Source of the DNA: Arthrobacter ramosus
GTDB taxonomy: Bacteria; Actinomycetota; Actinomycetes; Actinomycetales; Micrococcaceae
Direction of reading: 5' to 3'
Assembly: GCF_039535095.1 (NCBI RefSeq)
Contig: NZ_BAAAWN010000001.1
Span: 5,146,001 to 5,210,000 of the forward strand
DNA: 64,000 bases
In this document: in pieces, positions 1-64,000 of the stretch
How the letters are laid out: each line of letters begins with the position of its first letter
How positions within the stretch are numbered: position 1 is the first letter of the stretch
Translations under genes and position numbers: made by a program
The notes under the pieces: model-generated
Told to the model about the DNA's origin: nothing
Database searches by the model: none
What the model saw: only the letters and a program-made list of their open reading frames with translations

Positions 1-2
1 AT

Positions 3-209
3 GCGCGGGAAGCTGAAGCCCAAGGTTTCGCCGCCCGGCTCGGGCGTGAATTGGGAGCTCTGGCTGATACTTTTGCCCGGGTTTCAGCCGGCGAGCCGAG
101 TAGTGAGCCTCGTCAGAAAAGCAGCCGTCCCGCCGTCGTGGTTGCTGTCCTGGATCCGGCAGCGGGTACGGAACAGATCCTTCAGGCGGTCCGGGACGCC
201 TTGGCTTAG
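3..209 (+). CDS. C-terminal part of an unknown protein (cut by window edge)
   Basis: The third frame is open from the window edge to a TAG at 207-209 and reads as an ordinary Ala/Arg/Glu-rich protein end. A hydrophobic stretch, PAVVVAVLDPAAGTEQ, sits about 25 residues before the stop. Codon use matches the neighbours. An overlapping frame starting at base 1 looks less protein-like and was set aside. I do not recognise the family. It is co-directional with the acyl-CoA dehydrogenase downstream, but an inverted repeat and about 105 bp separate them. Confidence 0.45.
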   Translation, partial: AREAEAQGFAARLGRELGALADTFARVSAGEPSSEPRQKSSRPAVVVAVLDPAAGTEQILQAVRDALA

Positions 210-231
210 CGTTTGATTCAGCAGAATCCTT

Positions 232-272
232 CGCTGACATTGAGTTCCTTGACATGAAACTGAGTGTCAGCG
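232..272. promoter_or_regulatory. Inverted repeat in promoter region of acyl-CoA dehydrogenase gene
   Basis: CGCTGACA (232-239) and TGTCAGCG (265-272) form 8-bp arms around 25 bp that contain a -35-like TTGACA (249-254). This lies 44 bp before the chosen start codon and could be an operator. No regulator gene is adjacent. Confidence 0.35.
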
Positions 273-315
273 CATGCTGGGAGTCGCAGATCGCAAACCC
301 AGAGCGAGGATTCCC

Positions 316-1581
316 ATGACGACGACGTCCGATAGCACTTCCGAAGAACTGGATGCCGTTTTCCCGGCGGGCACTGTTTTTCCGGCCGGGACCATGGAGC
401 CCGAGTACGTCCTGAACGAATCCCTGGACCCGGACCCGGCCTCCGTTTTCAAGGACATAAGCCGCGAAGACCGCGCTTACTGGGACCGTGCGCGGACCTT
501 TGTCCAGGACGAAGTGCTCCCGGTCATCACGGGGTACTGGGAGCGCGCGGAGTACCCGCTGCACCTGGTGAAGCGCCTGGGCGAACTTGATCTGCTGCGC
601 GACGGAATCGGCATCGACGGGTTCCCGGCCATGAGTAAGACCGCCGCCGGACTGGTCACGATGGAACTGAGCCGCGGGGACGGATCCATCGGTACAGTTG
701 TTGCGGTCCAGGGCGGCTTGGCTTTGCGGTCCGTGGCCGAATGCGGTTCCCCTGAGCAGCAGGTCCGCTGGCTTCCAGCGCTTTCCCGAGCCGAGGAATA
801 CGGCGCCTTCGCCCTGACCGAGCCGGCACACGGCTCCGATTCGGTGGGACTCGAGACGACTGCGACGCCCGTCGAGGGCGGCTATGTGCTCAACGGTGAA
901 AAGAAATGGATCGGCAACGGCTCGATCGGCGGCCTGACCGTCGTCTGGGCCCGTGGTGACGACGGGCAGGTTCACGGATACCTTGTCCCGCAGGATTCCC
1001 CCGGGTACTCCGCCACGACCATCGAAGGCAAGCTGTCACTCCGGGCCATCTGGCAGGCGCACATCCGCCTTGAGAATGTCTTCGTCCCGTCGAAGAACGT
1101 GCTCCCGGGTGCACGGAGTTTCAAGGACACGGCCCGGGTGCTCTTGGCGACCAGGCTGGGAGTGGCCTGGTCCGCCGTCGGGCATGCCACTGCCTGCTAC
1201 GAAACCGCGGTGCAATACGCCGCTCAACGCCGGCAGTTCGGCCGGCCGCTGGCTGCCTCGCAGATTGTGCAGGAGCGTCTTGCCCGTATGCATTCCGAGC
1301 TCGCCACCATGCAGCTTATGGTCATGCAGATGACCAGGCTGGACGAAGAGGGCGTGCTGACTCCCTCGCAGGCGGCGCTCGCGAAGTTCACGTGCACCCG
1401 GACTGCCCGCGGCATCGCCTCGAACGCACGCGACCTGCTCGGTGGCAACGGGATCTTGTTGGCCAACCGCGTGGCCCGGCACTTCGCCGACATAGAGGGC
1501 ATCCATACGTATGAAGGCACAGAGACTGTTCAAGCGTTGATTATCGGACGCTCGATTACGGGCATCTCCGCTTTCGCCTAA
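316..1581 (+). CDS. Acyl-CoA dehydrogenase, glutaryl-CoA dehydrogenase-like
   Basis: FAD-dependent acyl-CoA dehydrogenase of 421 aa. The family signature ALTEPAHGSDS lies near residue 167. The C-terminal IHTYEGTETVQALIIGR block carries a Glu near residue 400 where glutaryl-CoA dehydrogenases have the catalytic base, followed by the SITGISAF ending typical of that branch. The start at 316 is preferred over an in-frame ATG at 274 because AGCGAGGA lies just upstream of it. Glutaryl-CoA dehydrogenase oxidises and decarboxylates glutaryl-CoA to crotonyl-CoA in lysine and aromatic catabolism; the exact substrate here is inferred. No electron-transfer partner is adjacent. Confidence 0.85.
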   Translation: MTTTSDSTSEELDAVFPAGTVFPAGTMEPEYVLNESLDPDPASVFKDISREDRAYWDRARTFVQDEVLPVITGYWERAEYPLHLVKRLGELDLLRDGIGIDGFPAMSKTAAGLVTMELSRGDGSIGTVVAVQGGLALRSVAECGSPEQQVRWLPALSRAEEYGAFALTEPAHGSDSVGLETTATPVEGGYVLNGEKKWIGNGSIGGLTVVWARGDDGQVHGYLVPQDSPGYSATTIEGKLSLRAIWQAHIRLENVFVPSKNVLPGARSFKDTARVLLATRLGVAWSAVGHATACYETAVQYAAQRRQFGRPLAASQIVQERLARMHSELATMQLMVMQMTRLDEEGVLTPSQAALAKFTCTRTARGIASNARDLLGGNGILLANRVARHFADIEGIHTYEGTETVQALIIGRSITGISAFA

Positions 1582-1591
1582 GGGGGTCCCC

Positions 1592-1631
1592 CACCCCGGA
1601 CCCAGCCGCACCCCGGACCCAGCCGCACCCC
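1592..1631. repeat. 17-bp tandem repeat after a G5-T-C5 palindrome
   Basis: CACCCCGGACCCAGCCG occurs at 1592-1608 and again at 1609-1625, followed by a partial CACCCC. Directly before it, GGGGGTCCCCC (1582-1592) follows the acyl-CoA dehydrogenase stop codon. It lies in the convergent gap before the 32-bp repeat block. Confidence 0.7.
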
Positions 1632-1636
1632 CTGAG

Positions 1637-1711
1637 ACGCTCGCTCACCTATGTGGCCAAAATCCCGAACGCTCGCTCAGATATGAGCCCAATCGACGGA
1701 ACGCTCGCTCA
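1637..1711 (+). repeat. 32-bp-period repeat block, three units
   Basis: The 11-mer ACGCTCGCTCA occurs at 1637, 1669 and 1701, spaced exactly 32 bp. The intervening 21 bp vary, though the first two share the pattern (C/G)NTATGNG and an A-rich middle. The block fills the gap between the convergent acyl-CoA dehydrogenase and methyltransferase genes; the third unit ends 6 bp before the methyltransferase stop codon. The same motif and period recur at 8562, 10022 and 20669. Confidence 0.8.
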
Positions 1712-1716
1712 GGGCA

Positions 1717-2524
1717 CTACTCCACCACGGCGATCGCGAAGCCACCCCACGCACGTTTCTTCTTGGTCTCGCGACCAAGCCCACGCTGTTCGAGAAGCGC
1801 CAACCCGGAGGATAGGAGAAGGCCCGATAGGCGCTCCCGCGCGGGCGGTGTCCTGTCCACGCCGAACTTCAACGGTTGGCCGGCCGCTTTGGCCGCCGCC
1901 CTTCCGAACCGCCAGTACAGCGTGCCCGACTCGAGAGTCTCGGTTGTGAAGTAGTCGAAGGCGAGCAAACTGCCCTTCGCGCAACTCGCGACCTTGCGCA
2001 GCGTGTCCTCGATCGCTTCCCGGTCGAGGTACATCGTGACGCCTTCCCAGAGGAAAAGCGCCGGACGCCCGAGGTCGAACCCGGCGTCCACGAGTTTGGC
2101 GAGCCAATCATCCTTCTCGAAGTCCGCGGGCACGAACGCGACCTTGTGTACGTCGATTCCTGCCTTGTCCAGTATTTCGCGCTTGACCGCCTGGGTCTTT
2201 GGGGCATCTACCTCGAAGGAGTTGACGGGGGTCTCCCGCGGGAGGCGGTACGGGCGTGTGTCGAAGCCGGCGCCGAGGATGACCAACTGATCGATCCCTG
2301 GAAGGGCGCGCTCTACGGCGTTGTCGAAGAACGTGACCCTGGCCGACGCCTCGGCTTGTGGAGGTATCTCGCCGTCAAAGGGGTACCGGAAGGTCTTCGG
2401 GACGAAGCCCGTGACGCGGTGCGCGAAGATCGTCGGCCAGAATGCCAGCCGCTTGCCCAGCCAAGGAACGCCGGGCAGCAATGTTCAGGGCATAGAAAGC
2501 GACGGCGGCATCCGGCTTGCGCAT
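1717..2524 (-). pseudogene. Class I SAM-dependent methyltransferase (LCM/PPM1 type), 5' frameshift
   Basis: The main frame (1717-2481) encodes a methyltransferase with the SAM loop VILGAGFDTRPYRL and the ELFLWEGVTMYL-like motif (LFLWEGVTMYLDREAI here) of the leucine carboxyl methyltransferase-like family. It begins only at a TTG right after a stop. Upstream, an ATG at 2524 gives MRKPDAAVAFYALNIAA in another frame. Deleting one C from the CCC near 2475 would join NIAA to GVPWLGKRLAFW and give a normal N-terminus. The ATG lies 11 bp after the ptsH stop, so the gene was probably co-transcribed with ptsI-ptsH. The shift may be real or an assembly error. The substrate is unknown. Confidence 0.7.
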
Positions 2525-2534
2525 TTCCGGCCGC

Positions 2535-2813
2535 CTACTCCGCGTCGAGGTCCGTTTCCAGCAGTGTCACGAGGGAATCCAGGGCAGCGTCGGCGCCGTC
2601 GCCTTCCGCACGAAGCACCACGACGTCGCCCTTCGCCGCACCAAGCGTCATGAGCGAAAGGATGCTCGCGGCGTCGAGCGCGTCGTCGGCAGGCGAACCG
2701 GCCATCGCGATGGTCACTTCAACCGGGGATTCCCCCGCGGCTTCAGCAAAAATCGCAGCCGGGCGGGCGTGCAGTCCGGAGCGGCTGGCGATGGTGGCGG
2801 TGCGTTCGGGCAT
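2535..2813 (-). CDS. ptsH: Phosphocarrier protein HPr
   Basis: This 92-aa protein passes phosphate from enzyme I to the sugar-specific EIIA domains. The active-site motif GLHARPAA places the phosphorylated histidine at residue 15, exactly as in known HPr proteins. A Ser at residue 50, in ASILSLMTLGAAKGD, aligns with the regulatory Ser46 region of Gram-positive HPr; whether it is phosphorylated is unknown. It lies 39 bp downstream of ptsI and just before the methyltransferase gene on the same strand. Confidence 0.95.
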   Translation of the reverse strand: MPERTATIASRSGLHARPAAIFAEAAGESPVEVTIAMAGSPADDALDAASILSLMTLGAAKGDVVVLRAEGDGADAALDSLVTLLETDLDAE

Positions 2814-2852
2814 GGTTTCTCCTTGTGTTCAGGTAGGACGGTACGGCTGGGC

Positions 2853-4541
2853 TCAGAGCCCGAGTTCCTCGAGGATCGGCAGTTTGGCGCGGACCCAGGC
2901 CTTTGCGTCAAGCGCATCGGGTGCGCTTAGCGCCAGCCGTGCCAGCTCTTGCGCCTGTTCCAACGTCACCGTCTTGAGCACGGTTCCGACGGCGGCCAAA
3001 GACCGGGCGGTCATGGACAGTGTCGATACGCCCAGACCAACGAGCACGACGGCGAGGGCCGGGTCCGCGGCAGCCTCGCCGCAGACGCCAACGGGTTTGC
3101 CGTTGCCCTCTTCGGCGGAGCCCGCGACGGTCAGCTGCACGAGGCGGAGAACCGCGGGCTGCCAGGGGGTGTTGAGTTCGGCGAGGGGTCCGAGTTGCCG
3201 GTCGGCGGCCATGGCGTACTGCGTGAGGTCGTTGGTGCCGAGCGACGCGAAGCCCACGTGGCGCAGGACCGACGCCGAGGTCAATGCCGCCGAGGGAACT
3301 TCCACCATCACGCCGGGTGTCTTGATTCCCGCGGCGCCACACAGCGAGGCGAAACGGGCAGCCTCGGCCGCAGTCGAGATCATGGGTGCCATGACCCACA
3401 CTTCAGCTTCTGATTCGCCGGCCGCGATGGCGATGGCCTCGAGCTGGCGCTCCAAAACGCCAGGCGTCGTGAAGTCGGTACGGTAGCCGCGCACACCGAG
3501 GGCCGGGTTGGGCTCGGTGGCGTCGGTGAGGAAGGGAAGGGGCTTGTCCGCGCCGGCGTCGAGGGTCCGGAGCACCACTTTCTTTCCCGGGAAGGCATCG
3601 AACACGCCTCTGTACGCGGCGGCTTGTTCCAGAACGGTCGGTTCGGTGTCGCGTTCCAGGAAGCAGAATTCGGTGCGGAAAAGGCCCACGCCCTGTGCGC
3701 CCAGCGCGGCGGCTGCGGCAGCGTCCTTGGCCCCGCCGACGTTGGCGAGGAGGGGCACCAAGTGGCCGTCCGCCGTCGTGCCGTTTCCGTCAAAAACTGC
3801 CAGGGTGGCGGCATTTTCGACCCACGCGACGGCGGCCGCGCGCTGCTCTTCGGTGGGTTCGAGGGAGAGTGAACCGGCTGCGCCGTCAACAAAGGCTTCG
3901 GCGCCGTCAGGAATTTCGTCCACTCCGCGGGCCGCGACGACTGCGGGCAGCCCGAGTGAGCGCGCGATGATCGCCGTGTGGGACTGCGGTCCGCCACCCG
4001 AGGTGACCAGTGCTGTCACGATCGCTGGGTCCAGCGTTGCGGTATCGGCCGGGGCGAGGTCTTCGGCCACCAGGATGAACGGAGTGTCCGACGCCGGGAT
4101 CCCCGGGGCGGGGACCCCGCGAAGTTCGGCGACGATCCGCGCGCGGACGTCCAAGACATCGGTGGCACGCTCGGCCATGTATCCGCCCAGGTTGTGGAGC
4201 ATTTCGGACACGGAGGCGCCGGCTTCCCAGATGGCGCGTTCGGCGGAGCTGCCGTTGTTGTTGATGAGCTTCGTGGCCGACTTCAAGAGCATGGTGTCCT
4301 TAGCCATGAGCGCGGTGGCTTCCAGCACGGCCTTACCGTCTCCGCTGGCCTTGTCCGCGCGTGCTTTCAGTTCGTCGTGGACCGATTGGGCCGCAGCCTT
4401 CAGCCCGGCGACGGCTTCTTCCGCTGTGGTGGAAACGGCTAGCTGCTCGCCCGAAGGCGGTTCGCTGACTGGTTTGGGCATCTGACGGATAGTGCCAATG
4501 ACACGGCCGGGGCTGACGCCTACTCCTTGGAAATTCTGCAC
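2853..4541 (-). CDS. ptsI: Phosphoenolpyruvate-protein phosphotransferase, enzyme I
   Basis: Enzyme I takes phosphate from PEP and gives it to HPr, starting sugar uptake by the PTS. The phospho-histidine motif GGGPQSHTAIIARS puts the active His at residue 188. The PEP-binding barrel follows, with LGVRGYRTDF and a late GVCGEAA motif. The GTG at 4541 is preferred over an ATG 36 bp upstream because AGAGGA precedes it and the protein then begins with the usual QNFQGVGVSPG. It is about 560 aa, normal for the family. It is divergent from the tetR-mtlA-mtlD operon, so both arms probably respond to mannitol. Confidence 0.93.
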   Translation of the reverse strand: MQNFQGVGVSPGRVIGTIRQMPKPVSEPPSGEQLAVSTTAEEAVAGLKAAAQSVHDELKARADKASGDGKAVLEATALMAKDTMLLKSATKLINNNGSSAERAIWEAGASVSEMLHNLGGYMAERATDVLDVRARIVAELRGVPAPGIPASDTPFILVAEDLAPADTATLDPAIVTALVTSGGGPQSHTAIIARSLGLPAVVAARGVDEIPDGAEAFVDGAAGSLSLEPTEEQRAAAVAWVENAATLAVFDGNGTTADGHLVPLLANVGGAKDAAAAAALGAQGVGLFRTEFCFLERDTEPTVLEQAAAYRGVFDAFPGKKVVLRTLDAGADKPLPFLTDATEPNPALGVRGYRTDFTTPGVLERQLEAIAIAAGESEAEVWVMAPMISTAAEAARFASLCGAAGIKTPGVMVEVPSAALTSASVLRHVGFASLGTNDLTQYAMAADRQLGPLAELNTPWQPAVLRLVQLTVAGSAEEGNGKPVGVCGEAAADPALAVVLVGLGVSTLSMTARSLAAVGTVLKTVTLEQAQELARLALSAPDALDAKAWVRAKLPILEELGL

Positions 4542-4625
4542 TGAAATCCTCTGTTCCTGCTCTCGGATCGGACCCACCGGCTGCGGCGCCTCGGGGTCCG
4601 AAAAAATCTCCTGTGACTCACTTCA

Positions 4626-4640
4626 TATAGCGTTGCTATA
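4626..4640. promoter_or_regulatory. 15-bp palindromic operator between ptsI and tetR
   Basis: TATAGC-GTT-GCTATA is a perfect inverted repeat, 19 bp before the tetR start and about 85 bp from the ptsI start. Its AT-rich arms stand out against GC-rich surroundings and may include a -10 element. It is the natural candidate site for the adjacent TetR protein (inference). Confidence 0.6.
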
Positions 4641-4658
4641 GGTGCTAGGGTAGCGGCT

Positions 4659-5381
4659 ATGAGTTTCGATGACCAGCTTCCGCCCAAAACTCGGCTGCTC
4701 CGTGCAGCTGCCGAGTTGCTGGCGAATTCGGACGGGTCACCGGTCTCTACGCGCCAAATCACCAAACTTGCCGGCGTCACGGCGCCCACGCTTTACCACC
4801 ACTTCGGCGACAAGGAGGGGCTGTTCGACGCCGTCGTTGCAGCCGGCTTCGAGGAGTACGTGGCGGGAGAGCGGGACTTCGCACCCTCTGGGGAACCCCT
4901 GGAGGATGTCCGCCGGATGTGGGACAACCACGTCCAGTTCGGACTTACCCAACCGCACCTTTACCTGGTGATGTTCGGCAACATCCGTCCGGAAAGCAGG
5001 CCGGCCATCGTGGCTGATGCCGAGTCGCTTCTGGAGGAGATGCTGAGCAAGGCAGCCATTGCCGGGCAGATCAACGTACCCCCGCGCGAGGCAGCCAGGA
5101 GCATCCTGGCGGCCAACGTTGGCGTCACGCTCATGCTCATTGCAGAGCCTTTGGAAGACCGGAACCTCGAGCTCTCCACCATGACCCGGGATTCCATGAT
5201 TTTCGCCGTGTCCACGGAAACAGCCCGTGGCGCCGCAGCAGACGACTCCGGCAAGTCGTCCGTTGTTGTTGCGGCAATCGCGCTGAATGCGGCACTCCAA
5301 GCCTCACATTCAGACCAGCTATCCAGTTCGGAACTGAAGCTTTTCCTTGAATGGCTTCACCGAATCTCCAGCAGCTCCTAG
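4659..5381 (+). CDS. TetR-family regulator of the mannitol PTS region
   Basis: This 240-aa protein has an N-terminal TetR helix-turn-helix: STRQITKLAGVTAPTLYHHFGDKEGLFDAV, residues ~30-60 (read as two adjoining parts, recognition helix APTLYHHFG). The C-terminal ligand domain is not diagnostic. It sits between the divergent ptsI and the co-directional mtlA, 69 bp upstream of the latter. It probably represses both arms through the palindrome at 4626-4640 and perhaps those at 5394 and 5412. The ligand is unknown; mannitol-1-phosphate or a related metabolite is an inference from position. Confidence 0.85.
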   Translation: MSFDDQLPPKTRLLRAAAELLANSDGSPVSTRQITKLAGVTAPTLYHHFGDKEGLFDAVVAAGFEEYVAGERDFAPSGEPLEDVRRMWDNHVQFGLTQPHLYLVMFGNIRPESRPAIVADAESLLEEMLSKAAIAGQINVPPREAARSILAANVGVTLMLIAEPLEDRNLELSTMTRDSMIFAVSTETARGAAADDSGKSSVVVAAIALNAALQASHSDQLSSSELKLFLEWLHRISSSS

Positions 5382-5393
5382 AGCTGTCCTCCT

Positions 5394-5429
5394 TCGATAG
5401 ATATCGACTGATCCCGCACTGATGCGGGA
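5394..5429. promoter_or_regulatory. Two adjacent inverted repeats upstream of mtlA
   Basis: TCGATA-GA-TATCGA (5394-5407) and TCCCGCA-CTGA-TGCGGGA (5412-5429) lie in the 69-bp gap between tetR and mtlA. The second could form a hairpin in mRNA; the first looks like a protein site. The mtlA ribosome site TTAGGAA follows. Confidence 0.5.
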
Positions 5430-5450
5430 CTCGCGTTAGGAATTCACACA

Positions 5451-7406
5451 ATGGCAACAGCGTCAGTTGCGAAACAGCGCACCAGCGTGCGCGTTGGTGT
5501 CCAAAAGTTCGGAACGTTCCTTTCGGGCATGATCATGCCCAATATCGGGGCCTTCATTGCATGGGGCATCATCACCGCCCTGTTCATCCCGGCCGGGTTC
5601 TTGCCCAACGCGGACCTGGCCAAACTCGTGGGCCCCATGATCACGTACCTGTTGCCGCTCCTGATTGGCTACACCGGCGGCCGGGCGGTCCATGGCATCC
5701 GCGGCGGCGTGGTGGGAGCCGTCGCCACCATGGGTGTGATTGTGGGTACGGATATTCCGATGTTCATCGGTGCCATGCTCATGGGCCCACTCACGGCCTG
5801 GATCATGAAGAAGCTTGACAAGGTATGGGAAGGCCGGGTCAAGCCGGGCTTCGAGATGCTGATCGACAACTTCTCCGCAGGCATCGTCGGTGCCGCCCTG
5901 GCCATCTTCGGCATGTTGGTCATCGGCCCGGTGGTGAAGGCCTTCAGTGACGGCGCGAGCGCCGTCGTCGAATTCCTGGTCCACAACGGACTTCTCCCGC
6001 TGACCAGCATCTTCATCGAACCAGCCAAGGTCCTGTTCCTCAACAACGCAGTCAACCACGGCATCCTCACGCCGCTCGGTACGGAACAAGCGTTGCAAAA
6101 CGGCAAGTCCATCCTGTTCCTGCTGGAGGCCAACCCCGGCCCGGGCGTCGGCGTCCTGCTCGCGTACATGATCTTCGGCAAGGGCCTGGCACGGGCATCC
6201 GCTCCCGGCGCCGCGCTCATCCAGTTTGTCGGCGGCATCCACGAGATCTACTTCCCGTACATTCTCATGAAGCCGATCCTCATCCTCGCCACGATCGCAG
6301 GCGGCATGACCGGCATCTTCACCTTGGTGGTCACCGGAGCGGGCTTGCGTTCGCCGGCAGCCCCGGGCAGCATCATCGCGGTCTTTGCCGCGACGGCGAA
6401 GGACAGCTACTTTGGCGTGGGACTGTCTGTGCTCCTCGCAGCCACAGTGTCCTTCCTGATCGCCTCCGTGATCCTGCGGACCAGCAAGACCACCGATGTG
6501 GACGCGCTGGGCCAGGCAACGTCCAGGATGGAAGAGCTCAAGGGCAAGAAGAGTTCCGTTTCCTCCGCCCTCCTGGGCGCCGGTGGCGGTACCGCCGTCC
6601 TGACCCGTCCCATCGAGAACATCGTGTTTGCGTGCGACGCCGGCATGGGCTCCAGCGCCATGGGTGCCTCGGTGCTGCGCAACAAGATCAAGGCAGCCGG
6701 TTTCCCGGACGTCAAGGTCACGAACTCGGCCATTGCCAACCTCAGCGACACCTACGACGTCGTGGTCACGCACCAGGACCTGACAGAACGCGCCCGGCCG
6801 GTCACCTCCAGCGCCGTGCACGTCTCCGTGGACAACTTCATGAACAGTCCCCGGTACGAAGAGATTGTGGAACTGGTCAAGAGCAGCAACGCCGGAGCCG
6901 GCGCTGAGGGCTCGACGACGGTTGCCGAACCTGCCGCCGGTGCCCACGCCGCCCAGCCGGCCGCCGTCGGGGGCAAGGGTGTCCTGCTCCCCGAAAGCGT
7001 GATCCTCAACGGCACCGCGACGGACCGTGACTCGGCCATCGACGAAGCCGGCAAGCTCCTGCTGGACCGCGGCTCCGTGGACATGGGCTACATTCGCGCC
7101 ATGCATGAGCGCGAGGAATCCGTGTCCACGTACATGGGCAGCTTCCTGGCCATCCCGCACGGCACGAACGCTGCCAAGGACCACATCCTGCACTCCGGTG
7201 TGTCGATCGTCCGCTACCCCGAGGGCATCGACTGGGGAGGCAAGCAGGTCAAGTTCGTCGTCGGCGTCGCCGGCATCAACAACGAGCACCTCCACATCCT
7301 GTCCTCCATCGCCAAGATCTTCACGGACAAGGCGCAAGTGGCCCAGCTTGAGCAGGCCACGTCGGTGCAGGAAGTCCTGGATCTGTTCGGAAAGGTCAAC
7401 GCGTAG
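5451..7406 (+). CDS. mtlA: Mannitol-specific PTS enzyme IICBA
   Basis: A 651-aa membrane transporter that imports and phosphorylates mannitol to mannitol-1-phosphate. The IIC domain (about residues 15-350) has many membrane segments and the [13 protein letters not shown] start typical of MtlA. The IIB domain follows, with the phospho-cysteine in [13 protein letters not shown] at Cys395. The C-terminal IIA domain (about 515-651) has the phospho-histidine in [11 protein letters not shown] at His570. An Ala/Gly/Pro-rich linker joins IIB and IIA. It overlaps mtlD by one base and receives phosphate from the divergently encoded PtsI/HPr. Confidence 0.95.
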
Positions 7407-8554
7407 TGAAGGCAGTCCATTTCGGGGCAGGGAACATCGGACGAGGATTCGTCGGCTTGCTGCTGCACGAGGCTGGATATGAGGTGGTCTTCGCCGATGT
7501 TGCGGATGCCTTGATCAGCCAGCTCGCCTCCGCGACCTCCTACGAGGTCCACGAGGTCGGCGAAAACGCGGCGGTCAAGACCGTGTCCGGTTTCCGGGCC
7601 CTGAATTCGGGCACCGAAGAGGTTGCCGTCGTCGCGGAAATCGCGACGGCGGACCTCGTCACCACCGCGGTGGGGCCGCACATCCTCAAGTTCGTGGCGC
7701 CGGTGATCGCGCGGGGGATCGCCGGCCGCTCGCCGTCGTTGGCTCCGTTGCAAGTCATGGCCTGCGAGAACGCGATCAACGCCACGGACCTCCTGCATTC
7801 CGAAGTGGAAGCCGCTTGGGACGGTGCCGCCGGTGACCTTTCCTCCGCTGCTGTGTTTGCGAATACGGCGGTGGACAGGATTGTCCCCAACCAGGCGCCA
7901 GGCCAAGGCCTGGACGTCACTGTGGAGACCTTTTACGAGTGGGTCATCGACCGCACGCCGTTCGCGGGGAAGGCGCCGGTGATCCCCGGCGCAACCTTCG
8001 TGGACGAACTCGGTCCGTATATCGAACGGAAGCTGTTCACGGTCAACACGGGACACGCTTCGGCGGCGTACTTCGGCTACGGCGCCGGCCTCGAGAAGAT
8101 CTCCGATGCGATGGCCGATGCCTCCGTGGCCGCCCGGGTGCGGGCCGTGTTGGAGGAGACCAAGCAGCTTCTCGTGGCCAAACACGGCTTCGTCGAAGCT
8201 GAGCAGGAAGCGTACGTGCAGAAGATCCTGTCCCGCTTCACCAACCCGTACCTGCCGGACACTGTGAACCGGGTAGGCCGTGCTCCGCTCCGCAAGCTGG
8301 GCCGGCACGAACGGTTCATCGGACCGGCTGCGGAACTCGCCGAGCGCGGAGTCACTCCCGTTGCCTTGCTCGACGCGATGTCCGCTGCCCTGCGGTTCGA
8401 CGACGGAGCAGACGACGAAGCCGTGGAACTCGCCCGGATGCTTGCCGAGATGGACGCCGCCGAGGCGGTCGAGCGCATCACTGACCTGCCGTCGTCGCAC
8501 CCGTTGTTCCCCCAGGTGCTGAAGCTGATCGAAGACCGCAAGGCCGAGGCCTAA
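7406..8554 (+). CDS. mtlD: Mannitol-1-phosphate 5-dehydrogenase
   Basis: Oxidises mannitol-1-phosphate to fructose-6-phosphate with NAD+. It begins with the Rossmann motif [12 protein letters not shown] at residues 6-17 and is 382 aa, the usual size for MtlD. The GTG start shares one base with the mtlA stop (TAGTG), implying translational coupling. Later blocks VNTGHA and [14 protein letters not shown] fit the polyol dehydrogenase family. It is the last gene of the tetR-mtlA-mtlD unit and is followed by two 32-bp repeat units and a strong hairpin. Confidence 0.95.
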
Positions 8555-8561
8555 ACCCCGG

Positions 8562-8604
8562 ACGCTCGCTCAGATATACGGGTTTTTCGCCGAACGCTAG
8601 CTCA
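8562..8604 (+). repeat. 32-bp-period repeat block, two units, running into a terminator
   Basis: ACGCTCGCTCA at 8562-8572 and ACGCTAGCTCA at 8594-8604 are 32 bp apart. The first unit starts 7 bp after the mtlD stop. The second unit's last bases form the first bases of the terminator stem at 8601. A degenerate unit on the other strand (TAAGCGGGCGT, 8654-8664) lies just after the marR stop. Confidence 0.75.
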
Positions 8605-8635
8605 CCCTCCTTCACTTGATGTGAAGGAGGGTGAG
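8601..8635. terminator. Bidirectional hairpin terminator between mtlD and marR
   Basis: Fifteen perfect base pairs, CTCACCCTCCTTCAC (8601-8615) with its complement at 8621-8635, and a 5-nt loop TTGAT. It lies between convergent genes. The core CCTCCTTCAC recurs in the hairpin at 9966-10003. Confidence 0.8.
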
Positions 8636-8667
8636 CGCTTTGGTCTCTAAAAGTAAGCGGGCGTCAA

Positions 8668-9156
8668 TTAGTTGCCGAGTTCTTCCGACGCCGTTCGTCC
8701 GGCGGCCTGGACGCGCCGCAGAAAGTCGGTAATCACGGCGATTTCAGCATCGTCGTAGTCTGCACAGATGGTGTCCATGAGGCTGTTCATTCCCGAGTAG
8801 AGCCGGAACATCTCGGCGTTACTGTCGGGAAGGACCCGGATCACCACGGCGCGCCGGTCGGACGGATCGCGTTCCCGGACAATCCAGCCTCGGCGTTCAA
8901 GTCGGTCGAGGATGCCGGTCATGGTGGCTGGGTGCAGGCCGGCGTGTTTGGCCAACATGCTCGGGCTAAGCGGCCCCCGGCTCGAGATCAGGTCAAGACA
9001 ATCGAGGTCAACGTCCTTCAGCTCGGCTTTGGCCCCGACCTGGTGATTGAGCACGGATAGTTGCACTCGTACGCTGCGAAGCTCGGCCTTGAGCTCAGCA
9101 ACAGCACGCCGCCGAAGGCGAGGATTCGCAGCTTCCCGATTTGATATGGAACTCAT
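8668..9156 (-). CDS. MarR-family transcriptional regulator
   Basis: A 162-aa winged-helix regulator. The core LSPSMLAKHAGLHPATMTG (recognition helix) with LERRGWIVRERDPSDRRAV (wing) lies at about residues 63-105 and is classic MarR. It is divergent from the NAD(P)-binding protein gene 60 bp away, which it probably controls together with itself. The shared gap holds AT-rich half sites such as CATATGATATC. The inducer is unknown. Confidence 0.85.
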   Translation of the reverse strand: MSSISNREAANPRLRRRAVAELKAELRSVRVQLSVLNHQVGAKAELKDVDLDCLDLISSRGPLSPSMLAKHAGLHPATMTGILDRLERRGWIVRERDPSDRRAVVIRVLPDSNAEMFRLYSGMNSLMDTICADYDDAEIAVITDFLRRVQAAGRTASEELGN

Positions 9157-9164
9157 ATGATATC
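9143..9164. promoter_or_regulatory. Possible MarR operator in divergent promoter
   Basis: GATAT (9143-9147) and ATATC (9160-9164) are inverted around CATATG, spanning the marR start codon. The arms are short, so this is a weak call based on symmetry and position. Confidence 0.3.
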
Positions 9165-9216
9165 GTTTCGGTATTGTATGGTTTTCCTAGGACAAGACTA
9201 CCGGAGGCCGCATCAC

Positions 9217-9948
9217 ATGAAGATCGCAGTATTCGGGGCAAACGGCCCCACCGGAAGGATTCTGACCGCGCAAGCGCTCGGCGCCGGACACGTCGTCACT
9301 GCTGTCACGCGCAGGCCTCGCGAATTCCCGCTTTCCGCCCCCGGCCTAAGCGTCGTCGGCGGCGATGTGTACACCTTTGAGGACGTAAGTGCCGTCGTCG
9401 AAGGAAAGGATGCCGTTCTCTCAACCCTTGGTGTTCCATACAGCCGCCAGCCGATCACGGTCTATTCAGTGGGAACCAGCAACATCATCCGGGCGATGGG
9501 CAACCACGGCGTCCGCCGGCTGGTCTGCGTGAGCTCCAGCGCCACCGACATCACCGCCGGCCCGCATGGCGGGTTCCTCTTCGACAAAGTGCTGCAGCCC
9601 CTCGTTACCAAGCTGCTGGGAAAGACGCTGTATGAGGACATGCGGCGGATGGAATCCGCCGTCGCCGCCAGCGGCCTGGATTGGACAATTATGCGTCCCT
9701 CCGGTCTTTTCGAGACCGAGTCCGTCACCGAATACAAGATGGCCGTTGACTACATAGCCGGTACTTTCACGTCGCGGGCCGACCTTGCGGACTCCATGCT
9801 GAGGCAACTCACCTCGGACGAATTCGTGCGCAAAAATGTCGCGGTCGCAACTTTCTCGCAGAAGCCGAGCCTCATCCAGCTCCTTTTCCGTGAGGCCAGC
9901 AGCAAGAAGGCCGCGCCGGACAGCGTCCCCGAGGGTAACCGGGCATGA
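9217..9948 (+). CDS. NmrA-like NAD(P)-binding oxidoreductase (atypical SDR)
   Basis: A 243-aa Rossmann protein that starts MKIAVFGANGPTGR, the GxxGxxG nucleotide site of atypical short-chain dehydrogenases (NmrA or SDR_a5 types). VSSSATDI and WTIMRPSGLF near residues 105 and 160 fit the family. The start at 9217 is preferred over an in-frame ATG at 9157 because GGAGG lies 10 bp upstream and the Rossmann motif then sits at the N-terminus. It is divergent from marR. It is probably a quinone or flavin reductase or a redox sensor; the substrate is unknown. Confidence 0.8.
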   Translation: MKIAVFGANGPTGRILTAQALGAGHVVTAVTRRPREFPLSAPGLSVVGGDVYTFEDVSAVVEGKDAVLSTLGVPYSRQPITVYSVGTSNIIRAMGNHGVRRLVCVSSSATDITAGPHGGFLFDKVLQPLVTKLLGKTLYEDMRRMESAVAASGLDWTIMRPSGLFETESVTEYKMAVDYIAGTFTSRADLADSMLRQLTSDEFVRKNVAVATFSQKPSLIQLLFREASSKKAAPDSVPEGNRA

Positions 9949-9965
9949 ACCGCAGTGGGAAACAC

Positions 9966-10003
9966 GAAACCCTCCTTCACGTGATGATGTGAAGGAGGGT
10001 TTC
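9966..10003. terminator. Hairpin terminator between convergent genes
   Basis: GAAACCCTCCTTCAC (9966-9980) pairs perfectly over 15 bp with 9989-10003; the loop is GTGATGAT. It serves the NmrA-like gene on one strand and the permease gene on the other. Its core is the same as in the hairpin at 8601-8635. Confidence 0.8.
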
Positions 10004-10021
10004 GGGTTTCGCCGCTATATG

Positions 10022-10064
10022 TGAGCGGGCGTCGGAAGAATTGCCGCTATATGTGAGCGGGCGT
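10022..10064 (-). repeat. 32-bp-period repeat block, two units (reverse strand)
   Basis: TGAGCGGGCGT at 10022 and 10054 is the complement of ACGCCCGCTCA; the period is again 32 bp. Each unit is preceded on the plus strand by GCCGCTATATG. Read along the minus strand the order is permease stop, unit, unit, hairpin, the same order as after mtlD. Confidence 0.8.
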
Positions 10065-10065
10065 C

Positions 10066-11538
10066 CTAGCGGGCGGCGGTTTCGACGGCGGTCGTTTCGG
10101 TTTCGGCCATGGCTTTCCACTCGGCCACACGGGCCTGGTGCAGCGGCGACTTCCGGACCAAGGCGTAAGCCACGGCGAGGACGGCGAACCAGATCGGCGT
10201 GACGAGCAGAGCCGTGAGGGTGTCCGGTTGGGTCGTCAGGGCCCAGACCAGGAAGGCGAAGAAGGCGAAGACCACCCACACCATCACGATGCCGCCGGGC
10301 ATCTTGAACGTCGAGGCCTCGTGCAGGTGGGGCCGGCGCTTCCGGAAAACGAGGTAGCTGGCCAGGATGATGGACCAAACGAACATGAAGCAGACGGCGG
10401 ACACGGTGGTGACCATGTCGAAGGCTGCTCCGATGTCCTTGCCCGCATAGAGCAGTGCGACGCCGCCGAGAAGAAGCACGCAGGACAGGAACAGGGCGTT
10501 CTGCGGGACTTTGCGGCTGGAAAGGCGGCCGAACATCTTGGGGGCATCGCCGTCGTTCGCCAGGCCGAACACCATGCGCGAGGTCGAGTAGATACCGGAG
10601 TTGGCCGAGGACATGGCGGAGGTCAGGACCACGAGGTTCACCACGGTTGCCGCGATGCCCAGCCCGGCCAGGGAGAACATGGCGATGAACGGGCTGTGGC
10701 CGGCCTTGAACTCCGTCCATGGGATGACGGACATCAGGATGATGAGCGCGCCGACGTAGAACAGCATGACGCGGACCGGGATGGCGTTGATGGCGCGGGG
10801 CAGGTTGTGCTCCGGGTTCTTGGTCTCGGCCGCGGCTGTGCCCACGAGTTCGATGCCCACGAAGGCGAAGACCGCGATCTGGAAACCGGCAACGAAGCCC
10901 ATGAATTCCTTGGGGAAGAAGCCGCCGTGGCTCCAGAGATTGGTCAAGCTCGCGGCTCCGGCGTCTGACTTGAAGCCGGTCGAGATCATCACGATGCCCA
11001 CGATGATCAAAGCGGCAATGGCGACGATCTTGATGAGGGCGAACCAGAACTCAGTCTCGCCGAAAGCCTTCACCGTGGGGAGGTTCAGGAGGAGCAGGAT
11101 GGCGATGGTCGCGAGGCCCGGAATCCAGAGCGGAACCCCCGGCCAGAGCTCATTGGCGTAGCCCGCGATGGCGATGACATCGGCCACCCCTGTTACTACC
11201 CAACAGAACCAGTAGGTCCAGCCGGTGAAGAAGCCTGCCCAGGGACCAAGGAGGTCGCCCGCGAAGTCGCTGAAGGACTTGTAGTTCAGGTTGGACAGCA
11301 GGAGCTGGCCCATGGCGCGCATGACGAAGAACAGCATGAAGCCGATGATCATGTACACGAAGATCACGGACGGCCCGGCGACGGAGATGGTCTTTCCGGA
11401 GCCCATGAACAGGCCTGTGCCGATGGCGCCGCCGATGGCAAGCAATTGGATGTGGCGGTTGCTCAGTGAGCGCGCCAGATGCGGCTCGCTGTCTTTGCTG
11501 GAGGCAGTGCGTTGCCCCGTTGTTGTCTGGTGAGACAT
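10066..11538 (-). CDS. APC-family amino acid permease (CycA/AAT type)
   Basis: A 490-aa membrane protein with about 12 predicted membrane segments. The N-terminal block [20 protein letters not shown] is the amino-acid-binding first helix of the AAT branch of the APC superfamily, which includes D-serine/D-alanine/glycine and aromatic amino acid proton symporters. GAAGGAT precedes the ATG. It ends next to two 32-bp repeat units and a terminator. The substrate cannot be fixed from sequence; a D-Ala/Gly/D-Ser transporter is one likely option. Confidence 0.88.
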   Translation of the reverse strand: MSHQTTTGQRTASSKDSEPHLARSLSNRHIQLLAIGGAIGTGLFMGSGKTISVAGPSVIFVYMIIGFMLFFVMRAMGQLLLSNLNYKSFSDFAGDLLGPWAGFFTGWTYWFCWVVTGVADVIAIAGYANELWPGVPLWIPGLATIAILLLLNLPTVKAFGETEFWFALIKIVAIAALIIVGIVMISTGFKSDAGAASLTNLWSHGGFFPKEFMGFVAGFQIAVFAFVGIELVGTAAAETKNPEHNLPRAINAIPVRVMLFYVGALIILMSVIPWTEFKAGHSPFIAMFSLAGLGIAATVVNLVVLTSAMSSANSGIYSTSRMVFGLANDGDAPKMFGRLSSRKVPQNALFLSCVLLLGGVALLYAGKDIGAAFDMVTTVSAVCFMFVWSIILASYLVFRKRRPHLHEASTFKMPGGIVMVWVVFAFFAFLVWALTTQPDTLTALLVTPIWFAVLAVAYALVRKSPLHQARVAEWKAMAETETTAVETAAR

Positions 11539-11696
11539 ATCTGCATCCTTCGGGTGATTCGCCGCATGGTGACGTGGCTAACAAATCTGCTAGTCCAAAC
11601 TAACTCCAACCGTCCAAGAATTTGTGATTGATCGTTTCATCCAGAATTCATGAAGGCTCGTAAAACGAATCCGCCAGCTTGTGTCAGGCTAGTGTT

Positions 11697-12200
11697 ATGA
11701 GTCACGCAAATCCAGGAGTGAAGCCGCTATTGAGCATGGTTCTGGACGAAGGAGTCTTCACGCTCCGCCGGGCCCACTGGGAGGACCTGCCCGCCATTCT
11801 GAGATTGCTCGCCGCGGATCAATTGGGTAGTTCCCGTGAAAACGCCGAGGACGTCGGACCCTATCTGCAGGCGTTTCAGCAGATCAACGAGGATCCCGCC
11901 CAGTTGTTGGTGGTAGGCCACTTGAACGGTGCTTGCGTGGCAACTTTCCAGCTCAGTTTCATCCCGGGCTTGGCTCGTAAGGGCTCGCTGCGCTGCCAGA
12001 TCGAGGCCGTGCGCGTCGCCGCAGAGTTGCGGGACCATGGCGTCGGTGCGGCAATGATGCAATGGGCCATCGAAGAGGCCCGGAACCGGGGCTGCACCCT
12101 GGTCCAGCTCACCAGCGACAAGTCCCGCAAGGATGCCCATCGCTTCTATGAGCGGCTTGGCTTCGTGGCCAGTCACGAGGGAATGAAGCTGGCCCTGTAG
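11697..12200 (+). CDS. GNAT-family N-acetyltransferase
   Basis: A protein of about 167 aa with an acetyl-CoA-binding GNAT fold. The A motif IEAVRVAAELRDHGVGAAMMQ fits R/Q-x-x-G-x-G/A in relaxed form (read as VRVAAELRDHGVGAAM), followed by a C-terminal AHRFYERLGFV. An upstream in-frame start at 11679 and an internal ATG at 11736 are alternatives; 11697 was chosen for length. It is divergent from the permease and upstream of a marR-MFS pair. The acetylated target is unknown. Confidence 0.8.
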   Translation: MSHANPGVKPLLSMVLDEGVFTLRRAHWEDLPAILRLLAADQLGSSRENAEDVGPYLQAFQQINEDPAQLLVVGHLNGACVATFQLSFIPGLARKGSLRCQIEAVRVAAELRDHGVGAAMMQWAIEEARNRGCTLVQLTSDKSRKDAHRFYERLGFVASHEGMKLAL

Positions 12201-12246
12201 CTCTGGCAGCCTCGAGGGGTCCCAAGACAAAGTCCCGCATGCCTTG

Positions 12247-12283
12247 ATATTTAGGTATCCTAACTGTTAGGATACCTAAATAT
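12247..12283. promoter_or_regulatory. 37-bp perfect palindrome: MarR operator covering the promoter and start codon
   Basis: ATATTTAGGTATCCTAAC (12247-12264), one central T, then its exact complement to 12283, ending inside the marR ATG (12282-12284). It contains two smaller palindromes, TTAGGTATCCTAA (12251-12263) and TTAGGATACCTAA (12267-12279), centred 16 bp apart. It also contains a plausible promoter: TTGATA at 12244, an 18-bp spacer, and TAGGAT at 12268, which would start the transcript at or beside the start codon. Confidence 0.85.
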
Positions 12284-12728
12284 GAACCCCAATCAAGCTG
12301 ACGACGCGCTCCTCGCCCTCGCCCAATCATTCCGGGAAGCCTTGCGGCAGAGCGTCTACGTGATGCGCCGCCTCGATTCCGAGGAGCAACTCAGCTCGGC
12401 CCAGCTTGGGGTCCTCAAGATGGCGCTCGACGGCGGTGCCCGCGTCGGGGGGATCGCCCGGAACCTTGGGGTCAAGGTCCCCAGCGCCACGGAGCAGATC
12501 ATCAAGCTTGAGCGCGCAGGCCTGGTCAAACGCGAAGCGGACCCGGACGACTCCCGCGCCGTACGCGTCGCCGCGACCGCGGCGGGACGAGCCGCCGTCG
12601 AGAATGCAGACCGCCGCCGTAACGAATTCATCGCCGGGATCCTCGGAACGCTGAGCCAGGCGGAACGCGACGCCGTCGAAGCCGCACTTCCGGTGTTCGA
12701 CAAGATCAACCACTCAGTCCAGATCTGA
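12282..12728 (+). CDS. MarR-family regulator, probably leaderless and self-regulated
   Basis: A 148-aa winged-helix protein with SSAQLGVLKMALDG, then VGGIARNLGVKVPSATEQIIK (recognition helix VPSATEQIIKLER) and LVKREADPDDSRAVRV (wing). No Shine-Dalgarno is possible because the operator palindrome runs into the start codon. The MFS exporter gene follows 25 bp later on the same strand, so this is a repressor-efflux pump pair. The inducer is probably a toxic small molecule exported by the pump (inference from gene order). Confidence 0.88.
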   Translation: MNPNQADDALLALAQSFREALRQSVYVMRRLDSEEQLSSAQLGVLKMALDGGARVGGIARNLGVKVPSATEQIIKLERAGLVKREADPDDSRAVRVAATAAGRAAVENADRRRNEFIAGILGTLSQAERDAVEAALPVFDKINHSVQI

Positions 12729-12753
12729 TAACCCAAAACTAGGAGAGCAGTCC

Positions 12754-13980
12754 ATGAAAGGCCAGCTCGCAGAGCAACTGCAGCCAGCGGAAGAAACACT
12801 CGAGGCCGAGAAGGCCTCGTTCCTCAAGCAGCCCAAAGCTGTGTGGGCCACGGCGATTGCCGCCGTCTTCGCCTTCATGGGTATCGGACTGGTGGACCCG
12901 ATCCTGCCGGCCATCGCCAAGAACCTCCAAGCCAGCCCCAGCCAAGTGTCGTTGCTCTTCACGAGCTACTTCCTGGTGACCGCGGTCGCAATGCTCGTGA
13001 CCGGGTTCGTCTCTTCGCGGATCGGTGGCAAAAAGACGCTCATGATCGGCCTGGCCCTGATTGTCGTGTTCGCCTCGCTGTCAGGCATGTCCGGAAGCGT
13101 GGGTGAGCTGGTCGGATTCCGCGCTGGTTGGGGACTTGGCAATGCCCTCTTCGTGGCCACCGCGCTTGCCGTGATTGTCGGCGTCGCGAGCGGCGGAACC
13201 GGCACAGCGATCATTCTCTACGAAGCCGCCCTTGGCCTGGGCATTTCCCTCGGCCCGTTGCTCGGAGCACTCCTTGGGGGCTGGCAATGGCGCGCACCGT
13301 TCTTTGGCACCGCGGTCCTCATGGCCATTTCCTTCATCGCCTTGCTGGCACTGCTGCCCAAGACCCCGACGCCGGCCACGAAGGCCCGTTTGCGTGACCC
13401 GCTCCTCGCCCTGGGCCACAAAGGCCTTCGCACTACCGCGGCCAGCGCCCTGTTCTACAACTACGGCTTCTTCACAATCCTGGCTTTCACGCCCTTCATT
13501 CTCGGGATGGACGCCTACGGTATCGGCTCCGTGTTCTTTGGTTGGGGCGTGGCCGTGGCCGTGTTCTCGGTCTTCGTGGCACCCGTGCTGCAGCGTCGCT
13601 TCGGTACCACCAACGTCCTGGTCGGCACCCTCGGGGCCCTTTTGCTGGACCTCGTCGGGCTGGGACTGGCCGCGGGGCACTCGGTGACTGCCGTCGTCGT
13701 GCTCGTCATTGTGGCGGGCGCCCTGCTGGGCATCAACAACACGCTCTACACCGAACTGGCCATGGAAGTCTCCGATTCGCCGCGTACCGTGGCTTCGGCC
13801 GGTTACAACTTTGTGCGGTGGATGGGTGGCGCGCTGGCTCCGTTTGTCGCGGCACAACTCGGTGAGCACTTCGGCCCGCAGGTCCCGTTCTTCGCCGCGG
13901 CCCTTGCCCTCGCGTTCGCGATCCTCGTAGCCGTCGGCGGCCGCCGCTACCTGAAGTCACACGAACCGCACCTCGTGTAG
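12754..13980 (+). CDS. MFS drug-efflux transporter
   Basis: A 408-aa major facilitator protein with about 12 membrane segments. After a 28-residue hydrophilic N-terminus come VFAFMGIGLVDPILPAIA (helix 1) and VTGFVSSRIGGKKTLMIG, the loop 2-3 motif of drug exporters. AGGAG precedes the ATG. It is co-transcribed with the MarR regulator immediately upstream, which suggests inducible resistance to an unknown compound. A long inverted repeat follows the stop codon. Confidence 0.87.
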   Translation: MKGQLAEQLQPAEETLEAEKASFLKQPKAVWATAIAAVFAFMGIGLVDPILPAIAKNLQASPSQVSLLFTSYFLVTAVAMLVTGFVSSRIGGKKTLMIGLALIVVFASLSGMSGSVGELVGFRAGWGLGNALFVATALAVIVGVASGGTGTAIILYEAALGLGISLGPLLGALLGGWQWRAPFFGTAVLMAISFIALLALLPKTPTPATKARLRDPLLALGHKGLRTTAASALFYNYGFFTILAFTPFILGMDAYGIGSVFFGWGVAVAVFSVFVAPVLQRRFGTTNVLVGTLGALLLDLVGLGLAAGHSVTAVVVLVIVAGALLGINNTLYTELAMEVSDSPRTVASAGYNFVRWMGGALAPFVAAQLGEHFGPQVPFFAAALALAFAILVAVGGRRYLKSHEPHLV

Positions 13981-13985
13981 GAGGG

Positions 13986-14051
13986 CCCAACTGACTCGCA
14001 GTTGTTGTCGTTATGAGGGCTCAAAACGACAACAACTGCGAGTTACTTGGG
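13986..14051. repeat. Long inverted repeat, copy 1 (27-bp arms)
   Basis: The left arm 13986-14012 and right arm 14025-14051 pair over 27 bp with two mismatches, around a 12-nt loop. The core AACGACAACAACTGCGAGT is shared, with one base changed, with the element at 50439-50504. It lies between convergent reading frames and may also act as a terminator, although no U tract follows. Confidence 0.8.
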
Positions 14052-14057
14052 TGGGGA

Positions 14058-14559
14058 TTACTTGGGCGTGATCGCGAGCTCTGCGGGATTGGCGCCCTTC
14101 GGGACGAACAACGTGTCGGCCTGCTCAAGGGACATGCCGTTGGTTTCCGGCACCTTGAACATGACGAAGAAGAACGACGCCGCGGCGAACAGCGCGTACA
14201 TGCCGTAAGTCAGCGGCAGCGAACCGGCCGCCATGATGGGGAAGCTCAAGGTGATGGCGAAGTTGGCGCTCCACACCACGGCGGCCAGGCCGAGCGCGCG
14301 GGCGCGGAGCGAGCCCTTCTGGGTGCAGAGTTCGTCCTGCTTGATGGAGTCACGGATTTCGCGGATGTGGCGTTCGGTATCGTCGCCGGGCATCAGGGCG
14401 TCGAAGATCTTGCGTGCGGTGTCTTCCTTACCGTTGAGGACCAGGAAGTGCGGCGACTCAGGCAGCCGGAACGCGATCAGGCCGTATATCGCGGCGGGCA
14501 CGGCACAGGCAATGAACAATCCAACGCCAGGCCTCAATTCCGAGCCACAGGGCGGACGT
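14058..14559 (-). pseudogene. Remnant of a sugar-porter MFS transporter
   Basis: The minus strand encodes ACAVPAAIYGLIAFRLPESP, a long loop, then RALGLAAVVWSANFAITLSF and VPETNGMSLEQAD, all sugar-porter signatures. The region between the PESP loop and the RALG block is missing, which removes several membrane helices. Upstream, SALWLGIEAWRWI is readable in another frame just before ACAVPAAIYG, so a frameshift is also present. The N-terminal half is absent; the sequence there becomes non-coding and runs into the terminator of the next gene. This is a clear relic. Confidence 0.8.
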
Positions 14560-14623
14560 GTCACGCCACGCAAACTTTTGCGCCGCCGTCGGGCACTCCC
14601 CGGCGCGAACACTGGAAACGACA

Positions 14624-14654
14624 ACGGCAGGCAGTCCAAAAGACTGCCTGCCGT
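14624..14654. terminator. Terminator after the DHA2-type MFS gene
   Basis: ACGGCAGGCAGTC (14624-14636) pairs perfectly with 14642-14654 around the loop CAAAA. It lies 23 bp beyond the stop codon of the minus-strand MFS gene. Confidence 0.75.
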
Positions 14655-14676
14655 GACGCGGTCGAAGAGACGGAAA

Positions 14677-16329
14677 CTAGTGCGCGGAAACGGATTCCTT
14701 TGCTGCCGCCTTCGGATCCATCAGTTTCTTGTTCGGCAAAGCGAAGCTGATGAGGAACGCGAGGCCGGTCAGCGCCGCGGCGGTCAGCATCACGGTGTCG
14801 ATCGATTGCGCGAAGCCTTCAACGATGGGCCGTGTGAGCGCCGGGTTGGCGTGGTGCAGCCAGCTGGTGTCGTTCAGCGAATCGTTCGTGGCGCCGTTCT
14901 TGAAGAAGTCGTACAGCTTGGCGTTGGCGGGATCCGCGGCAACCGCAGGATCCTTGAGCACCTTGAGGTAGTCCGCGCTGCCCATGGCGTCCTTCATGCC
15001 CGAGGCGATCTTGTCGGCGGCCAGGCTGAAGAGCATCGAGATGAACACCGCGGTTCCCACCGCGCCACCCATGGAACGGAAGAACGCAGCGGTGGACGTG
15101 CCCACACCCATGTCTTTCGGCGGCACGGAGACCTGCATGGCCAGTGTGAGCGGCTGCATGCAGAAGCCCAGGCCCATGCCGAAGAATACGGCGATCAGAC
15201 CGGGAACCCAGAGGCCGGTGTCGACGCCGAGGGATAGGCCCATGACGATGGCGGCGGCGGTCAGGATGCCCGTACCGAGGATCGGGAAGATCCGGAAAAC
15301 GCCCGACGCCGAGATGGTCCGTCCCGCTGTAATGGAACCGAAGAGGATGCCCACTGTGAAGGTGATCATCATGAGGCCCGCTTCGGTAGGGGTGAGGCCC
15401 TTGACCAGCTGCAGGTACATCGGGAGCATCGCGATGGCCCCGAACATGCCGATACCGATGATGAAGTTCAGCAGGGAAGACAAGCCGAAGGTGATGTTCC
15501 TGAAGAGCCGCAAGGGGATCAGCGCGTAGTCGCCGGCACGCCGCTCAACCAGCAGGAACGCGATGATGCCGATGACGCCAAGCCCGTAGCAGATCCACGA
15601 GTTGCCGGAGGTCCAGCCCCAGCTGCGGCCTTGCTCGGCCACGAGCAGCAGCGGGACGATTGCCAGCGTAATGGCTCCCGCGCCCCAGTAGTCGATCTTC
15701 TGCTTGACGTGCTTCGCGGGCAGGTGCAGGTAGAAGAACACCACGGCCAGTGCAGCCAGGCCTATGGGCAGGTTGATGAAGAAGACCCAGCGCCAGCCGT
15801 CGAAGCCAAGGATGTTGGACGAGCCTGCGAAAGCACCGCCGACCACGGGCCCGAGGACCGAGGAAACGCCAAAGACGGACATGAAGTAGCCCTGGTACTT
15901 GGCACGATCCTTCAGGGCAACGATGTCGCCGATGATGGTCAGCGCGAGGGCCAGCAGACCGCCGGCGCCCATACCTTGTATGCCGCGGGCGATGGCGAGC
16001 TCGGTCATGGAGTGAACGGAACCGGCGTACAGTGAGCCGGCGAGGAAGATCAGGATCGCGGCCAGGTACAGCGGGCGGCGGCCGAAGATGTCACTGAGCT
16101 TGCCGTACAGCGGGGTGGTCACCGTGGAGGTGATGAGGTAGGCCGTAGTGGCCCACGCCTGCAGAGACAGGCCGTCCAGGTCGTTGGCGATGGTGTAAAT
16201 GGACGTGGACACGATGGTCTGGTCCAGGGAGGACAGGAACATGCCGAGCATGAGGCCCACCATGACGGTGAGCGTCTGACGGTGTGTCAGGACCTCTCCG
16301 GCGGCCCGCACAGGCGTGGCGTTGGACAT
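14677..16329 (-). CDS. DHA2-family (EmrB/QacA) MFS multidrug transporter
   Basis: A 550-aa membrane protein with about 14 predicted helices. GMFLSSLDQTIVSTSIYTIA and YGKLSDIFGRRPLY near residues 30 and 75 are diagnostic of DHA2 drug:proton antiporters, as is the motif-C region VSSVLGPVVGGAFAG. It starts behind GGAGAAGCA. A separate inverted repeat lies in its promoter, but no regulator gene is adjacent. The substrate is unknown. Confidence 0.88.
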   Translation of the reverse strand: MSNATPVRAAGEVLTHRQTLTVMVGLMLGMFLSSLDQTIVSTSIYTIANDLDGLSLQAWATTAYLITSTVTTPLYGKLSDIFGRRPLYLAAILIFLAGSLYAGSVHSMTELAIARGIQGMGAGGLLALALTIIGDIVALKDRAKYQGYFMSVFGVSSVLGPVVGGAFAGSSNILGFDGWRWVFFINLPIGLAALAVVFFYLHLPAKHVKQKIDYWGAGAITLAIVPLLLVAEQGRSWGWTSGNSWICYGLGVIGIIAFLLVERRAGDYALIPLRLFRNITFGLSSLLNFIIGIGMFGAIAMLPMYLQLVKGLTPTEAGLMMITFTVGILFGSITAGRTISASGVFRIFPILGTGILTAAAIVMGLSLGVDTGLWVPGLIAVFFGMGLGFCMQPLTLAMQVSVPPKDMGVGTSTAAFFRSMGGAVGTAVFISMLFSLAADKIASGMKDAMGSADYLKVLKDPAVAADPANAKLYDFFKNGATNDSLNDTSWLHHANPALTRPIVEGFAQSIDTVMLTAAALTGLAFLISFALPNKKLMDPKAAAKESVSAH

Positions 16330-16366
16330 TGCTTCTCCAAGGGTGGATGAAAAGGGGACTAAGCAG

Positions 16367-16391
16367 GGATAGTTGCTTTCAGTAACTATCC
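16367..16391. promoter_or_regulatory. Inverted repeat in DHA2 transporter promoter
   Basis: GGATAGTT (16367-16374) and AACTATCC (16384-16391) flank 9 bp, about 40 bp before the transporter start. The shape resembles MarR or TetR operators of efflux genes. The cognate regulator is not next door, so it may act in trans. Confidence 0.5.
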
Positions 16392-16437
16392 TAATCGCTC
16401 CTGTATTCCTTGTCTTACCCGATTGGCGGGAAAAATG

Positions 16438-16920
16438 TCACCGCTCCACGAGAATCCCGTCAGGATCGCAGTAGATCAGGGTGCCGGGTTCGATGTGCAC
16501 TCCGTCAATCACCAAAGGGATGTCCACTTCGCCACGGCCCACTTTGGAGCTCTTCTTGGGATTGCTCCCGAGTGCTTTGACGCCCAAAGGCAGCTTCGCG
16601 ATCGCCACGCGATCACGGATGGCCCCATTGATCACGACGCCGGCCCAGCCGTTCGCAACGGCGCTCTCCGCGATCATGTCCCCCATGAGGGCTGTGCGCA
16701 GCGAGCCGTAGCCGTCCACCACCAGCACGGCGCCTTCGCCAGGGGTCGCCAGAATTGTCTTCACCAGGGCATTGTCCTCAAAGCACTTGATGGTGCGAAC
16801 GGTGCCGCTGAAGTGCGAGACGCCGCCGAGGTCCTGGAACTGCAGTGATATCGACTCAACATCCTCGGCACGCTCGTCGTAGAGATCGGCGGTGTTGATG
16901 GGGTTCGCTGGGCTGTTCAT
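16438..16920 (-). CDS. RraA-family protein (RNase E inhibitor / aldolase fold)
   Basis: A 160-aa RraA-like protein. The signature region GDMIAESAVANGWAGVVING followed by AIRDRVAI matches the Gly...Arg-Asp site of class II pyruvate aldolases of the RraA/HMG aldolase fold. LPLGVKALGSNPKKS is also characteristic; the KALGSNP spelling is close to classical RraA rather than to the longer aldolases. GAGGAGG precedes the ATG. Role: either modulation of RNase E or aldol/oxaloacetate chemistry; sequence alone cannot decide. A longer paralogue is at 28891. Confidence 0.8.
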   Translation of the reverse strand: MNSPANPINTADLYDERAEDVESISLQFQDLGGVSHFSGTVRTIKCFEDNALVKTILATPGEGAVLVVDGYGSLRTALMGDMIAESAVANGWAGVVINGAIRDRVAIAKLPLGVKALGSNPKKSSKVGRGEVDIPLVIDGVHIEPGTLIYCDPDGILVER

Positions 16921-17082
16921 CGTTGATCCTCCTCGGTCCGTTGGAGTTACCCTAACGCGTGCGGACTTACCTTGGCGGTCCTGGACAGGGCAGTTGTCCA
17001 CATGCGCGCCTTCATGACAGCCGGACAGACTCCCACGGCGCTAGGCTGAATCCACACGTCCAGACGCTAGGGGAGCACCGCC

Positions 17083-18402
17083 ATGAGCCTGTCCGATCTG
17101 CCCGGTTCATTGCCTGAAAGACCGGCGACGGATCCTGCGGGGATGCAGGCAGGCCCGACGACGGCGCTCGCCGAGCCCGTGGAGCGCGTCCGCTCGCTGT
17201 GGGTCACCGGAGTGGTGCTCGTCAATGTGGGCATCAACGCTGCCTTCTTCGGCCCGATTCAGGTTTTGCTCGGGCAGCAAGCCATCCACTTTGACGAAGG
17301 CCAGAAGGAAGCCATCCTTGCGCTGGTTACGGGATGCGGTGCTGCGGTGTCCCTCGTGGCGAACCCGATCTTCGGTGCGTTCAGCGATCGCAACACGTCC
17401 CGCTTCGGACGGCGGGTACCTTGGGTGCTCTTCGGCGCCATCCTGGGCGCGGCAGCCCTTGTGGCCCTGGCGGGTGCTCCCAACGTGGCAGTCATGGCCA
17501 TTTTGTGGTGCCTGGTCCAGGCCGGTTGCAATGGAGCCTATGCCGCCATCACAGCGGCTATTCCGGATCGAGTGCCAGTGCCGCAGCGCGGCGCGGTCGG
17601 CGGCCTTGCGGCCATGGGTCAGACCGTGGGCATTCTCGCGGGCGCGGTGATCGCTTCCGTGGTTTCCGGGAACTTTGCCCTCGGCTACATTGTCTGTGCC
17701 GCCGCGCTGCTGGCCGGCGTCGTGCTCTATCTTTTCAAGAATGACGACGTGCCTCTCGTTCCGGAGGCCAGGCCGCCGTTCAAACTCTGGACATTCGTCA
17801 AGGGATTTTGGATCTCGCCCGTCAAATATCCCGACTTCGCGTGGGCCTGGCTGACGAGGTTCCTGGTCAATGTCGGCAACCACATGGTCACGCTGTACTT
17901 GCTGTTCTTCCTCAAGGATGCCGTGCACCTCGAGGAAGCGCAGGGGATCAAGCCAGAGCTCGGGGTCCTGATCCTCACAGGCTTCTATGCGGTCATGGTG
18001 ATCATCACCAGCGTGGTGGGCGGTGCCATCAGCGACCGTATGGGCAAACGCAAACCCCTCGTCATTGTCTCGTCCATCGTCATTTCGATAGCTGCCCTGA
18101 TCCTTGGGTTCGAACCCACGTGGACGGGGGCCATTGCCGGTGCGGCGGTGCTCGGTATCGGCTTTGGTGCGTACCTGGCGGTCGACTTCGCCCTTATCAC
18201 CCAGGTGCTGCCCTCTGCGCTGGACCGGGGCAGGGACCTTGGGGTCATCAACGTGGCCAACTCTTTGCCGCAGGTGATCGCCCCTCTTATCGCGTACCCC
18301 TTTGTGGCGTTCTGGGGTGGCTACGTCTCGCTGTATGTGGCCGCAGCTGTGATCGGTCTGCTGGGGGCGGTATTCGTGGTGAAGATCAAGGGCGTCGCGT
18401 AG
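17083..18402 (+). CDS. MFS transporter, SLC45/GPH-like
   Basis: A 439-aa transporter with about 12 helices. IFGAFSDRNTSRFGRRVPWV is the loop motif of sucrose- and glycoside-type MFS carriers, and a second half-motif GGAISDRMGKRKPLVI follows mid-protein. GGGGAG precedes the ATG. A TetR gene follows about 120 bp downstream on the same strand. It is probably a sugar or glycoside symporter; the substrate is not visible. Confidence 0.82.
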   Translation: MSLSDLPGSLPERPATDPAGMQAGPTTALAEPVERVRSLWVTGVVLVNVGINAAFFGPIQVLLGQQAIHFDEGQKEAILALVTGCGAAVSLVANPIFGAFSDRNTSRFGRRVPWVLFGAILGAAALVALAGAPNVAVMAILWCLVQAGCNGAYAAITAAIPDRVPVPQRGAVGGLAAMGQTVGILAGAVIASVVSGNFALGYIVCAAALLAGVVLYLFKNDDVPLVPEARPPFKLWTFVKGFWISPVKYPDFAWAWLTRFLVNVGNHMVTLYLLFFLKDAVHLEEAQGIKPELGVLILTGFYAVMVIITSVVGGAISDRMGKRKPLVIVSSIVISIAALILGFEPTWTGAIAGAAVLGIGFGAYLAVDFALITQVLPSALDRGRDLGVINVANSLPQVIAPLIAYPFVAFWGGYVSLYVAAAVIGLLGAVFVVKIKGVA

Positions 18403-18523
18403 CCCTGCGAATCCGTTCTCAGGGAACTGACAACTTGCTGCCGTATCATTGTCAGGACGCGCTCGGTCTTTGGGGGGCCGCGCAATCTCCCAGAACGAAG
18501 CCCAAACCAACAGAACGCCGGAA

Positions 18524-19126
18524 ATGTCCGAACCGAACTCCTTGGAACCGTATTCGCTGGATCTGGCCGCGGGGTTGCCCCAAATGGCGGCTGCTCCCAC
18601 CACGCCGAGACAGCTATTGCGCTACGCCCGGATACTGAAGACTGCCGCGGGATTCGCCCAGCGGCAGTTCGATACCGTGAGCCTTTCGGACGTATCCACC
18701 AGGGCCCACGTTCCCCTTGGGACGCTCTACCGCTACTTTCCGTCCACGGTCCATCTGATGCTTGCGGTCTACCGGCAGCAGCTCCGGGAACTCAATGACG
18801 CCAAGCCGGCATCTTCGAGGTGCAGCCAGCAGGAGCTCACCGGTCTCGGGATGGAGATTTTCCACATGCGGGTCATGCAGCCCGCCGTCGAACACTGTCT
18901 ATCCCGCACATGGGATACCCGCGACGGCGACATCCCCGTACTCTTGCGCGATATCGAAGTGCTCTCCGCCGAGATGGTCGGGGCCGCGATCGGCGACGCC
19001 GGGAGGGCCCGGATTCTCTTGCACGTGATCAGTGGTCTGGTCCAGTCGGTCAACTGCCGCCGGATCTCGCTTTTCGATGCAGAGAAGGACCTGAAGAACG
19101 CTTGCAAGCTGATTGCGGACGCGTAG
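18524..19126 (+). CDS. TetR-family transcriptional regulator
   Basis: A 200-aa regulator with the TetR helix-turn-helix VSLSDVSTRAHVPLGTLYRY at about residues 47-66. The start at 18524 is chosen because an upstream extension to 18449 reads as non-protein. The C-terminal domain is not diagnostic; it resembles the steroid-catabolism KstR-like group only loosely. It may regulate the MFS transporter upstream. Confidence 0.75.
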   Translation: MSEPNSLEPYSLDLAAGLPQMAAAPTTPRQLLRYARILKTAAGFAQRQFDTVSLSDVSTRAHVPLGTLYRYFPSTVHLMLAVYRQQLRELNDAKPASSRCSQQELTGLGMEIFHMRVMQPAVEHCLSRTWDTRDGDIPVLLRDIEVLSAEMVGAAIGDAGRARILLHVISGLVQSVNCRRISLFDAEKDLKNACKLIADA

Positions 19127-19148
19127 CTTTTCCGGGAATCACCGTAAT

Positions 19149-19233
19149 TGGTCTAGACCACTAAGACCAAAAGTATGAGTTTATGACTGGATGTCTCTAG
19201 TCTTCCTATCAGGCCCCTGTCTACCAAGACAGG
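19149..19233. promoter_or_regulatory. GntR-like palindrome and small hairpin upstream of malic enzyme
   Basis: TGGTCTAGACCA (19149-19160) is a perfect 12-bp palindrome of the type bound by FadR/GntR proteins, with a further half site AAGACCA at 19163. CCTGTCT-ACCA-AGACAGG (19216-19233) could form a leader hairpin. The 239-bp gap before the malic enzyme otherwise holds nothing recognisable. Confidence 0.45.
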
Positions 19234-19365
19234 ACCCAAGCGGCTAGCAGCCCATATCCGCAGGAGTTTCACCGCACGGACCAGCCACCCTTGGTCCGGC
19301 ACCGAAGCCTCTATACCTGCCCGAATAGTGCCGTGGGTTCACGGCTAGCCTGAGGAGACAACGAC

Positions 19366-20559
19366 GTGTCCGTCGAGACCATCACCCCTGAACAGAATCT
19401 GACTGCCCTGGCGCTGAGCGAAGAGGAAATCTTCACCGCCCACGAAGGCGGCAAGCTCTCCGTTTCCAGCACGGTACCGCTTTTGAACAAGCGGGACCTT
19501 TCCATTGCCTACACTCCCGGTGTCGCCGAGGTGAGCCGCGCGATCCACGCCAACCCTGAGCTTGCACGCACGCATACCTGGGCCGAGCGTCTCGTGGTGG
19601 TCGTCAGTGATGGCACCGCGGTCCTGGGCCTGGGCGACATCGGACCCAGCGCCTCCCTCCCTGTCATGGAAGGAAAGTCCGCGCTGTTCAAGGCGTTCGG
19701 CGATCTCAATTCCATTCCCTTGGTCCTCAATACCACCAACGTGGACGAAATCATCGAGACCCTGGTCCGCCTGCGTCCGAGCTTCGGTGCCGTGAACCTC
19801 GAAGATATCTCCGCACCCCGCTGCTTCGAACTCGAAGAGCGTCTCATCGAAGCCCTCGACTGCCCCGTCATGCACGATGACCAGCACGGCACCGCCGTCG
19901 TGGTTCTCGCAGCGTTGACGAACGCCGCCAAGGTGACCGGCCGTGAACTTGAGGGACTGAAAATTGTGGTCTCCGGTGCGGGTGCCGCGGGCATCGCCGT
20001 CTCCGAGATCCTGCTGACCGCGGGCGTCGAGGACGTCGTCCTTCTGGATTCCAAGGGCATCATCAACGCCGAGCGCGCCGACCTTGTGGCCGATTCGGGC
20101 AGCGTCAAGGCCCGCTTCGCCCAGCGCACCAACCCCCGCGCCCTTTCCGGCGGACCCGCGGAGGCACTGCAGGGCGCCGATGTGTTCATCGGCGTTTCCT
20201 CGTCCAAGCTGGCCGAGGAACATTTGAAGCTCATGAACCAGGATTCGATCGTCTTCGCCCTGTCCAACCCGGACCCGGAAGTCCTGCCCGAGGTCGCCGT
20301 CAAGTACGCGGCCGTCGTGGCCACTGGCCGCAGCGACTTCCCTAACCAGATCAACAACGTCCTTGCGTTCCCCGGAATTTTCCGCGGAGCCTTGGACGCC
20401 GGCGCACGCCGCATCACCCCGGCCATGAAGATCGCCGCAGCCCGTGCCATCGCCGCACTGGCCGAGGACGAACTCTCCGTCGATTACATCGTGCCCAGCC
20501 CGCTGGATCCCCGCGTCGCTCCCGCGGTCACGGCGGCGGTTGCCGCGGCGGCTGAATAA
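19366..20559 (+). CDS. NAD(P)-dependent malic enzyme
   Basis: Decarboxylates malate to pyruvate. It is 397 aa, the short bacterial form without a phosphotransacetylase domain. Visible blocks are the early YTPGVAEVSRAI, VVSDGTAVLGLGDIG, the metal site CPVMHDDQHGTAVV and the Rossmann motif VVSGAGAAGIAVSEIL, with FALSNPDPEV and FPGIFRGALD near the end. The GTG start has GAGGAG 10 bp upstream. It stands alone with its own strong terminator. Confidence 0.95.
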   Translation: MSVETITPEQNLTALALSEEEIFTAHEGGKLSVSSTVPLLNKRDLSIAYTPGVAEVSRAIHANPELARTHTWAERLVVVVSDGTAVLGLGDIGPSASLPVMEGKSALFKAFGDLNSIPLVLNTTNVDEIIETLVRLRPSFGAVNLEDISAPRCFELEERLIEALDCPVMHDDQHGTAVVVLAALTNAAKVTGRELEGLKIVVSGAGAAGIAVSEILLTAGVEDVVLLDSKGIINAERADLVADSGSVKARFAQRTNPRALSGGPAEALQGADVFIGVSSSKLAEEHLKLMNQDSIVFALSNPDPEVLPEVAVKYAAVVATGRSDFPNQINNVLAFPGIFRGALDAGARRITPAMKIAAARAIAALAEDELSVDYIVPSPLDPRVAPAVTAAVAAAAE

Positions 20560-20585
20560 TCCCGCGCGCCCAACCCGAATAGCCG

Positions 20586-20631
20586 ACGACGGCGACGCTC
20601 CCGTGCTGGGGAGCGTCGCCGTCGTTTTTTG
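20586..20631 (+). terminator. Intrinsic terminator of malic enzyme gene
   Basis: A 17-bp perfect stem, ACGACGGCGACGCTCCC (20586-20602) with 20609-20625, loop GTGCTG, followed by a run of T. It is the clearest rho-independent terminator in the window. Confidence 0.92.
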
Positions 20632-20668
20632 TTCCGTCGTCGTTCTCAGGGACTAACTTCAGCGTTGG

Positions 20669-20798
20669 TGAGCGCGGGTTTGGGATTTGGGCCCGATATG
20701 TGAGCGGGGGTTTGGGATTTGGGCCCGATATGTGAGCGAGGGTTTGAGCAGGCAAACGCTCGCCGACCTTTATCGGCATTTTGGCCGACGCTCGCTCA
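20669..20798. repeat. 32-bp-period repeat block, three reverse and two forward units
   Basis: TGAGCG units at 20669, 20701 and 20733 (reverse orientation) are 32 bp apart; the first two full periods share the identical spacer GGTTTGGGATTTGGGCCCG. Forward units follow at 20756 (ACGCTCGCC, degenerate) and 20788 (ACGCTCGCTCA), also 32 bp apart. The block lies between the malic enzyme terminator and the histidine kinase gene, and it is the only one with both orientations. Confidence 0.85.
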
Positions 20799-20907
20799 CA
20801 TCTTGCGTTGGCTCCGAGGATGAATCCGCTGGCTTCCAGGTGGAGATCGGACGCTGGAGGGCAGAATCGGCGTCGCCGGGTCCTTGTCCGTGGATAGGGT
20901 GGCTGAC

Positions 20908-22287
20908 ATGGAACAGACACTGAAATTTGCACGGCATTGGGGCGCCCCCGTGGCGGCCGTCATTTTCTTCGCGCTGTGGTGCGTGGGCGAGGCTGGAAGA
21001 ATGGGGCCGTCGGGGTTGAGCACGTGGCCCGGCACGTGGATGCTCGTTCTGATGACCTTGGCCATAGCAGTGGCTGTTTGGAAGCCTTATGCGTCACTGG
21101 GGCTGACCGCCATCCTTTTGCTCGGCCAATTGACCTATTTCATCCGGCCGCCTTGGCCCAATTATTGGGCAATCTACATCGGCTCGTTCATCGCACTGGC
21201 ATTCATTCTGTGGACCGGATCCCGCAGGCAGCGGTCGATCGCGGGGGCAGCCAACGTCGTGTTCACGGCTGTCATAACGTTTTTGATGTTGTCATGGCGT
21301 TACGGCTATGGCGTTGGCTGGTTCAGGCCCCTATATTCGGGAGACCGGGGCGCCATGAGCTACTACGGCTGGCAGCTCTTCTCCACATTGATTTTGATCG
21401 CCGCCGGCTGTGCCGCTGTCGGCATTGCCTTGGCTCTTTATGAGGACCGAGGCAAGCTATTCCAGTCCAAGGTACTCGCCCAAGCAAGCCTCAAGGAGAC
21501 CGAGGTCGAGCTCGTGGTGGAGCAGGAGCGCACGCGGATCGCCCGTGACCTTCACGACGTCCTGGCGCACTCGCTCGCCGTGATCGCCGCTCAAGCGGAC
21601 GGCACGCGCTATCTCAGCCAGGACCAACCCAAAGCGGTGCTCGACGCCTTGGAGAACATCGCGGTATCCGCCCGCCATGCCCTCGTGGACGCACAGCGCG
21701 TCATTGAGGGAGTGCGCGACGACGGCCTGGTGGCACCGCAGCCCCGGCTCACCGACGTCGGGCCTCTTGTCGAGCGGATGCGTCAAGGGAGCCTCAAGGT
21801 CCAGCAGAGCGAAACCGGAACCCCGGTCGAGCTTGGCGCGGGCCAGCAGCTCGCAGTATTCCGGATTGTGCAGGAATGCCTTACGAACGCCCTCAAGCAC
21901 GGCGGACGTGGCACGGCCGTGCGCCTTCACTTTGACTGGAGCGGCCCAGGGCTGACCATGCATGTTGCTTCGGAATTGCCGGCGTCCGTTTCGATTGGGG
22001 GGACGGACGACGGCGGTGCCGCCGGGCGCGTGGGGCGCGGCATTCCCGGAATGCGCGAGCGTGCGCACCTTGCCGGCGGCTGGCTCAGTTCCGGGCCAGA
22101 CGGCGAGCAGTTCCGTGTGACGGTCTTCATCCCTTACGGCTCGCGCCCGGCACCCCTCCTTCCGGAAGTGGCCTCGGATCGGGAGGATGTTCCGTCCGGC
22201 AAGGGCCTGGAGCAGGAGCCGGCGCTGGCTCTCGAGGGCGCCTCGCCGTCGTCGGGCCCTGAGCGGGAAAGCGTCGGACGTGGCTGA
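20908..22287 (+). CDS. Sensor histidine kinase, NarL-type two-component system
   Basis: About 459 aa. The N-terminal half has about five hydrophobic membrane helices (residues 10-185), so the signal is probably sensed in or at the membrane. The dimerisation domain is HisKA_3, RIARDLHDVLAHSLAV, with phospho-acceptor His216. The ATPase domain has the N box VQECLTNALKHGG and the G box GRGIPGMRERA. ATG 20908 behind AGGGTGG is preferred over upstream GTG/TTG codons. The Pro/Glu-rich tail overlaps the response regulator start by 8 bp. The signal is unknown. Confidence 0.88.
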   Translation: MEQTLKFARHWGAPVAAVIFFALWCVGEAGRMGPSGLSTWPGTWMLVLMTLAIAVAVWKPYASLGLTAILLLGQLTYFIRPPWPNYWAIYIGSFIALAFILWTGSRRQRSIAGAANVVFTAVITFLMLSWRYGYGVGWFRPLYSGDRGAMSYYGWQLFSTLILIAAGCAAVGIALALYEDRGKLFQSKVLAQASLKETEVELVVEQERTRIARDLHDVLAHSLAVIAAQADGTRYLSQDQPKAVLDALENIAVSARHALVDAQRVIEGVRDDGLVAPQPRLTDVGPLVERMRQGSLKVQQSETGTPVELGAGQQLAVFRIVQECLTNALKHGGRGTAVRLHFDWSGPGLTMHVASELPASVSIGGTDDGGAAGRVGRGIPGMRERAHLAGGWLSSGPDGEQFRVTVFIPYGSRPAPLLPEVASDREDVPSGKGLEQEPALALEGASPSSGPERESVGRG

Positions 22288-22954
22288 AACGCCCATCACG
22301 GTTGCCTTAGTGGACGACCAACCACTGTTCCGCTCCGGCATCCGCATGCTGGTGCAGAGCCAACCGGACATGGACATGGCCTGGGAGGCCGACGACGGCG
22401 AACAAGCCGTGGCGCTCGCGGCCGAGCAGCGGCCGGACGTCATGCTGATGGATCTTCGGATGCCCGTGCTGGACGGAGTCGAGGCCACGCGTCGCATCAC
22501 CGAGGAAGCAGATGCGGCCGGGGTGGGCAAACCAAAGATTATTGCCCTGACCACCTTCAACAGGGACCAAGCAGTGGTCGAAGCCGTGCAGGCCGGCGCC
22601 AGTGGCTACCTGCTCAAGAGCGCGGAACCGGAATTCCTGCTGGCTGCCATCCGGACCGTGTATTCGGGATACTCGGTGATCGCCCCCGGTTCGGTTCACG
22701 AACTCTTCCAGCACGCGGCGAGGACGGTGCCGGTCGCCGGGCCGGACCTCGCCGTCATGGACGAGCTGTCTCCACGCGAGCGGGATGTGTTCCTGCTGGC
22801 GGCCAAAGGCTTGGGGAACGCGGAGATGGCGCAAAGCCTGTTTGTCTCCGAGGCGACAGTGAAATCCCATCTGCGCAGTGTGCTCAGCAAGCTCGGGCTG
22901 CGCACAAGGCTTCAACTGGTGGCCTTCGCCTACGAACGCAGGCTCCTCGGGTAG
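22280..22954 (+). CDS. NarL/LuxR-family response regulator
   Basis: A 224-aa partner of the kinase upstream. The receiver domain begins VALVDDQPLFRSGIRML; the phospho-acceptor Asp58 lies in VMLMDLRMPVLDG and the conserved Lys in SGYLLKS. The C-terminal LuxR helix-turn-helix is LSPRERDVFLLAAKGLGNAE with SEATVKSHLRSVLSKLGLR. The GTG start lies inside the last codons of the kinase gene, so translation is coupled. The regulon is unknown. Confidence 0.92.
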   Translation: MAETPITVALVDDQPLFRSGIRMLVQSQPDMDMAWEADDGEQAVALAAEQRPDVMLMDLRMPVLDGVEATRRITEEADAAGVGKPKIIALTTFNRDQAVVEAVQAGASGYLLKSAEPEFLLAAIRTVYSGYSVIAPGSVHELFQHAARTVPVAGPDLAVMDELSPRERDVFLLAAKGLGNAEMAQSLFVSEATVKSHLRSVLSKLGLRTRLQLVAFAYERRLLG

Positions 22955-22972
22955 GCGACCCGGACGCAAAGG

Positions 22973-23005
22973 CGACGGCCGCCTCGAAAGGGACGGCCGC
23001 CGTCG
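22973..23005. terminator. Hairpin between convergent response regulator and DUF4383 genes
   Basis: CGACGGC (22973-22979) and GCCGTCG (22999-23005) can pair, with an alternative GGCCG/CGGCC inner stem. It lies between convergent stop codons and no clear U tract is seen. Confidence 0.4.
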
Positions 23006-23038
23006 TGCAACTGCAGGGTGCTGCAGAGTCAGGGTGCG

Positions 23039-23509
23039 CTACATGGCGCGGCCCTTCGACTCCTCTCTTGCGTCGCGTCCAAGCCACAGGCCAAGGGCAA
23101 CCATGACAACACCGAGAACCAGGTGCAGCCAGTCGTCCGCGGCGTTCATGGGCACGAAGTCAGCGCTCATGTTCGACGTGGTGATGAGACCGTAGATCCA
23201 CAGGACGAGGTAGATTGCGCCGCCACCGATGAGGTAACCGCGCGCCATCCTTCCAGTCCTCGCGAAGTACAGGCCTGCCGCGCCGAATAGCAAATGGACA
23301 ATATTGTGCAGGACGGATACTTGGAAGACTCCAAGAAGCATGGCGCCCGAGTCATGTCCTGCAAAGGTCATGGCGCCGTAATTGCTGGTGATGCCCGGGA
23401 TAAATCCCAAGACGCCAACAGCCAGGAAAACCCAGCCCAATACCAGTGCTGTGTTGTGCAGCGTCAGCCCCATCACGTGGTGCTGCGCGGGGTGTGAAGC
23501 AGTAGTCAT
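23039..23509 (-). CDS. DUF4383 family membrane protein
   Basis: A 156-aa protein with four predicted membrane helices: ALVLGWVFLAVGVLGFIPGI, a VSVLHNIVHLLFGAAGLYFA block, YLIGGGAIYLVLWIYG, and WLHLVLGVVMVALGLWLG. The HNIVHLLFG and DDWLHL motifs are typical of DUF4383, a family common in Actinobacteria with unknown function. It is monocistronic and convergent with the two-component system. An inverted repeat CGGCCCT...AGGGCCG (23535-23556) lies in its upstream gap. Confidence 0.8.
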   Translation of the reverse strand: MTTASHPAQHHVMGLTLHNTALVLGWVFLAVGVLGFIPGITSNYGAMTFAGHDSGAMLLGVFQVSVLHNIVHLLFGAAGLYFARTGRMARGYLIGGGAIYLVLWIYGLITTSNMSADFVPMNAADDWLHLVLGVVMVALGLWLGRDAREESKGRAM

Positions 23510-23706
23510 AGCTCCTCCCGATCACGATTTCCATCGGCCCTTCAAATGGAGGGCCGTATCGCGGCAAGGAGTCGGAACCCTGCCGACGAGGATATCTTAC
23601 TCCCGAAAACCCCGGAATAGAGGGGAGGGGGTGGGACAAAGCGCAGCTAGCATGGTTCTGTGACGCCCAATTCTGCGACGCTTTATCCTGCGATGGCAGG
23701 GCAACC

Positions 23707-24699
23707 GTGAGTGAGCCATCGGCTCCCGGAGTCCGCGGAGCGATTTTCGGGGACCCCAGGGACATCACGCCGTTCCGGAATGGACATGTCCGCACGTCGG
23801 TGGGTGGACTGGCTGAGGGCTTGAGCGGTGCGATTTGGGGCATCCTGAAAGGAAAGGCCGCTGGCCGGATCGACGTCGCCGGGGATGCTCCCAGACTCAA
23901 ACGCCTGGCCGGTAAGACCGCCAAATCGGTGTACGACGCCGTCTTCACCAGCACGGAACCGGACCGGCTCATCACCCTGGCGCGCACCTACCCGGGTTGG
24001 GCAGGCCTGTGCTACGTGATCGCCGGGCTGCTTGTGTACAAACACACCGGATATCTCCGGGCTTCGGAACTGCTGCAGCGCGGCTTGTCCATACGGATCG
24101 ACGACGCCGCGAGCCAGTTCTCCTCAAGCTACCTTCGCAGGGTGGTCACGCGGGTCGAGGTGGCGGAGCGGATTGACGTTCCCGTCCTGTTCAGCGAGGA
24201 ATCCGTCTACCTTGCCCTCTCGCATTGCTTCCGGGAGACGGGCCAGACGGCGGAGGCGCTGGATATCCTGGCCGGCTTGCCGCCGTCGTTGCCCTCCGCC
24301 TTGGCTCGCTGCACCGCGGCGTCAGCACTCGAGCGGCACGCCGACGTCGTCGCCTGGACTGAGGGGCTCCGCAACACGGACGACCTTTCGGCTGCGCTGC
24401 TGCTGATTCGGGCACAGTCGCTCAGGGTGCTGGGAGAGCGGGAAGCGGCACAGGCCGCTCTCGTGGAGGTACTCCGGAGGAAGAAGACCAGCCTCGCCTT
24501 GCGCAATGACGCGCTCACGGACCGGGCGCTGTCGATGCTCGAGGTCAGGCGGCGGACACCCAACCCACGGCCTCTTGTCTCTAAGCGGGTTCCGCGCGGC
24601 AGACCGGAGGGGACTGAGTTGGACGCCGTCGACGGCATCCGTAAGGATATCGAGGTGCGCCGGATGTGGAACAAGGATTTCGGCGAACCGGGCGACTGA
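23707..24699 (+). CDS. Hypothetical protein with tetratricopeptide-like repeats
   Basis: A 330-aa soluble protein starting at a GTG. Residues 95-285 are helical and repeat-like: LCYVIAGLLVYKHTGYLRAS, YLALSHCFRETGQTAEALDI and SAALLLIRAQSLRVLGEREA have the Ala/Leu/Tyr spacing of TPR units. The first 60 residues (GAIFGDPRDITPFRNGHV) are not recognised. The tail is basic. It stands alone between a divergent membrane protein and a convergent GerW-type gene. It is probably a protein-interaction module; the function is unknown. Confidence 0.65.
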   Translation: MSEPSAPGVRGAIFGDPRDITPFRNGHVRTSVGGLAEGLSGAIWGILKGKAAGRIDVAGDAPRLKRLAGKTAKSVYDAVFTSTEPDRLITLARTYPGWAGLCYVIAGLLVYKHTGYLRASELLQRGLSIRIDDAASQFSSSYLRRVVTRVEVAERIDVPVLFSEESVYLALSHCFRETGQTAEALDILAGLPPSLPSALARCTAASALERHADVVAWTEGLRNTDDLSAALLLIRAQSLRVLGEREAAQAALVEVLRRKKTSLALRNDALTDRALSMLEVRRRTPNPRPLVSKRVPRGRPEGTELDAVDGIRKDIEVRRMWNKDFGEPGD

Positions 24700-24721
24700 G
24701 GCGACGGCCGGAGCAGGCCGG

Positions 24722-25045
24722 TTAGGCCCGAAGCGCGCGGAGGATTCCCCGAATGGAGACCCCGACGGCGCCGACAAGCGGGAGCAGCATCGCCAAGACA
24801 ACCACGGTGTTCGGCTGGAAGGTCACGCGTCCGCTGGCGTTGCGGCCATAGACGCCGACAGGGAGCACGAAACCGCCCCCACCACCGCCGGCAGCATTGC
24901 CTCCATCGCTGCCTCCTCCGAATCCAAAGGACACCAGGGCCACCGGGATCAGTTCTTCTCCGCCGATCTGCAGGGGCGAACCGTACGCCCTCGACACACC
25001 GACCTTCCTGAAGGCCTCTATGAGAGCTGAAAAGTCATCGGACAT
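24722..25045 (-). CDS. GerW/YtfJ-family protein
   Basis: A 107-aa small protein. The core VSRAYGSPLQIGGEELIPVA followed by VSFGFGGGSDGGNAAGGGGG is the family pattern of YtfJ/GerW proteins (sporulation-protein family PF09579), and a hydrophobic C-terminal helix follows. The ATG at 25045 gives the usual MSDDFSALIEAF start; an upstream extension is not needed. The family is widespread in non-sporulating Actinobacteria, so a sporulation role need not follow. Confidence 0.7.
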   Translation of the reverse strand: MSDDFSALIEAFRKVGVSRAYGSPLQIGGEELIPVALVSFGFGGGSDGGNAAGGGGGGFVLPVGVYGRNASGRVTFQPNTVVVLAMLLPLVGAVGVSIRGILRALRA

Positions 25046-25105
25046 GAAGCCGACGATAGGCTGCCCCGCCGAAGAGCGCCAGAGCGATCCCACCCGACGG
25101 CCACG

Positions 25106-25741
25106 TCACCGGAGCATTGGAAGCAGCTGTTCGCCCAACAGAACAGCCCCGAGCCCCATCATGATGATGCCGCTCCCAAGGGTCACTACGCGTGCCGCGG
25201 ATGGCCGGGACTGCAGCAGCTTTCGCGAGGTCAGTGCCACCGCCGTGTAAATGATGCCCGCGAACACGACGAACGTGAGGCCCAGCACGCCTGACTGCAC
25301 CGGCACCGGCAACGACGCCTCCGGGCTCACAAATTGGGGCACCAGCGCCAGGAAGAACAGCAGGCCCTTGGGGTTGATGCCGCTCGTGCCCATGCCTTGC
25401 AGGAAGGTGCGCAACTGGTTTCGGGACTGCCCGACGGCGTCATCCGCACTGAAGCTTGCGCCTCGCCACGAGCGTATGGTGCTCACGCCGAGCCAGAGCA
25501 AGTACGCTGCGCCCGCGATCGTCAGCCAGCCTAGAAGCCCCGGAACTCCCGTCAAAAGGGCCGCGAGTCCGGCCACCAGGAGGGCCGTGTGCAGCACGTA
25601 GCCGCTGCATAGGCCGGCCACGGCGGGGAGAAAGCTGCGCTGCCGCAGGCCTGCGGCAATCGAATACGCCCAGTCGACGCCCGGGGTGCACGCCAAGGTG
25701 ACGGCGACAATGACGAAAGCGATGAAAAGCTGGGGATTCAT
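25106..25741 (-). CDS. LysE-family amino acid exporter
   Basis: A 211-aa membrane protein with five or six helices. The N-terminal TLACTPGVDWAYSIAAGLRQ is the family's conserved TPGP-like motif (TPGV here), and GMGTSGINPKGLLFFLALVP is the second signature, around residues 115-135. AGGAG precedes the ATG. It is divergent from an Lrp/AsnC regulator, as for other LysE-type exporters controlled by LysG or Lrp proteins. It probably exports an amino acid or homoserine-lactone-like compound. Confidence 0.88.
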   Translation of the reverse strand: MNPQLFIAFVIVAVTLACTPGVDWAYSIAAGLRQRSFLPAVAGLCSGYVLHTALLVAGLAALLTGVPGLLGWLTIAGAAYLLWLGVSTIRSWRGASFSADDAVGQSRNQLRTFLQGMGTSGINPKGLLFFLALVPQFVSPEASLPVPVQSGVLGLTFVVFAGIIYTAVALTSRKLLQSRPSAARVVTLGSGIIMMGLGAVLLGEQLLPMLR

Positions 25742-25774
25742 GGTGGCTCCTGGTTGGTGTCTACACCATGAACT

Positions 25775-25795
25775 TTATGGAAAATCGGCCCATAA
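25775..25795. promoter_or_regulatory. Possible Lrp operator between lysE-type and lrp-type genes
   Basis: TTATGG (25775-25780) and CCATAA (25790-25795) are inverted around 9 bp in the 103-bp divergent gap. AT-rich half sites of this form suit Lrp/AsnC proteins. Confidence 0.35.
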
Positions 25796-25844
25796 GTGTT
25801 CCCATATTTAGCCAGACTTGCCGGGATCTCGGTAAGATATTTGC

Positions 25845-26300
25845 GTGATTGATGGAATAGATAGAACTATTTTGCGCCACCTCAAAGAGGATGGCCGAAT
25901 GACTGCCACCGCGCTCGCAGCCAAGGTGGGATTGACCGTGGCTCCGTGCCATCGAAGGCTGCGGGATCTCGAGGCTTCCGGCGTCATTCGGGGGTACAGG
26001 GCAGACATCGATCCGGGTGCGATTGGCCTCGGATTCGAGGCGATAGTCTTTGTGACCCTGCGTCAGGCTGACCGCGCCACGATGTCGGAGTTCGAAGACC
26101 GCGTGGCGGCCATTCCGAACATCGTCGAGGCCCAGCGGCTGTTCGGCTCGCCGGACTACCTCCTCCGCGTGATCGCCGCCGATCTCCCGGCCTACCAGCG
26201 CTTCTACGACGACCAACTCTCGGCACTTCCCGCCGTCGAGCGCCTCAACTCGACGTTGGTGATGAAGAACCTGAAGCCGAACGCGGGACCGCCGGTCTGA
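25845..26300 (+). CDS. Lrp/AsnC-family transcriptional regulator
   Basis: A 151-aa regulator: N-terminal helix-turn-helix DRTILRHLKEDGRMTATALA and LTVAPCHRRLRDLEASGVIR (the classic Lrp layout), then the RAM ligand domain from about residue 62 (GFEAIVFVTLRQADRAT). It starts at a GTG with no Shine-Dalgarno; TAAGAT lies 7 bp upstream, so a leaderless transcript is plausible. It probably controls the divergent LysE exporter in response to an amino acid. Confidence 0.87.
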   Translation: MIDGIDRTILRHLKEDGRMTATALAAKVGLTVAPCHRRLRDLEASGVIRGYRADIDPGAIGLGFEAIVFVTLRQADRATMSEFEDRVAAIPNIVEAQRLFGSPDYLLRVIAADLPAYQRFYDDQLSALPAVERLNSTLVMKNLKPNAGPPV

Positions 26301-26339
26301 GTTCGGTTAAATGTCGTAGCCTCCTGGCAGAGTGTTTCC

Positions 26340-28163
26340 ATGGAAGCGATCGGATACTTCGACACCAGGCAGGGCCCCGTGTCCCGCGGGTTCTTCGGCG
26401 TGTCCCGTTATGCCCGTGGTCCGCGCTTTGCCGGGGTCCCGGGCGGGCTGGCGTTGGTGGATCCGCACGATGGGGGCGGTCGGCTGGCCGTTTTGGACGG
26501 GGCGGTGGCGGCAGTGAGGTCGCTGGCGGAAGAGGCGGCCGACGACGTCGGAGTCACGGGTTTCCAGGAGGCTGTCGCGTTCGCGTCCGGGGTGGAGGAA
26601 CTCTCCCGCACCCTGGATTATCTCCAACTGCTCGCCGCGTCGGGGCTGGACAAGGCCCGGAGCGATGAACCCGCCACCGGGAATGATGAACCCGCCACCG
26701 GGCCGGGCTGGACGACAGGGTGGACAGGGGGCTGGGCCGCTGACGCGGATACCGGCCCTGGCGCCGGCCGGACCTCCGGGGCCACGGCGGGCGACACGGA
26801 CGCGCAGGGTGGTGCGGCTTCTTCCATGGGGACGGGGAGCGCCCGGGGCGGGGAGTTCAGGTCCACGGCCGAGCATCTGCGGTCGTTGCTGCGGATCAGT
26901 GCCGCCGAGGCCAGGCGCCGGCTCGCCCTGGCCCGGGAGCTGCTGCCGGGCCGCGGCCTCACCGGACACACCGTCCCTGCCCGGCACGGGGAAACGGCCG
27001 CGGCGCTGGCCTCCGGGGTGATCGGGTCCGGTTCGGCCGGGATCATCACGATGGCCGTGGCGAAGGTGCGTCCGCTGTGCAGCCCGGAGAAGGCCGCGGA
27101 AATGGAACACGCCCTGGCCCGCACCGCGGAGGAAAACGACCAGGACTTCCTGGCCAGGGTTGCCCGGCGCTGGGTCGAGGCGATCGACCAGGACGGCCCG
27201 GAACCGTCCGAAGAATCCCTCCGCCACTATCAAGGGGCGTTCCTGCGCCGTCCCAAGCACGGGCTGGCGCATGTGGAGATCTTCGCCACCACCGAGCAAT
27301 ACGAACACCTGCTCACGGTCATGAACACCGCCGCCAACCCCCGCACCCCCCAAGGCACAGTACCCCTAGGCACGGCACCCCAGGGCACGGTTCCTGCCTG
27401 CGTGGAACCTTCCGGCGATGCGTCCGCCGATTCCCCGGGCGGGGCGTCGGACGATGCCGGGGCGTCGGAGAGTACCGGGGCGCTGGAGCGGCGTTCGAGG
27501 GCACAGAAGCTCCTGGACGGTTTGATCGGCGCCTGCCGGCTCGCCCTGGCCACGGGGTCCCTGCCCGCCGCGGGCGGCCACCGCCCGCAGATCCTGGCCA
27601 CCATCGACCACCGCGAACTCTTCCCCCACGACAGCCAGGACCCGCAATCCGGGCAAGCCTCACGGTCCGGGCAAGCCTCACAGTCCGGGCAGCCCTCGCA
27701 GTCCGGGCAGCCCGCCCTGTTCAACCGACCCCGGCAGGGCGCGGGCACCGGGTCCTTCACGTTCACCGGGCCCGTCCCGGCGGCGACGTTGCGCAAACTC
27801 GCCTGCGACGCGGACATCATCCCCGTGGTCCTGGGCGGCGAGGGCCAGGTCCTGGACATCGGACGGGCCTCAAGGATCTTCCCCCCGCAGATCCGCAAGG
27901 CCATCACCGCGCGGGACAAGGGCTGCGCCTTCCCCGGATGCACCATGCCGGCACCATGGTGCGAGGCCCACCACATCGAGTACTGGTCCCGGGGCGGACC
28001 CACCAGCACCGCCAACGGCACCCTGCTCTGCAGCCACCACCACCACCTGATCCACAAGGAAGACTGGCACATCCAAGTCCAAGCAGGCGTGCCTTGGTTC
28101 ATCCCGCCACCCCACACCGACCCGCACCGGACACCCCGAAGAAACCACTACTTCCAAATATGA
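26340..28163 (+). CDS. DUF222/HNH endonuclease-like protein (13E12 repeat family)
   Basis: A 607-aa protein. An N-terminal DUF222 region (about 30-400) is followed by a C-terminal HNH nuclease motif: ARDKGCAFPGCTMPAPWCEA, HHIEYWSRGGPTSTANG and LLCSHHHHLIHKEDW, with the zinc cysteines and catalytic histidine intact. Low-complexity inserts show recent slippage: a doubled 18-bp DEPATG unit near 26664-26701, GTVP/GTAP repeats near 27350, and four 18-bp SGQ(A/P)S units at about 27649-27716. Such genes are multicopy in Micrococcaceae and mycobacteria. Their role (mobile nuclease or defence) is unsettled. Confidence 0.88.
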   Translation: MEAIGYFDTRQGPVSRGFFGVSRYARGPRFAGVPGGLALVDPHDGGGRLAVLDGAVAAVRSLAEEAADDVGVTGFQEAVAFASGVEELSRTLDYLQLLAASGLDKARSDEPATGNDEPATGPGWTTGWTGGWAADADTGPGAGRTSGATAGDTDAQGGAASSMGTGSARGGEFRSTAEHLRSLLRISAAEARRRLALARELLPGRGLTGHTVPARHGETAAALASGVIGSGSAGIITMAVAKVRPLCSPEKAAEMEHALARTAEENDQDFLARVARRWVEAIDQDGPEPSEESLRHYQGAFLRRPKHGLAHVEIFATTEQYEHLLTVMNTAANPRTPQGTVPLGTAPQGTVPACVEPSGDASADSPGGASDDAGASESTGALERRSRAQKLLDGLIGACRLALATGSLPAAGGHRPQILATIDHRELFPHDSQDPQSGQASRSGQASQSGQPSQSGQPALFNRPRQGAGTGSFTFTGPVPAATLRKLACDADIIPVVLGGEGQVLDIGRASRIFPPQIRKAITARDKGCAFPGCTMPAPWCEAHHIEYWSRGGPTSTANGTLLCSHHHHLIHKEDWHIQVQAGVPWFIPPPHTDPHRTPRRNHYFQI

Positions 28164-28165
28164 GC

Positions 28166-28624
28166 TCACGCCCCGAGCAGCCCTGTCGTTCGGTACGGAA
28201 TCACCTCGCGCAGGAACATGCTCGTGGACGTGCGCACGATTCCCGGGCACAGCCTGATCTCTTCCGAGACCCGGTACAGATCGTCGGGGCTCGTGGCGAC
28301 CACGCGGATGATGAGGTCGGTGTCTCCGGCTGGCGCATGGCATTCGAGTACCTCGGGGATGTCGCGCAGGGCAGCGATCGCCTCGTTCAGCCGGCTCTGA
28401 TCCAGCTCCGCACTCACCGCCGCCGCAACGCCGCGGCCCAGAGCTGAGGGCAGTACCCGGCTGCTGTTGGGACGCAAAGCGCCCGACGCCGACATGCGCT
28501 CCAGGCGCGACTGCACGGTCCCGCGCGCCAAGCCCAAGCGCTGGGCGAGGACCATGATCGGCACCCGGGGGTCGTCGTCGAGCGCGGCCAGGATGCGCTT
28601 GTCCGTTGAATCCAATTCCTGCAT
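28166..28624 (-). CDS. Lrp/AsnC-family regulator beside the 5-oxoprolinase-like cluster
   Basis: A 152-aa regulator with STDKRILAALDDDPRVPIMV and RLGLARGTVQSRLERMSASG (helix-turn-helix) and a C-terminal RAM domain. It ends 2 bp from the HNH gene and is divergent from the RraA-type aldolase gene, with 266 bp between. Position makes it the candidate local regulator of the catabolic cluster, perhaps sensing an amino acid intermediate (inference). Confidence 0.85.
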   Translation of the reverse strand: MQELDSTDKRILAALDDDPRVPIMVLAQRLGLARGTVQSRLERMSASGALRPNSSRVLPSALGRGVAAAVSAELDQSRLNEAIAALRDIPEVLECHAPAGDTDLIIRVVATSPDDLYRVSEEIRLCPGIVRTSTSMFLREVIPYRTTGLLGA

Positions 28625-28783
28625 CGCTGCCGCTTTCTGCCTAATCGCCGAAGATCTAACTGGTCAGAATGTCCAACCGAAGCTATTCTCCCGCACAATC
28701 CCTGCCGAGCGGCCTGCCATCGGGACCAGGTCGCCCTCGAGCCATGGTTGCGAATGATTTACATGCCCGTAACGGGAAACCCT

Positions 28784-28826
28784 TGACGGCATGAATTTAA
28801 AACGCGAAACTCTTCTCATATGTGAT
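28784..28826 (+). promoter_or_regulatory. Shared promoter/operator motif, copy 1
   Basis: TTGACG at 28784 is followed 21 bp later by GAAACTCTTCTCATATGTGA (28805-28824, identity continuing one more base). The same string lies behind TTGACC upstream of the SDR gene (33796-33840). The aldolase start codon is 65 bp downstream. The rest of the 266-bp gap shows nothing else recognisable. Confidence 0.65.
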
Positions 28827-28890
28827 TGACGTCTCAAGACGATCGACGCCCACAGCGCCGGCTCTTGGGAAGAAACCAAAGGCGAAGAAA

Positions 28891-29523
28891 ATGGCAACAA
28901 CACTCGAACTGACCGTCCGCACCGCTTCCTGGACCCGGCCGCCCCGCGAACTGGTCCGGGCGTTCGAAGCGTTCCCCGTGGCAAACATCGGTGACGCCAT
29001 GGAGCGGCTCGGAATCGTCGACGGCGGAATCAGCCCGGTCTGGGAAGGCGCCCGCTGCGTCGGCTCCGCCCTCCCCGTCCTGGGCGCCGCTGGAGACAAC
29101 GCCGCCGTCATCGAGGCGCTGAATTACATCCAGCCCGGTGACGTGGTGGTGATCAACGGCTTTGGCCACGAACACCGCGCCTTGGTGGGCGAGCAGCTGT
29201 CCCAGCGCTTCGAAGCCGCCGGCGCCACCGGAGCCGTCATTGACGGCTACATCCGGGACCGCGCCACGATCACGGAAATCAAGTTCCCCGTTTTTGCCCG
29301 CGGTGTCACCCCTGCCGGTCCGTTCAAGAACGGCCCGGGAGTCATCGGTGAGCCCGTGGCAATCGGCGGCATCGTCTGCTCGGCAGGCGACATCGTCGCC
29401 GCCGATGACGACGGAGTCGTCATCATCCCCCAGGCCCGTGCAGCGGAAATCCTGGAACGAGTCATCGCTGTGGCCGCGCACGAGGCCGAGATGACCGCGG
29501 AAATCACCCGCGAATACAGCTAG
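28891..29523 (+). CDS. RraA-type aldolase (HMG/CHA aldolase-like)
   Basis: A 210-aa RraA-fold protein of the longer, aldolase-like group. FPVANIGDAMERLGIVDGGI begins the fold near residue 28; GFGHEHRALVGEQLSQRFEA and VIDGYIRDRATITEI carry the Glu and Arg-Asp of the metal/substrate site. Characterised relatives cleave 4-hydroxy-4-methyl-2-oxoglutarate or 4-carboxy-4-hydroxy-2-oxoadipate to pyruvate. It is the first gene of the unit running through the MHS symporter and 5-oxoprolinase-like genes, which supports an enzymatic rather than RNase-regulating role. Confidence 0.82.
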   Translation: MATTLELTVRTASWTRPPRELVRAFEAFPVANIGDAMERLGIVDGGISPVWEGARCVGSALPVLGAAGDNAAVIEALNYIQPGDVVVINGFGHEHRALVGEQLSQRFEAAGATGAVIDGYIRDRATITEIKFPVFARGVTPAGPFKNGPGVIGEPVAIGGIVCSAGDIVAADDDGVVIIPQARAAEILERVIAVAAHEAEMTAEITREYS

Positions 29524-29629
29524 TCCCCATCGGCCCCCTAGCCTCGCTCCGCTTCGGCCAGGGAACCCTGCCGACGGGGGCCCATGCTTTCTTCCACCCC
29601 AGCCCCCTCATAGACTGAAAGCACCCACC

Positions 29630-30979
29630 ATGACAAAGCAATCGACGGACTCAGTGGAACTGAACACCGCTCAAATCAAAGTCGTAACCGCGGACGGCAG
29701 GATGGTGCGCAAGGCAACCTTTGCCGGCACCATGGGTTCCTTCGTGGAATGGTACGACTACGGCATTTACGGCCTGCTGACCACGTACCTGGCCATGAAC
29801 ATCATGGGTTCCAAGGACGTCGGCTCCTTGCTCCTGACCAACGTCGGCTTCCTGGTGAGCTTCCTGGCCCGCCCCTTCGGCAGCGTCATCTGTGGTTTCC
29901 TGGGTGACCGGCTGGGCCGCAAGAACCTGCTCGCCGTCCTCCTGCTCCTCATCTCCGGGGCCACCGCCTGCATCGGCCTCATCCCGTCGTACTCGGTCAT
30001 CTTCTGGGCCGCTCCGGCCTTGCTGATCCTGTTCCGCATCCTTCAGGGCTTCTCCGCCGGCGGCGAAGTGGCAGGCGCCATGGCCTTCGTGGGCGAATAC
30101 GCCCACAACAAGCACCGCAACTACTCCATGAGCTTCATCGCGGTCGGTTCCTTCTGCGCTCTGCTTTTCGGTAGCGCCCTCTCCGCCGGCCTCATCACCA
30201 CCCTCGGCGACTCGACCATGCAATCCTGGGCGTGGCGCATCCCGTTCCTCTTCGCCCTGCCCTTGGGCTACGTCGGCTTCTACATCCGCTCCAAGATGGA
30301 AGACACCCCGCACTTCGCGGCACTCCGTGAGCGCAACGAGGTGGAACGCAACCCCCTGCGCACCGTCTTCACGTCCAAGCGACACCTGAAGGCCATCGCG
30401 CTGACCATCTTCCTCCCCGCACTGAACGGCCCCGGCTACTACCTCCTGTTCGCATACATGCCCACGTACCTGAAGACCCAGCTGGGTGCAGGCAACAACT
30501 TCACCATGCTCCAGGCACTCCTCGTGACCGCCGTCAGCCTGGTGGCCATCATCATCGCGATCCCGCTCATGGCCCGCTTGTCCGACCGTATCGGCCGCAA
30601 GCCCGTGTTGGCGCTCTCCTCCGTGCTCATGGCCGTGGTTTCCTACCCGATGTTTGCCATGATCACCACCGGGAACATGCCGCTGGCCTGTGTTGCCACC
30701 GTCGTGATGGCCATCGCGTTCTCCGGCCACGCCGCCGTCGTCCACACCGTGCTGACCGAAATGTTCCCCACCACGGTCCGCTACAGCGCGTACAGCATCG
30801 GCTTCAGCATCAGCACCATCATCTTCGGCGGCAGCGCACCGCTGGTCATGACCGAACTCATCAAGGCCACCGGCAACAGCATGGTTCCCGCCTACGCCTC
30901 GATCGGCACGGCCATCATCACGCTTGTCTCGGTCTACTTCCTGAAAGAAACCAAGGGCCAGCCCCTGCAGACGCACTAG
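29630..30979 (+). CDS. MHS-family metabolite:proton symporter (MFS)
   Basis: A 449-aa carrier with about 12 helices. TFAGTMGSFVEWYDYGIYGL is the hallmark first helix of the metabolite:H+ symporter family (ShiA, KgtP, ProP), and FLGDRLGRKNLLAVLLL the loop 2-3 motif; RILQGFSAGGEVAGAMAFVG also fits. These carriers import organic acids or betaines. Set between the aldolase and 5-oxoprolinase-like genes, it probably imports the cluster's substrate. Confidence 0.88.
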   Translation: MTKQSTDSVELNTAQIKVVTADGRMVRKATFAGTMGSFVEWYDYGIYGLLTTYLAMNIMGSKDVGSLLLTNVGFLVSFLARPFGSVICGFLGDRLGRKNLLAVLLLLISGATACIGLIPSYSVIFWAAPALLILFRILQGFSAGGEVAGAMAFVGEYAHNKHRNYSMSFIAVGSFCALLFGSALSAGLITTLGDSTMQSWAWRIPFLFALPLGYVGFYIRSKMEDTPHFAALRERNEVERNPLRTVFTSKRHLKAIALTIFLPALNGPGYYLLFAYMPTYLKTQLGAGNNFTMLQALLVTAVSLVAIIIAIPLMARLSDRIGRKPVLALSSVLMAVVSYPMFAMITTGNMPLACVATVVMAIAFSGHAAVVHTVLTEMFPTTVRYSAYSIGFSISTIIFGGSAPLVMTELIKATGNSMVPAYASIGTAIITLVSVYFLKETKGQPLQTH

Positions 30980-30998
30980 TAACGGACCACCAGAACCC

Positions 30999-31044
30999 CG
31001 ACGGCGGCGGCCGCCAGCCAGCGAAACGGCAGCCGCCGCCGTCG
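30999..31044. terminator. GC-rich hairpin between symporter and pxpA-like gene
   Basis: CGACGGCGGCGGC (30999-31011) pairs with GCCGCCGCCGTCG (31032-31044) around 20 nt. With no U tract and co-directional genes on both sides, it may be an attenuator or mRNA processing/stability element rather than a full terminator. Confidence 0.55.
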
Positions 31045-31097
31045 AACCCTAAGCAACGAACAGAACCTCCTAACCAGGAACAGAAGCGGGAGTCACC

Positions 31098-31901
31098 TTG
31101 AGCATCAATTCAGTCGCCGTCGTCGCAGACCTCGGCGAAAGCTACGGCAACTACACGATCGGCGACGACGACGCCCTCCTGGGTCTCGTCACCGCTTCCA
31201 ACATCGCCTGCGGTTTTCACGCCGGCGATCCGCGGGTCATGGATGCCACCGTCAAGGCCTGCGTGGAGCGCGGCATCGAACTCGGCGCACACCCGGGATA
31301 CCCGGACCTGGTTGGCTTCGGCCGCCGCCTCATCGAAGCCAGCGAAGAAGAAATCCGCACCGATGTGCTCTACCAGATCGGCGCCCTGGACGCGTTCGCC
31401 CGCATCCACGGCGGCAAGATCAGCCACGTGGCCCCGCACGGCCGCATGGGCAGCATCGCCCAGACCGACGCCAAGCACGCCCGGGCCATCACGGATGCCA
31501 TCAAGGCCTACGACCCCTCCTACATTGTGATCTGCCAGAACGGCCTCCTGGCCGATGAATCCCGCAAGCGCGGCCTTCAGGTTGGCTACGTCTTCCTGGC
31601 GGACCGCGGCTACGGCGAAGACGGCATGCCCGTCTCCCGCAACAGCGAAGGCGCACTCCTGCACGACCCCGAGGAGATCGGCCGCCGCGTGGTCCAGGTA
31701 GTGACCGAGGGGACTGTCCGCGCCGTCACCGGCAAGGTGGTCCCGCTCGGCCACGATGCCGACGTCGTACTCCTCCACGGCGACCACCCGCAAGTCCTTC
31801 AGAACGGTATGGCTCTCCGTGCGGCCCTGGACAAGGCAGGGATCAAGGCCACCGGACTCCAGGAAGTCCTCGCCGAAAAGGCCCGGCTCGCCACGGTCTG
31901 A
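31098..31901 (+). CDS. LamB/YcsF family protein (divergent 5-oxoprolinase subunit A-like)
   Basis: A 267-aa PxpA-like protein. SNIACGFHAGDPRVMDATVK and GAHPGYPDLVGFGRRLIEAS are the family signatures, with FLADRGYGEDGMPVSRNSEG later. PxpA acts with PxpB and PxpC in ATP-dependent opening of 5-oxoproline to glutamate. Here the usual DLNxDLGE start reads VVADLGES, and the usual KPHGxLYN reads APHGRMGS, so this is a divergent branch. The start is TTG with GGGAG upstream. The two partner genes follow. Confidence 0.85.
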   Translation: MSINSVAVVADLGESYGNYTIGDDDALLGLVTASNIACGFHAGDPRVMDATVKACVERGIELGAHPGYPDLVGFGRRLIEASEEEIRTDVLYQIGALDAFARIHGGKISHVAPHGRMGSIAQTDAKHARAITDAIKAYDPSYIVICQNGLLADESRKRGLQVGYVFLADRGYGEDGMPVSRNSEGALLHDPEEIGRRVVQVVTEGTVRAVTGKVVPLGHDADVVLLHGDHPQVLQNGMALRAALDKAGIKATGLQEVLAEKARLATV

Positions 31902-31948
31902 AGCTGAGCTACCCCAGGATCCATCACCCGTACCACCGAGCAGGACTC

Positions 31949-32746
31949 ATGACCACGCACACAGCACCCGCGGAGCGGCTGCACCACCCGCCCGAATTGG
32001 AAGCCGAGCCGTTCGGCGACTCAGCCCTCATGCTTCGGGTGAAGAACGACGACGCCGACTTCCGCCGGGCGGCGGGCGGCCGGCTCCGCGACGTGCTGCT
32101 GGAGGTGCGGCCGTACGGGGTGTTGGACATCGTGGCCGGCGTTGAGTCCCTATTGGTCGAGTTCGATTGCCTGGCCGTGACCCACGAACAACTGGCCCAG
32201 ACCATTCGCTTGGCGGTTGCCGGCAACGCCCTGGAACCGGGAGCCCCTGGCGCCTCGCAATCACTTTTTGTCATCCCGATGGTCGTGAGCGAGGAATTCT
32301 CCCCGGACCTCCAGGGTGTTTCCGAGGAGTTGGGCATGAGCCCTGAGGCAGTGCTGCAGCAGTTCCAGTCCTCGGTGCTGACCATCAACCTGTTGGCCGC
32401 GGCCATGGCCCCCATGATGGGCGGCGTCCGATTCCCGGGCCAGGTCAGCCGCTGCGCCGAGCCGCGGACCAACGTGGAACCCGGGTCTGTCATGGTGGCC
32501 GGCACCAACGCGATCATCCAGCCGTTCCCGGGGCCGAGCGGCTGGAAAGTGATCGGCCGGACGCCGCTCACTATTTGCGACATCCGCGAAGATCCCGCCA
32601 CCTCCTACAAGCCGGGGGACTTGGTGCGCTTCGAGGTGGTGCCGGAGCACGATTGGTCGCGGCTTGAAGGCCAGTTCCTCAGGGCTGCCTCGAGCGCCGG
32701 CGCCAGCTCGGACGGCCCTGAAGGGGGCAACCGTGACCTTTCCTGA
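31949..32746 (+). CDS. 5-oxoprolinase subunit B-like protein (KipI/PxpB family)
   Basis: A 265-aa protein with the carboxyltransferase subdomain C/D fold: FGDSALMLRVKNDDADFRRA at the start, EPRTNVEPGSVMVAGTNAII and WKVIGRTPLTICD near the end. The normally well kept GFxPGFxYL segment is replaced by AAAMAPMMGGVRFPGQ, again marking a divergent branch. It overlaps the next gene by 14 bp, as expected for subunits of one complex. Inferred role: ATP-dependent ring opening with its neighbours. Confidence 0.82.
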   Translation: MTTHTAPAERLHHPPELEAEPFGDSALMLRVKNDDADFRRAAGGRLRDVLLEVRPYGVLDIVAGVESLLVEFDCLAVTHEQLAQTIRLAVAGNALEPGAPGASQSLFVIPMVVSEEFSPDLQGVSEELGMSPEAVLQQFQSSVLTINLLAAAMAPMMGGVRFPGQVSRCAEPRTNVEPGSVMVAGTNAIIQPFPGPSGWKVIGRTPLTICDIREDPATSYKPGDLVRFEVVPEHDWSRLEGQFLRAASSAGASSDGPEGGNRDLS

Positions 32747-33773
32747 ACGCGCAATCGGCATCAAAGTAAGTGAAGCGGGCTGGCTGTCCACCTTCCAGGA
32801 CCTGGGCCGCGAGAATTCCGAGTTCATGGGCGTCCCTTGCGGAGGGGCGGCGGACCAGCACTCCGCGGCCGCGGCCAACATCCTGGTCGGCAACAGCCGC
32901 AAGGCCACGTGCTTGGAAATCATGGGCGGACGTTTCGCGTTCACAGCCACGCACGACGTGATGTGCGCCGTGACCGGAGTCCCGGCGGAAGTCACGGTCA
33001 ACGGGGATCGGGTGAGCATGTGGGAGCCGTTATGTCTCCCGGCCGGAGCCCGGGTTGTACTTTCCAAGGCCAGTGGCGGCATGCGGAACTACTTGGCCTT
33101 CAGCGGCGAACTGGAAACCGCCCGCTTCATGGGCAGCGCCGCACCGGAATCCCGGATGGGCTTCCCGCAACAGCTCGCTCCCGGGCAGACGATCACCCTC
33201 CACAGCCGGTACCGCGGATTCACGCACCCGTTCCTGACCCAGCCCCTGTTCCGGCTGCCTGTTCCCGTGCCGGACTTCAGCCCCGAGGTGTGGACTATCG
33301 ACGTCGTCGACGGACCTGAAACGGACCGGACGCCCGGCATCCGGAAACTGCTCAGCTCCAGCCATTACACCGTCGGTTCCAAATCCAACCACGTGGGCCT
33401 GCGATTGGACGGGCCCGTGGTGCATCCCGAGGGACTCGGGGAAATCGTGTCCCATGGTGTGCCGATCGGTGCATTCGAAATCCCGCACGGCGATGAGCTC
33501 ATCATCCTCGGCCGCTCAAGGACGCTGACCGCCGGCTACCCGATTGTGGCGGTCGCAGCCAAAGCTTCCCTCTCCATGCTGGGCCAGGCCAGCCCCGGCC
33601 GAAAGATGACCTTCCGCTGGATCGGCAACGGCCAAGCAGTGGAGCAGTACCGGGAACAGCAACGCCATTTGGCGCATCTGGAAGAGCGCGTGCACGCCCT
33701 GTTTGCCGCCGTCGGGCTCCCCGTCTCCGCGAGCTCCGCAGCGGCCTCCTCGCCGAGTCCCGCTGCGGCGTGA
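32733..33773 (+). CDS. 5-oxoprolinase subunit C-like protein (biotin-dependent carboxyltransferase family)
   Basis: A 346-aa PxpC/KipA-family protein. IGIKVSEAGWLSTFQDLGRE and GAADQHSAAAANILVGN start the fold, and SNHVGLRLDGP and SHGVPIGAFEIP follow. The usual SDRMGxRL reads SNHVGLRL and the usual VPPDGxP block is altered, in parallel with the changes in the A and B subunits. The GTG start at 32733 with AAGGGGG upstream lies within the B gene. An Ala/Ser-rich tail ends the protein. Confidence 0.82.
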   Translation: MTFPERAIGIKVSEAGWLSTFQDLGRENSEFMGVPCGGAADQHSAAAANILVGNSRKATCLEIMGGRFAFTATHDVMCAVTGVPAEVTVNGDRVSMWEPLCLPAGARVVLSKASGGMRNYLAFSGELETARFMGSAAPESRMGFPQQLAPGQTITLHSRYRGFTHPFLTQPLFRLPVPVPDFSPEVWTIDVVDGPETDRTPGIRKLLSSSHYTVGSKSNHVGLRLDGPVVHPEGLGEIVSHGVPIGAFEIPHGDELIILGRSRTLTAGYPIVAVAAKASLSMLGQASPGRKMTFRWIGNGQAVEQYREQQRHLAHLEERVHALFAAVGLPVSASSAAASSPSPAAA

Positions 33774-33795
33774 CGCACCCACCCGAAGAAAACAC

Positions 33796-33840
33796 TTGAC
33801 CATCATCTTCTGAAATGAGAAACTCTTCTCATATGTGATG
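33796..33840 (+). promoter_or_regulatory. Shared promoter/operator motif, copy 2
   Basis: TTGACC (33796) followed 23 bp later by GAAACTCTTCTCATATGTGA (33819-33838, identity extending one more base), as at 28805. Here the site is more symmetrical: ATGAGAA-ACTC-TTCTCAT (33815-33832) is a perfect inverted repeat. The SDR start is 45 bp downstream. It suggests that the SDR-aminotransferase-TetR genes form a second unit under the same control as the aldolase. Confidence 0.65.
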
Positions 33841-33884
33841 AGCATCTCAAATGATTCACACTAAAAACGCAAGGAACTGAAACC

Positions 33885-34712
33885 ATGGGACTTCTGGACG
33901 GCAAGCTCGCGATCATCACCGGTGCCGGTACCGGCATGGGACGCTCGACGGCGGCCCTGTTGGCAGCCGAGGGTGCCGCGGTGGTGCTGGTGGGACGGCG
34001 TGAAGACGTGCTGCAGGAACTCGCCGCGGAAATCATTGCCGAGGGCGGTCGCGCAGTTGCCCGGGCCGCGGACATCACTTCCAAAGACGACGTCGACGCG
34101 CTGCTGGATTGGGTCCACGGGAATCTTGGCCAAGTGGACATCCTCGTCAACAATGCGGGCAGCTCCAGCAAGGTCCTCAACGTCCGCTGGATCAGCCAGC
34201 AGGAATGGAATGACGTCCTGGACGTCAACCTCAACGCCGTCTACCTGCTCAGCCAGGCAGTCCTTCCGGACATGCTGGCCCGGAAGACCGGAACCATCAT
34301 TACGGTCTCCTCGCTCGCCGCCGTGAACCCCAACTTGCTCGGCGGCGCCGCGTACGGTGCGGCCAAGGCCGCGGTCCGGAATTTCATGACCTATCTCCAC
34401 AACACCTTCCGCAACGATGGACTCCGCGCAGTGACCATCCTGCCCGGTGAAACCGCCACGCCGATCCTGGACAACCGCGCACGCCCGCCCCGCGCAGAGG
34501 AACGCGATGCCATGGTGCAGCCCGAGGACGTGGCCCGGGCCATCCACCTCGTGGCCACGCTGCCCCAGCGCACCGTCGTGCAGGAACTCATCATCGCCCC
34601 CACCATCCAGCGGGACACCTCCGGAGACATCGAGATCAGCCGCTGGGCCGGAGCCCCCGCCGAGCATTCACCTGCCGACGAGGCACCCGCAGACCAGGCA
34701 CCGCAGCGATGA
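33885..34712 (+). CDS. SDR-family oxidoreductase
   Basis: A 275-aa classical short-chain dehydrogenase. Cofactor motif TGAGTGMG (residues ~12-19), NNAG near 90, catalytic Ser in ITVSSLAA (~143), and YGAAK with Tyr157 and Lys161. AKGA-like RBS AAGGAA precedes the ATG. The Pro/Ala-rich 20-residue tail is unusual. It ends in an overlap with the possible upstream start of the aminotransferase gene. Within the cluster it may interconvert a hydroxy and an oxo intermediate; the substrate is unknown. Confidence 0.87.
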   Translation: MGLLDGKLAIITGAGTGMGRSTAALLAAEGAAVVLVGRREDVLQELAAEIIAEGGRAVARAADITSKDDVDALLDWVHGNLGQVDILVNNAGSSSKVLNVRWISQQEWNDVLDVNLNAVYLLSQAVLPDMLARKTGTIITVSSLAAVNPNLLGGAAYGAAKAAVRNFMTYLHNTFRNDGLRAVTILPGETATPILDNRARPPRAEERDAMVQPEDVARAIHLVATLPQRTVVQELIIAPTIQRDTSGDIEISRWAGAPAEHSPADEAPADQAPQR

Positions 34713-34804
34713 AACCCCGCAGACTCTACGCTCAGTCCTCGCGGGCAGCTACCAAGTCGGCCGCCGCCAAAACAACCTCAGCAACCACCCAGATCAGGAC
34801 CCTC

Positions 34805-35974
34805 ATGACACTCGAGCCAGCCACCGCCGTCGCCGATTTCCAGCCCTCCGAAGCTGTGCAGCGCATCCAGCGCACGTCGCTGCGGGTGCAGCAGCCCCAA
34901 TCCAAAGGGGACCTTGTCTCCTTGGCCATGGGCGAGCCGGACTTCGACACCCCGGCCCAGGTTCGAGCAGCAGCCGCCCGCGCCCTCGAGGACGGCTTCA
35001 CCCACTACTCGCCGTTGCTCGGCGAGCTGGTGCTTCGCGAGGAGCTGGCTGCCCGTATCGGCCAGCTCCTCCGCGGAGTGGCCAGCCCCGGCGACGTGCT
35101 CATCACGCAGGGCGGCACGGCCGGCCTGTCCGCGGCGATCCTTGGCATCGTCAACCCCGGCGACAAAGTGGTCATTCCAGACCCCACTTATTCCCTGTAC
35201 GCCGACCTCGTGAGCATGGCCGGGGGTATCACCGTGCCCGTGCCGCTGGCCGATGACCTGCACTGGGACCTCGAGGCATTGGCCACCGCGCTTGAAGGGG
35301 CCAGGATGTTCGTCTTCTGCAACCCCTCCAACCCGACCGGCATCGTGCACTCCCGCCGCGAACTCGAAGCCCTCGCAGACATGGTGGCCGGAACCGACAC
35401 CCTGATCCTTTCCGACGAGGCTTACAGCGATCTGGTCTACACGCCCGAACCCTTCACCTCGGCGCTGGAAATCGAAGCCCTGGCCGGCCGGACCATTTAC
35501 TGCCAGACCTTCTCCAAGAGCTATGCCATGACCGGCTGGCGGGTGGGTTACCTCTGGGGCCCGTCCGACGTCATCGCCTCAGCTGCCCGGGTCCACAACA
35601 CCTTCAACGGCTCCATGAACCAGGCCGTGCAATACGCGGCGTTGACCGCCCTGAAGACATGCGGACCGGACATCGAACGCATGCACGCCTCCTATGCGTT
35701 GCGCAGGGAGCTCATGGCCAATGGTCTCGAGCGGATTCCAGGTCTCACGGTCAGCTCGCCGGAAGGCGCGTTCTACCTTTTCCCCAAGTACGACGTCGAG
35801 CTGCCGGCGGCCGCGATGGTGGCTCACCTTCGCAACCACGGCGTGGCCGTTCGTCCCGGCAGTGAGTTCGGCCGGAACGGAGAGTTCCACTTGCGCCTGT
35901 CCTACGCGGCCAGCTCCGAGGCAATTACCGCCGGTGTGGAGCGCTTGGCGGCCGGGCTGGCCGAGCTCCGGTGA
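34805..35974 (+). CDS. Class I/II pyridoxal-phosphate aminotransferase
   Basis: A 389-aa fold-type I aminotransferase. MGEPDFDTPAQV is near the N-terminus, NPSNPTG mid-protein, and the PLP lysine in TFSKSYAMTGWRVGY at Lys238, with RPGSEFG and an Arg (HLRLSYA) near the end for the substrate carboxylate. ATG 34805 has AGGA 5 bp upstream and gives the usual length; an ATG at 34709 overlapping the SDR stop would add 32 residues of low-complexity sequence. It probably transaminates a glutamate- or aspartate-like amino acid in this pathway. Confidence 0.85.
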   Translation: MTLEPATAVADFQPSEAVQRIQRTSLRVQQPQSKGDLVSLAMGEPDFDTPAQVRAAAARALEDGFTHYSPLLGELVLREELAARIGQLLRGVASPGDVLITQGGTAGLSAAILGIVNPGDKVVIPDPTYSLYADLVSMAGGITVPVPLADDLHWDLEALATALEGARMFVFCNPSNPTGIVHSRRELEALADMVAGTDTLILSDEAYSDLVYTPEPFTSALEIEALAGRTIYCQTFSKSYAMTGWRVGYLWGPSDVIASAARVHNTFNGSMNQAVQYAALTALKTCGPDIERMHASYALRRELMANGLERIPGLTVSSPEGAFYLFPKYDVELPAAAMVAHLRNHGVAVRPGSEFGRNGEFHLRLSYAASSEAITAGVERLAAGLAELR

Positions 35975-36048
35975 GTGCCGCGGACGTGGCCAGCGTGGCG
36001 CAAGCCGCTCAGGCGCTACGCTGGAATCTGACACGGAAGGGGGCGCCC

Positions 36049-36639
36049 ATGCGCAGCGACACCCAACGCAACCGCCGCCAGCTGGTACGGGCCGCCGGGA
36101 AGCTCTTCGCCAAGGCCAAGGGCCCGGTGAGCATGACGGACATCGCCCGTGAAGCCGAGATCTCTCCTGCAACCGCGTATCGACATTTCGCCTCGGTGGA
36201 TGACGTGCTGGCCGCGTTCCGTTTTGGTGTTGGCGAGAAGCTGCGCGATTTCAGCGTTGCCCAGACCACGTCCGGGGTGGAACTGCTGGAGAGAGTCAGC
36301 CGGCATTGGGTGGGCCTCGTCATCAAGCATGGCGGTTCCATGGTCCACACCCGTTCCGGCGAGGGGTACTTGGCCCGTCTTCGCTCCGGCGCGTACTACT
36401 TGACCATCCAGGCCGAGGCTTTGGAGCGACCACTCCGCGAGGCCTGTGAGGAACTCGGCCTCCCGCCCCTCGGGGACGAAGCAATGTTCTTGTGGAACAT
36501 CCTCTTTGACCCCCGGGAAATTTTCGATCTGCTCAACACGGTCGGCCTGGACAAGGACCAAGTGTCCACCAAGCTTTGTGCGGCGCTCCGAGGAGCGATG
36601 GCTGCTTGGGCCGCTGCGGAGCAGACTTCGGCAAAGTGA
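36049..36639 (+). CDS. TetR-family regulator at the end of the 5-oxoprolinase-like cluster
   Basis: A 196-aa regulator with helix-turn-helix VSMTDIAREAEISPATAYRH at about residues 25-44. ATG 36049 is chosen for its strong GGAAGGGGG site; a GTG at 35971 overlapping the aminotransferase stop is an alternative. An inverted repeat CCAGCGT...ACGCTGG (35990-36024) lies in the leader. It may control the cluster together with, or instead of, the Lrp protein at 28166. Confidence 0.82.
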   Translation: MRSDTQRNRRQLVRAAGKLFAKAKGPVSMTDIAREAEISPATAYRHFASVDDVLAAFRFGVGEKLRDFSVAQTTSGVELLERVSRHWVGLVIKHGGSMVHTRSGEGYLARLRSGAYYLTIQAEALERPLREACEELGLPPLGDEAMFLWNILFDPREIFDLLNTVGLDKDQVSTKLCAALRGAMAAWAAAEQTSAK

Positions 36640-36746
36640 CCATCCGCTGTTCGTCTTCTGTTGAGGAATTAGTCAGATTGACCAGTGGTGATTCAGTCCG
36701 TTGCGCCAGTTGTAGTGTTCCTGTTGAAATAGTGGCAACGAAGGGA

Positions 36747-36839
36747 ATGGCTACCGCCGGACCCCGCAGGCTACGGATTCTCCGGCACACCACCCGGCCA
36801 CCCGAAACATCGTCCCGCAAAGACGCAGCCGCTGATTGA
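36747..36839 (+). CDS. Possible small ORF of 30 codons
   Basis: In the 334-bp gap between tetR and the cold-shock-like gene, an ATG with GAAGGGA just upstream opens a basic 30-residue frame (MATAGPRRLRILRHTTR...). The surrounding DNA is less GC-rich than its neighbours and includes TTGACC near 36677. The transcript would end at the hairpin at 36907. It could equally be a non-coding RNA or nothing. Confidence 0.2.
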   Translation: MATAGPRRLRILRHTTRPPETSSRKDAAAD

Positions 36840-36906
36840 CTCTTGTTCACGCATCGTCTTTCCGCACCCCGTCCGGCACTGTCATGACAACGGCCGGCAC
36901 CACCAT

Positions 36907-36953
36907 AAGAGCCCCTGAGCCACCGAACGCGTTGCGGTAGCTGAGGGGCTCTT
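36907..36953. terminator. Bidirectional hairpin terminator
   Basis: AAGAGCCCCTGAGC (36907-36920) pairs with 36940-36953 with one mismatch in 14. A-rich and T-rich edges on each side suit termination of the cold-shock-like gene on the minus strand and of anything transcribed from the plus side. Confidence 0.65.
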
Positions 36954-36973
36954 GTGCTGCCCTGGTTGTGTTC

Positions 36974-37198
36974 TCAGAGAGGCTGAATCAACACCGCGAC
37001 ATAGTCGTATTCATCTTGGGAGGCAGCCGTCCACTCGACCTCCACTGAATCACCGGCCTCGAGGGACCTGTATCCGCCTGATTGCTCGATGACCGAGAAA
37101 TGTCCGAAGCATTTCTTCCCGTCGGGAAGAATAAGTTCCCCCCAGCCTTCTTCGGCCTTCCAGAAGGAAACCGTCGCTTTCATTCGAGGTGAGCTCAA
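36974..37198 (-). CDS. Cold-shock-domain-like small protein
   Basis: A 74-aa protein with a divergent cold-shock fold: ATVSFWKAEEGWGELILPDG matches the KWFNxxKGFGFI strand pair, CFGHFSVIEQSGGYRSLEAG the FVHxSAI region, and DSVEVEWTA the last strands. The aromatic RNA-binding positions are partly altered (FWK, GWGE), so nucleic-acid binding is uncertain. The TTG at 37198 is preferred because AGAGAGGA lies 7 bp upstream; the ATG at 37183 has no such site. Confidence 0.7.
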   Translation of the reverse strand: MSSPRMKATVSFWKAEEGWGELILPDGKKCFGHFSVIEQSGGYRSLEAGDSVEVEWTAASQDEYDYVAVLIQPL

Positions 37199-37300
37199 CG
37201 TGGGTCCTCTCTTTGGAAAATGAACTTACGCAATTCTCCCCGTGTCCCGCACCCTCGCCGGAATCCTGCAGGCGCGCCCGGCGGCGCATAGTCTTGTGCC

Positions 37301-38209
37301 ATGACTTCCGCTGGCCGCTTCGCTCCGAGCCCGTCCGGCGAGCTCCACGTGGGCAATCTGCGCACGGCCATGCTCGCGTGGCTCTTCGCGCGTTCCACGG
37401 GCCGCGACTTCCTGCTGCGTGTGGAGGACCTCGACCGTGCGCGGGCCGGTGCCGAGGAAGTCCAGCTCCGCGACTTGGAAGCTGTCGGCGTGACGTGGGA
37501 CGGCGCCGTCGTTCGCCAGACGGACCGTGCCGGACTGTACAACGACGCGATCAAGCAGCTCACCGACGCCGGACTGACGTATGAATGCTTTTGCACGCGA
37601 CGCGAGATCCAGGACGCGCCGTCGGCCCCGCACGCGCCGCAAGGCGCCTACCCGGGGACGTGCAGGAACCTTTCGACGGCGGAGCTTGAGATCCGACGGG
37701 CTTCCCGCCCGGCCGCCATCCGACTCCGCTCCGAAACACATGAATGGACTGTGGAGGACAGGCTGCACGGGCCATACACGGGCGTCGTGGATGACTTTGT
37801 ACTCCGACGGAACGATGGCGTCACGGCCTACAATTTGGCCGTGGTGGTGGATGACGCGGAACAGGGCGTGGACCAAGTGGTCCGCGGAGACGACCTCCTG
37901 TCCTCCACACCCCGCCAAGCCTATTTGGCCTCCTTGTTGGGCTTAGCCGTTCCGGAATACGCCCATGTCCCGTTGGTACTGAATCGCGACGGCGCCCGCC
38001 TCGCCAAGCGCGACGGTGCGGTGACGCTCGGCGACCTTGCCGCCGTCGGGCTGTCTGCCGGGGAGGTGCGGGACGTGATCCTGGAATCGCTCGGCTTGCC
38101 GGGAGGGCCGCTTGGCGAGGCCTTGGATAGATTTGATCCGGCCCGATTGCCATGCGGGCCATGGATATGGAATGGCATTCAGCAATCAACCCTCCGGAAA
38201 GGGGCCTAA
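37301..38209 (+). CDS. gluQ: Glutamyl-Q tRNA(Asp) synthetase
   Basis: A 302-aa truncated glutamyl-tRNA synthetase paralogue that attaches glutamate to the queuosine base of tRNA(Asp). The HIGH-like motif is PSPSGELHVGNLRTAM at residues 9-24, the KMSKS-like motif is RLAKRDGAVTL near 230, and zinc ligands are in CFCTRREI and YPGTC. There is no anticodon-binding domain, as in the family. It abuts the oxidoreductase gene without a gap. Confidence 0.9.
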   Translation: MTSAGRFAPSPSGELHVGNLRTAMLAWLFARSTGRDFLLRVEDLDRARAGAEEVQLRDLEAVGVTWDGAVVRQTDRAGLYNDAIKQLTDAGLTYECFCTRREIQDAPSAPHAPQGAYPGTCRNLSTAELEIRRASRPAAIRLRSETHEWTVEDRLHGPYTGVVDDFVLRRNDGVTAYNLAVVVDDAEQGVDQVVRGDDLLSSTPRQAYLASLLGLAVPEYAHVPLVLNRDGARLAKRDGAVTLGDLAAVGLSAGEVRDVILESLGLPGGPLGEALDRFDPARLPCGPWIWNGIQQSTLRKGA

Positions 38210-39226
38210 GTGCTCGCCTATGTGCTGACCCGCTACGGCGGCGCCGACGCAATGGAGCTGCAGGACGTCCCCAGGCCGATTGCCGGTCCGGGCGAGGTCC
38301 TGGTCAGGGTGTTCGCCGCGGGGCTCAATCCGGTGGACTACAAGCAACGCGAAGGCGCAGTCCGGGTGATCACCAGGCCAAGGTTGCCCTTGGTGGCCGG
38401 AAGCGAACTGGCCGGGATCGTGGAAGCCGTAGGGCCGGGTGTCACCCGCTTTTCAACGGGAGACCGGGTGTTTGCCCGCGTGGACAAGACCCTGCTGGGA
38501 GCCTTTGCTGAGCACGCCGCCGTCCACGAGGATCTCGTCGCGCTCATGCCAAGGTCGCTCAGCTACACCGAGGCCGCGAGCCTTCCCTTGGCGGGCCTCA
38601 CAGCCTTGCAGGCACTGCGCGACGAGCTCAAGGTCAAACCCGGGACCAAGCTGTTCATCTCCGGAGGTGCGGGCGGAGTGGGAACCCTCGCCATCCAGCT
38701 GGCCAAATACTTTGGCGCCGAGGTGACCACCACTGCGTCTCCCCGTGGAGAAGAGTTGGTGCGGCGGCTCGGGGCGGACGCCGTCGTCGACTACACGAAG
38801 GAAAACCTGGCCGAAGTGCTCAGTGGCTTCGACGCCGCGCTGGATCTCGTGGGCGGGGAGACGCTGGACCAGACGTTCAAGATCCTCAAGCCGGGCGCGA
38901 AAGTGGTCAGCATCGCCGGGATGCCCGAACCGCAGACGGCCTTGAAAGACCTTGGTGCCTCGGCCTGGATGACCGCGCTGTTCTGGGCGATCAGCCTCGG
39001 AATCCGGAGCCGCGCCCGTGAAGCCAAAGTCCGGTACCGCTACCTTTTCATGCACCCCAGCGGTGAGGACCTGAAATTCCTGTCACGCCTGGTTTCCGAG
39101 GGGAAACTGCAACCCGTGGTGGACAGCAGCTATCCGCTCGAAAAGATCGGCGACGCTTTCGCCGCGCTGGAGCAGGGACGCGCCAAGGGCAAGATCGTGG
39201 TGACCATGGACACGCGCGGCAGTTAG
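38210..39226 (+). CDS. Zinc-independent NADP-dependent alcohol dehydrogenase/quinone oxidoreductase
   Basis: A 338-aa MDR-family protein. GLNPVDYKQREG and LVAGSELAGIVEAVGPGVTR start the GroES-like domain; the cofactor motif ISGGAGGVGTLAIQLAKYFG lies near residue 150. The catalytic zinc cysteine is absent, as in quinone reductases. The GTG directly follows the gluQ stop with GGAAAGGGG upstream, so the two are translated together. The substrate is unknown. Confidence 0.85.
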   Translation: MLAYVLTRYGGADAMELQDVPRPIAGPGEVLVRVFAAGLNPVDYKQREGAVRVITRPRLPLVAGSELAGIVEAVGPGVTRFSTGDRVFARVDKTLLGAFAEHAAVHEDLVALMPRSLSYTEAASLPLAGLTALQALRDELKVKPGTKLFISGGAGGVGTLAIQLAKYFGAEVTTTASPRGEELVRRLGADAVVDYTKENLAEVLSGFDAALDLVGGETLDQTFKILKPGAKVVSIAGMPEPQTALKDLGASAWMTALFWAISLGIRSRAREAKVRYRYLFMHPSGEDLKFLSRLVSEGKLQPVVDSSYPLEKIGDAFAALEQGRAKGKIVVTMDTRGS

Positions 39227-39243
39227 GCAGTTAGGCTGTCCGG

Positions 39244-40371
39244 GTGGATGCACAGACGATTGCCCCTGGATTCGAATCAGTCGCCGAACTCTTTGGCCGT
39301 TTCCTGAGCGAAGACCGGGAATATTCAGCCCAGCTCGCGGCCTACCACCGCGGAGTCAAGGTATTGGACATCAGCGGTGGGCCGCACCGCCGCCCGGATT
39401 CCGTGACCGGTGTTTTCTCCTGCTCCAAGGGAGTATCCGGGCTGGTCATCGCACTTTTGGTCCAGGACGGCTTCCTCGACCTCGACGCCGAAGTGGTCAA
39501 GTACTGGCCGGAATTCGGCGCCGAAGGAAAGGCCACGATTACCGTGGCCCAGCTGCTCTCCCACCAGGCCGGGCTTCTGGGAGTCGAAGGCGGACTCACC
39601 CTCGCGGAATACAACAACTCCGAACTGGCCGCCGCCAAGCTCGCGCAGATGCGGCCGCTGTGGAAGCCCGGGACCGCCTTCGGGTACCACGCCCTGACCA
39701 TCGGCGTCTTCATGGAGGAGCTTTGCCGCCGGATCACCGGGTCCACGCTCCAGGAAATCTACGAACAGCGGATCCGCTCGGTCACGGGCGCCCACTTCTT
39801 CCTGGGACTGCCTGAGTCCGAGGAACCCCGCTATGCCACCCTCCGTTGGGCTGCAGACCCCTCCCAGCCGTGGATTGATCCCGCCAGCCATTTCGGCCTT
39901 TCCGCAAACTCGGCCGTGGGGGACATCCTTGACCTGCCCAACCTCCGCGAGGTCCGCGCAGCCGGCCTGAGTTCAGCCGCCGGAGTCGCCAGCGCGGAAG
40001 GCATGGCCCGCGTCTACGCTGCGGCACTCACCGGACTTGCCGCCAACGGCGACCGAGCCGCCGTCGCGCCCCTCCTCAGCGAAGAGACCATCCAAACCGT
40101 CACGGCCGAGCAGGTCTTCGGCATCGACCGGGTGTTCGGCGAGACGAGCTGCTTTGGGACAGTGTTCATGAAATCGCATGCACGCTCGCCTTATGGCAGC
40201 TACCGGGCGTTCGGGCACGACGGCGCCAGCGCATCTTTGGGGTTCGCTGACCCTGTGTATGAACTCGCCTTCGGGTACGTGCCGCAACAGGCCGAGCCGG
40301 GCGGAGCGGGATGCCGCAACCTTGAGCTGAGCGCCGCCGTGCGGAAGGCAGTCACCGAACTGGCTCAGTAG
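39244..40371 (+). CDS. Beta-lactamase-family serine hydrolase
   Basis: A 375-aa protein of the class C beta-lactamase/esterase EstB family (PF00144). The nucleophile motif SCSK lies at residues 59-62, and FGYHALTIGVFMEEL gives the Tyr of the YxN-type motif. HQAGLLGV is a typical early block, and HDGASASLGFADP replaces the usual HTG box. No signal peptide, so it is cytoplasmic. More likely an esterase or peptidase than an antibiotic-resistance enzyme. It lies 17 bp after the oxidoreductase gene. Confidence 0.83.
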   Translation: MDAQTIAPGFESVAELFGRFLSEDREYSAQLAAYHRGVKVLDISGGPHRRPDSVTGVFSCSKGVSGLVIALLVQDGFLDLDAEVVKYWPEFGAEGKATITVAQLLSHQAGLLGVEGGLTLAEYNNSELAAAKLAQMRPLWKPGTAFGYHALTIGVFMEELCRRITGSTLQEIYEQRIRSVTGAHFFLGLPESEEPRYATLRWAADPSQPWIDPASHFGLSANSAVGDILDLPNLREVRAAGLSSAAGVASAEGMARVYAAALTGLAANGDRAAVAPLLSEETIQTVTAEQVFGIDRVFGETSCFGTVFMKSHARSPYGSYRAFGHDGASASLGFADPVYELAFGYVPQQAEPGGAGCRNLELSAAVRKAVTELAQ

Positions 40372-40379
40372 GATGAAGC

Positions 40380-40913
40380 ATGACCGAACCGAGATTCACC
40401 GTTGAAACAGCCATGGTCCTTGCCGAAGTGGCGCACAATCGCCAGAAGGACAAGCTGAAGCGGCCGTACCGCGAGCACGTTCTGGCGGTAGGGGATGCGC
40501 TCGCCGACTTCGACGACGACATCCGGATCGCAGGTTACCTGCACGACATCGCCAAGGACACGCCGATTACCAAGCAGGCGCTGCTCGACATGGGTGTTTC
40601 CGAGCGTGCCGTGGGCATCATCGAACGCGTGACGCGCCGATTCCAGGATGATTCGGACAACGATGAAGCCGTCGTTCTGCATATCGCACAGGACCATGAC
40701 GCCACCCTGGTCAAGATCGCCTGCAACGCCCACAACTCCGTGCCGGAGCGCGTGCGGGCGCTCGCCGAAAAGTGGCCGGACAAGGCACCCAGCACGCGCT
40801 ACGCAGACGCCCGGGAAGTGCTCTACAAGGCGGTGCCACGGGGTGAAATCCACTTGGTCCTGCAACGCATCAACCCTGATCTGCTGTCCGAGATGGACCG
40901 GCTGGCGGACTAG
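40380..40913 (+). CDS. HD-domain phosphohydrolase-like protein
   Basis: A 177-aa protein with the HD metal site split as REHVLAVGDALADF (His near 33) and IAGYLHDIAKDTPI (His-Asp near 58). VKIACNAHNSVPERVRALAE resembles the (p)ppGpp hydrolase (Mesh1/SpoT) motif VKxADxxxNxxxxx with the Asp changed to Asn or shifted. It starts 8 bp after the serine hydrolase stop. Likely substrate: a nucleotide or alarmone; unproven. Confidence 0.72.
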   Translation: MTEPRFTVETAMVLAEVAHNRQKDKLKRPYREHVLAVGDALADFDDDIRIAGYLHDIAKDTPITKQALLDMGVSERAVGIIERVTRRFQDDSDNDEAVVLHIAQDHDATLVKIACNAHNSVPERVRALAEKWPDKAPSTRYADAREVLYKAVPRGEIHLVLQRINPDLLSEMDRLAD

Positions 40914-40940
40914 TAGTTCGACGCGGCAGGTCTCGCCTGT

Positions 40941-41483
40941 CTACGGTTTCGTCGGTTCGTCCTGAATCGGGTTGGCAGCGGCCGCCGCCTCCCGGGTAGC
41001 GGATGCGGTGACGTCCGCGAGAATCCGTTGGTGGATCTGGGCGGTGAGCTCGTGAATCGCACGCGTCAGGTCGGTGTTCTCCTCGAGCAGATGCTCCTGG
41101 GCGTTGTAGTCATGGTCTGCCTTCACCTGCTGGAAAGCCGCCTGACGGTTCTGTCCGATCATGACGAAGGTCGAGAGGAAGATCGCTTCGAGCGAGACGA
41201 TCAAGGTCAACGTCGGCCACGGGCTCTGCTCGAATACGAGCATCCACACGGCGAAAAGCAATATGTGCAGGTAGACGAAGTTCATCGATCCGGCGAAGGC
41301 CGTAATTGCATCGGCGACTCGAAGCTGAATGCTTGCGGCCCGGCGCTCCGCCTCTGCCAGGACCGATGGGTGGAGCATTGACCGCTCGCTTTGAGAGAGC
41401 AACCGTGTGGGTCTCAAATAAGAGCGTGAATGCGGAGAAGTGCCCGTCGTGGACGTCGATTGGTGTCCGGCCTGTTGCGTCAT
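40941..41483 (-). CDS. DUF1003 family membrane protein
   Basis: A 180-aa protein with two membrane helices in FVYLHILLFAVWMLVFEQSP and LTLIVSLEAIFLSTFVMIGQ, then NRQAAFQQVKADHDYNAQEH, the signature of DUF1003. N- and C-terminal parts are soluble. Function unknown. It is convergent with the HD protein gene. The 199-bp region upstream includes a run of G tracts (41588-41631). Confidence 0.8.
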   Translation of the reverse strand: MTQQAGHQSTSTTGTSPHSRSYLRPTRLLSQSERSMLHPSVLAEAERRAASIQLRVADAITAFAGSMNFVYLHILLFAVWMLVFEQSPWPTLTLIVSLEAIFLSTFVMIGQNRQAAFQQVKADHDYNAQEHLLEENTDLTRAIHELTAQIHQRILADVTASATREAAAAANPIQDEPTKP

Positions 41484-41587
41484 ACGTTCAATCCCTTGGC
41501 TCGCGGCGAGCCCATCTCGCCTCTGAGTGCGAGCCTAGCGTCGCCATGCGCGTGGACCTGGGATTGAACGCTCGTGCAAGAACCGGC

Positions 41588-41631
41588 GGGGCGGGGCGGG
41601 GCAGGCTAGGGCGGGGCCGGGCAGTGCGGGG
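41588..41631 (+). other. G-tract cluster, possible G-quadruplex
   Basis: Seven runs of three or four G lie within 44 bp (41588, 41593, 41598, 41609, 41613, 41619, 41628), separated by loops of 1-7 bases. Four GGGG/GGG runs suffice for an intramolecular quadruplex on the plus strand. The cluster is intergenic, upstream of the DUF1003 gene and downstream of the small membrane protein gene. Confidence 0.6.
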
Positions 41632-41682
41632 CAAGGACATTGCCCTGTCCCGGCGCCCGCCGGTCGGAAGGACGGTTTGTAT

Positions 41683-41829
41683 TTAGGCGCGGGATCTTCC
41701 ACGGAGGAAGTGGAAGATCAGGACGATCACAGCAACAACCAAAAGCAGGTGAATGAACCCGCCACCGATGTTGCCGATAAAGCCGAGAAGCCAGAGAACC
41801 GCGATAATGATGGCTATCCAAAGCAACAT
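41683..41829 (-). CDS. Small lmo0937-family membrane protein
   Basis: 48 aa, almost entirely two hydrophobic helices: MLLWIAIIIAVLWLLGFI and HLLLVVAVIVLIFHFLRG around an IGGG turn, with a basic tail. This is the pattern of the lmo0937 family of small membrane proteins. GGGAG six bases before the ATG fixes the start; the longer upstream reading is not supported. Function unknown. Confidence 0.75.
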   Translation of the reverse strand: MLLWIAIIIAVLWLLGFIGNIGGGFIHLLLVVAVIVLIFHFLRGRSRA

Positions 41830-41999
41830 AAGAGTCTCCCTTTTGTGTACAAATGGAAATGCTGATTTGCGCCCCGCCGCTCTGCGACCCGCGCAGATAC
41901 CGTGTGGTGCCCTCACCTTATGTCAGTATCAGGTTCCTGTTAACGGCCAAGCAATAATCGATAGTCGGGTTCCGATTTGGTGGCTTAATGCTGGGAAAG

Positions 42000-43193
42000 C
42001 TACCCGCTCATCAACCTTCGCCGATGATTGAGCTCCTTGACCCAGTCCCTCGTCTGCAGCGGCCCGAAAGGTGAGGCGCCGGCGTCGAGCTCTGCGATGA
42101 GCGGGCCCGAGGCCTTGAGCGCGAGTCCTATGACTCCCTCCGCTGTTCGCTCCGTCAGCCCGAGCTTGCCGGCCCAGGCGAGGAAGTGCTTCCGGGAGAT
42201 TCCGCTCTTCTTGCCGCCGATGCCCAGCGCGAGCGTCTTGTCCCCGTAGACCACTGTGGAGGGGATGTCGTAGACCGGGGCGATGGTGTACTCGCCCTGC
42301 GCCGACTGAACCATGGACACGTTCTTGGCATGGAGGTCGCCGTTGCCGCTGAGCCAAGCGAAAGCCAGCTGAATCGCCAGGTTACGCAAGGCCGGGAGGG
42401 GCGCGGAACAGTGCGCCGCCAAAGCCGCACAAACCTCTCCGAACGGCACGCTGTACTTGTCGGCAGGGTAGAGTCCCAGCACTTGGGCTCCGTCTTCGAC
42501 GGCGAGGCGCAGCGGGGTGCCGTCGGCTCCGGTGAGGCGATCGAAACGCTCCACGAGCAGCCCGGCCCGCCCGCCGACGTCGTGCACCAACCGCACGCTG
42601 CTCACCGGGATCCGGAGCTTGCGCGCATAACGGAACATCAGGAACTCGTTCTCCACCACGAACGGGAACTCGGGGGCATTCAGTTTGAGGATGAAGCGCT
42701 TGCCCGCTTGCGCCACCGGGAGCGAAATCATCCCGGCCGACAACTTGTCCTGCACACCCGCCAATGCCACAGGATCGATGAGGTCTGAATCGCCGAGCAG
42801 CGCGTCGAAGTCGAGCGGCAGTTTCGAATCGAGCACGACGGCGGAGCCTCCCTCCGTGGGCGGCTCACCGTGGGGGACCGTCTGGACATCGCCCACGGCG
42901 TCCCCGCCCGCGCCCATGAGGAGCGCGAGCTCGTCGTCGGCGCTGGCCTTGACCGCCCGACGTAGTGAATTCAGGCGGCGGCCTTCCGGGAGGAGGCCCG
43001 TGAAGTAGGGCGGAACCGCGCCGCTAGGGGTGAACACTGCTTCGTTTGTCAGCGGGAGCGTCGTGGCGACGGCCGGACCGCCGGATTCGAGATACCGGGG
43101 CAAGTAGCTGAACTTGGTGCCGCCTTCATGCCGCTCGATACGCGCAGCCAGGACTCCCTGCTTGTAGACGTCGGCGATGCGGTGGAAGGTCAT
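42000..43193 (-). CDS. hipA: HipA-family serine/threonine kinase toxin
   Basis: A 397-aa kinase of a type II toxin-antitoxin pair. LPLTNEAVFTPSGAVPPYFTG region gives the N-subdomain, GVQDKLSAGMI the phosphate loop near residue 165, GNGDLHAKN the catalytic Asp near 286, and YDIPST the metal-binding Asp. HipA kinases phosphorylate aminoacyl-tRNA synthetases and slow growth. All key residues are present, so it is likely active. Its ATG overlaps the hipB stop (ATGA). Confidence 0.9.
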   Translation of the reverse strand: MTFHRIADVYKQGVLAARIERHEGGTKFSYLPRYLESGGPAVATTLPLTNEAVFTPSGAVPPYFTGLLPEGRRLNSLRRAVKASADDELALLMGAGGDAVGDVQTVPHGEPPTEGGSAVVLDSKLPLDFDALLGDSDLIDPVALAGVQDKLSAGMISLPVAQAGKRFILKLNAPEFPFVVENEFLMFRYARKLRIPVSSVRLVHDVGGRAGLLVERFDRLTGADGTPLRLAVEDGAQVLGLYPADKYSVPFGEVCAALAAHCSAPLPALRNLAIQLAFAWLSGNGDLHAKNVSMVQSAQGEYTIAPVYDIPSTVVYGDKTLALGIGGKKSGISRKHFLAWAGKLGLTERTAEGVIGLALKASGPLIAELDAGASPFGPLQTRDWVKELNHRRRLMSG

Positions 43194-43429
43194 GGCCGGC
43201 TGTTTGCAGTCTGGTTGCCCGCGGGTTGCACCATGAGCTCAAGGCCGAGTGTGCCGAGGACCGCGAGGAGTGGTTCCAATTGGACCGTGGTCTTCCCCTG
43301 CTCCACGAAACGGACGAATCGTTCCGAGACTCCCGCGAGATCCGCGAGGTCGGACTGGCTCAGGCTCAGGGAGCTGCGGCGGGCACGGACCTTGGCGCCG
43401 AGGGACTCGGTGAATTCCCTGGGGGACAT
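43190..43429 (-). CDS. hipB: HipB-family antitoxin
   Basis: A 79-aa Xre-type helix-turn-helix protein: LSQSDLADLAGVSERFVRFV is the DNA-binding core, and TTVQLEPLLAVLGTLGLELM the dimerisation strand. HipB proteins bind HipA and repress their own operon. ATG 43429 has AAGGGTGG upstream and is preferred over a GTG two codons earlier. Two palindromic sites upstream are candidate operators. Confidence 0.88.
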   Translation of the reverse strand: MSPREFTESLGAKVRARRSSLSLSQSDLADLAGVSERFVRFVEQGKTTVQLEPLLAVLGTLGLELMVQPAGNQTANSRP

Positions 43430-43474
43430 GTCCACCCTTCTGAGTCTTTTGTGGGCATGCGCATGCGCGCGTCC

Positions 43475-43559
43475 GGTACGTTCGTGCCGGTTTCACCATT
43501 TTCCGCCTCTTTGGGAAGCGAATCAAGGGTTGGTGGCGAAGAATCGGTACGTTCGTGCC
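43475..43559. promoter_or_regulatory. Two hipBA operator candidates
   Basis: GGTACGTTCGTGCC, a near-perfect palindrome (one mismatch pair), occurs at 43475-43488 and at 43546-43559, within longer identical CGGTACGTTCGTGCCGG strings. The 71-bp spacing is close to seven helical turns. Both lie between hipB and the convergent end of ltrA, 46 and 117 bp from the hipB start. Confidence 0.65.
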
Positions 43560-43642
43560 GGTGTGTCCGCGTCGACATCGTGGGTGCGGGCCGTTCGCTG
43601 CGTTCCGGTACAGCGGTCCCGAGCCCACACCCACGAAGCCGC

Positions 43643-44890
43643 CTAAGTGGCCGGGCGTGCCCTCAGTCTTACCAGCGCTGCTTCCCGGCGGGCGGACCCG
43701 CGCCGTTCGTCGATCACGATCGAGATCGCCAACGCAGCCACAATCACCATCATGCAGACAGGAACAGATACATCCAGCGCGGCCAAGCCCACACTGCCGC
43801 AGAGCAACACGACCACGAGGGCCGTGACTCCGACGAGCCCGCGGTCGAAACCCAGCATGTAGCCGTACAGCGAACTCAGGGCTACCTTGAACAAGGCCAC
43901 CGGGACGGCGATGGTGGCTACTACAACGGTGGCGCTGATGTGGGCGGCATGATCGATGAAGAGGGCGGCCACGTGAAGTCCGCCACCAGTGGCGGCGATC
44001 GACCCAAAGATGAACATGTGACCGTATCCGAAGGCGAATGCCCGGTGCCGTTGATGATGCAGGGCGTGGCCGGACGGGAGGATGAAGTAGATCCACCACA
44101 TTCCAAAGGCCAGCCCGGTACCGCCGAGACCCACGAGGGCGGCGTCAACGGACCAGCCGTGAAGGGCCACAATTGCCCGAAGGGATTCGATGGCTCCGAT
44201 CAGGCACTCGCCCAGGGCGATGATGGCCAGGAGGCCGTAGCGTTCCGCGATGTGGTGCGCGTGCCACGGCGTCTTGGCTTTGCGCTCGGCGATGGTCGGC
44301 GTCGCCATTTCCAGCAGGAAAAGCGGGGCAGCCATGAGGAAATTCGTCAGGATGTCGGCGTGGACGATCAGCACCCCCACCCAGCCAATTTGCGCCACCA
44401 CCAGGAATTTCGCGTAGGTCAGGCAGGCGCTTCGGCGCTCCGGATCCTGCTTCGCCGCGCGCAGCCACTGGAACACCAACGCCAACCGCATGATGATGTA
44501 ACCCAGCACCATGGTGGAGTTGTCCACACGGTGGCCCTCGTCGAGCGATTGGAACATCGGTTCGATGCCCATGGCAAGGATGAGCACGCCCACCATCTGC
44601 ACCATGGTGACAACCCGGAAGACCCAGTCGTCAGTGTCGTAGGCGCTGGCAAACCACGAGAAATTGATCCAGGCCCACATGACGGCGAACATCGCGAAGG
44701 TGAAGCCCATCAAACCGGAGCCGAAACGGGCCTCGGCCAGCTCATGCGCGAACTGGCTGCCGGCAACCCCGAAGGCGATGACGAACGTCAAGTCGAAGAA
44801 CAGTTCCAAGGGCGTGGCCGTGCGATTCAGCTCCTGGGGATCGCGCCCGCCCATGCGCGACAGTGCATGGCGCAATGGATACATGGACAT
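43643..44890 (-). CDS. Low temperature requirement protein A family membrane protein
   Basis: A 415-aa protein with about 11-12 membrane helices. RTATPLELFFDLTFVIAFGV and FAMFAVMWAWINFSWFASAY are the LtrA-family signatures at about residues 23-90, and HHIAERYGLLAIIALGECLI mid-protein is also characteristic. Named after a Listeria cold-growth locus; the molecular function is unknown. It starts 3 bp after the stop of the Pyr4-like gene and must be co-transcribed with it. Confidence 0.85.
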   Translation of the reverse strand: MSMYPLRHALSRMGGRDPQELNRTATPLELFFDLTFVIAFGVAGSQFAHELAEARFGSGLMGFTFAMFAVMWAWINFSWFASAYDTDDWVFRVVTMVQMVGVLILAMGIEPMFQSLDEGHRVDNSTMVLGYIIMRLALVFQWLRAAKQDPERRSACLTYAKFLVVAQIGWVGVLIVHADILTNFLMAAPLFLLEMATPTIAERKAKTPWHAHHIAERYGLLAIIALGECLIGAIESLRAIVALHGWSVDAALVGLGGTGLAFGMWWIYFILPSGHALHHQRHRAFAFGYGHMFIFGSIAATGGGLHVAALFIDHAAHISATVVVATIAVPVALFKVALSSLYGYMLGFDRGLVGVTALVVVLLCGSVGLAALDVSVPVCMMVIVAALAISIVIDERRGSARREAALVRLRARPAT

Positions 44891-44893
44891 GGT

Positions 44894-45553
44894 TCAGGGT
44901 ACCGCCGGGAGGCCCCCCGAGTCCCGATCCCTGGAGAGGGCGCCCGGGTTCTTTTTGGACCACAACAGCAGCCCGATGTACGTCAGGTCGAAGATGCTGC
45001 ACAGGACGCCGATGCCCAGAATGAACAGTGAACTCTCGAGGACCCCAAAGGTGATGGTGGGCGCGAGGGTCCCGATCCACTTCGCCACAGCGATCACCAG
45101 GGATTGGCCCCGCAGGCTGCGGCGGGCCGCGAACATGGCAATGAACAAGCCGGACATCAGGAGATTCTGCAGGAACGCCGCGTACCGGGATGCGGGATCC
45201 CAGTCGAACTCGGCGATGAACAGCCACTGCACGGCGAAGGATGCAAGGCCCAGCAGGACCGCCCATCCGATGAACAGCGGCCGGGTGAGAAACCCGGGAA
45301 GCTCGCGCCTGCCGAACGCGAAGAACGTGTACACAATCGCGACGTCGGCCAACGCCCAGGCAATGTTGATGACGCCCTGCACGGAGAGCCCCGTGCTGAG
45401 CGAATGCACCGAGTAGATGACCTCCCACGCGAAGTTCAGACCAAGCGCCGCTGCGGGGATCGCGTACGTCTTGTCGCGAAACCCGATCCGGATCGCGCAA
45501 ATGTAAACCGTCGTCCAGGCAACGCCGCTCAGGATGGTCAGAAACAGGTTCAT
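44894..45553 (-). CDS. Pyr4/DmtA1-like integral membrane terpene cyclase homologue
   Basis: A 219-aa protein with seven predicted membrane helices and almost no soluble domain. It matches the pattern of transmembrane terpene cyclases: an acidic residue in LNFAWEVIY (Glu44) and another in SIFDLTYIGLLLW (Asp189), the two positions that protonate the substrate in Pyr4-type enzymes (Glu63/Asp218 in Pyr4). GGAGG precedes the ATG. No prenyltransferase or epoxidase is adjacent, so the substrate is unknown, and a non-enzymatic membrane role remains possible. Confidence 0.6.
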   Translation of the reverse strand: MNLFLTILSGVAWTTVYICAIRIGFRDKTYAIPAAALGLNFAWEVIYSVHSLSTGLSVQGVINIAWALADVAIVYTFFAFGRRELPGFLTRPLFIGWAVLLGLASFAVQWLFIAEFDWDPASRYAAFLQNLLMSGLFIAMFAARRSLRGQSLVIAVAKWIGTLAPTITFGVLESSLFILGIGVLCSIFDLTYIGLLLWSKKNPGALSRDRDSGGLPAVP

Positions 45554-45567
45554 GGTTCCTCCTTCTC

Positions 45568-45630
45568 CAACGCGGGGTCACTTAGCGCCCATCCGGGGCC
45601 CGAACATGGGCCGTAAGTGACCCCGCGTTG
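45568..45630. repeat. Long perfect hairpin (17-bp stem) between GNAT-AAA and Pyr4-like genes
   Basis: CAACGCGGGGTCACTTA (45568-45584) pairs perfectly with 45614-45630. The 29-nt centre has a second stem GCCCAT/ATGGGC. It fills the 82-bp gap between the GNAT-AAA stop and the Pyr4-like ribosome site, so it could terminate or shield the mRNA end. Confidence 0.75.
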
Positions 45631-45635
45631 CATGA

Positions 45636-46952
45636 CTAAACCCGGCCGAGTGCGTCGATGTCCTCGAGGAAGTCCTGGTGGACTTCGTCGCTGACGGTGG
45701 TGCGGGTGTCGGCGATGGCGTCGAGGTAGTCCTGGGTGACCGGTCCCTTGCGACCGTTCGACGCCGGTGCGGAGCCTCCGGCGGAGGCGCCGGCACCGTC
45801 GTCGTACACGGCTTTTTCCAAAGCGCGTTGGGAGGCGCTGCGTGCAGCGTACTCGATGTCCGCGGGGGAGAAGCCCTCTGTCCTCGACACGAGCAACGGC
45901 ACGTCCACGGAGTCCACCACGCTGGCGGGGATGAAGCGCTGCCACATGGCCTCGCGGGCGTGGATGTCGGGCAGGCCGATGGGGATGACGTAGTCGAAGC
46001 GGCCGTGGCGCAGGAAGGCGGTGTCCAGGGCGCGGATGAAGTTGGTGGCGCACACCAGGAGGCGGCCGGGCTGTTCGCGGAAGGCCGGGATGATCTTGAG
46101 GAGCTCGTTGGTGACGCCCTGGAGCGGGGACGGCGGCTCGCCGGAGCGCTGGGACGCGATCTCTTCGACCTCGTCGATGAAGACGACGGCGTGCTCCAGT
46201 TCGGCGATTTCCAGGAACGTCTCGCGCAGGGCGCCGGCCAGGCCCTTGGGGTCGGAAGCCAGCCGGGAGGGGAAGACCTCCACGAACGGCCACTCGAGCC
46301 GGGACGCGATCGCCTTCGCGAACGTTGTCTTGCCGGTCCCGGGCGGGCCGAAGAGCACGACGGCGCGCGGCGGCACCACCCCGAACTGGTCGGCGAGGTC
46401 GGCCTCGGCCAGGGGCAGGACCAGGCGGCGTTCCAGCAGTTCCTTTTCGCGGCGCATGCCGGCGACGTTTTCCCACAGGTCCCGGGCCAGGATGCGGCCG
46501 CCGAGCTGGCTGAGCGGCTCGAGTTCCTGGCGCTGGACCGGGATGGTCCGCTCGAAGTAGTGCAGGTTTTGCTTGAGCAGGAAGCCCCGGCCCAGGAACG
46601 CCTCAACCCGGGTTTCGGACTCCGGCATGAGGGCCGAGAGCTTGTTGAGCCCGTGCGGGGTCATCCGGTTCTCGACGGCGGCCAGCAGCGAGGTGCCGAT
46701 CCCGCGGCCGCGGAACTCGGGCAGCGTGGCCAGGAAGACGATCCAGCCCTGGTCATGGGCCGCGCGTCCGACGGCGGCGCCCACGACCTGCTCGCCCTGC
46801 ACCGCCACCACGGCGTGGTCCTTCTCGCACGAGGCCAGGACCTCGGAGAGCGCATAGACCGGCTCCACGTTGTCGGCCTTCAGCGACTCCCACAGGTGCA
46901 GGATGCCGTCCATGTCCGAGGAATGGAAATCCCTGATACGCCAATTGCTCAT
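45636..46952 (-). CDS. GNAT acetyltransferase-AAA ATPase fusion protein
   Basis: A 438-aa two-domain protein. Residues 1-140 form a GNAT domain: FLATLPEFRGRGIGTSLLAA carries the acetyl-CoA motif RGRGIGT, and FLGRGFLLKQNLHYFE ends the fold. Residues 165-390 form an AAA ATPase: Walker A FGPPGTGKT (202-209), Walker B AVVFIDEVEEIA, sensor CATNFIRALD and the arginine finger region FLRHGRFDYVIPIGLP. All catalytic motifs are intact. The combination suggests ATP-driven remodelling coupled to acetylation; the target is unknown. Confidence 0.85.
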   Translation of the reverse strand: MSNWRIRDFHSSDMDGILHLWESLKADNVEPVYALSEVLASCEKDHAVVAVQGEQVVGAAVGRAAHDQGWIVFLATLPEFRGRGIGTSLLAAVENRMTPHGLNKLSALMPESETRVEAFLGRGFLLKQNLHYFERTIPVQRQELEPLSQLGGRILARDLWENVAGMRREKELLERRLVLPLAEADLADQFGVVPPRAVVLFGPPGTGKTTFAKAIASRLEWPFVEVFPSRLASDPKGLAGALRETFLEIAELEHAVVFIDEVEEIASQRSGEPPSPLQGVTNELLKIIPAFREQPGRLLVCATNFIRALDTAFLRHGRFDYVIPIGLPDIHAREAMWQRFIPASVVDSVDVPLLVSRTEGFSPADIEYAARSASQRALEKAVYDDGAGASAGGSAPASNGRKGPVTQDYLDAIADTRTTVSDEVHQDFLEDIDALGRV

Positions 46953-47046
46953 GCCCTGCTCCTTGGTGGATCGCCATCGATTGCCTGGTGTTGAGCATAG
47001 GCGAACTGGTGGTGGAGAGGGGTTGCGCGGGCGTTGCGTTACGCGG

Positions 47047-47163
47047 CTACCCTACCGGGCGCAACCGCAAGCCCTGCGTGCCGCCGTCGATAGCCAGGGA
47101 CGTGCCCGAACGTCGAACCGGTGACCAGAGCTACGAGCCCTTCCCTTCGAACTCGGCGCTCAC
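47047..47163 (-). pseudogene. Stub of an SDR dehydrogenase (probable 2-keto-3-deoxy-L-fuconate dehydrogenase)
   Basis: The minus strand starts with a GTG overlapping the FAH stop (GTGA) and reads VSAEFEGK, the usual SDR beginning. It then shifts frame at an apparent 5-bp insertion, where VALVTGS is legible, and jumps directly to GTSLAIDGGTQGLRLRP, the usual SDR end, before TAG. About 600 bp of an SDR gene is missing in between. The coupling to the FAH hydrolase supports the fucose-pathway assignment. Confidence 0.7.
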
Positions 47164-48071
47164 CGCGTGGCCTTGTCCGTGCCTACTGCCGCAAGCGAAC
47201 CTGAACGGGCCCGGTAGAACTCTTGCCTCTGGCGGCCGAGCCCTTCTACCTCAAGCTCCACCACGTCGCCGGGCTGGATGTACGGGAAGCGGCCGGAGAG
47301 CGCCACGCCTTCCGGGGTGCCGGTGAGAATGACATCGCCGGGCTCCAGGACCATGTACTGGCTGAGGTGGTGGACCACGGTGCGGACGTCGAAGATCATG
47401 TCGGAAGTGTCCGACGATTGGCGGATCCCGCCGTTGACCCAGGTACGCAAACCGAGGTGACCGGCGTCGAGCTGGTCTGCCGGAACCAGCCACGGGCCCA
47501 GGGGAGTGGACTGCGGAAGGGACTTGCCCTTGGTCCACTGGCCCGCGGCTCCGGGCAGTTGGTAGTCGCGTTCGGAGAGGTCGTTGGCGACGACGTAGCC
47601 CGCGATGCAGTCCGCGGCCTCCTCCGTGCTGGAAAGGTATGACGCTTCGCGACCGATGACGATTCCGAGTTCCACCTCCCAGTCGTACTTTTCCGACGAC
47701 GGCGGGATGGGCGCGGCGTCGAAAGGGCCACTAACGGTGTTGCTTGGCTTCAGGAACACTACGGGTGATTCCGGTGGCGTGGCGCCGGATTCGGCCGCGT
47801 GGGCCGTGTAGTTGAGGCCGATGCAGACGATGTTGCCAGGCCGGGCGACGGGCGAACCGATCCGGAGTCCCTCGGCCGAAATCTCGGGCAGATTCCCGGC
47901 CGCAAGGGCTTCCCGGGTGCGTGCGATGCCGTCCGTGGCGAGGAACTCTCCGTTGATGTCCTTCGTCAGCGGGTCAAGGCTGAAGTATTTTTCGGTGCCG
48001 TTGGCGTCTTGGGCGATGACTACCGGCTTTTCATTTCCGGCAGTGCCCAGCCGGGCGAATTTCATGTTCAT
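47160..48071 (-). CDS. Fumarylacetoacetate hydrolase family protein (probable 2,4-diketo-3-deoxy-L-fuconate hydrolase)
   Basis: A 303-aa FAH-family enzyme: GNIVCIGLNYTAHAAESG begins the catalytic domain, the metal ligands lie in DWEVELGIVIG, then AGYVVANDLSERDYQ and KGKSLPQSTPLGPWLV; VILTGTPEGVALSGR is near the end. An ATG two codons in (48065) is an alternative start. In non-phosphorylative L-fucose catabolism an FAH enzyme splits 2,4-diketo-3-deoxy-L-fuconate to pyruvate and lactate. Flanking stubs of the preceding enzymes make this the likely role. It appears intact. Confidence 0.8.
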   Translation of the reverse strand: MNMKFARLGTAGNEKPVVIAQDANGTEKYFSLDPLTKDINGEFLATDGIARTREALAAGNLPEISAEGLRIGSPVARPGNIVCIGLNYTAHAAESGATPPESPVVFLKPSNTVSGPFDAAPIPPSSEKYDWEVELGIVIGREASYLSSTEEAADCIAGYVVANDLSERDYQLPGAAGQWTKGKSLPQSTPLGPWLVPADQLDAGHLGLRTWVNGGIRQSSDTSDMIFDVRTVVHHLSQYMVLEPGDVILTGTPEGVALSGRFPYIQPGDVVELEVEGLGRQRQEFYRARSGSLAAVGTDKATR

Positions 48072-48094
48072 GTATTCCTCCGTGCTCTGGCTCT

Positions 48095-48170
48095 AACATC
48101 CGAGCTCTAGTCTGCTGTTGCTCTCCATAATACGGAAATGTGACCCATTGACAATGCAGACATCGGATGT
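48095..48170. promoter_or_regulatory. GntR operator candidates in the fucose-locus promoter
   Basis: AACATCCGA (48095-48103) and TCGGATGTT (48163-48171) are inverted 9-mers; the second is part of the palindrome ACATC-G-GATGT (48160-48170). A variant, TGATCCGATGT, lies 21 bp upstream of the gntR start at 50422-50432. The sites flank the promoter between the FAH gene and the plus-strand remnant, which also holds TTGACA at 48149. Confidence 0.55.
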
Positions 48171-48346
48171 TTACGCTCGTCCCAGCAAACGACCTGCTGC
48201 CAAGCAAGGTGTATGTCCACGACGGCTGCCTCTGGCCTCCGTCCGCACCCGGGGCCGGCGGTGAAATGGTCGGCGGCTCGCTGACCGACTACAGCTTTCC
48301 CGACGGCCCGATGTGGGCCGCGGATACAAGGAAGGAATCCCGTTGA
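48167..48346 (+). pseudogene. C-terminal stub of L-fuconate dehydratase
   Basis: An open frame (from 48152, ATG at 48167) reads VYVHDGCLWPPSAPGAGGEM then SLTDYSFPDGPMWAADTR before TGA. This fits the C-terminal end of L-fuconate dehydratases (enolase superfamily, ENOSF1-like), whose last 60 residues show a PPxxPGxxxEM...SFPDGxxW pattern. About 380 residues are missing and the stub begins right at the operator palindrome. The stop overlaps the fucosidase start (TTGA). Confidence 0.65.
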
Positions 48347-49627
48347 TAAAGCAAGCACCTTGGTTTACGGAGTCCCGGTTCGGCATGTTCGTCCACTGGG
48401 GCCTGTACGCCCTGCCGGCCCGGCATGAGTGGGTCATGAACCGCGAACGCATTCCTGCTGAGGAATATGAGGAGTACTTCCAGCACTTCAACCCGGATCT
48501 CTACGATCCGCGGGAATGGGCCCGTGCTGCGAAGGATGCCGGCATGAAGTACGTGGTGCTGACCACCAAGCACCACGAGGGCTTCTGCCTTTGGGATTCC
48601 GCACTCACCGACTACAAATCCACCAAGACGCCGTCCGGCCAGGACCTCGTGACCCAATACGTCGAGGCACTGCGGGAATTCGGACTGAAGGTGGGTTTCT
48701 ACCATTCACTCATTGACTGGCACCATCCGGATTTCATCATCGACGGGTTCCACCCCGAACGGGACAACCCCGACGCCGGAAAGCTCAACGAGGGCCGCGA
48801 CATGGCCCGCTATCGCGAATACCTCCATGGCCAGGTGCGCGAGCTGCTCAGCAACTACGGCCAGATCGACTACCTCTTCTTCGATTTCTCCTACACCAGC
48901 GAGGACCACAGGCACATCTGGGGCGGCAAAGGCCGAGAGGCGTGGGGTTCCGTGGAACTCTTGAAGATGGTCCGGGAACTCCAGCCGGGCATCATCGTCA
49001 ACGACCGCCTGGACATTCCGGGCGACTTTGCCACGCCCGAGCAGTACCAGCCTTCCGGGCCCATGGTGGTGGACGGCGTCCGAGGTGCCTTGGGAGGCAT
49101 GCCAGACCCTGAACGGCAGCTGGGGCTATGACCGGGACAACCTGGACTACAAGTCTGTGGATCTGCTGGTGCGCATGCTTGTAGATGGAGTGTCCAAGGA
49201 CGGAAACCTGCTCCTCAACGTCGGCCCCACTGGCCGCGGAAATTTCGATCCCCGGGCGGTGGAGTCCCTCCGCGGCATCGGCGACTGGATGAAGCTGCAT
49301 TCGCGGGCCATCTACGGAGCAGGCCCTGCGGCCTGGACCCCGCCAGCCGATGCCCGGTACACGCGCCGCGGTGACCGCCTTTACGTGCATTTGTTTGCTT
49401 GGCCGTTCGAATACGTCCACCTCCCCGAACTAGCCGGCAAGGTGGAATACGCCCAGCTGCTCAACGATGCCTCCGAAGTCGCCATGCTTGAGATCTCACC
49501 GGACCGGGAGGCAATCAACACCACCCCTGGAGGACAACCGGCAGGTACCCTGACACTGAAGCTGCCTGTCCAGCGACCGGACGTGGCGGTGCCCGTCGTC
49601 GAACTCTTCCTGAAGCCCGGGGTGTAG
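48343..49627 (+). pseudogene. Alpha-L-fucosidase, GH29, with an internal frameshift
   Basis: A TTG start behind AAGGAAGGA opens a GH29 protein: APWFTESRFGMFVHWGLYAL, then YVVLTTKHHEGFCLWDS, and the nucleophile region DYLFFDFSYTSED. The frame ends at 49131 with GALGGMPDPERQLGL. Removing one G at 49084-49085 (CGAGGTGCC) restores VPWEACQTLNGSWGYDRDN, the conserved GH29 block, and reading continues to 49627 (about 428 aa in all). No signal peptide. The shift sits in a short G pair, so it may be a real mutation or a base error. Confidence 0.85.
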
Positions 49628-49628
49628 C

Positions 49629-49733
49629 GTGCCGGAAACCTTTGCCCTGCACACCCGGCTCAAACCGGGTGCCGAGCAGGACTATGCGGATGCCCATGCC
49701 GGGATCCCCGCCGAGCTCTTCGGCGCGAGCTAG
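49629..49733 (+). pseudogene. N-terminal stub of an L-rhamnose/L-fucose mutarotase-like protein
   Basis: A GTG directly after the fucosidase stop opens FALHTRLKPGAEQDYADAHA, the start of RhaM/FucU-like sugar mutarotases (normally about 105 aa). The frame stops after 34 residues, where the gntR 3' end begins; the two stop codons overlap in CTAG. The rest of the gene is gone. Confidence 0.6.
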
Positions 49734-50401
49734 AGCGCCTGGCGCAACCAGCTTTCGACGCCGCTGATATGGACCGTCACGAGCGCCCGGACCAGCTCGG
49801 CGTCGCCGCGTTCCAAGGCGTCCGCGATGGCCTTGTGCTCGGCGAGGGTGTGCGCCACGGCTTTTTCCTGGGTCAGCCCCCGCCAAATGCGGGCCCGGAC
49901 AGTGCTGCCGGAGAGCGCCTCGAGCAGGCCGGCGAGGTAGTCGTTTCCGGCGGCCTGGGTGATGATGCCGTGGAATTCGAGGTCGTGGGCCACGAGTTCT
50001 TCGACGTCGGTGTTCTCGTCGATTCCGTCCATCGTGGCGCGCAGGGCCGTGAGTGCCGTGGGGGTGATCTTGCCCGTGGCGATGAACGCGGTGGCGGGCT
50101 CAAGGATTCGTCGGACCTCGAAGAGTTCCAGGATGGAACGGTCCTGATGAAGATCGACGACGAACGCCACGGCCTCGTTGAGCAACTTGGCGTCAAGGCT
50201 GGTGACGTAAGTGCCGTCCCCACGCCGGACGTCCAGAACCCGGATGAGTTCGAGGGCTTTGACAGCCTCGCGCAGGGAGCTTCGCGAGAGGCCGAGCCGC
50301 TCGCTCAGTTCCTTCTCCGGCGGGAGGCGGTCCCCGGCCTTGAGTTCGCCGCGGATCAGCATGTCCTTGATCTTGCTGATCGCTTCATCTGTGACAGCCA
50401 T
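49730..50401 (-). CDS. GntR/FadR-family regulator of the fucose locus
   Basis: A 223-aa regulator. The N-terminal winged helix has LKAGDRLPPEKELSERLGLS, then RSSLREAVKALELIRVLDVR; the FCD ligand domain follows, with metal-type residues in ELVAHDLEFHGIITQAAGN. It is intact while its target genes are broken. A site like those in the fucosidase promoter lies upstream of its own start, which suggests control of both units. Confidence 0.87.
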   Translation of the reverse strand: MAVTDEAISKIKDMLIRGELKAGDRLPPEKELSERLGLSRSSLREAVKALELIRVLDVRRGDGTYVTSLDAKLLNEAVAFVVDLHQDRSILELFEVRRILEPATAFIATGKITPTALTALRATMDGIDENTDVEELVAHDLEFHGIITQAAGNDYLAGLLEALSGSTVRARIWRGLTQEKAVAHTLAEHKAIADALERGDAELVRALVTVHISGVESWLRQAL

Positions 50402-50438
50402 GGCTACATCCTAGCGGCGAATGATCCGATGTCTGGCA

Positions 50439-50504
50439 CCCAACTAACTCGCATTTGTTGTCGTTTAGGAGCCTCAAAACGACAACAAATGCGAGTCAGT
50501 TGGG
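50439..50504. repeat. Long inverted repeat, copy 2 (28-bp arms)
   Basis: The left arm 50439-50466 and right arm 50477-50504 pair over 28 bp with one mismatch, loop AGGAGCCTCA. The core AACGACAACAAATGCGAGT differs from the copy at 13986-14051 by one base, compensated in the other arm. It lies between the permease terminator and the gntR promoter. Confidence 0.8.
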
Positions 50505-50516
50505 GGGCCTAACGCA

Positions 50517-50567
50517 CGACGGCGGCACCCGGGTTCCGCGCGAACGGAACCTCAGGTGCCGCCGTCG
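50517..50567. terminator. Nested hairpin after the asparagine operon permease
   Basis: CGACGGCGGCACC (50517-50529) pairs with 50555-50567, and inside it GGTTCCG pairs with CGGAACC. It lies 33 bp beyond the permease stop on the minus strand. Confidence 0.7.
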
Positions 50568-50599
50568 GGCACTTAGTTTTTGGGCGAGCGCTGAAAGGG

Positions 50600-52117
50600 C
50601 TAGATCTTGGTCTCTGAACCGGCAACCGGCAGGTTCGCGATCACGGGAGAGCTGCCTGTGAAGCCGTCGCGAGCCGCGGCGAGTTCGTGGATCTGCTTGC
50701 GGCACAGGTACCAGCCGACCACCATGAGGGCGCAGGCAATTGCCGTGACCAACATGGTGAGCGGGGAATCGATGAACACCATCACCAGCACGCCCGCCAG
50801 GAACAGCAGCGAAAGGTAACCGGTGTAAGGGGCGCCGAACATCCGGAAGGACGGACGCTTCAGCCAACCCTTGTCCGCCCAGCGCTTGAGCTGCATCTGG
50901 CACAGGACAATGGTTGCCCAGGTAACGACGATGCCCACGGAAGCGACGTTGAGCACGATTTCGAACGCCTGCGCCGGGACGAGGTAGTTCAGCGGAACAC
51001 CGAGCAAGGAGACGCCCGCGGTGATCGCGATGCCGCCGTAAGGGACACCGGCCTTGTTCATGCGCTGGGCGAACTTCGGAGCCGAACCGGCCACGGACAT
51101 GGAGCGCAGGATTCGGCCCGTGGAGTACAGCCCGGCGTTCAGGGACGACAACGCCGCCGTGAGGACCACGAGGTTCATGATCACGTCCACGCCCTGGATG
51201 CCGATGTGGCCGAAGAACGTCACGAACGGGCTGACGCCCTTCTCGTACGAGGTGTACGGCAGCAGCAGGGCCAGCAGGATGACGGAGCCGACATAGAAGA
51301 CCGCGATGCGGAAGACCACGGAGTTGATGGCCTTGGGCATGATCTTCTCGGGGTTTTCGGTCTCACCGGCCGCCGTGCCCACGAGCTCGATCGAGGCGTA
51401 GGCGAACAGCACACCCTGCATGAGGATGATCATCGGCAGCAGGCCGTTGGGGAAGATGCCGCCGTGGTCCGTGAGGAGGCTGAATCCGACCTCCTGGCCC
51501 GGTACCGGCGTGCCGAAGATGACGAAGAAGGTGCCGACCACGAGGAAGGCCGCCAGCGCGGCCACCTTGATGAGCGCGAAGTAGAACTCCATTTCGCCGA
51601 ACACCTTGACGGAAACCAGGTTCAGGCTCAGGACTACCACCAGGGCGATCAAGGCCCATGCCCACTGCGGAACAACGCCCATCCAGGGGACGTATTTGCC
51701 GAAGAAGTTCATGTAAAGGGCCGCGGCGGTGATGTCCACGATGGTGGTGGTGGCCCAGTTGATCCAGTAGAACCAGCCGGAGACAAACGCAGCCTTCTCG
51801 CCGAAGAACTCGCGGGCGTAGGAGACGAACGAGCCCGACGACGGGCGGTGCAGCACGAGTTCGCCGAGGGCGCGCAGGATCAGGAAGGCAAAGAAGCCGC
51901 AGACCGCGTATGCGATGACGAGGGAGGGGCCCGCAGCGTTGAGGCGGCCGCCGGCACCCAGGAACAGGCCGGTGCCGATGGCACCGCCGATCGCGATCAT
52001 CTGGATCTGACGCGGCTTCAGGCTTTTGTGATAGCCCTTGTCCTCGGCGTGGAGGAGCTTTTCAGTGGCGTGCGCCTGTGGCGGGACCGTGTGGTCCGTG
52101 ATGGGTGCATTGGTCAT
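50600..52117 (-). CDS. APC-family amino acid permease, probable L-asparagine permease
   Basis: A 505-aa transporter with 12 predicted helices; [20 protein letters not shown] opens helix 1 of the AAT branch and [20 protein letters not shown] is the conserved helix 6-7 block. It is the last gene of an operon with asparaginase and aspartate ammonia-lyase, which points to asparagine or aspartate uptake; D-Ser/D-Ala/Gly transport is the alternative suggested by close homologues. A second AAT permease is at 10066. Confidence 0.85.
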
Positions 52118-52191
52118 GGGAATCCTTAAGGGGTGTCCTGTTTGGGGGTCCGGATCTCGCCGTCCGGCCTGTCTTTTCGCGCATTTCAGGC

Positions 52192-52221
52192 CCGACGGCG
52201 GCGAGTGAGCGCCGCCGTCGG
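52192..52221. terminator. Hairpin between aspA and the permease gene
   Basis: CCGACGGCGGCG (52192-52203) pairs perfectly with 52210-52221 around a 6-nt loop. No U tract follows on the minus strand, so partial termination within the operon is likely. Confidence 0.55.
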
Positions 52222-52243
52222 CGGACGTTTTGCGCGGCTCAGC

Positions 52244-53668
52244 CTAGTTGCTGAGGTTGGCCAGGCGTTCGGGACGGAGGAGCTCATCGAGCTGCTCCGA
52301 GGTCAGCAAGCCGTGTTCGAGAACGAGCTCAGCGACACCTTTGCCGCTTGCCAGCGCCTCTTGGGCGATGGCAGTGGCGGAGGCGTAGCCGATGTGCGGA
52401 TTGAGTGCCGTGACGAGTCCGATCGACTGCTCTACCGTGAGGCGCAGGCGTTCGGTGTTCGCGGTAATGCCCCGGATGCAGCGCGACGTGAGTGTGCGGC
52501 ACGCGGCTTCCAGGTGGGAGATGCTCTTGTGGAGGCTGTGGACGATAATCGGCTCGAAGGCGTTCAGCTGCAGCTGTCCCGCTTCGGCTGCCATGGTGAC
52601 AGTGACATCGTTGCCGATGACTTCATAGGCCACTTGGCTGACCACTTCCGGGATCACCGGATTGATCTTGCCTGGCATGATGGACGATCCCGACTGCACA
52701 GCCGGGAGGTTGATCTCGCCCAGTCCCGCACGCGGTCCGGAGGACAGCAAGCGGAGATCGTTGCAAATCTTGGAAAGCTTGACGGCGACGCGCTTGAGCA
52801 CGCCCGAGAGGTGGACGAACGCGCCCACATCCTGGGTGGCCTCGATGAGGTCGGCCGACGTGACCAGGGGCAGGCCGGTGATCTCAGCCAGGTGCCTGCA
52901 GGCTGCTGCGGCGTATCCAACGGGGGCGTTCAGGCCGGTTCCGATGGCAGTGGCGCCAAGGTTGATCTCGTGGATGAGTAGCTGGGACTCGGCCAGTCGA
53001 GCCCGGTCCTCGCCCACAGTCACGGCGTAACCGCCGAATTCCTGACCGAGGGTCATGGGGACGGCGTCCTGCAACTGCGTGCGGCCCATCTTGACCACGG
53101 TGCGGAATTCTTCGCCCTTTTCCGCGAACGCGACCTGAAGTTCCTGAAGAGCCGAAAGAAGGCCCTGGACGGAGAAAATGGTGGCCAGGTTGACGGCGGT
53201 GGGGTACACGTCGTTGGTGGACTGGCTCAAGTTGACGTGGTCGTTCGGGTGCAGCCTGGCGTAGTCGCCCTTGGGGTGGCCAAGGATTTCAAGGGCACGG
53301 TTGGCAATGACCTCGTTGGCGTTCATGTTGGAGCTCGTGCCGGCACCGCCCTGGATGACATCCACCATGAACTCCTCGTGGAGCTTGCCGTCCAAGATGT
53401 CCTGGCAGGCCTGCTCGATCGCGTCCGCCCGTTCGTCGTCCAGGAGGCCGAGCTCGCGGTTGGTGCGGGCGGCGGCGAGCTTGACTGCGGCGAGGCCCTT
53501 GACGAGGTTGGCGTTGCTGGCCAGCGGGTGGCCCGTGATGGGGAAGTTCTCGATGGCACGCAGCGTGTGCACGCCCCAGTAGGCATCAGCAGGGACGTCG
53601 CGGTCGCCGAGGAGATCGTGTTCCGAGCGGAACCCTGGAATTGTCGTGGAGTGCACGGCAGATGTCAT
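52244..53668 (-). CDS. aspA: Aspartate ammonia-lyase
   Basis: A 474-aa fumarase/aspartase-family enzyme that turns aspartate into fumarate and ammonia. The signature GSSIMPGKINPVIPE is near residue 325; EHDLLGDRDVPADAYWGVHT and QGGAGTSSNMNANEVIANRA are the usual N-terminal blocks. AAGGA precedes the ATG. It sits after asparaginase and before the permease, so asparagine is taken to fumarate in two steps. Confidence 0.93.
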   Translation of the reverse strand: MTSAVHSTTIPGFRSEHDLLGDRDVPADAYWGVHTLRAIENFPITGHPLASNANLVKGLAAVKLAAARTNRELGLLDDERADAIEQACQDILDGKLHEEFMVDVIQGGAGTSSNMNANEVIANRALEILGHPKGDYARLHPNDHVNLSQSTNDVYPTAVNLATIFSVQGLLSALQELQVAFAEKGEEFRTVVKMGRTQLQDAVPMTLGQEFGGYAVTVGEDRARLAESQLLIHEINLGATAIGTGLNAPVGYAAAACRHLAEITGLPLVTSADLIEATQDVGAFVHLSGVLKRVAVKLSKICNDLRLLSSGPRAGLGEINLPAVQSGSSIMPGKINPVIPEVVSQVAYEVIGNDVTVTMAAEAGQLQLNAFEPIIVHSLHKSISHLEAACRTLTSRCIRGITANTERLRLTVEQSIGLVTALNPHIGYASATAIAQEALASGKGVAELVLEHGLLTSEQLDELLRPERLANLSN

Positions 53669-53703
53669 TGCTGTCCTTTGGTCTTTGTGCTTGTTTGACT
53701 GCG

Positions 53704-54729
53704 TCAGTTGGATGCGAGGAAGTTCGCGGCACGCAGCACGCCAACAGGGTGGCCGCCGCCCAACACGGGCGCACTGGCGAGCGTGGCGAGCTGGCCGCCG
53801 TCGAGCCCTAGTTCCTCAAGGACGCGGACGGTGACGGGCATGCGTGCGCGGTCGCCGCCGTCGGAGATCTTGATGGCGATGCCGGTGCCATTGCGCAGGC
53901 CGATGAGCTGGAGGCCTTCGAAGCCGTCCTTGGCCAGCAGCCCGGGAACCGTACGCATGATGGCTGCGACGTCGCGACCCTCGCCGGCCACCATCTCGGG
54001 GAAGGCGCGCATGGCGTGGGCTACCTGGCCTTCTGCTTCCGTGTTGTCCGCCGCGGCCATACGGCCATAGGCCCGGGCCATGCCGTGCAGGCTGTGGGCA
54101 AAGAGCGGGGTGCCGCAACCGTCCGTGCTGATGGCCGCTGCTTCTTCGCCCGTGAGTTCGGTGATGGTGTCCTTCACGAGCACCTGGAGGGGATGCTCGG
54201 GATGCAGGTAGCCCTGGACGGGCCAGCCGTTGATTACGCACGTGGCGGCCATGGACGCGTGCTTGCCGGAACAGTTCTGGGCGAGCTGGGTGGGCTGGCC
54301 GCCGGCGCGGAGCCATGCTTCGCGCTCGGCGGTGCCGTAGGGGAGGTCGGTGCTGTTTTCCAACGCGCTTTTGTCCAGGCCATGCATTTCGAGGATCCGT
54401 GCGGCGCCGTCGAGGTGCATCGCGGCGCCGGAGTGGCTTGCCGCGGTGAGGGCGAGGAGGTTCTCCGGAAGCTTGAGCCCCGCCCGGACCATGGCGACCG
54501 CCTGCAGCGGTTTGAGGGAGGACCGTGGGTAGAACGCGGCGTCGGGCTCGCCCGCTTCGAGGAGTGTTTCGCCGTCCGGCCCGACGGCGATGAGGGAGCC
54601 GTAGTGGATGCTCTCGACCAAGCCGTCGCGGGTCTGTTCCGCGAGGGGGACGTGGCGCGGGGTCGTTGGAATGGTTGCTGCCGGGGGGTCTAGCGGCATA
54701 GCGGGGCGCGTTGCATGCGGGGTGGGCAT
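53704..54729 (-). CDS. ansA: L-asparaginase II family (thermolabile, Rhizobium AnsA-like)
   Basis: A 341-aa asparaginase of the PF06089 type, unrelated to the E. coli enzymes. The catalytic Ser-Lys region FYPRSSLKPLQAVAMVRAGL is near residue 73; NCSGKHASMAATC carries the second conserved site, and STDGCGTPLFAHSLHGMA the zinc-type Cys/His residues. ATG 54729 follows GAAGGAAG; an ATG at 54753 overlapping the regulator stop (ATGA) would add 8 residues. Confidence 0.9.
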   Translation of the reverse strand: MPTPHATRPAMPLDPPAATIPTTPRHVPLAEQTRDGLVESIHYGSLIAVGPDGETLLEAGEPDAAFYPRSSLKPLQAVAMVRAGLKLPENLLALTAASHSGAAMHLDGAARILEMHGLDKSALENSTDLPYGTAEREAWLRAGGQPTQLAQNCSGKHASMAATCVINGWPVQGYLHPEHPLQVLVKDTITELTGEEAAAISTDGCGTPLFAHSLHGMARAYGRMAAADNTEAEGQVAHAMRAFPEMVAGEGRDVAAIMRTVPGLLAKDGFEGLQLIGLRNGTGIAIKISDGGDRARMPVTVRVLEELGLDGGQLATLASAPVLGGGHPVGVLRAANFLASN

Positions 54730-54749
54730 GACTTCCTTCAGTTGGTGGA

Positions 54750-55556
54750 TCATTTGCTGAGGATGGTGTCCAACGCAACGCTGACGGCGCTGAGATGGTC
54801 GGCCATGGCGGCTTCGGCGGCGGGAGCGTCACCGGCTTCGATGGCTTCGACGATGCGGAGGTGTTCATCGTCTGAAACATGCTGACGGTCGGCCACCATG
54901 TTCAAGGTTTCTGATTGATGGGCCAGGGCTTCGCGGATGTCTGCGACAACGCTTTCGAAGACCTTGTTGCCGCTTGCGCGGGCAATGGCAGAATGGAAAC
55001 TGGCGTCGAGGCTGACCCAGGTCTCAGGGTCGGTCTCGGCTGCCATTGAACTCACGATTTCCTTGAGGTGTTCGAGTTCTTCCGGGCTGCGGCGTTTTGC
55101 CGCCAGGCCGGCTGCCGGGACTTCGATATGCGGGCGTGCCTCATTGAGGTCCCGTGCCGAGTACTGACCGAGTGTGAGGTCATTGGCCACCCGGTCCGCG
55201 ACGACGAACGTGCCTTCTCCGGTCTTGGTGACCGTCAGCCCGAGCGCAGTGCAGGACCGGAGAGCCTCACGGATAACCGAGCGGCTCACCCCGTACTGCG
55301 CGGCCAAGGTGGCTTCAGAGCTGAGTTTGGCCCCGACTTCCACGGTTCCGTCTTCGATGTCCTGGCGGATGGAGCTGAACACGGCTTCCGCGGCACTGAA
55401 GCGGGCGAGGGGCCGAGGGCTCGATGGCCCGGGCACTTGGGCCGGCCGGGGGACGGCGCCGCTTGTGGCGGTGCGCTGGTCAGCCGCAGCTTTCTGGCTG
55501 ACGGCTGGCTGTCCAGTGGCGGCCTGTCCGGCTGTCCGGCTGTCTGACAGGTTCAC
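54750..55556 (-). CDS. GntR/FCD-family regulator of the asparagine operon
   Basis: About 268 aa: an unusual 60-residue Ala/Pro/Gln-rich N-terminus, then the winged helix VGAKLSSEATLAAQYGVSRS and IREALRSCTALGLTVTKTGE, then an FCD domain (LDASFHSAIARASGNKVFES). A GTG at 55556 is the likely start: a good promoter, TTGACA (55587-55592) and CATATT (55563-55568) with an 18-bp spacer, places transcription at that codon, so the mRNA is probably leaderless. It is coupled to ansA and presumably represses the operon until asparagine or aspartate is present. Confidence 0.83.
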   Translation of the reverse strand: MNLSDSRTAGQAATGQPAVSQKAAADQRTATSGAVPRPAQVPGPSSPRPLARFSAAEAVFSSIRQDIEDGTVEVGAKLSSEATLAAQYGVSRSVIREALRSCTALGLTVTKTGEGTFVVADRVANDLTLGQYSARDLNEARPHIEVPAAGLAAKRRSPEELEHLKEIVSSMAAETDPETWVSLDASFHSAIARASGNKVFESVVADIREALAHQSETLNMVADRQHVSDDEHLRIVEAIEAGDAPAAEAAMADHLSAVSVALDTILSK

Positions 55557-55562
55557 GCTATG

Positions 55563-55592
55563 AATATGGCACGGGTCACAGGGTGGTGTCAA
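55563..55592 (-). promoter_or_regulatory. Promoter of the asparagine operon
   Basis: On the minus strand, TTGACA and CATATT are separated by 18 bp; the -10 box ends 6 bp before the GTG at 55556. There is no ribosome site between them. A separate palindrome GCCGGT-CGA-ACCGGC lies upstream at 55642-55656. Confidence 0.6.
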
Positions 55593-55699
55593 GATTCTCC
55601 GGCTTGCTGGGTGAGCCCTCGACTTAAATGCTGAATAGGCAGCCGGTCGAACCGGCATTTGTGAGGCCAACGAACTCCTGCCGGAGCATAATTGCATCC

Positions 55700-56317
55700 A
55701 TGGCCAACCGTCCGCGCGGGGGATGGGATTCAACGACACAGACAGCACCGCCCATCACGGTCGAGGTGCCGGTCCTCGGGATCGGTGCAGGGCCTTCGGA
55801 CTATGAGGAGTTGGCGCGCTACGCGGTGGCGCTGCGCAGGCCGCGGGGACTGCACATGACCCTGTTGCACCTAGGCGTCCTGGATGACTTTTGCCGGGAC
55901 GTGGCCGATTGGACCAAAGGCAACACCAGCGCCGAGTCGGCCCTGCTCAGGATCGTCGCGTGGCTCGAGGCTCTGCCCGTGCTGGAGGCTTTCTCCGGCA
56001 GCGCCGAACGGCTGATCGTCCTAGGCAGCGGCGGAGTCTGCGGACTGGAAGTGGATGTACCCGTCTCGGTGCGTGACTATCAGGTCTTCCTCGTGCACGC
56101 CCTTCACGAACTACTGGATCAACTGCTTGTCGACAACATCGACGACTTCATCCTCAGCTCCCCTGCCCTTGGATTCCGCTCCCCTCGCTGGGTACCCCAT
56201 GTGGCTGTGGGCAGGCCAAAGAACAGGGGTCGCGGACCGTGGGAGATTGGCCGGGTCGGAGTTGAGTTCGGCGAATCGCGGATCCGGAACCGCCAGCATT
56301 TCCCTCAATTGCCGTAG
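55700..56317 (+). CDS. 2H phosphoesterase-superfamily protein (2'-5' RNA ligase-like)
   Basis: About 205 aa. The two signature motifs are RGLHMTLLHLGVLDDF near residue 52 and WVPHVAVGRPKN near 170, matching the paired HxT/HxV sites of 2H phosphoesterases, here HMT and HVA. Such proteins act on 2'-5' or cyclic phosphate bonds in RNA. The second motif's Thr/Ser is Ala, so activity is uncertain. It stands alone and its end overlaps a toxin relic on the other strand by 13 bp. Confidence 0.72.
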   Translation: MANRPRGGWDSTTQTAPPITVEVPVLGIGAGPSDYEELARYAVALRRPRGLHMTLLHLGVLDDFCRDVADWTKGNTSAESALLRIVAWLEALPVLEAFSGSAERLIVLGSGGVCGLEVDVPVSVRDYQVFLVHALHELLDQLLVDNIDDFILSSPALGFRSPRWVPHVAVGRPKNRGRGPWEIGRVGVEFGESRIRNRQHFPQLP

Positions 56318-56430
56318 TGGTACCTGCAAGCGGCGATAAGCACCTCGATGCCATCGTCAGTTTCGACGAACTTGCACACCAGGCGATGTTCGTCCGTGAT
56401 GCGCCGTGCTGGGCTTGAAATGGGTACGGC
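56305..56430 (-). pseudogene. C-terminal remnant of a YoeB/Txe-family toxin
   Basis: The minus strand reads SPARRITDEHRLVCKFVETD then DGIEVLIAACRYHYGN and stops at 56305. This is the C-terminal half of YoeB-type mRNA interferases, including the Arg-Ile-x-x-Glu-His block and the catalytic His-Tyr of RYHY. No start codon, N-terminal half or YefM antitoxin is present. It is too short to be functional. Confidence 0.7.
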
Positions 56431-56437
56431 ACGGTCG

Positions 56438-56467
56438 GTGGACGTCCTGGACTACCAGGACGTCCAC
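56438..56467. terminator. Terminator after phospholipase C gene
   Basis: GTGGACGTCCTGG (56438-56450) pairs perfectly with 56455-56467 around the loop ACTA, about 50 bp past the phospholipase stop codon on the minus strand. Confidence 0.7.
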
Positions 56468-56514
56468 GGGCTCGCTTACATCCGCGGACCCGAAGGGCTG
56501 ATGCCAACGGGTCT

Positions 56515-58638
56515 TTACTGGTGGTTGAGTGCGCCGGCTGCGGCGGGGTCGCTGTAGCTGGGTTTCCCGTTTTCATGGTGGCCCGCGAACCGTCGCAGGT
56601 ACTGCGGGGCGTCTTCATCGGCAACGCTCACGTCGTACCAGCCGTGGCTGGACTCCAGTTCGATGTCCCTGGTAACGGTCTTCCTGGGCGGGACCGTCAC
56701 TTTGAGCGCTTTGCCTTGGTCGTAGGCATTGGAAATGCGGATTTTCCGGGGACGCGTTCCGGAATTGCTGAGCACGAGCTGCACCGGGGTGCCAGCGACG
56801 TCCTCTTGCACCTTGACTTGGAGCTCGTCCGGGTCCGTGAGAGTGCCCTTGAATTCGGCAAGGTACCCGTTTGCGCCCCACACCCCCAGGTCGTAGGCAG
56901 AGTCGCCGGACCATGAATCGCGGACAGTGTCTTTCGCGGCAATCTGGTAACGGCGCGGCGCATCCTGCGGAGTTCGTCCGTTCCGGACCAAGAAGTGGGC
57001 GCCGGCTTCTCCCTGATTTGCGAATTCCAGGCTGAGTTCCGAGCTACCGGAGCGTACGAACTCGACGCCGAACAGATACGGAAGCGGGCGCGCCGGCCGG
57101 ACTCCAGGTGCTTGCTGCGGCATTGACTGCGGATTCTGGACCGAGAATGGCTGGCCCTGCCCTTGGATGGGAGCAGGCGGATTCATTGCCGTGAAGTCGG
57201 CCTGCGCCCTGGAGAAGTCAAACGCCGATGTGAGGTCTCCGCAGACGGAACGGCGCCAGTCGCTGATGTTCGGCTCTGGCACGCGGAATCGCTTTTCCAG
57301 GAATCGGATGACTGAGGTGTGGTCGAATACTTCCGAGCACACCCATCCGCCCTTGCTCCAGGGTGAGATGACCACAAGTGGAACCCTGGGCCCGAGGCCA
57401 ATGGGTTGTTTTCCGTGGGGGTCGGCGCCGGGCACCAAGGGGTGGGCTTCGCCCGGGTGCAGGTCCAGATCGAGGAATTCATCGGCCAAGCTAGCCGACA
57501 GCGACGCCGATACCATGCCGTCGGTTCCCGGGCGGTTCTTCAATGGTGGCATGGGAGGCACGACGTGGTCGAAGAAGCCATCGTTCTCGTCATAATTCAG
57601 GATCAGCGCCGTCTTTGCCCAGACTTTAGGGTCGGCGGTAAGCGCGTCCAGGACCGTGTCGATGTAGTACGCGCCGTCCGTGGGCGAAGCCGAGGGATGC
57701 TCGCTGTACTTGTAGGGCGAAACTATCCACGATACGGAGGGCAGTGTGCCGTTGAGCACGTGCTGTTTCAGTTCGGCAAGGGTGTGTGTCGATGCGCCGT
57801 TGTCTACGAGCGGCCCGCTGGCCCCCTGGGCTTTCTGGAAGTTGGCGAAGAATTCAAGGGAATTGTCGGTGTAGTTGTCCGTCGGTTGTCCCGGAACACC
57901 CGTTCCGCCCTGGTAGACGCGCCAGCTGATGCCCTTCTGCTGAAGCCGTTCTGCGTACGTGGTCCAGGTATAGCCGTTAGTGACGTTGCGTTCCCCGATG
58001 CCGGGCCCGTTCTTGGCCGAGCCGAGCCGGTTTTGCGGGTCGATTGTGCCCGTCCACAGAGCGATGCGGTTCGGTGCGGTATCGGCGTGGACGGAAGCAA
58101 AATACGCATCGCAAACGGTGAATGAATCCGCGAGGGCGCGATGGAAGCTGTTTTCTTTCTCGGACAGATAGGCCATCGTCAGTACGTCTTGTTTTTGGTT
58201 TACCCACTGGTCCCAGCGGCCCTCGTTCCAAGCCAAGTGGCCGCTGCTCCAGCCATGGTCGGTGCCGGCAATGTTTTCGGATGTCCTGGCTGAGTCGATG
58301 TAGAACGGCAGGACGTATTTTGCGTCTGCAGGCAACCCGCGTGCGTGGTAGCGAGCGGTTTGAACGGTTGCAGGGGGTTGATGCCAAACGTCGTCGCCGT
58401 TGGGAAGGCGCCACGGGCGTGGATCGCCGAAGCCACGCACCCCCCTCATGGTGCCAAAGTAGTGATCGAAGGACCGGTTCTCCTGCATGAGGATGACCAC
58501 ATGTTCGACGTCGTCGATCGTGCCGCTTCGTACGGCCGGTTCAGCCGCCAAGGCTCTCCCGATCGATGCTGGCAGCGCCATTGATGCGGCGGCAGCCGCA
58601 ACGCCCCCGAGCAATTGCCTCCGGTTCACCGTAACCAT
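56515..58638 (-). CDS. Phosphocholine-specific phospholipase C, Tat-exported
   Basis: A 707-aa secreted enzyme. The N-terminus has a twin-arginine signal, NRRQLLGGVAAAAASMALPA. The phosphoesterase domain starts with VEHVVILMQENRSFDHYFGT, holding the catalytic Asn/Thr-equivalent region, and continues to about residue 500; NYDENDGFFDHVVPP is a metal site. Two C-terminal DUF756 modules follow (near 530-610 and 620-700). ATG 58638 has GGGAAGG upstream. It releases phosphocholine from phosphatidylcholine or sphingomyelin, a source of phosphate. A PHO box lies upstream. Confidence 0.9.
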   Translation of the reverse strand: MVTVNRRQLLGGVAAAAASMALPASIGRALAAEPAVRSGTIDDVEHVVILMQENRSFDHYFGTMRGVRGFGDPRPWRLPNGDDVWHQPPATVQTARYHARGLPADAKYVLPFYIDSARTSENIAGTDHGWSSGHLAWNEGRWDQWVNQKQDVLTMAYLSEKENSFHRALADSFTVCDAYFASVHADTAPNRIALWTGTIDPQNRLGSAKNGPGIGERNVTNGYTWTTYAERLQQKGISWRVYQGGTGVPGQPTDNYTDNSLEFFANFQKAQGASGPLVDNGASTHTLAELKQHVLNGTLPSVSWIVSPYKYSEHPSASPTDGAYYIDTVLDALTADPKVWAKTALILNYDENDGFFDHVVPPMPPLKNRPGTDGMVSASLSASLADEFLDLDLHPGEAHPLVPGADPHGKQPIGLGPRVPLVVISPWSKGGWVCSEVFDHTSVIRFLEKRFRVPEPNISDWRRSVCGDLTSAFDFSRAQADFTAMNPPAPIQGQGQPFSVQNPQSMPQQAPGVRPARPLPYLFGVEFVRSGSSELSLEFANQGEAGAHFLVRNGRTPQDAPRRYQIAAKDTVRDSWSGDSAYDLGVWGANGYLAEFKGTLTDPDELQVKVQEDVAGTPVQLVLSNSGTRPRKIRISNAYDQGKALKVTVPPRKTVTRDIELESSHGWYDVSVADEDAPQYLRRFAGHHENGKPSYSDPAAAGALNHQ

Positions 58639-58698
58639 GTTCGTACCTTCCCTAGCTTTGGATGTTTGCCCCCTGAATCTTGTCAGCGCCCATCTGGC

Positions 58699-58731
58699 AG
58701 CCAATGAACCAGCACTTGACACACAATGAAC
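58699..58731 (-). promoter_or_regulatory. PHO box upstream of phospholipase C
   Basis: On the minus strand three 11-bp direct units read GTTCATTGTGT, GTCAAGTGCTG and GTTCATTGGCT. This is the layout of actinobacterial PhoP boxes (GTTCACC-type 11-bp repeats), about 60-93 bp before the start codon. The rest of the 336-bp gap to the glycosyltransferase shows no further gene. Confidence 0.6.
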
Positions 58732-58974
58732 AAAAATCAAAGATATGTGGCGCAAAGCGAACGCGCGGACAAGCTTTTAAGGGGTCTCCGGAGGTCAGGG
58801 CAACCGCGCTGGCTGTGAGCCTGGGGACGTGGATCCTGTACCACCGCTTCAACAGGGGCTTGCGGTGCGCCCCGTCGAGCGGCTGCCTTCCACGCCAGCT
58901 GGACGGGTTATATGGTCAACACCATGGTCTGAGGACCGTGAGGCCAAACGACCGGCGTGATGGAGGAGTAGCTC

Positions 58975-59994
58975 TTGGTCGAGATCCGCATGATTTTGCC
59001 CGCAAATGTGCGCCATCGTTCCGGGGGAAATATCTACAACGCGAGGCTGGCGGAAGCCCTCCGCGCCCAGGGCGCAGAGGTCTCGGTCTGTAAGCTCGAC
59101 GGCGACTGGCCTTCCGGAACTGCCGGAGACCGGAGGCGCTTTGCCGATGCACTTGCCGGAGGCGACCCGCCCATCTACATTGTCGACGGCCTGATTGCCT
59201 CGGGCGCGCCCACGGAAATCGAGACAGCAACCGGTGCCGGGCACCGCGTCTGGGTGCTGCTCCACGTGCCCCCTTCCGGTGAGGATCCAGTGGAAACGAG
59301 CGCGCTCCGCGCAGCAACAGGTCTTCTCTGCACTGGTTCCCGTACTGCTGAAGCGGCCAGAAGATTGGGCCTGAGCAACGTGCATCTGGCGACCCCCGGT
59401 GCAGATCTCCCGTCGAGAGCCCGCCCAAGTCCACGAGGGGCTGCGGCGGCACCGCATTTCATTATGGTGGGCGCCCTACTCCCCAATAAGGACCAGATCT
59501 TCTTTGTCGACGCGCTGGCCAGGATCAAGGACTTGGCGTGGACCGCAGCGCTTGTGGGCTCCACAAAAGCAAACCCCTCCTACGCCGCCGCCGTGCGGGA
59601 GCGCATCCTCCGGAATGGACTTGAAAAGCGGGCGGAAACAACAGCTGAGCTTTCCGGCCCGGCCTTGGAGGAGCAGTGGCTCCGTGCTGATCTCAGTCTG
59701 TTGATCTCACACTCGGAGTCCTTCGGCATGGTGGTCCAGGAGTCCTTGGCTCACGGCATACCGGTAGTCGTCCGCAAGGGAACCGGCGCCGTCGAAGCGC
59801 TCGGGGCCCACGGTGCCGGTGAAGCGATCGATCTCACCGCAGGAATCGGATCGCTGGAGAATCTCCTGCGGAGATGGCTTGGCGACCCTGCCCTGCGGGA
59901 GGGATGGCGGGTAGCAGCCGAGGCAGCCAGCAGGGTGTTGCCGCGATGGGAAGACACCGCACGGGCGGTCCTTCGCGCCGTCACGGCGGCGTAA
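58975..59994 (+). CDS. GT4-family glycosyltransferase
   Basis: A 339-aa glycosyltransferase of GT-B fold. SGGNIYNARLAEALRAQGAE is the N-terminal acceptor-side start; FIMVGALLPNKDQIFFVDAL begins the nucleotide-sugar domain; SHSESFGMVVQESLAHGIPV carries the E-x7-E motif. GGAGGAG precedes the TTG start. No signal peptide. Substrates unknown. Confidence 0.82.
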   Translation: MVEIRMILPANVRHRSGGNIYNARLAEALRAQGAEVSVCKLDGDWPSGTAGDRRRFADALAGGDPPIYIVDGLIASGAPTEIETATGAGHRVWVLLHVPPSGEDPVETSALRAATGLLCTGSRTAEAARRLGLSNVHLATPGADLPSRARPSPRGAAAAPHFIMVGALLPNKDQIFFVDALARIKDLAWTAALVGSTKANPSYAAAVRERILRNGLEKRAETTAELSGPALEEQWLRADLSLLISHSESFGMVVQESLAHGIPVVVRKGTGAVEALGAHGAGEAIDLTAGIGSLENLLRRWLGDPALREGWRVAAEAASRVLPRWEDTARAVLRAVTAA

Positions 59995-60002
59995 GAGCTT
60001 AG

Positions 60003-60620
60003 TTATAGGTGCTGGATGCCTGCCCGCTGCATCGCGTCCCGGTAGGTTTCGATGTTTTTGGCCAGGAGTTCCTGTTGCTTCGCCTCGGACAGGGCAAATG
60101 CCCGTCCACCGAGCGCGCTGGCCTTGTAGACCTTGATCCCGTGCTGCCGGAGCGGCGAGTGGTAGGTCTTCTCAAAGAGCGCCAGGAAAGCTGCGGCCTC
60201 CGCGCCGTGAGCAACGACGGCGGAAACGCGCTTGTTGATCTTGAGGAACTGGCGGAACGGGCGGAGACCGTCGGTCTTCTCCTGTGCACTCAGTGCCGGC
60301 GGCAGTTCCGGGTCGCGGACCCACGGGTAGCAGTTCCACGGCATCACGTAGCGGACGTCCAAGTCGGCTGAGTCATAGATCAGCTGCGCACGTCGGGCGG
60401 CGTCGTCGTCGTTGAGGTGCGATACGAAACCCGAGGTGGGAGCCCGCCCCGGGCTGGTCTGGAGGGTGACGATCCGGCACTCATCTTCGTCATGCACCGG
60501 ATCGATGTAAGGCACGGTAGAACCTGGCCTTTTGGCCATCAGTTCGTCGCACAGCTGCGTCACCGCAGCAATGTTGGGCTCCTGTAGCAAGGCCCTTTTT
60601 TCGTCCCAGTCAATGGTCAC
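60003..60620 (-). CDS. Uracil-DNA glycosylase superfamily protein
   Basis: A 205-aa protein. TLQTSPGRAPTSGFVSHLND takes the place of the glycosylase motif 1 region, YVMPWNCYPWVRDPELPPAL is the MPWN-type block of the family, and VVAHGAEAAAFLAL the strand with the conserved histidine. The catalytic GxDP motif is not evident, so this is likely an atypical member of unknown specificity. The GTG start has GGAGAG upstream. Confidence 0.7.
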   Translation of the reverse strand: MTIDWDEKRALLQEPNIAAVTQLCDELMAKRPGSTVPYIDPVHDEDECRIVTLQTSPGRAPTSGFVSHLNDDDAARRAQLIYDSADLDVRYVMPWNCYPWVRDPELPPALSAQEKTDGLRPFRQFLKINKRVSAVVAHGAEAAAFLALFEKTYHSPLRQHGIKVYKASALGGRAFALSEAKQQELLAKNIETYRDAMQRAGIQHL

Positions 60621-60760
60621 GTTCTCTCCTTCGGCAGCGCGGCGTCCAGAATCGGCGTCTCTTGTCACTTTACGCGTCGCTCACGCTCCTGCAGAGCCGA
60701 GAGGCAAAACTGCCCGACGCCGGGCCTTGCGGCGGGCTTCCCGTCCCGACTGTCCTTGGG

Positions 60761-61156
60761 CTACTGTCCCTTCAGCTTCTGCATATCGCGCCGGTCCTTT
60801 TTGGTAGGCCGTCCTGCACCGCGATCGCGCTGCGGCAGCCCGAGGGCGGGTGCGGCGGGGCGCTCCGGAGTATGGTCGGTAAAGCAGTGGGATGCTGCTT
60901 CAGCCCCTACCCTTTTTGCAATGAGCCTCCGGACCTCAAGGATGCGCTCGAAGCCGGGCTGCCGTACACGGATGGTGTCGCCGATAATCACGGACTGCGA
61001 GGCCTTGACCGGGTTCCCGTTGATTCGCACATGTCCCGCCCTGCAAGCGGTTGTGGCTGCGGAACGGGTCTTGTAAGCACGGATGGCCCAGAGCCAGGCG
61101 TCAATGCGCACATTGCCGCTTTTCGATGTTTGGGCGGAAGTCGGAAGGCTAGTCAT
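60761..61156 (-). CDS. S4-domain RNA-binding protein (Hsp15-like)
   Basis: A 131-aa protein: VRIDAWLWAIRAYKTRSAAT and CRAGHVRINGNPVKASQSVI form the S4 RNA-binding fold at residues 16-60; a basic C-terminal tail ends GRPTKKDRRDMQKLKGQ, as in Hsp15 proteins that recycle stalled 50S subunits. An upstream in-frame start at 61204 is less likely. Confidence 0.85.
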   Translation of the reverse strand: MTSLPTSAQTSKSGNVRIDAWLWAIRAYKTRSAATTACRAGHVRINGNPVKASQSVIIGDTIRVRQPGFERILEVRRLIAKRVGAEAASHCFTDHTPERPAAPALGLPQRDRGAGRPTKKDRRDMQKLKGQ

Positions 61157-61210
61157 GATTGCGAACGAGTATAGTCGGCGCGCGGCCTGGGCCGTTCCCC
61201 GCAAAGCCGA

Positions 61211-62245
61211 TTACCGGCGTCGAAGTTCCGCGTATTCAAGGTGCGGGACGACGGTCCCTGCGTCCCGCTCCAGGAAGTTGGTGCCGGGCGCCACGATGTC
61301 GTCAATGGCATTCAGGACGGCTTCGTTGAGGACAACATCCGCGGCCTTGAGGTAATCGACCAGATGGTCCTCCGTGCGTGGACCGATAACCACACTGCTG
61401 ACGGCTGGATGATTCAGGGCGAAACCGACAGCAAGCTGGATGAGGGTGAGCCCGTGCCGTTCGGCGACGCGGGCCAAGGCATCGGCTGCCAGGAGTTTGT
61501 TCCTGTTGCAAGGTGCCGAGACGTCGAAGCGCCCGGGAACGGCCGACGCGCGGGAGCTTGCGGGCTGGGGAACTCCTACGCGGTAGTTCCCGGAGAGCCA
61601 GCCGCCGTCGAGCGGTCCATAACTGAGCACGCCAAGGTTGTACTGCTGCGTGATCGCGAAGACGTCGCGCTCATTCGCGCGGACCAGCAAGGAATAGGGC
61701 ACCTGATCCACCACTGGCGGTATGAGGTGGTTCGTGGTGGCGATCCACTGTGCCTCCACAAGCTGCGACGGCGTGAACACAGACGTTCCGTAATAGAGGA
61801 TCTTGCCCTGCCGGATGAGGTCGTTGAGGGCCGTGATGGTTTCCAGGACGTCCGTGTTGTAGTCGGGACGGTGTGCCTGGTAAAGGTCGATCCTGTCCGT
61901 CTGCAAGCGGTGCAGGCTCCCTTCCACGGCCTTCATGATCCAGCGCCGGGAATTCCCAGCGTGGGCGGGATTCGGCCCCATTTGTCCGTGGAACTTGGTG
62001 GAAAGGAAAACGTCATCCCGCCTGCCATGGAGGGCCCGGCCCACAATAGCCTCTGCCTCGCCCTGCGAATAGATGTCTGCGGTATCGACGCTCGTGATGC
62101 CGGCGTCGAGGGCCGCATGGACAATGCGGATGCTTTCTTCGGCGCCGGTGGGCGCCGAGCCCGTCCCAAGGTTAAGGGTTCCCAGGGTAAGGGGGCTGAT
62201 CAGGGCGCCTGTGCGTCCCAGGGTTCGAAGCTCGCTGAGGCTCAT
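61211..62245 (-). CDS. Aldo/keto reductase
   Basis: A 344-aa AKR. The catalytic tetrad is visible: Asp in SVDTADIYSQGEAE, Tyr two turns later in the same block, Lys in VFLSTKFHGQMG and His in DLYQAHRPDYNTD. The NADPH site block is LNHPAVSSVVIGPRTEDHL. GGAGGAAG precedes ATG 62245; a longer start at 62281 is possible. Substrate unknown. Confidence 0.88.
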   Translation of the reverse strand: MSLSELRTLGRTGALISPLTLGTLNLGTGSAPTGAEESIRIVHAALDAGITSVDTADIYSQGEAEAIVGRALHGRRDDVFLSTKFHGQMGPNPAHAGNSRRWIMKAVEGSLHRLQTDRIDLYQAHRPDYNTDVLETITALNDLIRQGKILYYGTSVFTPSQLVEAQWIATTNHLIPPVVDQVPYSLLVRANERDVFAITQQYNLGVLSYGPLDGGWLSGNYRVGVPQPASSRASAVPGRFDVSAPCNRNKLLAADALARVAERHGLTLIQLAVGFALNHPAVSSVVIGPRTEDHLVDYLKAADVVLNEAVLNAIDDIVAPGTNFLERDAGTVVPHLEYAELRRR

Positions 62246-62321
62246 CTCCGGCTTCCTCCGTGAAGAATCAAGGCTGTGCAATGGATTGACACGACGCTAC
62301 ACATGTCGTGGCCGAGGTACT

Positions 62322-62350
62322 CGAAAAGCGTACAAATTCTTCGCTTTTCG
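62322..62350. promoter_or_regulatory. Inverted repeat in divergent promoter
   Basis: CGAAAAGCG (62322-62330) and CGCTTTTCG (62342-62350) flank 11 AT-rich bases in the 245-bp gap between the aldo/keto reductase and flavin reductase genes. It could be an operator or an mRNA hairpin. The region to 62490 is AT-rich and otherwise featureless apart from TTGACT near 62391. Confidence 0.45.
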
Positions 62351-62490
62351 TATTGCGGGGTAATGAAAACAGCGCATGACGAATTAAGAATTGACTTGAA
62401 TCGACACGCGAATACACAAATATTGCCGTTATCGGCGTCCAGTGAATTAGTAGAAAGGCAGACACGAAACTACAGAGAAAGGAACCGGCC

Positions 62491-62982
62491 ATGACCCAGG
62501 TAACGGTGGATGGAGCCGCGTCGGTCAAGCAGGCGTTCGCGCAATTTCCCTCAGGCGTGGCGGCCTTCAGTGCCATGGTCGGCTTCGCGCCGGAGGCCTT
62601 GGTGGCATCGAGCTTCACGGTGGGAGTCTCGCTCGAACCCCCGCTGGTCATGTTTGCTGTGCAGAATTCGTCCACGACGTGGCCCAAGCTCCGGCGCGCC
62701 CCTCGTCTGGGTGTTTCCATCTTGGCCCAAGGCCAGGAAGCCGTGTGCCTGCAGCTCTCCTCGCGGACGCAGGACCGATTCGCCGGCCTTGCGACCTCAA
62801 CGAGCGACGCAGGTGCGGTGTCGATCGACGGCGCGGCGCTCGTGCTTGAATGCGAAGTGGTGTCCGAAACGCCCGCAGGCGACCACGCGATCGTCGTCCT
62901 CGAAGTGAAGTCCGTGGAGATCAACCACGACGCCGAGCCCCTCATCTACCACGGTGCCGGGTTCAGGCAACTGGTTGCCTGA
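62491..62982 (+). CDS. Flavin reductase-like FMN-binding protein
   Basis: A 163-aa protein of the flavin reductase domain family: FAQFPSGVAAFSAMVGFAPE, then ALVASSFTVGVSLEPPLVMF with the FMN-binding SSF(T) pattern, and LAQGQEAVCLQLSSRTQDRF. It can supply reduced FMN to a monooxygenase or reduce a small substrate directly. GGAACC-type site is weak. No monooxygenase partner is adjacent. Confidence 0.85.
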   Translation: MTQVTVDGAASVKQAFAQFPSGVAAFSAMVGFAPEALVASSFTVGVSLEPPLVMFAVQNSSTTWPKLRRAPRLGVSILAQGQEAVCLQLSSRTQDRFAGLATSTSDAGAVSIDGAALVLECEVVSETPAGDHAIVVLEVKSVEINHDAEPLIYHGAGFRQLVA

Positions 62983-62991
62983 ACTTGGACG

Positions 62992-63756
62992 CTATGCCCG
63001 GGGGCGGGCCCCGGCAGAGGCCGTCACACGGCCGGACGATACAGGCTTGCCGCCATGGGGGTCTCCCCGGTGTTCGCGGACCGGCGCGGCAGTCCCGGGC
63101 GACTCCGCGGCGTTCCCTTCGGTGGGTTCCTTGTCAGAAGCAGGCGCTTCTTCATCGCCTGACGCTTTCTGCGCCCGTTCAGCCTCGCGCGCTGCGGCCC
63201 GGGCGTCAGCCTCGGCGACGGCGGCAGCCCACTGGCTGTTCAGGACCGGAGGATCCTGCTTTACCGCAACCACAAAGGGATGTTCCTTGGCCTGGGTTGT
63301 GGCTACGGCGGTGGCCGTGGCTGCGATTCCGGCCTTGACCTCGGCGGGTTTAGGCCAGGCCCGTGGATTCACGAGCGACCTCCACGGGAAGTTCCGGACG
63401 GCAGACCACGACGCCGACCATAGCAACCTTGTGGTCCCAACGATTCCAGGACGCTGGTTCCCGGGCACGAATGGCCCCGTGCCCGGCAAGCCGTCTTCCG
63501 CCGTCGTCGATTCCTCGGAATCCGACGGCGGGGCGGGAGCACGTCGAGGCCTCGGGGGCAAGTGCACAACCGGTACAGCATCGCGCTTCGGGAAGATCCC
63601 CACCATCGCGAGCAGGATGATCCAAACCAGCTTCGCGACGCCGGCCAGCACCAAGGTGACAACCATCAGGAAGGCCAAACCAAGGAACATCAGCAAAGCC
63701 AGCCCGAGCGTTCCAAAAAAGGTCAGATTGAGGCCGAGTGTTGTTGGATCCTCCAC
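62992..63756 (-). CDS. Hypothetical membrane protein with long hydrophilic tail
   Basis: A 254-aa protein. Residues 8-52 form one long or two short membrane helices (LTFFGTLGLALLMFLGLAFL then VVTLVLAGVAKLVWIILLAM). The rest is Ala/Pro/Glu-rich and probably disordered: RPRRAPAPPSDSEESTTAED, then an Ala-rich helical stretch with AAAVAEADARAAAREAERAQ. The GTG at 63756 has GGGAGG four bases upstream and is preferred over 63819. Family not recognised; cell-envelope attachment is an inference. Confidence 0.65.
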   Translation of the reverse strand: MEDPTTLGLNLTFFGTLGLALLMFLGLAFLMVVTLVLAGVAKLVWIILLAMVGIFPKRDAVPVVHLPPRPRRAPAPPSDSEESTTAEDGLPGTGPFVPGNQRPGIVGTTRLLWSASWSAVRNFPWRSLVNPRAWPKPAEVKAGIAATATAVATTQAKEHPFVVAVKQDPPVLNSQWAAAVAEADARAAAREAERAQKASGDEEAPASDKEPTEGNAAESPGTAAPVREHRGDPHGGKPVSSGRVTASAGARPRA

Positions 63757-63949
63757 GTAGCCTCCCCGAGCCAGAGTTGTGAGGTGGGCGCCGCAACCGA
63801 AGGTCTGCGGGCATGTCATCTAGCCTAAGGGCGAAATGTGAATGAATCATCCGCCAAACTCCGGCTCGCCGAGGTTGTTTCGAAGCTGTTATCTGCTGTG
63901 ACAGAATTTGTTGCCTAGCTCTCACCTTCTCTTCCAGATAGGGCTTCAA

Positions 63950-64000
63950 TGCCACTCGATCCGGCCCGCCTCCGCATAGGCGCTTGCCCTTGTTTGTCCG
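63950..64000 (+). CDS. Possible start of a gene cut by the window edge
   Basis: An ATG with AGGG eight bases upstream opens MPLDPARLRIGACPCLS to the end of the window. The RIGxxP string recalls the N-terminus of sugar-phosphate isomerase/epimerases, but 17 residues are too few to name it. Confidence 0.25.

What the first reader, a model, noticed from the sequence alone, without database searches (positions are those of the whole stretch)
1637..20798. Intergenic repeat family with a strict 32-bp period
The 11-mer ACGCTCGCTCA (or ACGCCCGCTCA) occurs in blocks of two to five at 1637-1711, 8562-8604, 10022-10064 and 20669-20798, always spaced 32 bp, only between genes, and mostly just after stop codons. 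The spacer often starts (C/G)ATAT and has an A/C-rich middle; two spacers at 20669 are identical. A fixed period of about three helical turns suggests a protein lined up on one DNA face, or a repeat spread by a replication-based process. I know of no described element with this form.
Basis: seen in the sequence. Interest (0 to 1): 0.78.

Follow-up and report, generated by a model that had tools for sequence, protein, structure and literature searches.

The report
Arthrobacter 32-bp repeats at gene ends
Arthrobacter chromosomes carry dozens of small arrays of a 32-bp repeat, mostly just behind the ends of genes, whose fixed spacing and conserved core suggest DNA sites read by a still unknown protein rather than chance or a known mobile repeat.

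Summary
Genome-wide the exact 12-mer RACGCTCGCTCA occurs 134 times; of 66 nearest same-strand neighbours within 200 bp, 57 lie at 32 bp and 3 at 33. Two motifs 32 bp apart occur 126 times against 0 for the reversed control. The unit is a 13-bp core plus a loosely conserved spacer. Of 81 arrays in fetched own DNA, 47 are sense behind a gene, 25 antisense, 8 at an edge, 1 coding. All 5 distinct rRNA operon ends carry a sense array. In the sampled family it is clear only in the own genus (15 of 24 genomes) and one further genus, in species dialects but always 32 bp. Relatives keep arrays in the same intervals, with other unit numbers. Core and spacing look constrained. REP transposases, RNA pairing and terminator replacement found no support; plasmid and phage searches were negative but of low sensitivity. 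Best reading: protein-bound DNA lattices at transcript ends, BIME-like in role but not REP elements. The protein is unknown and the function unproven.

The parts
1636..1711 (+). Array of three units (cores at 1636, 1668, 1700), 54 bp behind the stop of the acyl-CoA dehydrogenase gene 316-1581 and just before the end of the convergent gene 1717-2481 (Pfam LCM)
   Evidence: same interval holds 2, 3 and 2 units in G043, G045 and G065
8561..8604 (+). Array of two units (cores at 8561 and 8593), 6 bp behind the stop of the mannitol dehydrogenase gene 7406-8554
   Evidence: two or three units in G012, G043, G054, G045
8600..8636 (+). Hairpin whose outer stem uses GCTCA of the second core; followed by inverted single unit at 8654-8665
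   Evidence: read from the sequence; present in the aligned relatives
8654..8665 (-). Single inverted core (one mismatch) close to the end of the MarR-type gene 8668-9054
9967..10002 (+). Hairpin between the convergent genes 9217-9948 and 10066-11445, before the array
   Evidence: read from the sequence; aligned in relatives
10022..10065 (-). Array of two units directly behind the stop of the amino-acid permease gene 10066-11445 (minus strand)
   Evidence: two or three units in G012, G043, G054, G045
20669..20744 (-). Array of three units (2, 1, 1 mismatches), two spacers identical; antisense to the neighbouring genes
   Evidence: same interval holds arrays in G012, G043, G045
20755..20798 (+). 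Two units (the first with two mismatches) 32 bp apart, back to back with the preceding array, between the malic enzyme gene 19366-20559 and the sensor kinase gene 21040-22287

Best explanation
The blocks belong to a chromosome-wide, mostly vertically inherited family of cis-acting DNA arrays at the ends of transcription units of Arthrobacter. The unit is 32 bp: a 13-bp asymmetric core (here RACGCYCGCTCAC) and a spacer in which many columns fix only strong or weak base pairs. Most likely the core is bound by a sequence-specific host protein, and the 32-bp step (three helical turns) lets copies sit head to tail on one face of the DNA. Sense arrays behind stop codons, and arrays facing each other across a hairpin, would form a barrier at transcript ends: a roadblock or insulator against read-through and colliding polymerases, or an anchor for supercoil control as proposed for E. 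coli BIMEs. SHOWN by computation: spacing, position, orientation, greater conservation of the core than of the spacer, unit gain and loss, dialects, limited range. INFERRED: the protein, its cooperativity, the barrier function.
For: Strict spacing in a list made without any spacing in the query: 57 of 66 at 32 bp, 3 at 33; 590 of 608 neighbour pairs at 32, though 119 of the loci had been fetched for one such pair. Core 17 mismatches of 360 orthologous positions outside the two degenerate ones, spacer 61 of 341, third codon positions 2247 of 16224. Sense and antisense units equally intact: 336 of 465 and 191 of 277 without mismatch, as expected for double-stranded DNA rather than RNA. Strong/weak spacer columns and no nested base-pair covariation. 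Gene-end position: 47 sense, 25 antisense of 81 arrays, 35 of the 47 within 30 bp of the stop; 12 sense, 6 antisense of 22 in other dialects; 5 of 5 distinct rRNA operons. Shared by G000 and G012 in 4 of 4 array-bearing orthologous intervals. Period 32 in 26 locus groups of other dialects, the query itself having asked for it.
Against: No binding protein or candidate was found. 104 of 150 genomes of the genus lack the own-species pattern and 9 of 24 lack the general three-unit pattern, so it is dispensable. Unit duplication plus homogenisation could give part of the spacing and core conservation. Counting all 12 core positions the mismatch rate is 43 of 432, not lower than in array-free intervals (70 of 618, 450 of 6393, 384 of 5177). 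A third of classified arrays are antisense. Preference for convergent intervals is clear in the window (3 of 7 against 1 of 23 tandem and 0 of 11 divergent) but weak in a 200-kb stretch (2 of 18, 3 of 52, 1 of 26).
Confidence: 0.42

Rival explanations
1. BIME-like sites for DNA gyrase or another general topology protein: bendable DNA kept in phase by the 32-bp step (about 3 x 10.7 bp), placed where positive supercoils collect, behind transcription units and between convergent genes.
For: 5 of 5 distinct rRNA operon ends and many convergent intervals. Passages of PMC6379681 describe a gyrase motif with phased G/C variation of 10.75 bp, gyrase cleavage downstream of rRNA operons and in BIME-2. 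Spacer shows A/T-rich stretches about 10 bp apart.
Against: The 10.7-bp harmonic of the G/C profile is not dominant: 0.12 of the power against 0.17 for the 8-bp harmonic, and 0.00-0.22 over 26 locus groups. A general protein does not explain a conserved 13-bp core or species dialects. Upstream genes are ordinary.
Confidence: 0.2
2. Selfish or neutral minisatellite: a 32-bp unit that expands by slippage, occasionally spreads as a ~95-bp doublet of facing pairs, and survives where it does no harm, behind genes.
For: Unit numbers change in 32-bp steps between relatives; 12 of 43 own neighbour spacers identical; doublets at different loci of one genome resemble each other over the doublet (80-89%); one array found only in G045 of five genomes compared.
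Against: Core more conserved than spacer between orthologues; 3% off-32 spacing; positions shared by species; no transposase identified. Doublet likeness partly follows from the shared consensus and was not tested against it.
Confidence: 0.2
3. RNA-level element of 3' untranslated regions, for instance a Rho-type loading site or a transcript stabiliser.
For: Sense orientation behind stops; units are C-rich and G-poor on the sense strand (0.38 C, 0.22 G in own units; C above G in 24 of 26 locus groups).
Against: Antisense units are as intact as sense ones; strict spacing is not needed in RNA; no pairing covariation; the 120 nt behind stops are not clearly more C-over-G with arrays than without (0.32/0.29 against 0.32/0.31 convergent; 0.36/0.27 against 0.32/0.29 tandem); hairpins are not replaced by arrays.
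Confidence: 0.12
4. DNA-uptake-type signal with species dialects (likeness to Haemophilus and Neisseria uptake sequences recalled, not searched).
For: Core followed by two A/T-rich stretches; species dialects; facing pairs forming hairpins.
Confidence: 0.03

Closest known systems
BIMEs and REP elements of enterobacteria and pseudomonads
   Same: Extragenic, up to some hundreds of copies, behind genes and between convergent genes, facing pairs forming hairpins, proposed protein-binding and supercoil roles (passages of PMC2817692, PMC1525189, PMC6379681).
   Different: The unit is not a palindrome but a directional 32-bp head-to-tail repeat; no GTAG-type head was noticed; Y1 transposase in 1 of 150 genomes, and that one has no own-species pattern match.
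TAACTGA direct repeats of Beggiatoaceae, Cyanobacteria and Bacteroidetes (PMC4679880; abstract and passages seen)
   Same: Sets of short intergenic direct repeats spread over a genome, no known binding protein.
   Different: 7-bp units, in the main species mostly upstream of start codons and proposed to act in translation; here 32-bp units mostly behind stop codons.
Repeated roadblock terminators of eukaryotic rDNA (Sal boxes with TTF-I; recalled, no call)
   Same: Directional repeated sites behind rRNA genes that could stop polymerase.
   Different: Here also behind ordinary genes, with fixed 32-bp step; no protein known.
Iteron and centromere-type arrays (recalled, no call)
   Same: Tandem protein sites in fixed helical register.
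   Different: Those sit at one or few loci; these form 51 clusters of exact motifs over the chromosome.

Membership tests
REP elements with RAYT transposases | Palindromic single unit (stem-loop) | tested here: not met
   Unit is directional; no nested Watson-Crick covariation in 439 distinct units, the largest excess being columns 16/19 (168 against 114 expected). Only facing pairs form hairpins.
REP elements with RAYT transposases | A REP-associated Y1 transposase in the genome or its relatives | tested here: not met
   PF01797 in 1 of 150 genus genomes (G032), none in G000; the family rings in 5 of 14 control genomes.
REP / BIME as a class of extragenic repeats | Extragenic, behind genes, many copies | tested here: met
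   1 of 81 arrays coding; 47 sense behind genes.
BIME-2 / gyrase sites | Dominant phased 10.7-bp G/C variation | tested here: not met
   Harmonic 3 holds 0.12 of the power, harmonic 4 0.17; 0.00-0.22 in 26 locus groups.
BIME-2 / gyrase sites | Gyrase binding or cleavage in vivo | not testable with these tools
   Needs cleavage mapping.
Intrinsic terminators | Arrays stand in for the hairpin | tested here: not met
   With arrays masked, 0.61 of 28 convergent array intervals keep a hairpin of -12 kcal/mol or better; length-matched pieces of 37 array-free intervals 0.55 (sd 0.05).
CRISPR arrays | Unrelated acquired spacers | tested here: not met
   Neighbouring spacers are alike far above random units.
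CRISPR arrays | cas genes nearby | not tested
   No cas search was made.
Transposon / MITE | Discrete ends with target duplication and empty sites | tested here: inconclusive
   Doublets resemble each other over about 95 bp and one array is present in G045 only of five genomes, but I saw no clear target duplication in that alignment.
Known structured RNA | Match to an Rfam family | tested here: not met
   0 matches at gathering score in the window.
Protein-bound lattice | A protein that binds the core | not testable with these tools
   Needs pull-down or ChIP.

The most novel reading that the evidence does not exclude
A fast-evolving, still unknown DNA-binding protein of Arthrobacter coats 32-bp lattices behind its transcription units, rRNA operons included, in species-specific dialects, and so marks where transcription ends: a bacterial counterpart of repeated roadblock terminators.
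Probability: 0.27. Interest if true: 0.85.

Novelty: new variant of a known kind. Interest (0 to 1): 0.62.

Why it matters
It is a common element in a much-studied soil genus for which I found no description in one open-access library. If a protein reads it, it would be a chromosome-wide way of closing transcription units without REP palindromes or RAYTs, and its natural dialects would let the specificity of the protein be traced. It also matters for annotation: in 8 of 47 sense arrays the first unit overlaps the predicted stop codon by 1-2 bases.

Tried and rejected
REP/RAYT origin: not supported. RNA structure inside the unit: no nested covariation. Rfam: nothing at gathering score in the window. 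Plasmid or phage carriage: no BLAST match for one array and 0 viral contigs with the two-motif pattern. A calibration showed that the BLAST query would have found only 47 of 119 known array loci at that threshold, so the plasmid and phage results are weak. Arrays as terminator substitutes: a first comparison suggested it (0.57 against 0.99); the length-matched control removed it. Replication-strand polarity: suspected from truncated lists, dropped when longer lists showed both strands; in the own genome 82 of 134 exact sites run with the fork (my sum, duplicates not removed). Origin-proximal clustering: strong in G000 (46 of 51 clusters), not in G281 (15 of 25), G020 (10 of 15) or G059 (7 of 14); the terminal 40% of the arm is depleted in G000 (2 of 51), G020 (1 of 15) and G059 (2 of 14), not in G281 (8 of 25) (genome lengths of G020 and G059 rounded). 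Not used as a general property. A mobile carrier: 2-kb repeats shared by three array loci turned out to be rRNA operons. Strongly expressed genes: Pfam names for 30 upstream proteins (4 without a match) show ordinary enzymes and regulators. Candidate binding protein: none found; no protein homology, structure prediction or fold search was run.

Caveats: gene calls come from my own codon-usage script, not from an annotation. Loci fetched by pattern are biased towards arrays; less biased counts come from the window, from motif-only lists and from one contiguous 200-kb stretch near the origin chosen for its synteny. In one search many groups have 1-4 units, and the genomes behind L312-L317 were not in the part of the list that I saw. 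In the comparison at 2481-2535 G000 lacks more than the array.
Full report
CHECK OF THE OBSERVATION. Inside every run the cores are 32 bp apart. The block at 20669-20798 is two runs of opposite orientation; the one at 8562 has a further inverted copy at 8654. ACGCYCGCTCA with up to one mismatch occurs 14 times in the window; 100 shuffles gave a mean of 4.55 and at most 9.

GENOME-WIDE. The window is 5146001-5210000 of a 5,251,250-bp contig. AACGCTCGCTCA occurs 60 times and GACGCTCGCTCA 74 times exactly; with one mismatch the first pattern has 225 places against 22 for its reversed control. Of 66 nearest same-strand neighbours within 200 bp, 57 are at 32 bp, 3 at 33 and 6 at 42, 63, 64 or 137; this list was made without any spacing in the query. 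RACGCYNGCTCA-20-RACGCYNGCTCA occurs 126 times against 0 for the control. The stretch from 5217949 is a 99.8-99.97% copy of the contig start over the parts compared, while 5248000-5251250 and 31000-34500 do not match, so a few sites are counted twice; without the duplicate the exact sites form 51 clusters.

THE UNIT. From 86 distinct own units the consensus is RACGCYCGCTCAC, then N-T-A-T-R-N, G/C-rich 20-23, A/T-rich 24-27 and G/C-rich 28-32. Many spacer columns fix only strong or weak pairs (column 29: C 0.47, G 0.47). There is no nested series of covarying columns; the largest Watson-Crick excess is at columns 16/19 (168 against 114 of 439). Neighbouring spacers are related: 12 of 43 own pairs are identical over columns 14-32, the most different pair differs at 12 of 19. 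Runs of two or more have up to 12 units in own and named loci together, up to 7 in own DNA.

ARRANGEMENT. Runs of opposite orientation often face each other with motif starts 19 bp apart: 9 of 27 facing pairs within 130 bp in own loci and 40 of 96 in named loci. This gives a 12-bp stem and a 7-nt loop such as GATGATC or CATCATG. In 50 distinct tight junctions the spacers on the two sides are less alike than shuffled (7.86 against 9.25 of 20; 0 of 5000 shuffles as low); in 29 looser junctions they are rather more alike (9.17 against 8.39). Either an asymmetric doublet of about 95 bp has spread, or long perfect palindromes are lost; I cannot tell which. Some doublets at different loci of one genome match over that length at 80-89%, which the shared consensus explains in part.

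POSITION. Of 81 own arrays of two or more units, 47 are sense behind the upstream gene, 25 antisense, 8 at the edge of the fetched DNA and 1 in a predicted gene. Of the 47, 35 begin within 30 bp of the stop and 8 overlap it by 1-2 bases. In named relatives, of 239 multi-unit runs 119 are sense, 66 antisense, 7 coding and 47 edge. In other dialects, of 22 arrays of three or more units 12 are sense, 6 antisense, 3 edge and 1 coding. In the window arrays lie in 3 of 7 convergent, 1 of 23 tandem and 0 of 11 divergent intervals of at least 40 bp; in a 200-kb stretch near the origin in 2 of 18, 3 of 52 and 1 of 26, so the preference for convergent intervals is weak there. The six listed 5S ends, five of them distinct, each have a sense array behind the 5S hairpin. 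Pfam names of 30 upstream proteins are ordinary.

CONSERVATION. Around the window, relatives G012, G043, G054, G045 and G065 hold arrays in the same intervals with differing unit numbers where the interval could be compared. One array is present in G045 and absent in the other four genomes compared; at 2481-2535 units are present in G043, G045 and G065 and absent, with flanking sequence, in G000. None of the divergent intervals compared there carries units. In the 200-kb comparison of G000 with G012, 4 of 101 orthologous intervals have arrays in both, 97 in neither, none in one alone. Between orthologues the core differs at 43 of 432 positions, 26 of them at the degenerate positions 1 and 6, leaving 17 of 360; the spacer differs at 61 of 341, other sequence of array intervals at 270 of 1611, third codon positions at 2247 of 16224. 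Array-free intervals differ at 70 of 618 (convergent), 450 of 6393 (divergent) and 384 of 5177 (tandem). So the core is more constrained than its own surroundings and than third codon positions, but only its non-degenerate positions are below array-free intervals. Spacing: 590 of 608 neighbour pairs are at 32 (119 of the loci had been selected for one such pair). With 5.4 differences per neighbouring unit and 0.077 indels per substitution in array-free intervals about 34% should be off 32, or 24% with indels of up to 4 bp only; 3% are. Duplication and homogenisation of units could cause part of this.

DISTRIBUTION. The own-species two-motif pattern is in 46 of 150 genomes of the genus, with 0 control matches in all 150. 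Named records are Arthrobacter, Paenarthrobacter and Pseudarthrobacter besides one Streptacidiphilus record not followed; the list stopped at its limit. Three CTCAC at 32 bp are in 31 of 295 family genomes: 15 of 24 of the own genus, 7 of 22 of genus g24 (two of them with similar control counts; sequences seen for G391, which fit the unit) and 9 scattered genomes whose listed matches do not resemble the unit. In 396 genomes of the order the same pattern is in 26: 7 of 10 of the own genus, one other family member and 18 outside the family, whose listed matches do not resemble the unit and are mostly local tandem repeats. Dialects: GACGCTCGCTCAC (own), GACGCTCTCTCAC (G020, G142, G374), GTCCCTCTCTCAC (G281), RACGCGTCCTCAC (G002, G391). 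CTCAC and the period were the query and are shared by construction; A2, C3, C5, T15, G19 and the T-run at 25-27 were not.

MECHANISM. The fixed step, a core equally intact on both strands, the strong/weak spacer and the lack of RNA signals point to DNA read by protein. The place at transcript ends points to a barrier, an insulator or a supercoil anchor. Gyrase, as at BIME-2 (PMC6379681, passages), is possible, but the 10.7-bp harmonic is not dominant. REP transposases are absent from the array-rich genomes listed and were found in 1 of 150. What defines REPs was taken from passages of PMC2817692 and PMC1525189. Arrays do not replace hairpins. The sense 120 nt behind stops are not clearly more C-over-G with arrays than without. 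No candidate protein was found.

LITERATURE. Searches showed me no description; of most listed papers I saw only the listing. RepRanger (PMC12306157, one passage) names an Arthrobacter only in a table of counts. The Renibacterium tandem-repeat paper (PMC4029610, passages) gave no unit sequence in what I saw. The nearest published case that I looked at is the TAACTGA repeats (PMC4679880, abstract and passages).

VERDICT. A real repeat family of Arthrobacter with a strict 32-bp architecture, mostly at gene ends; most likely a protein-bound DNA lattice with a BIME-like role, not a member of the REP family; function unproven.

Noticed in passing
G000 contig 1-18500 and from 5217949 (L224, L236, L318, L319): The end of the contig repeats its start at 99.8-99.97% over the parts compared, though 5248000-5251250 and 31000-34500 do not match; an unclosed circular assembly or a recent duplication.
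   Followed up: partly
L236:2496-2825 (+), behind the rRNA operon at G000 16315: An HU-type DNA-binding protein gene (Pfam PF00216) lies just downstream of an rRNA operon and its facing arrays.
   Followed up: partly
G000, G020, G059 chromosomes: Array clusters avoid the origin-distal part of the arm in three of four genomes examined (2 of 51, 1 of 15, 2 of 14 beyond 60% of the arm; 8 of 25 in G281). Unexplained; may follow core-gene distribution.
   Followed up: partly
Tight facing junctions, e.g. G000 534331-534457: Spacers on the two sides of tight hairpin junctions are less complementary than by chance (0 of 5000 shuffles).
   Followed up: partly
G665:C2:7993, C26:218555, C34:38922 (another family of the order): Three places with a different 32-bp direct repeat related to each other; might be a separate repeat family.
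   Followed up: no
L233 (G079:C1:2590000-2594500): Array region containing a run of N, with duplicated array blocks on both sides.
   Followed up: no
window 8668-9054: A MarR-type regulator gene converges on the mannitol dehydrogenase gene across the array.
   Followed up: no
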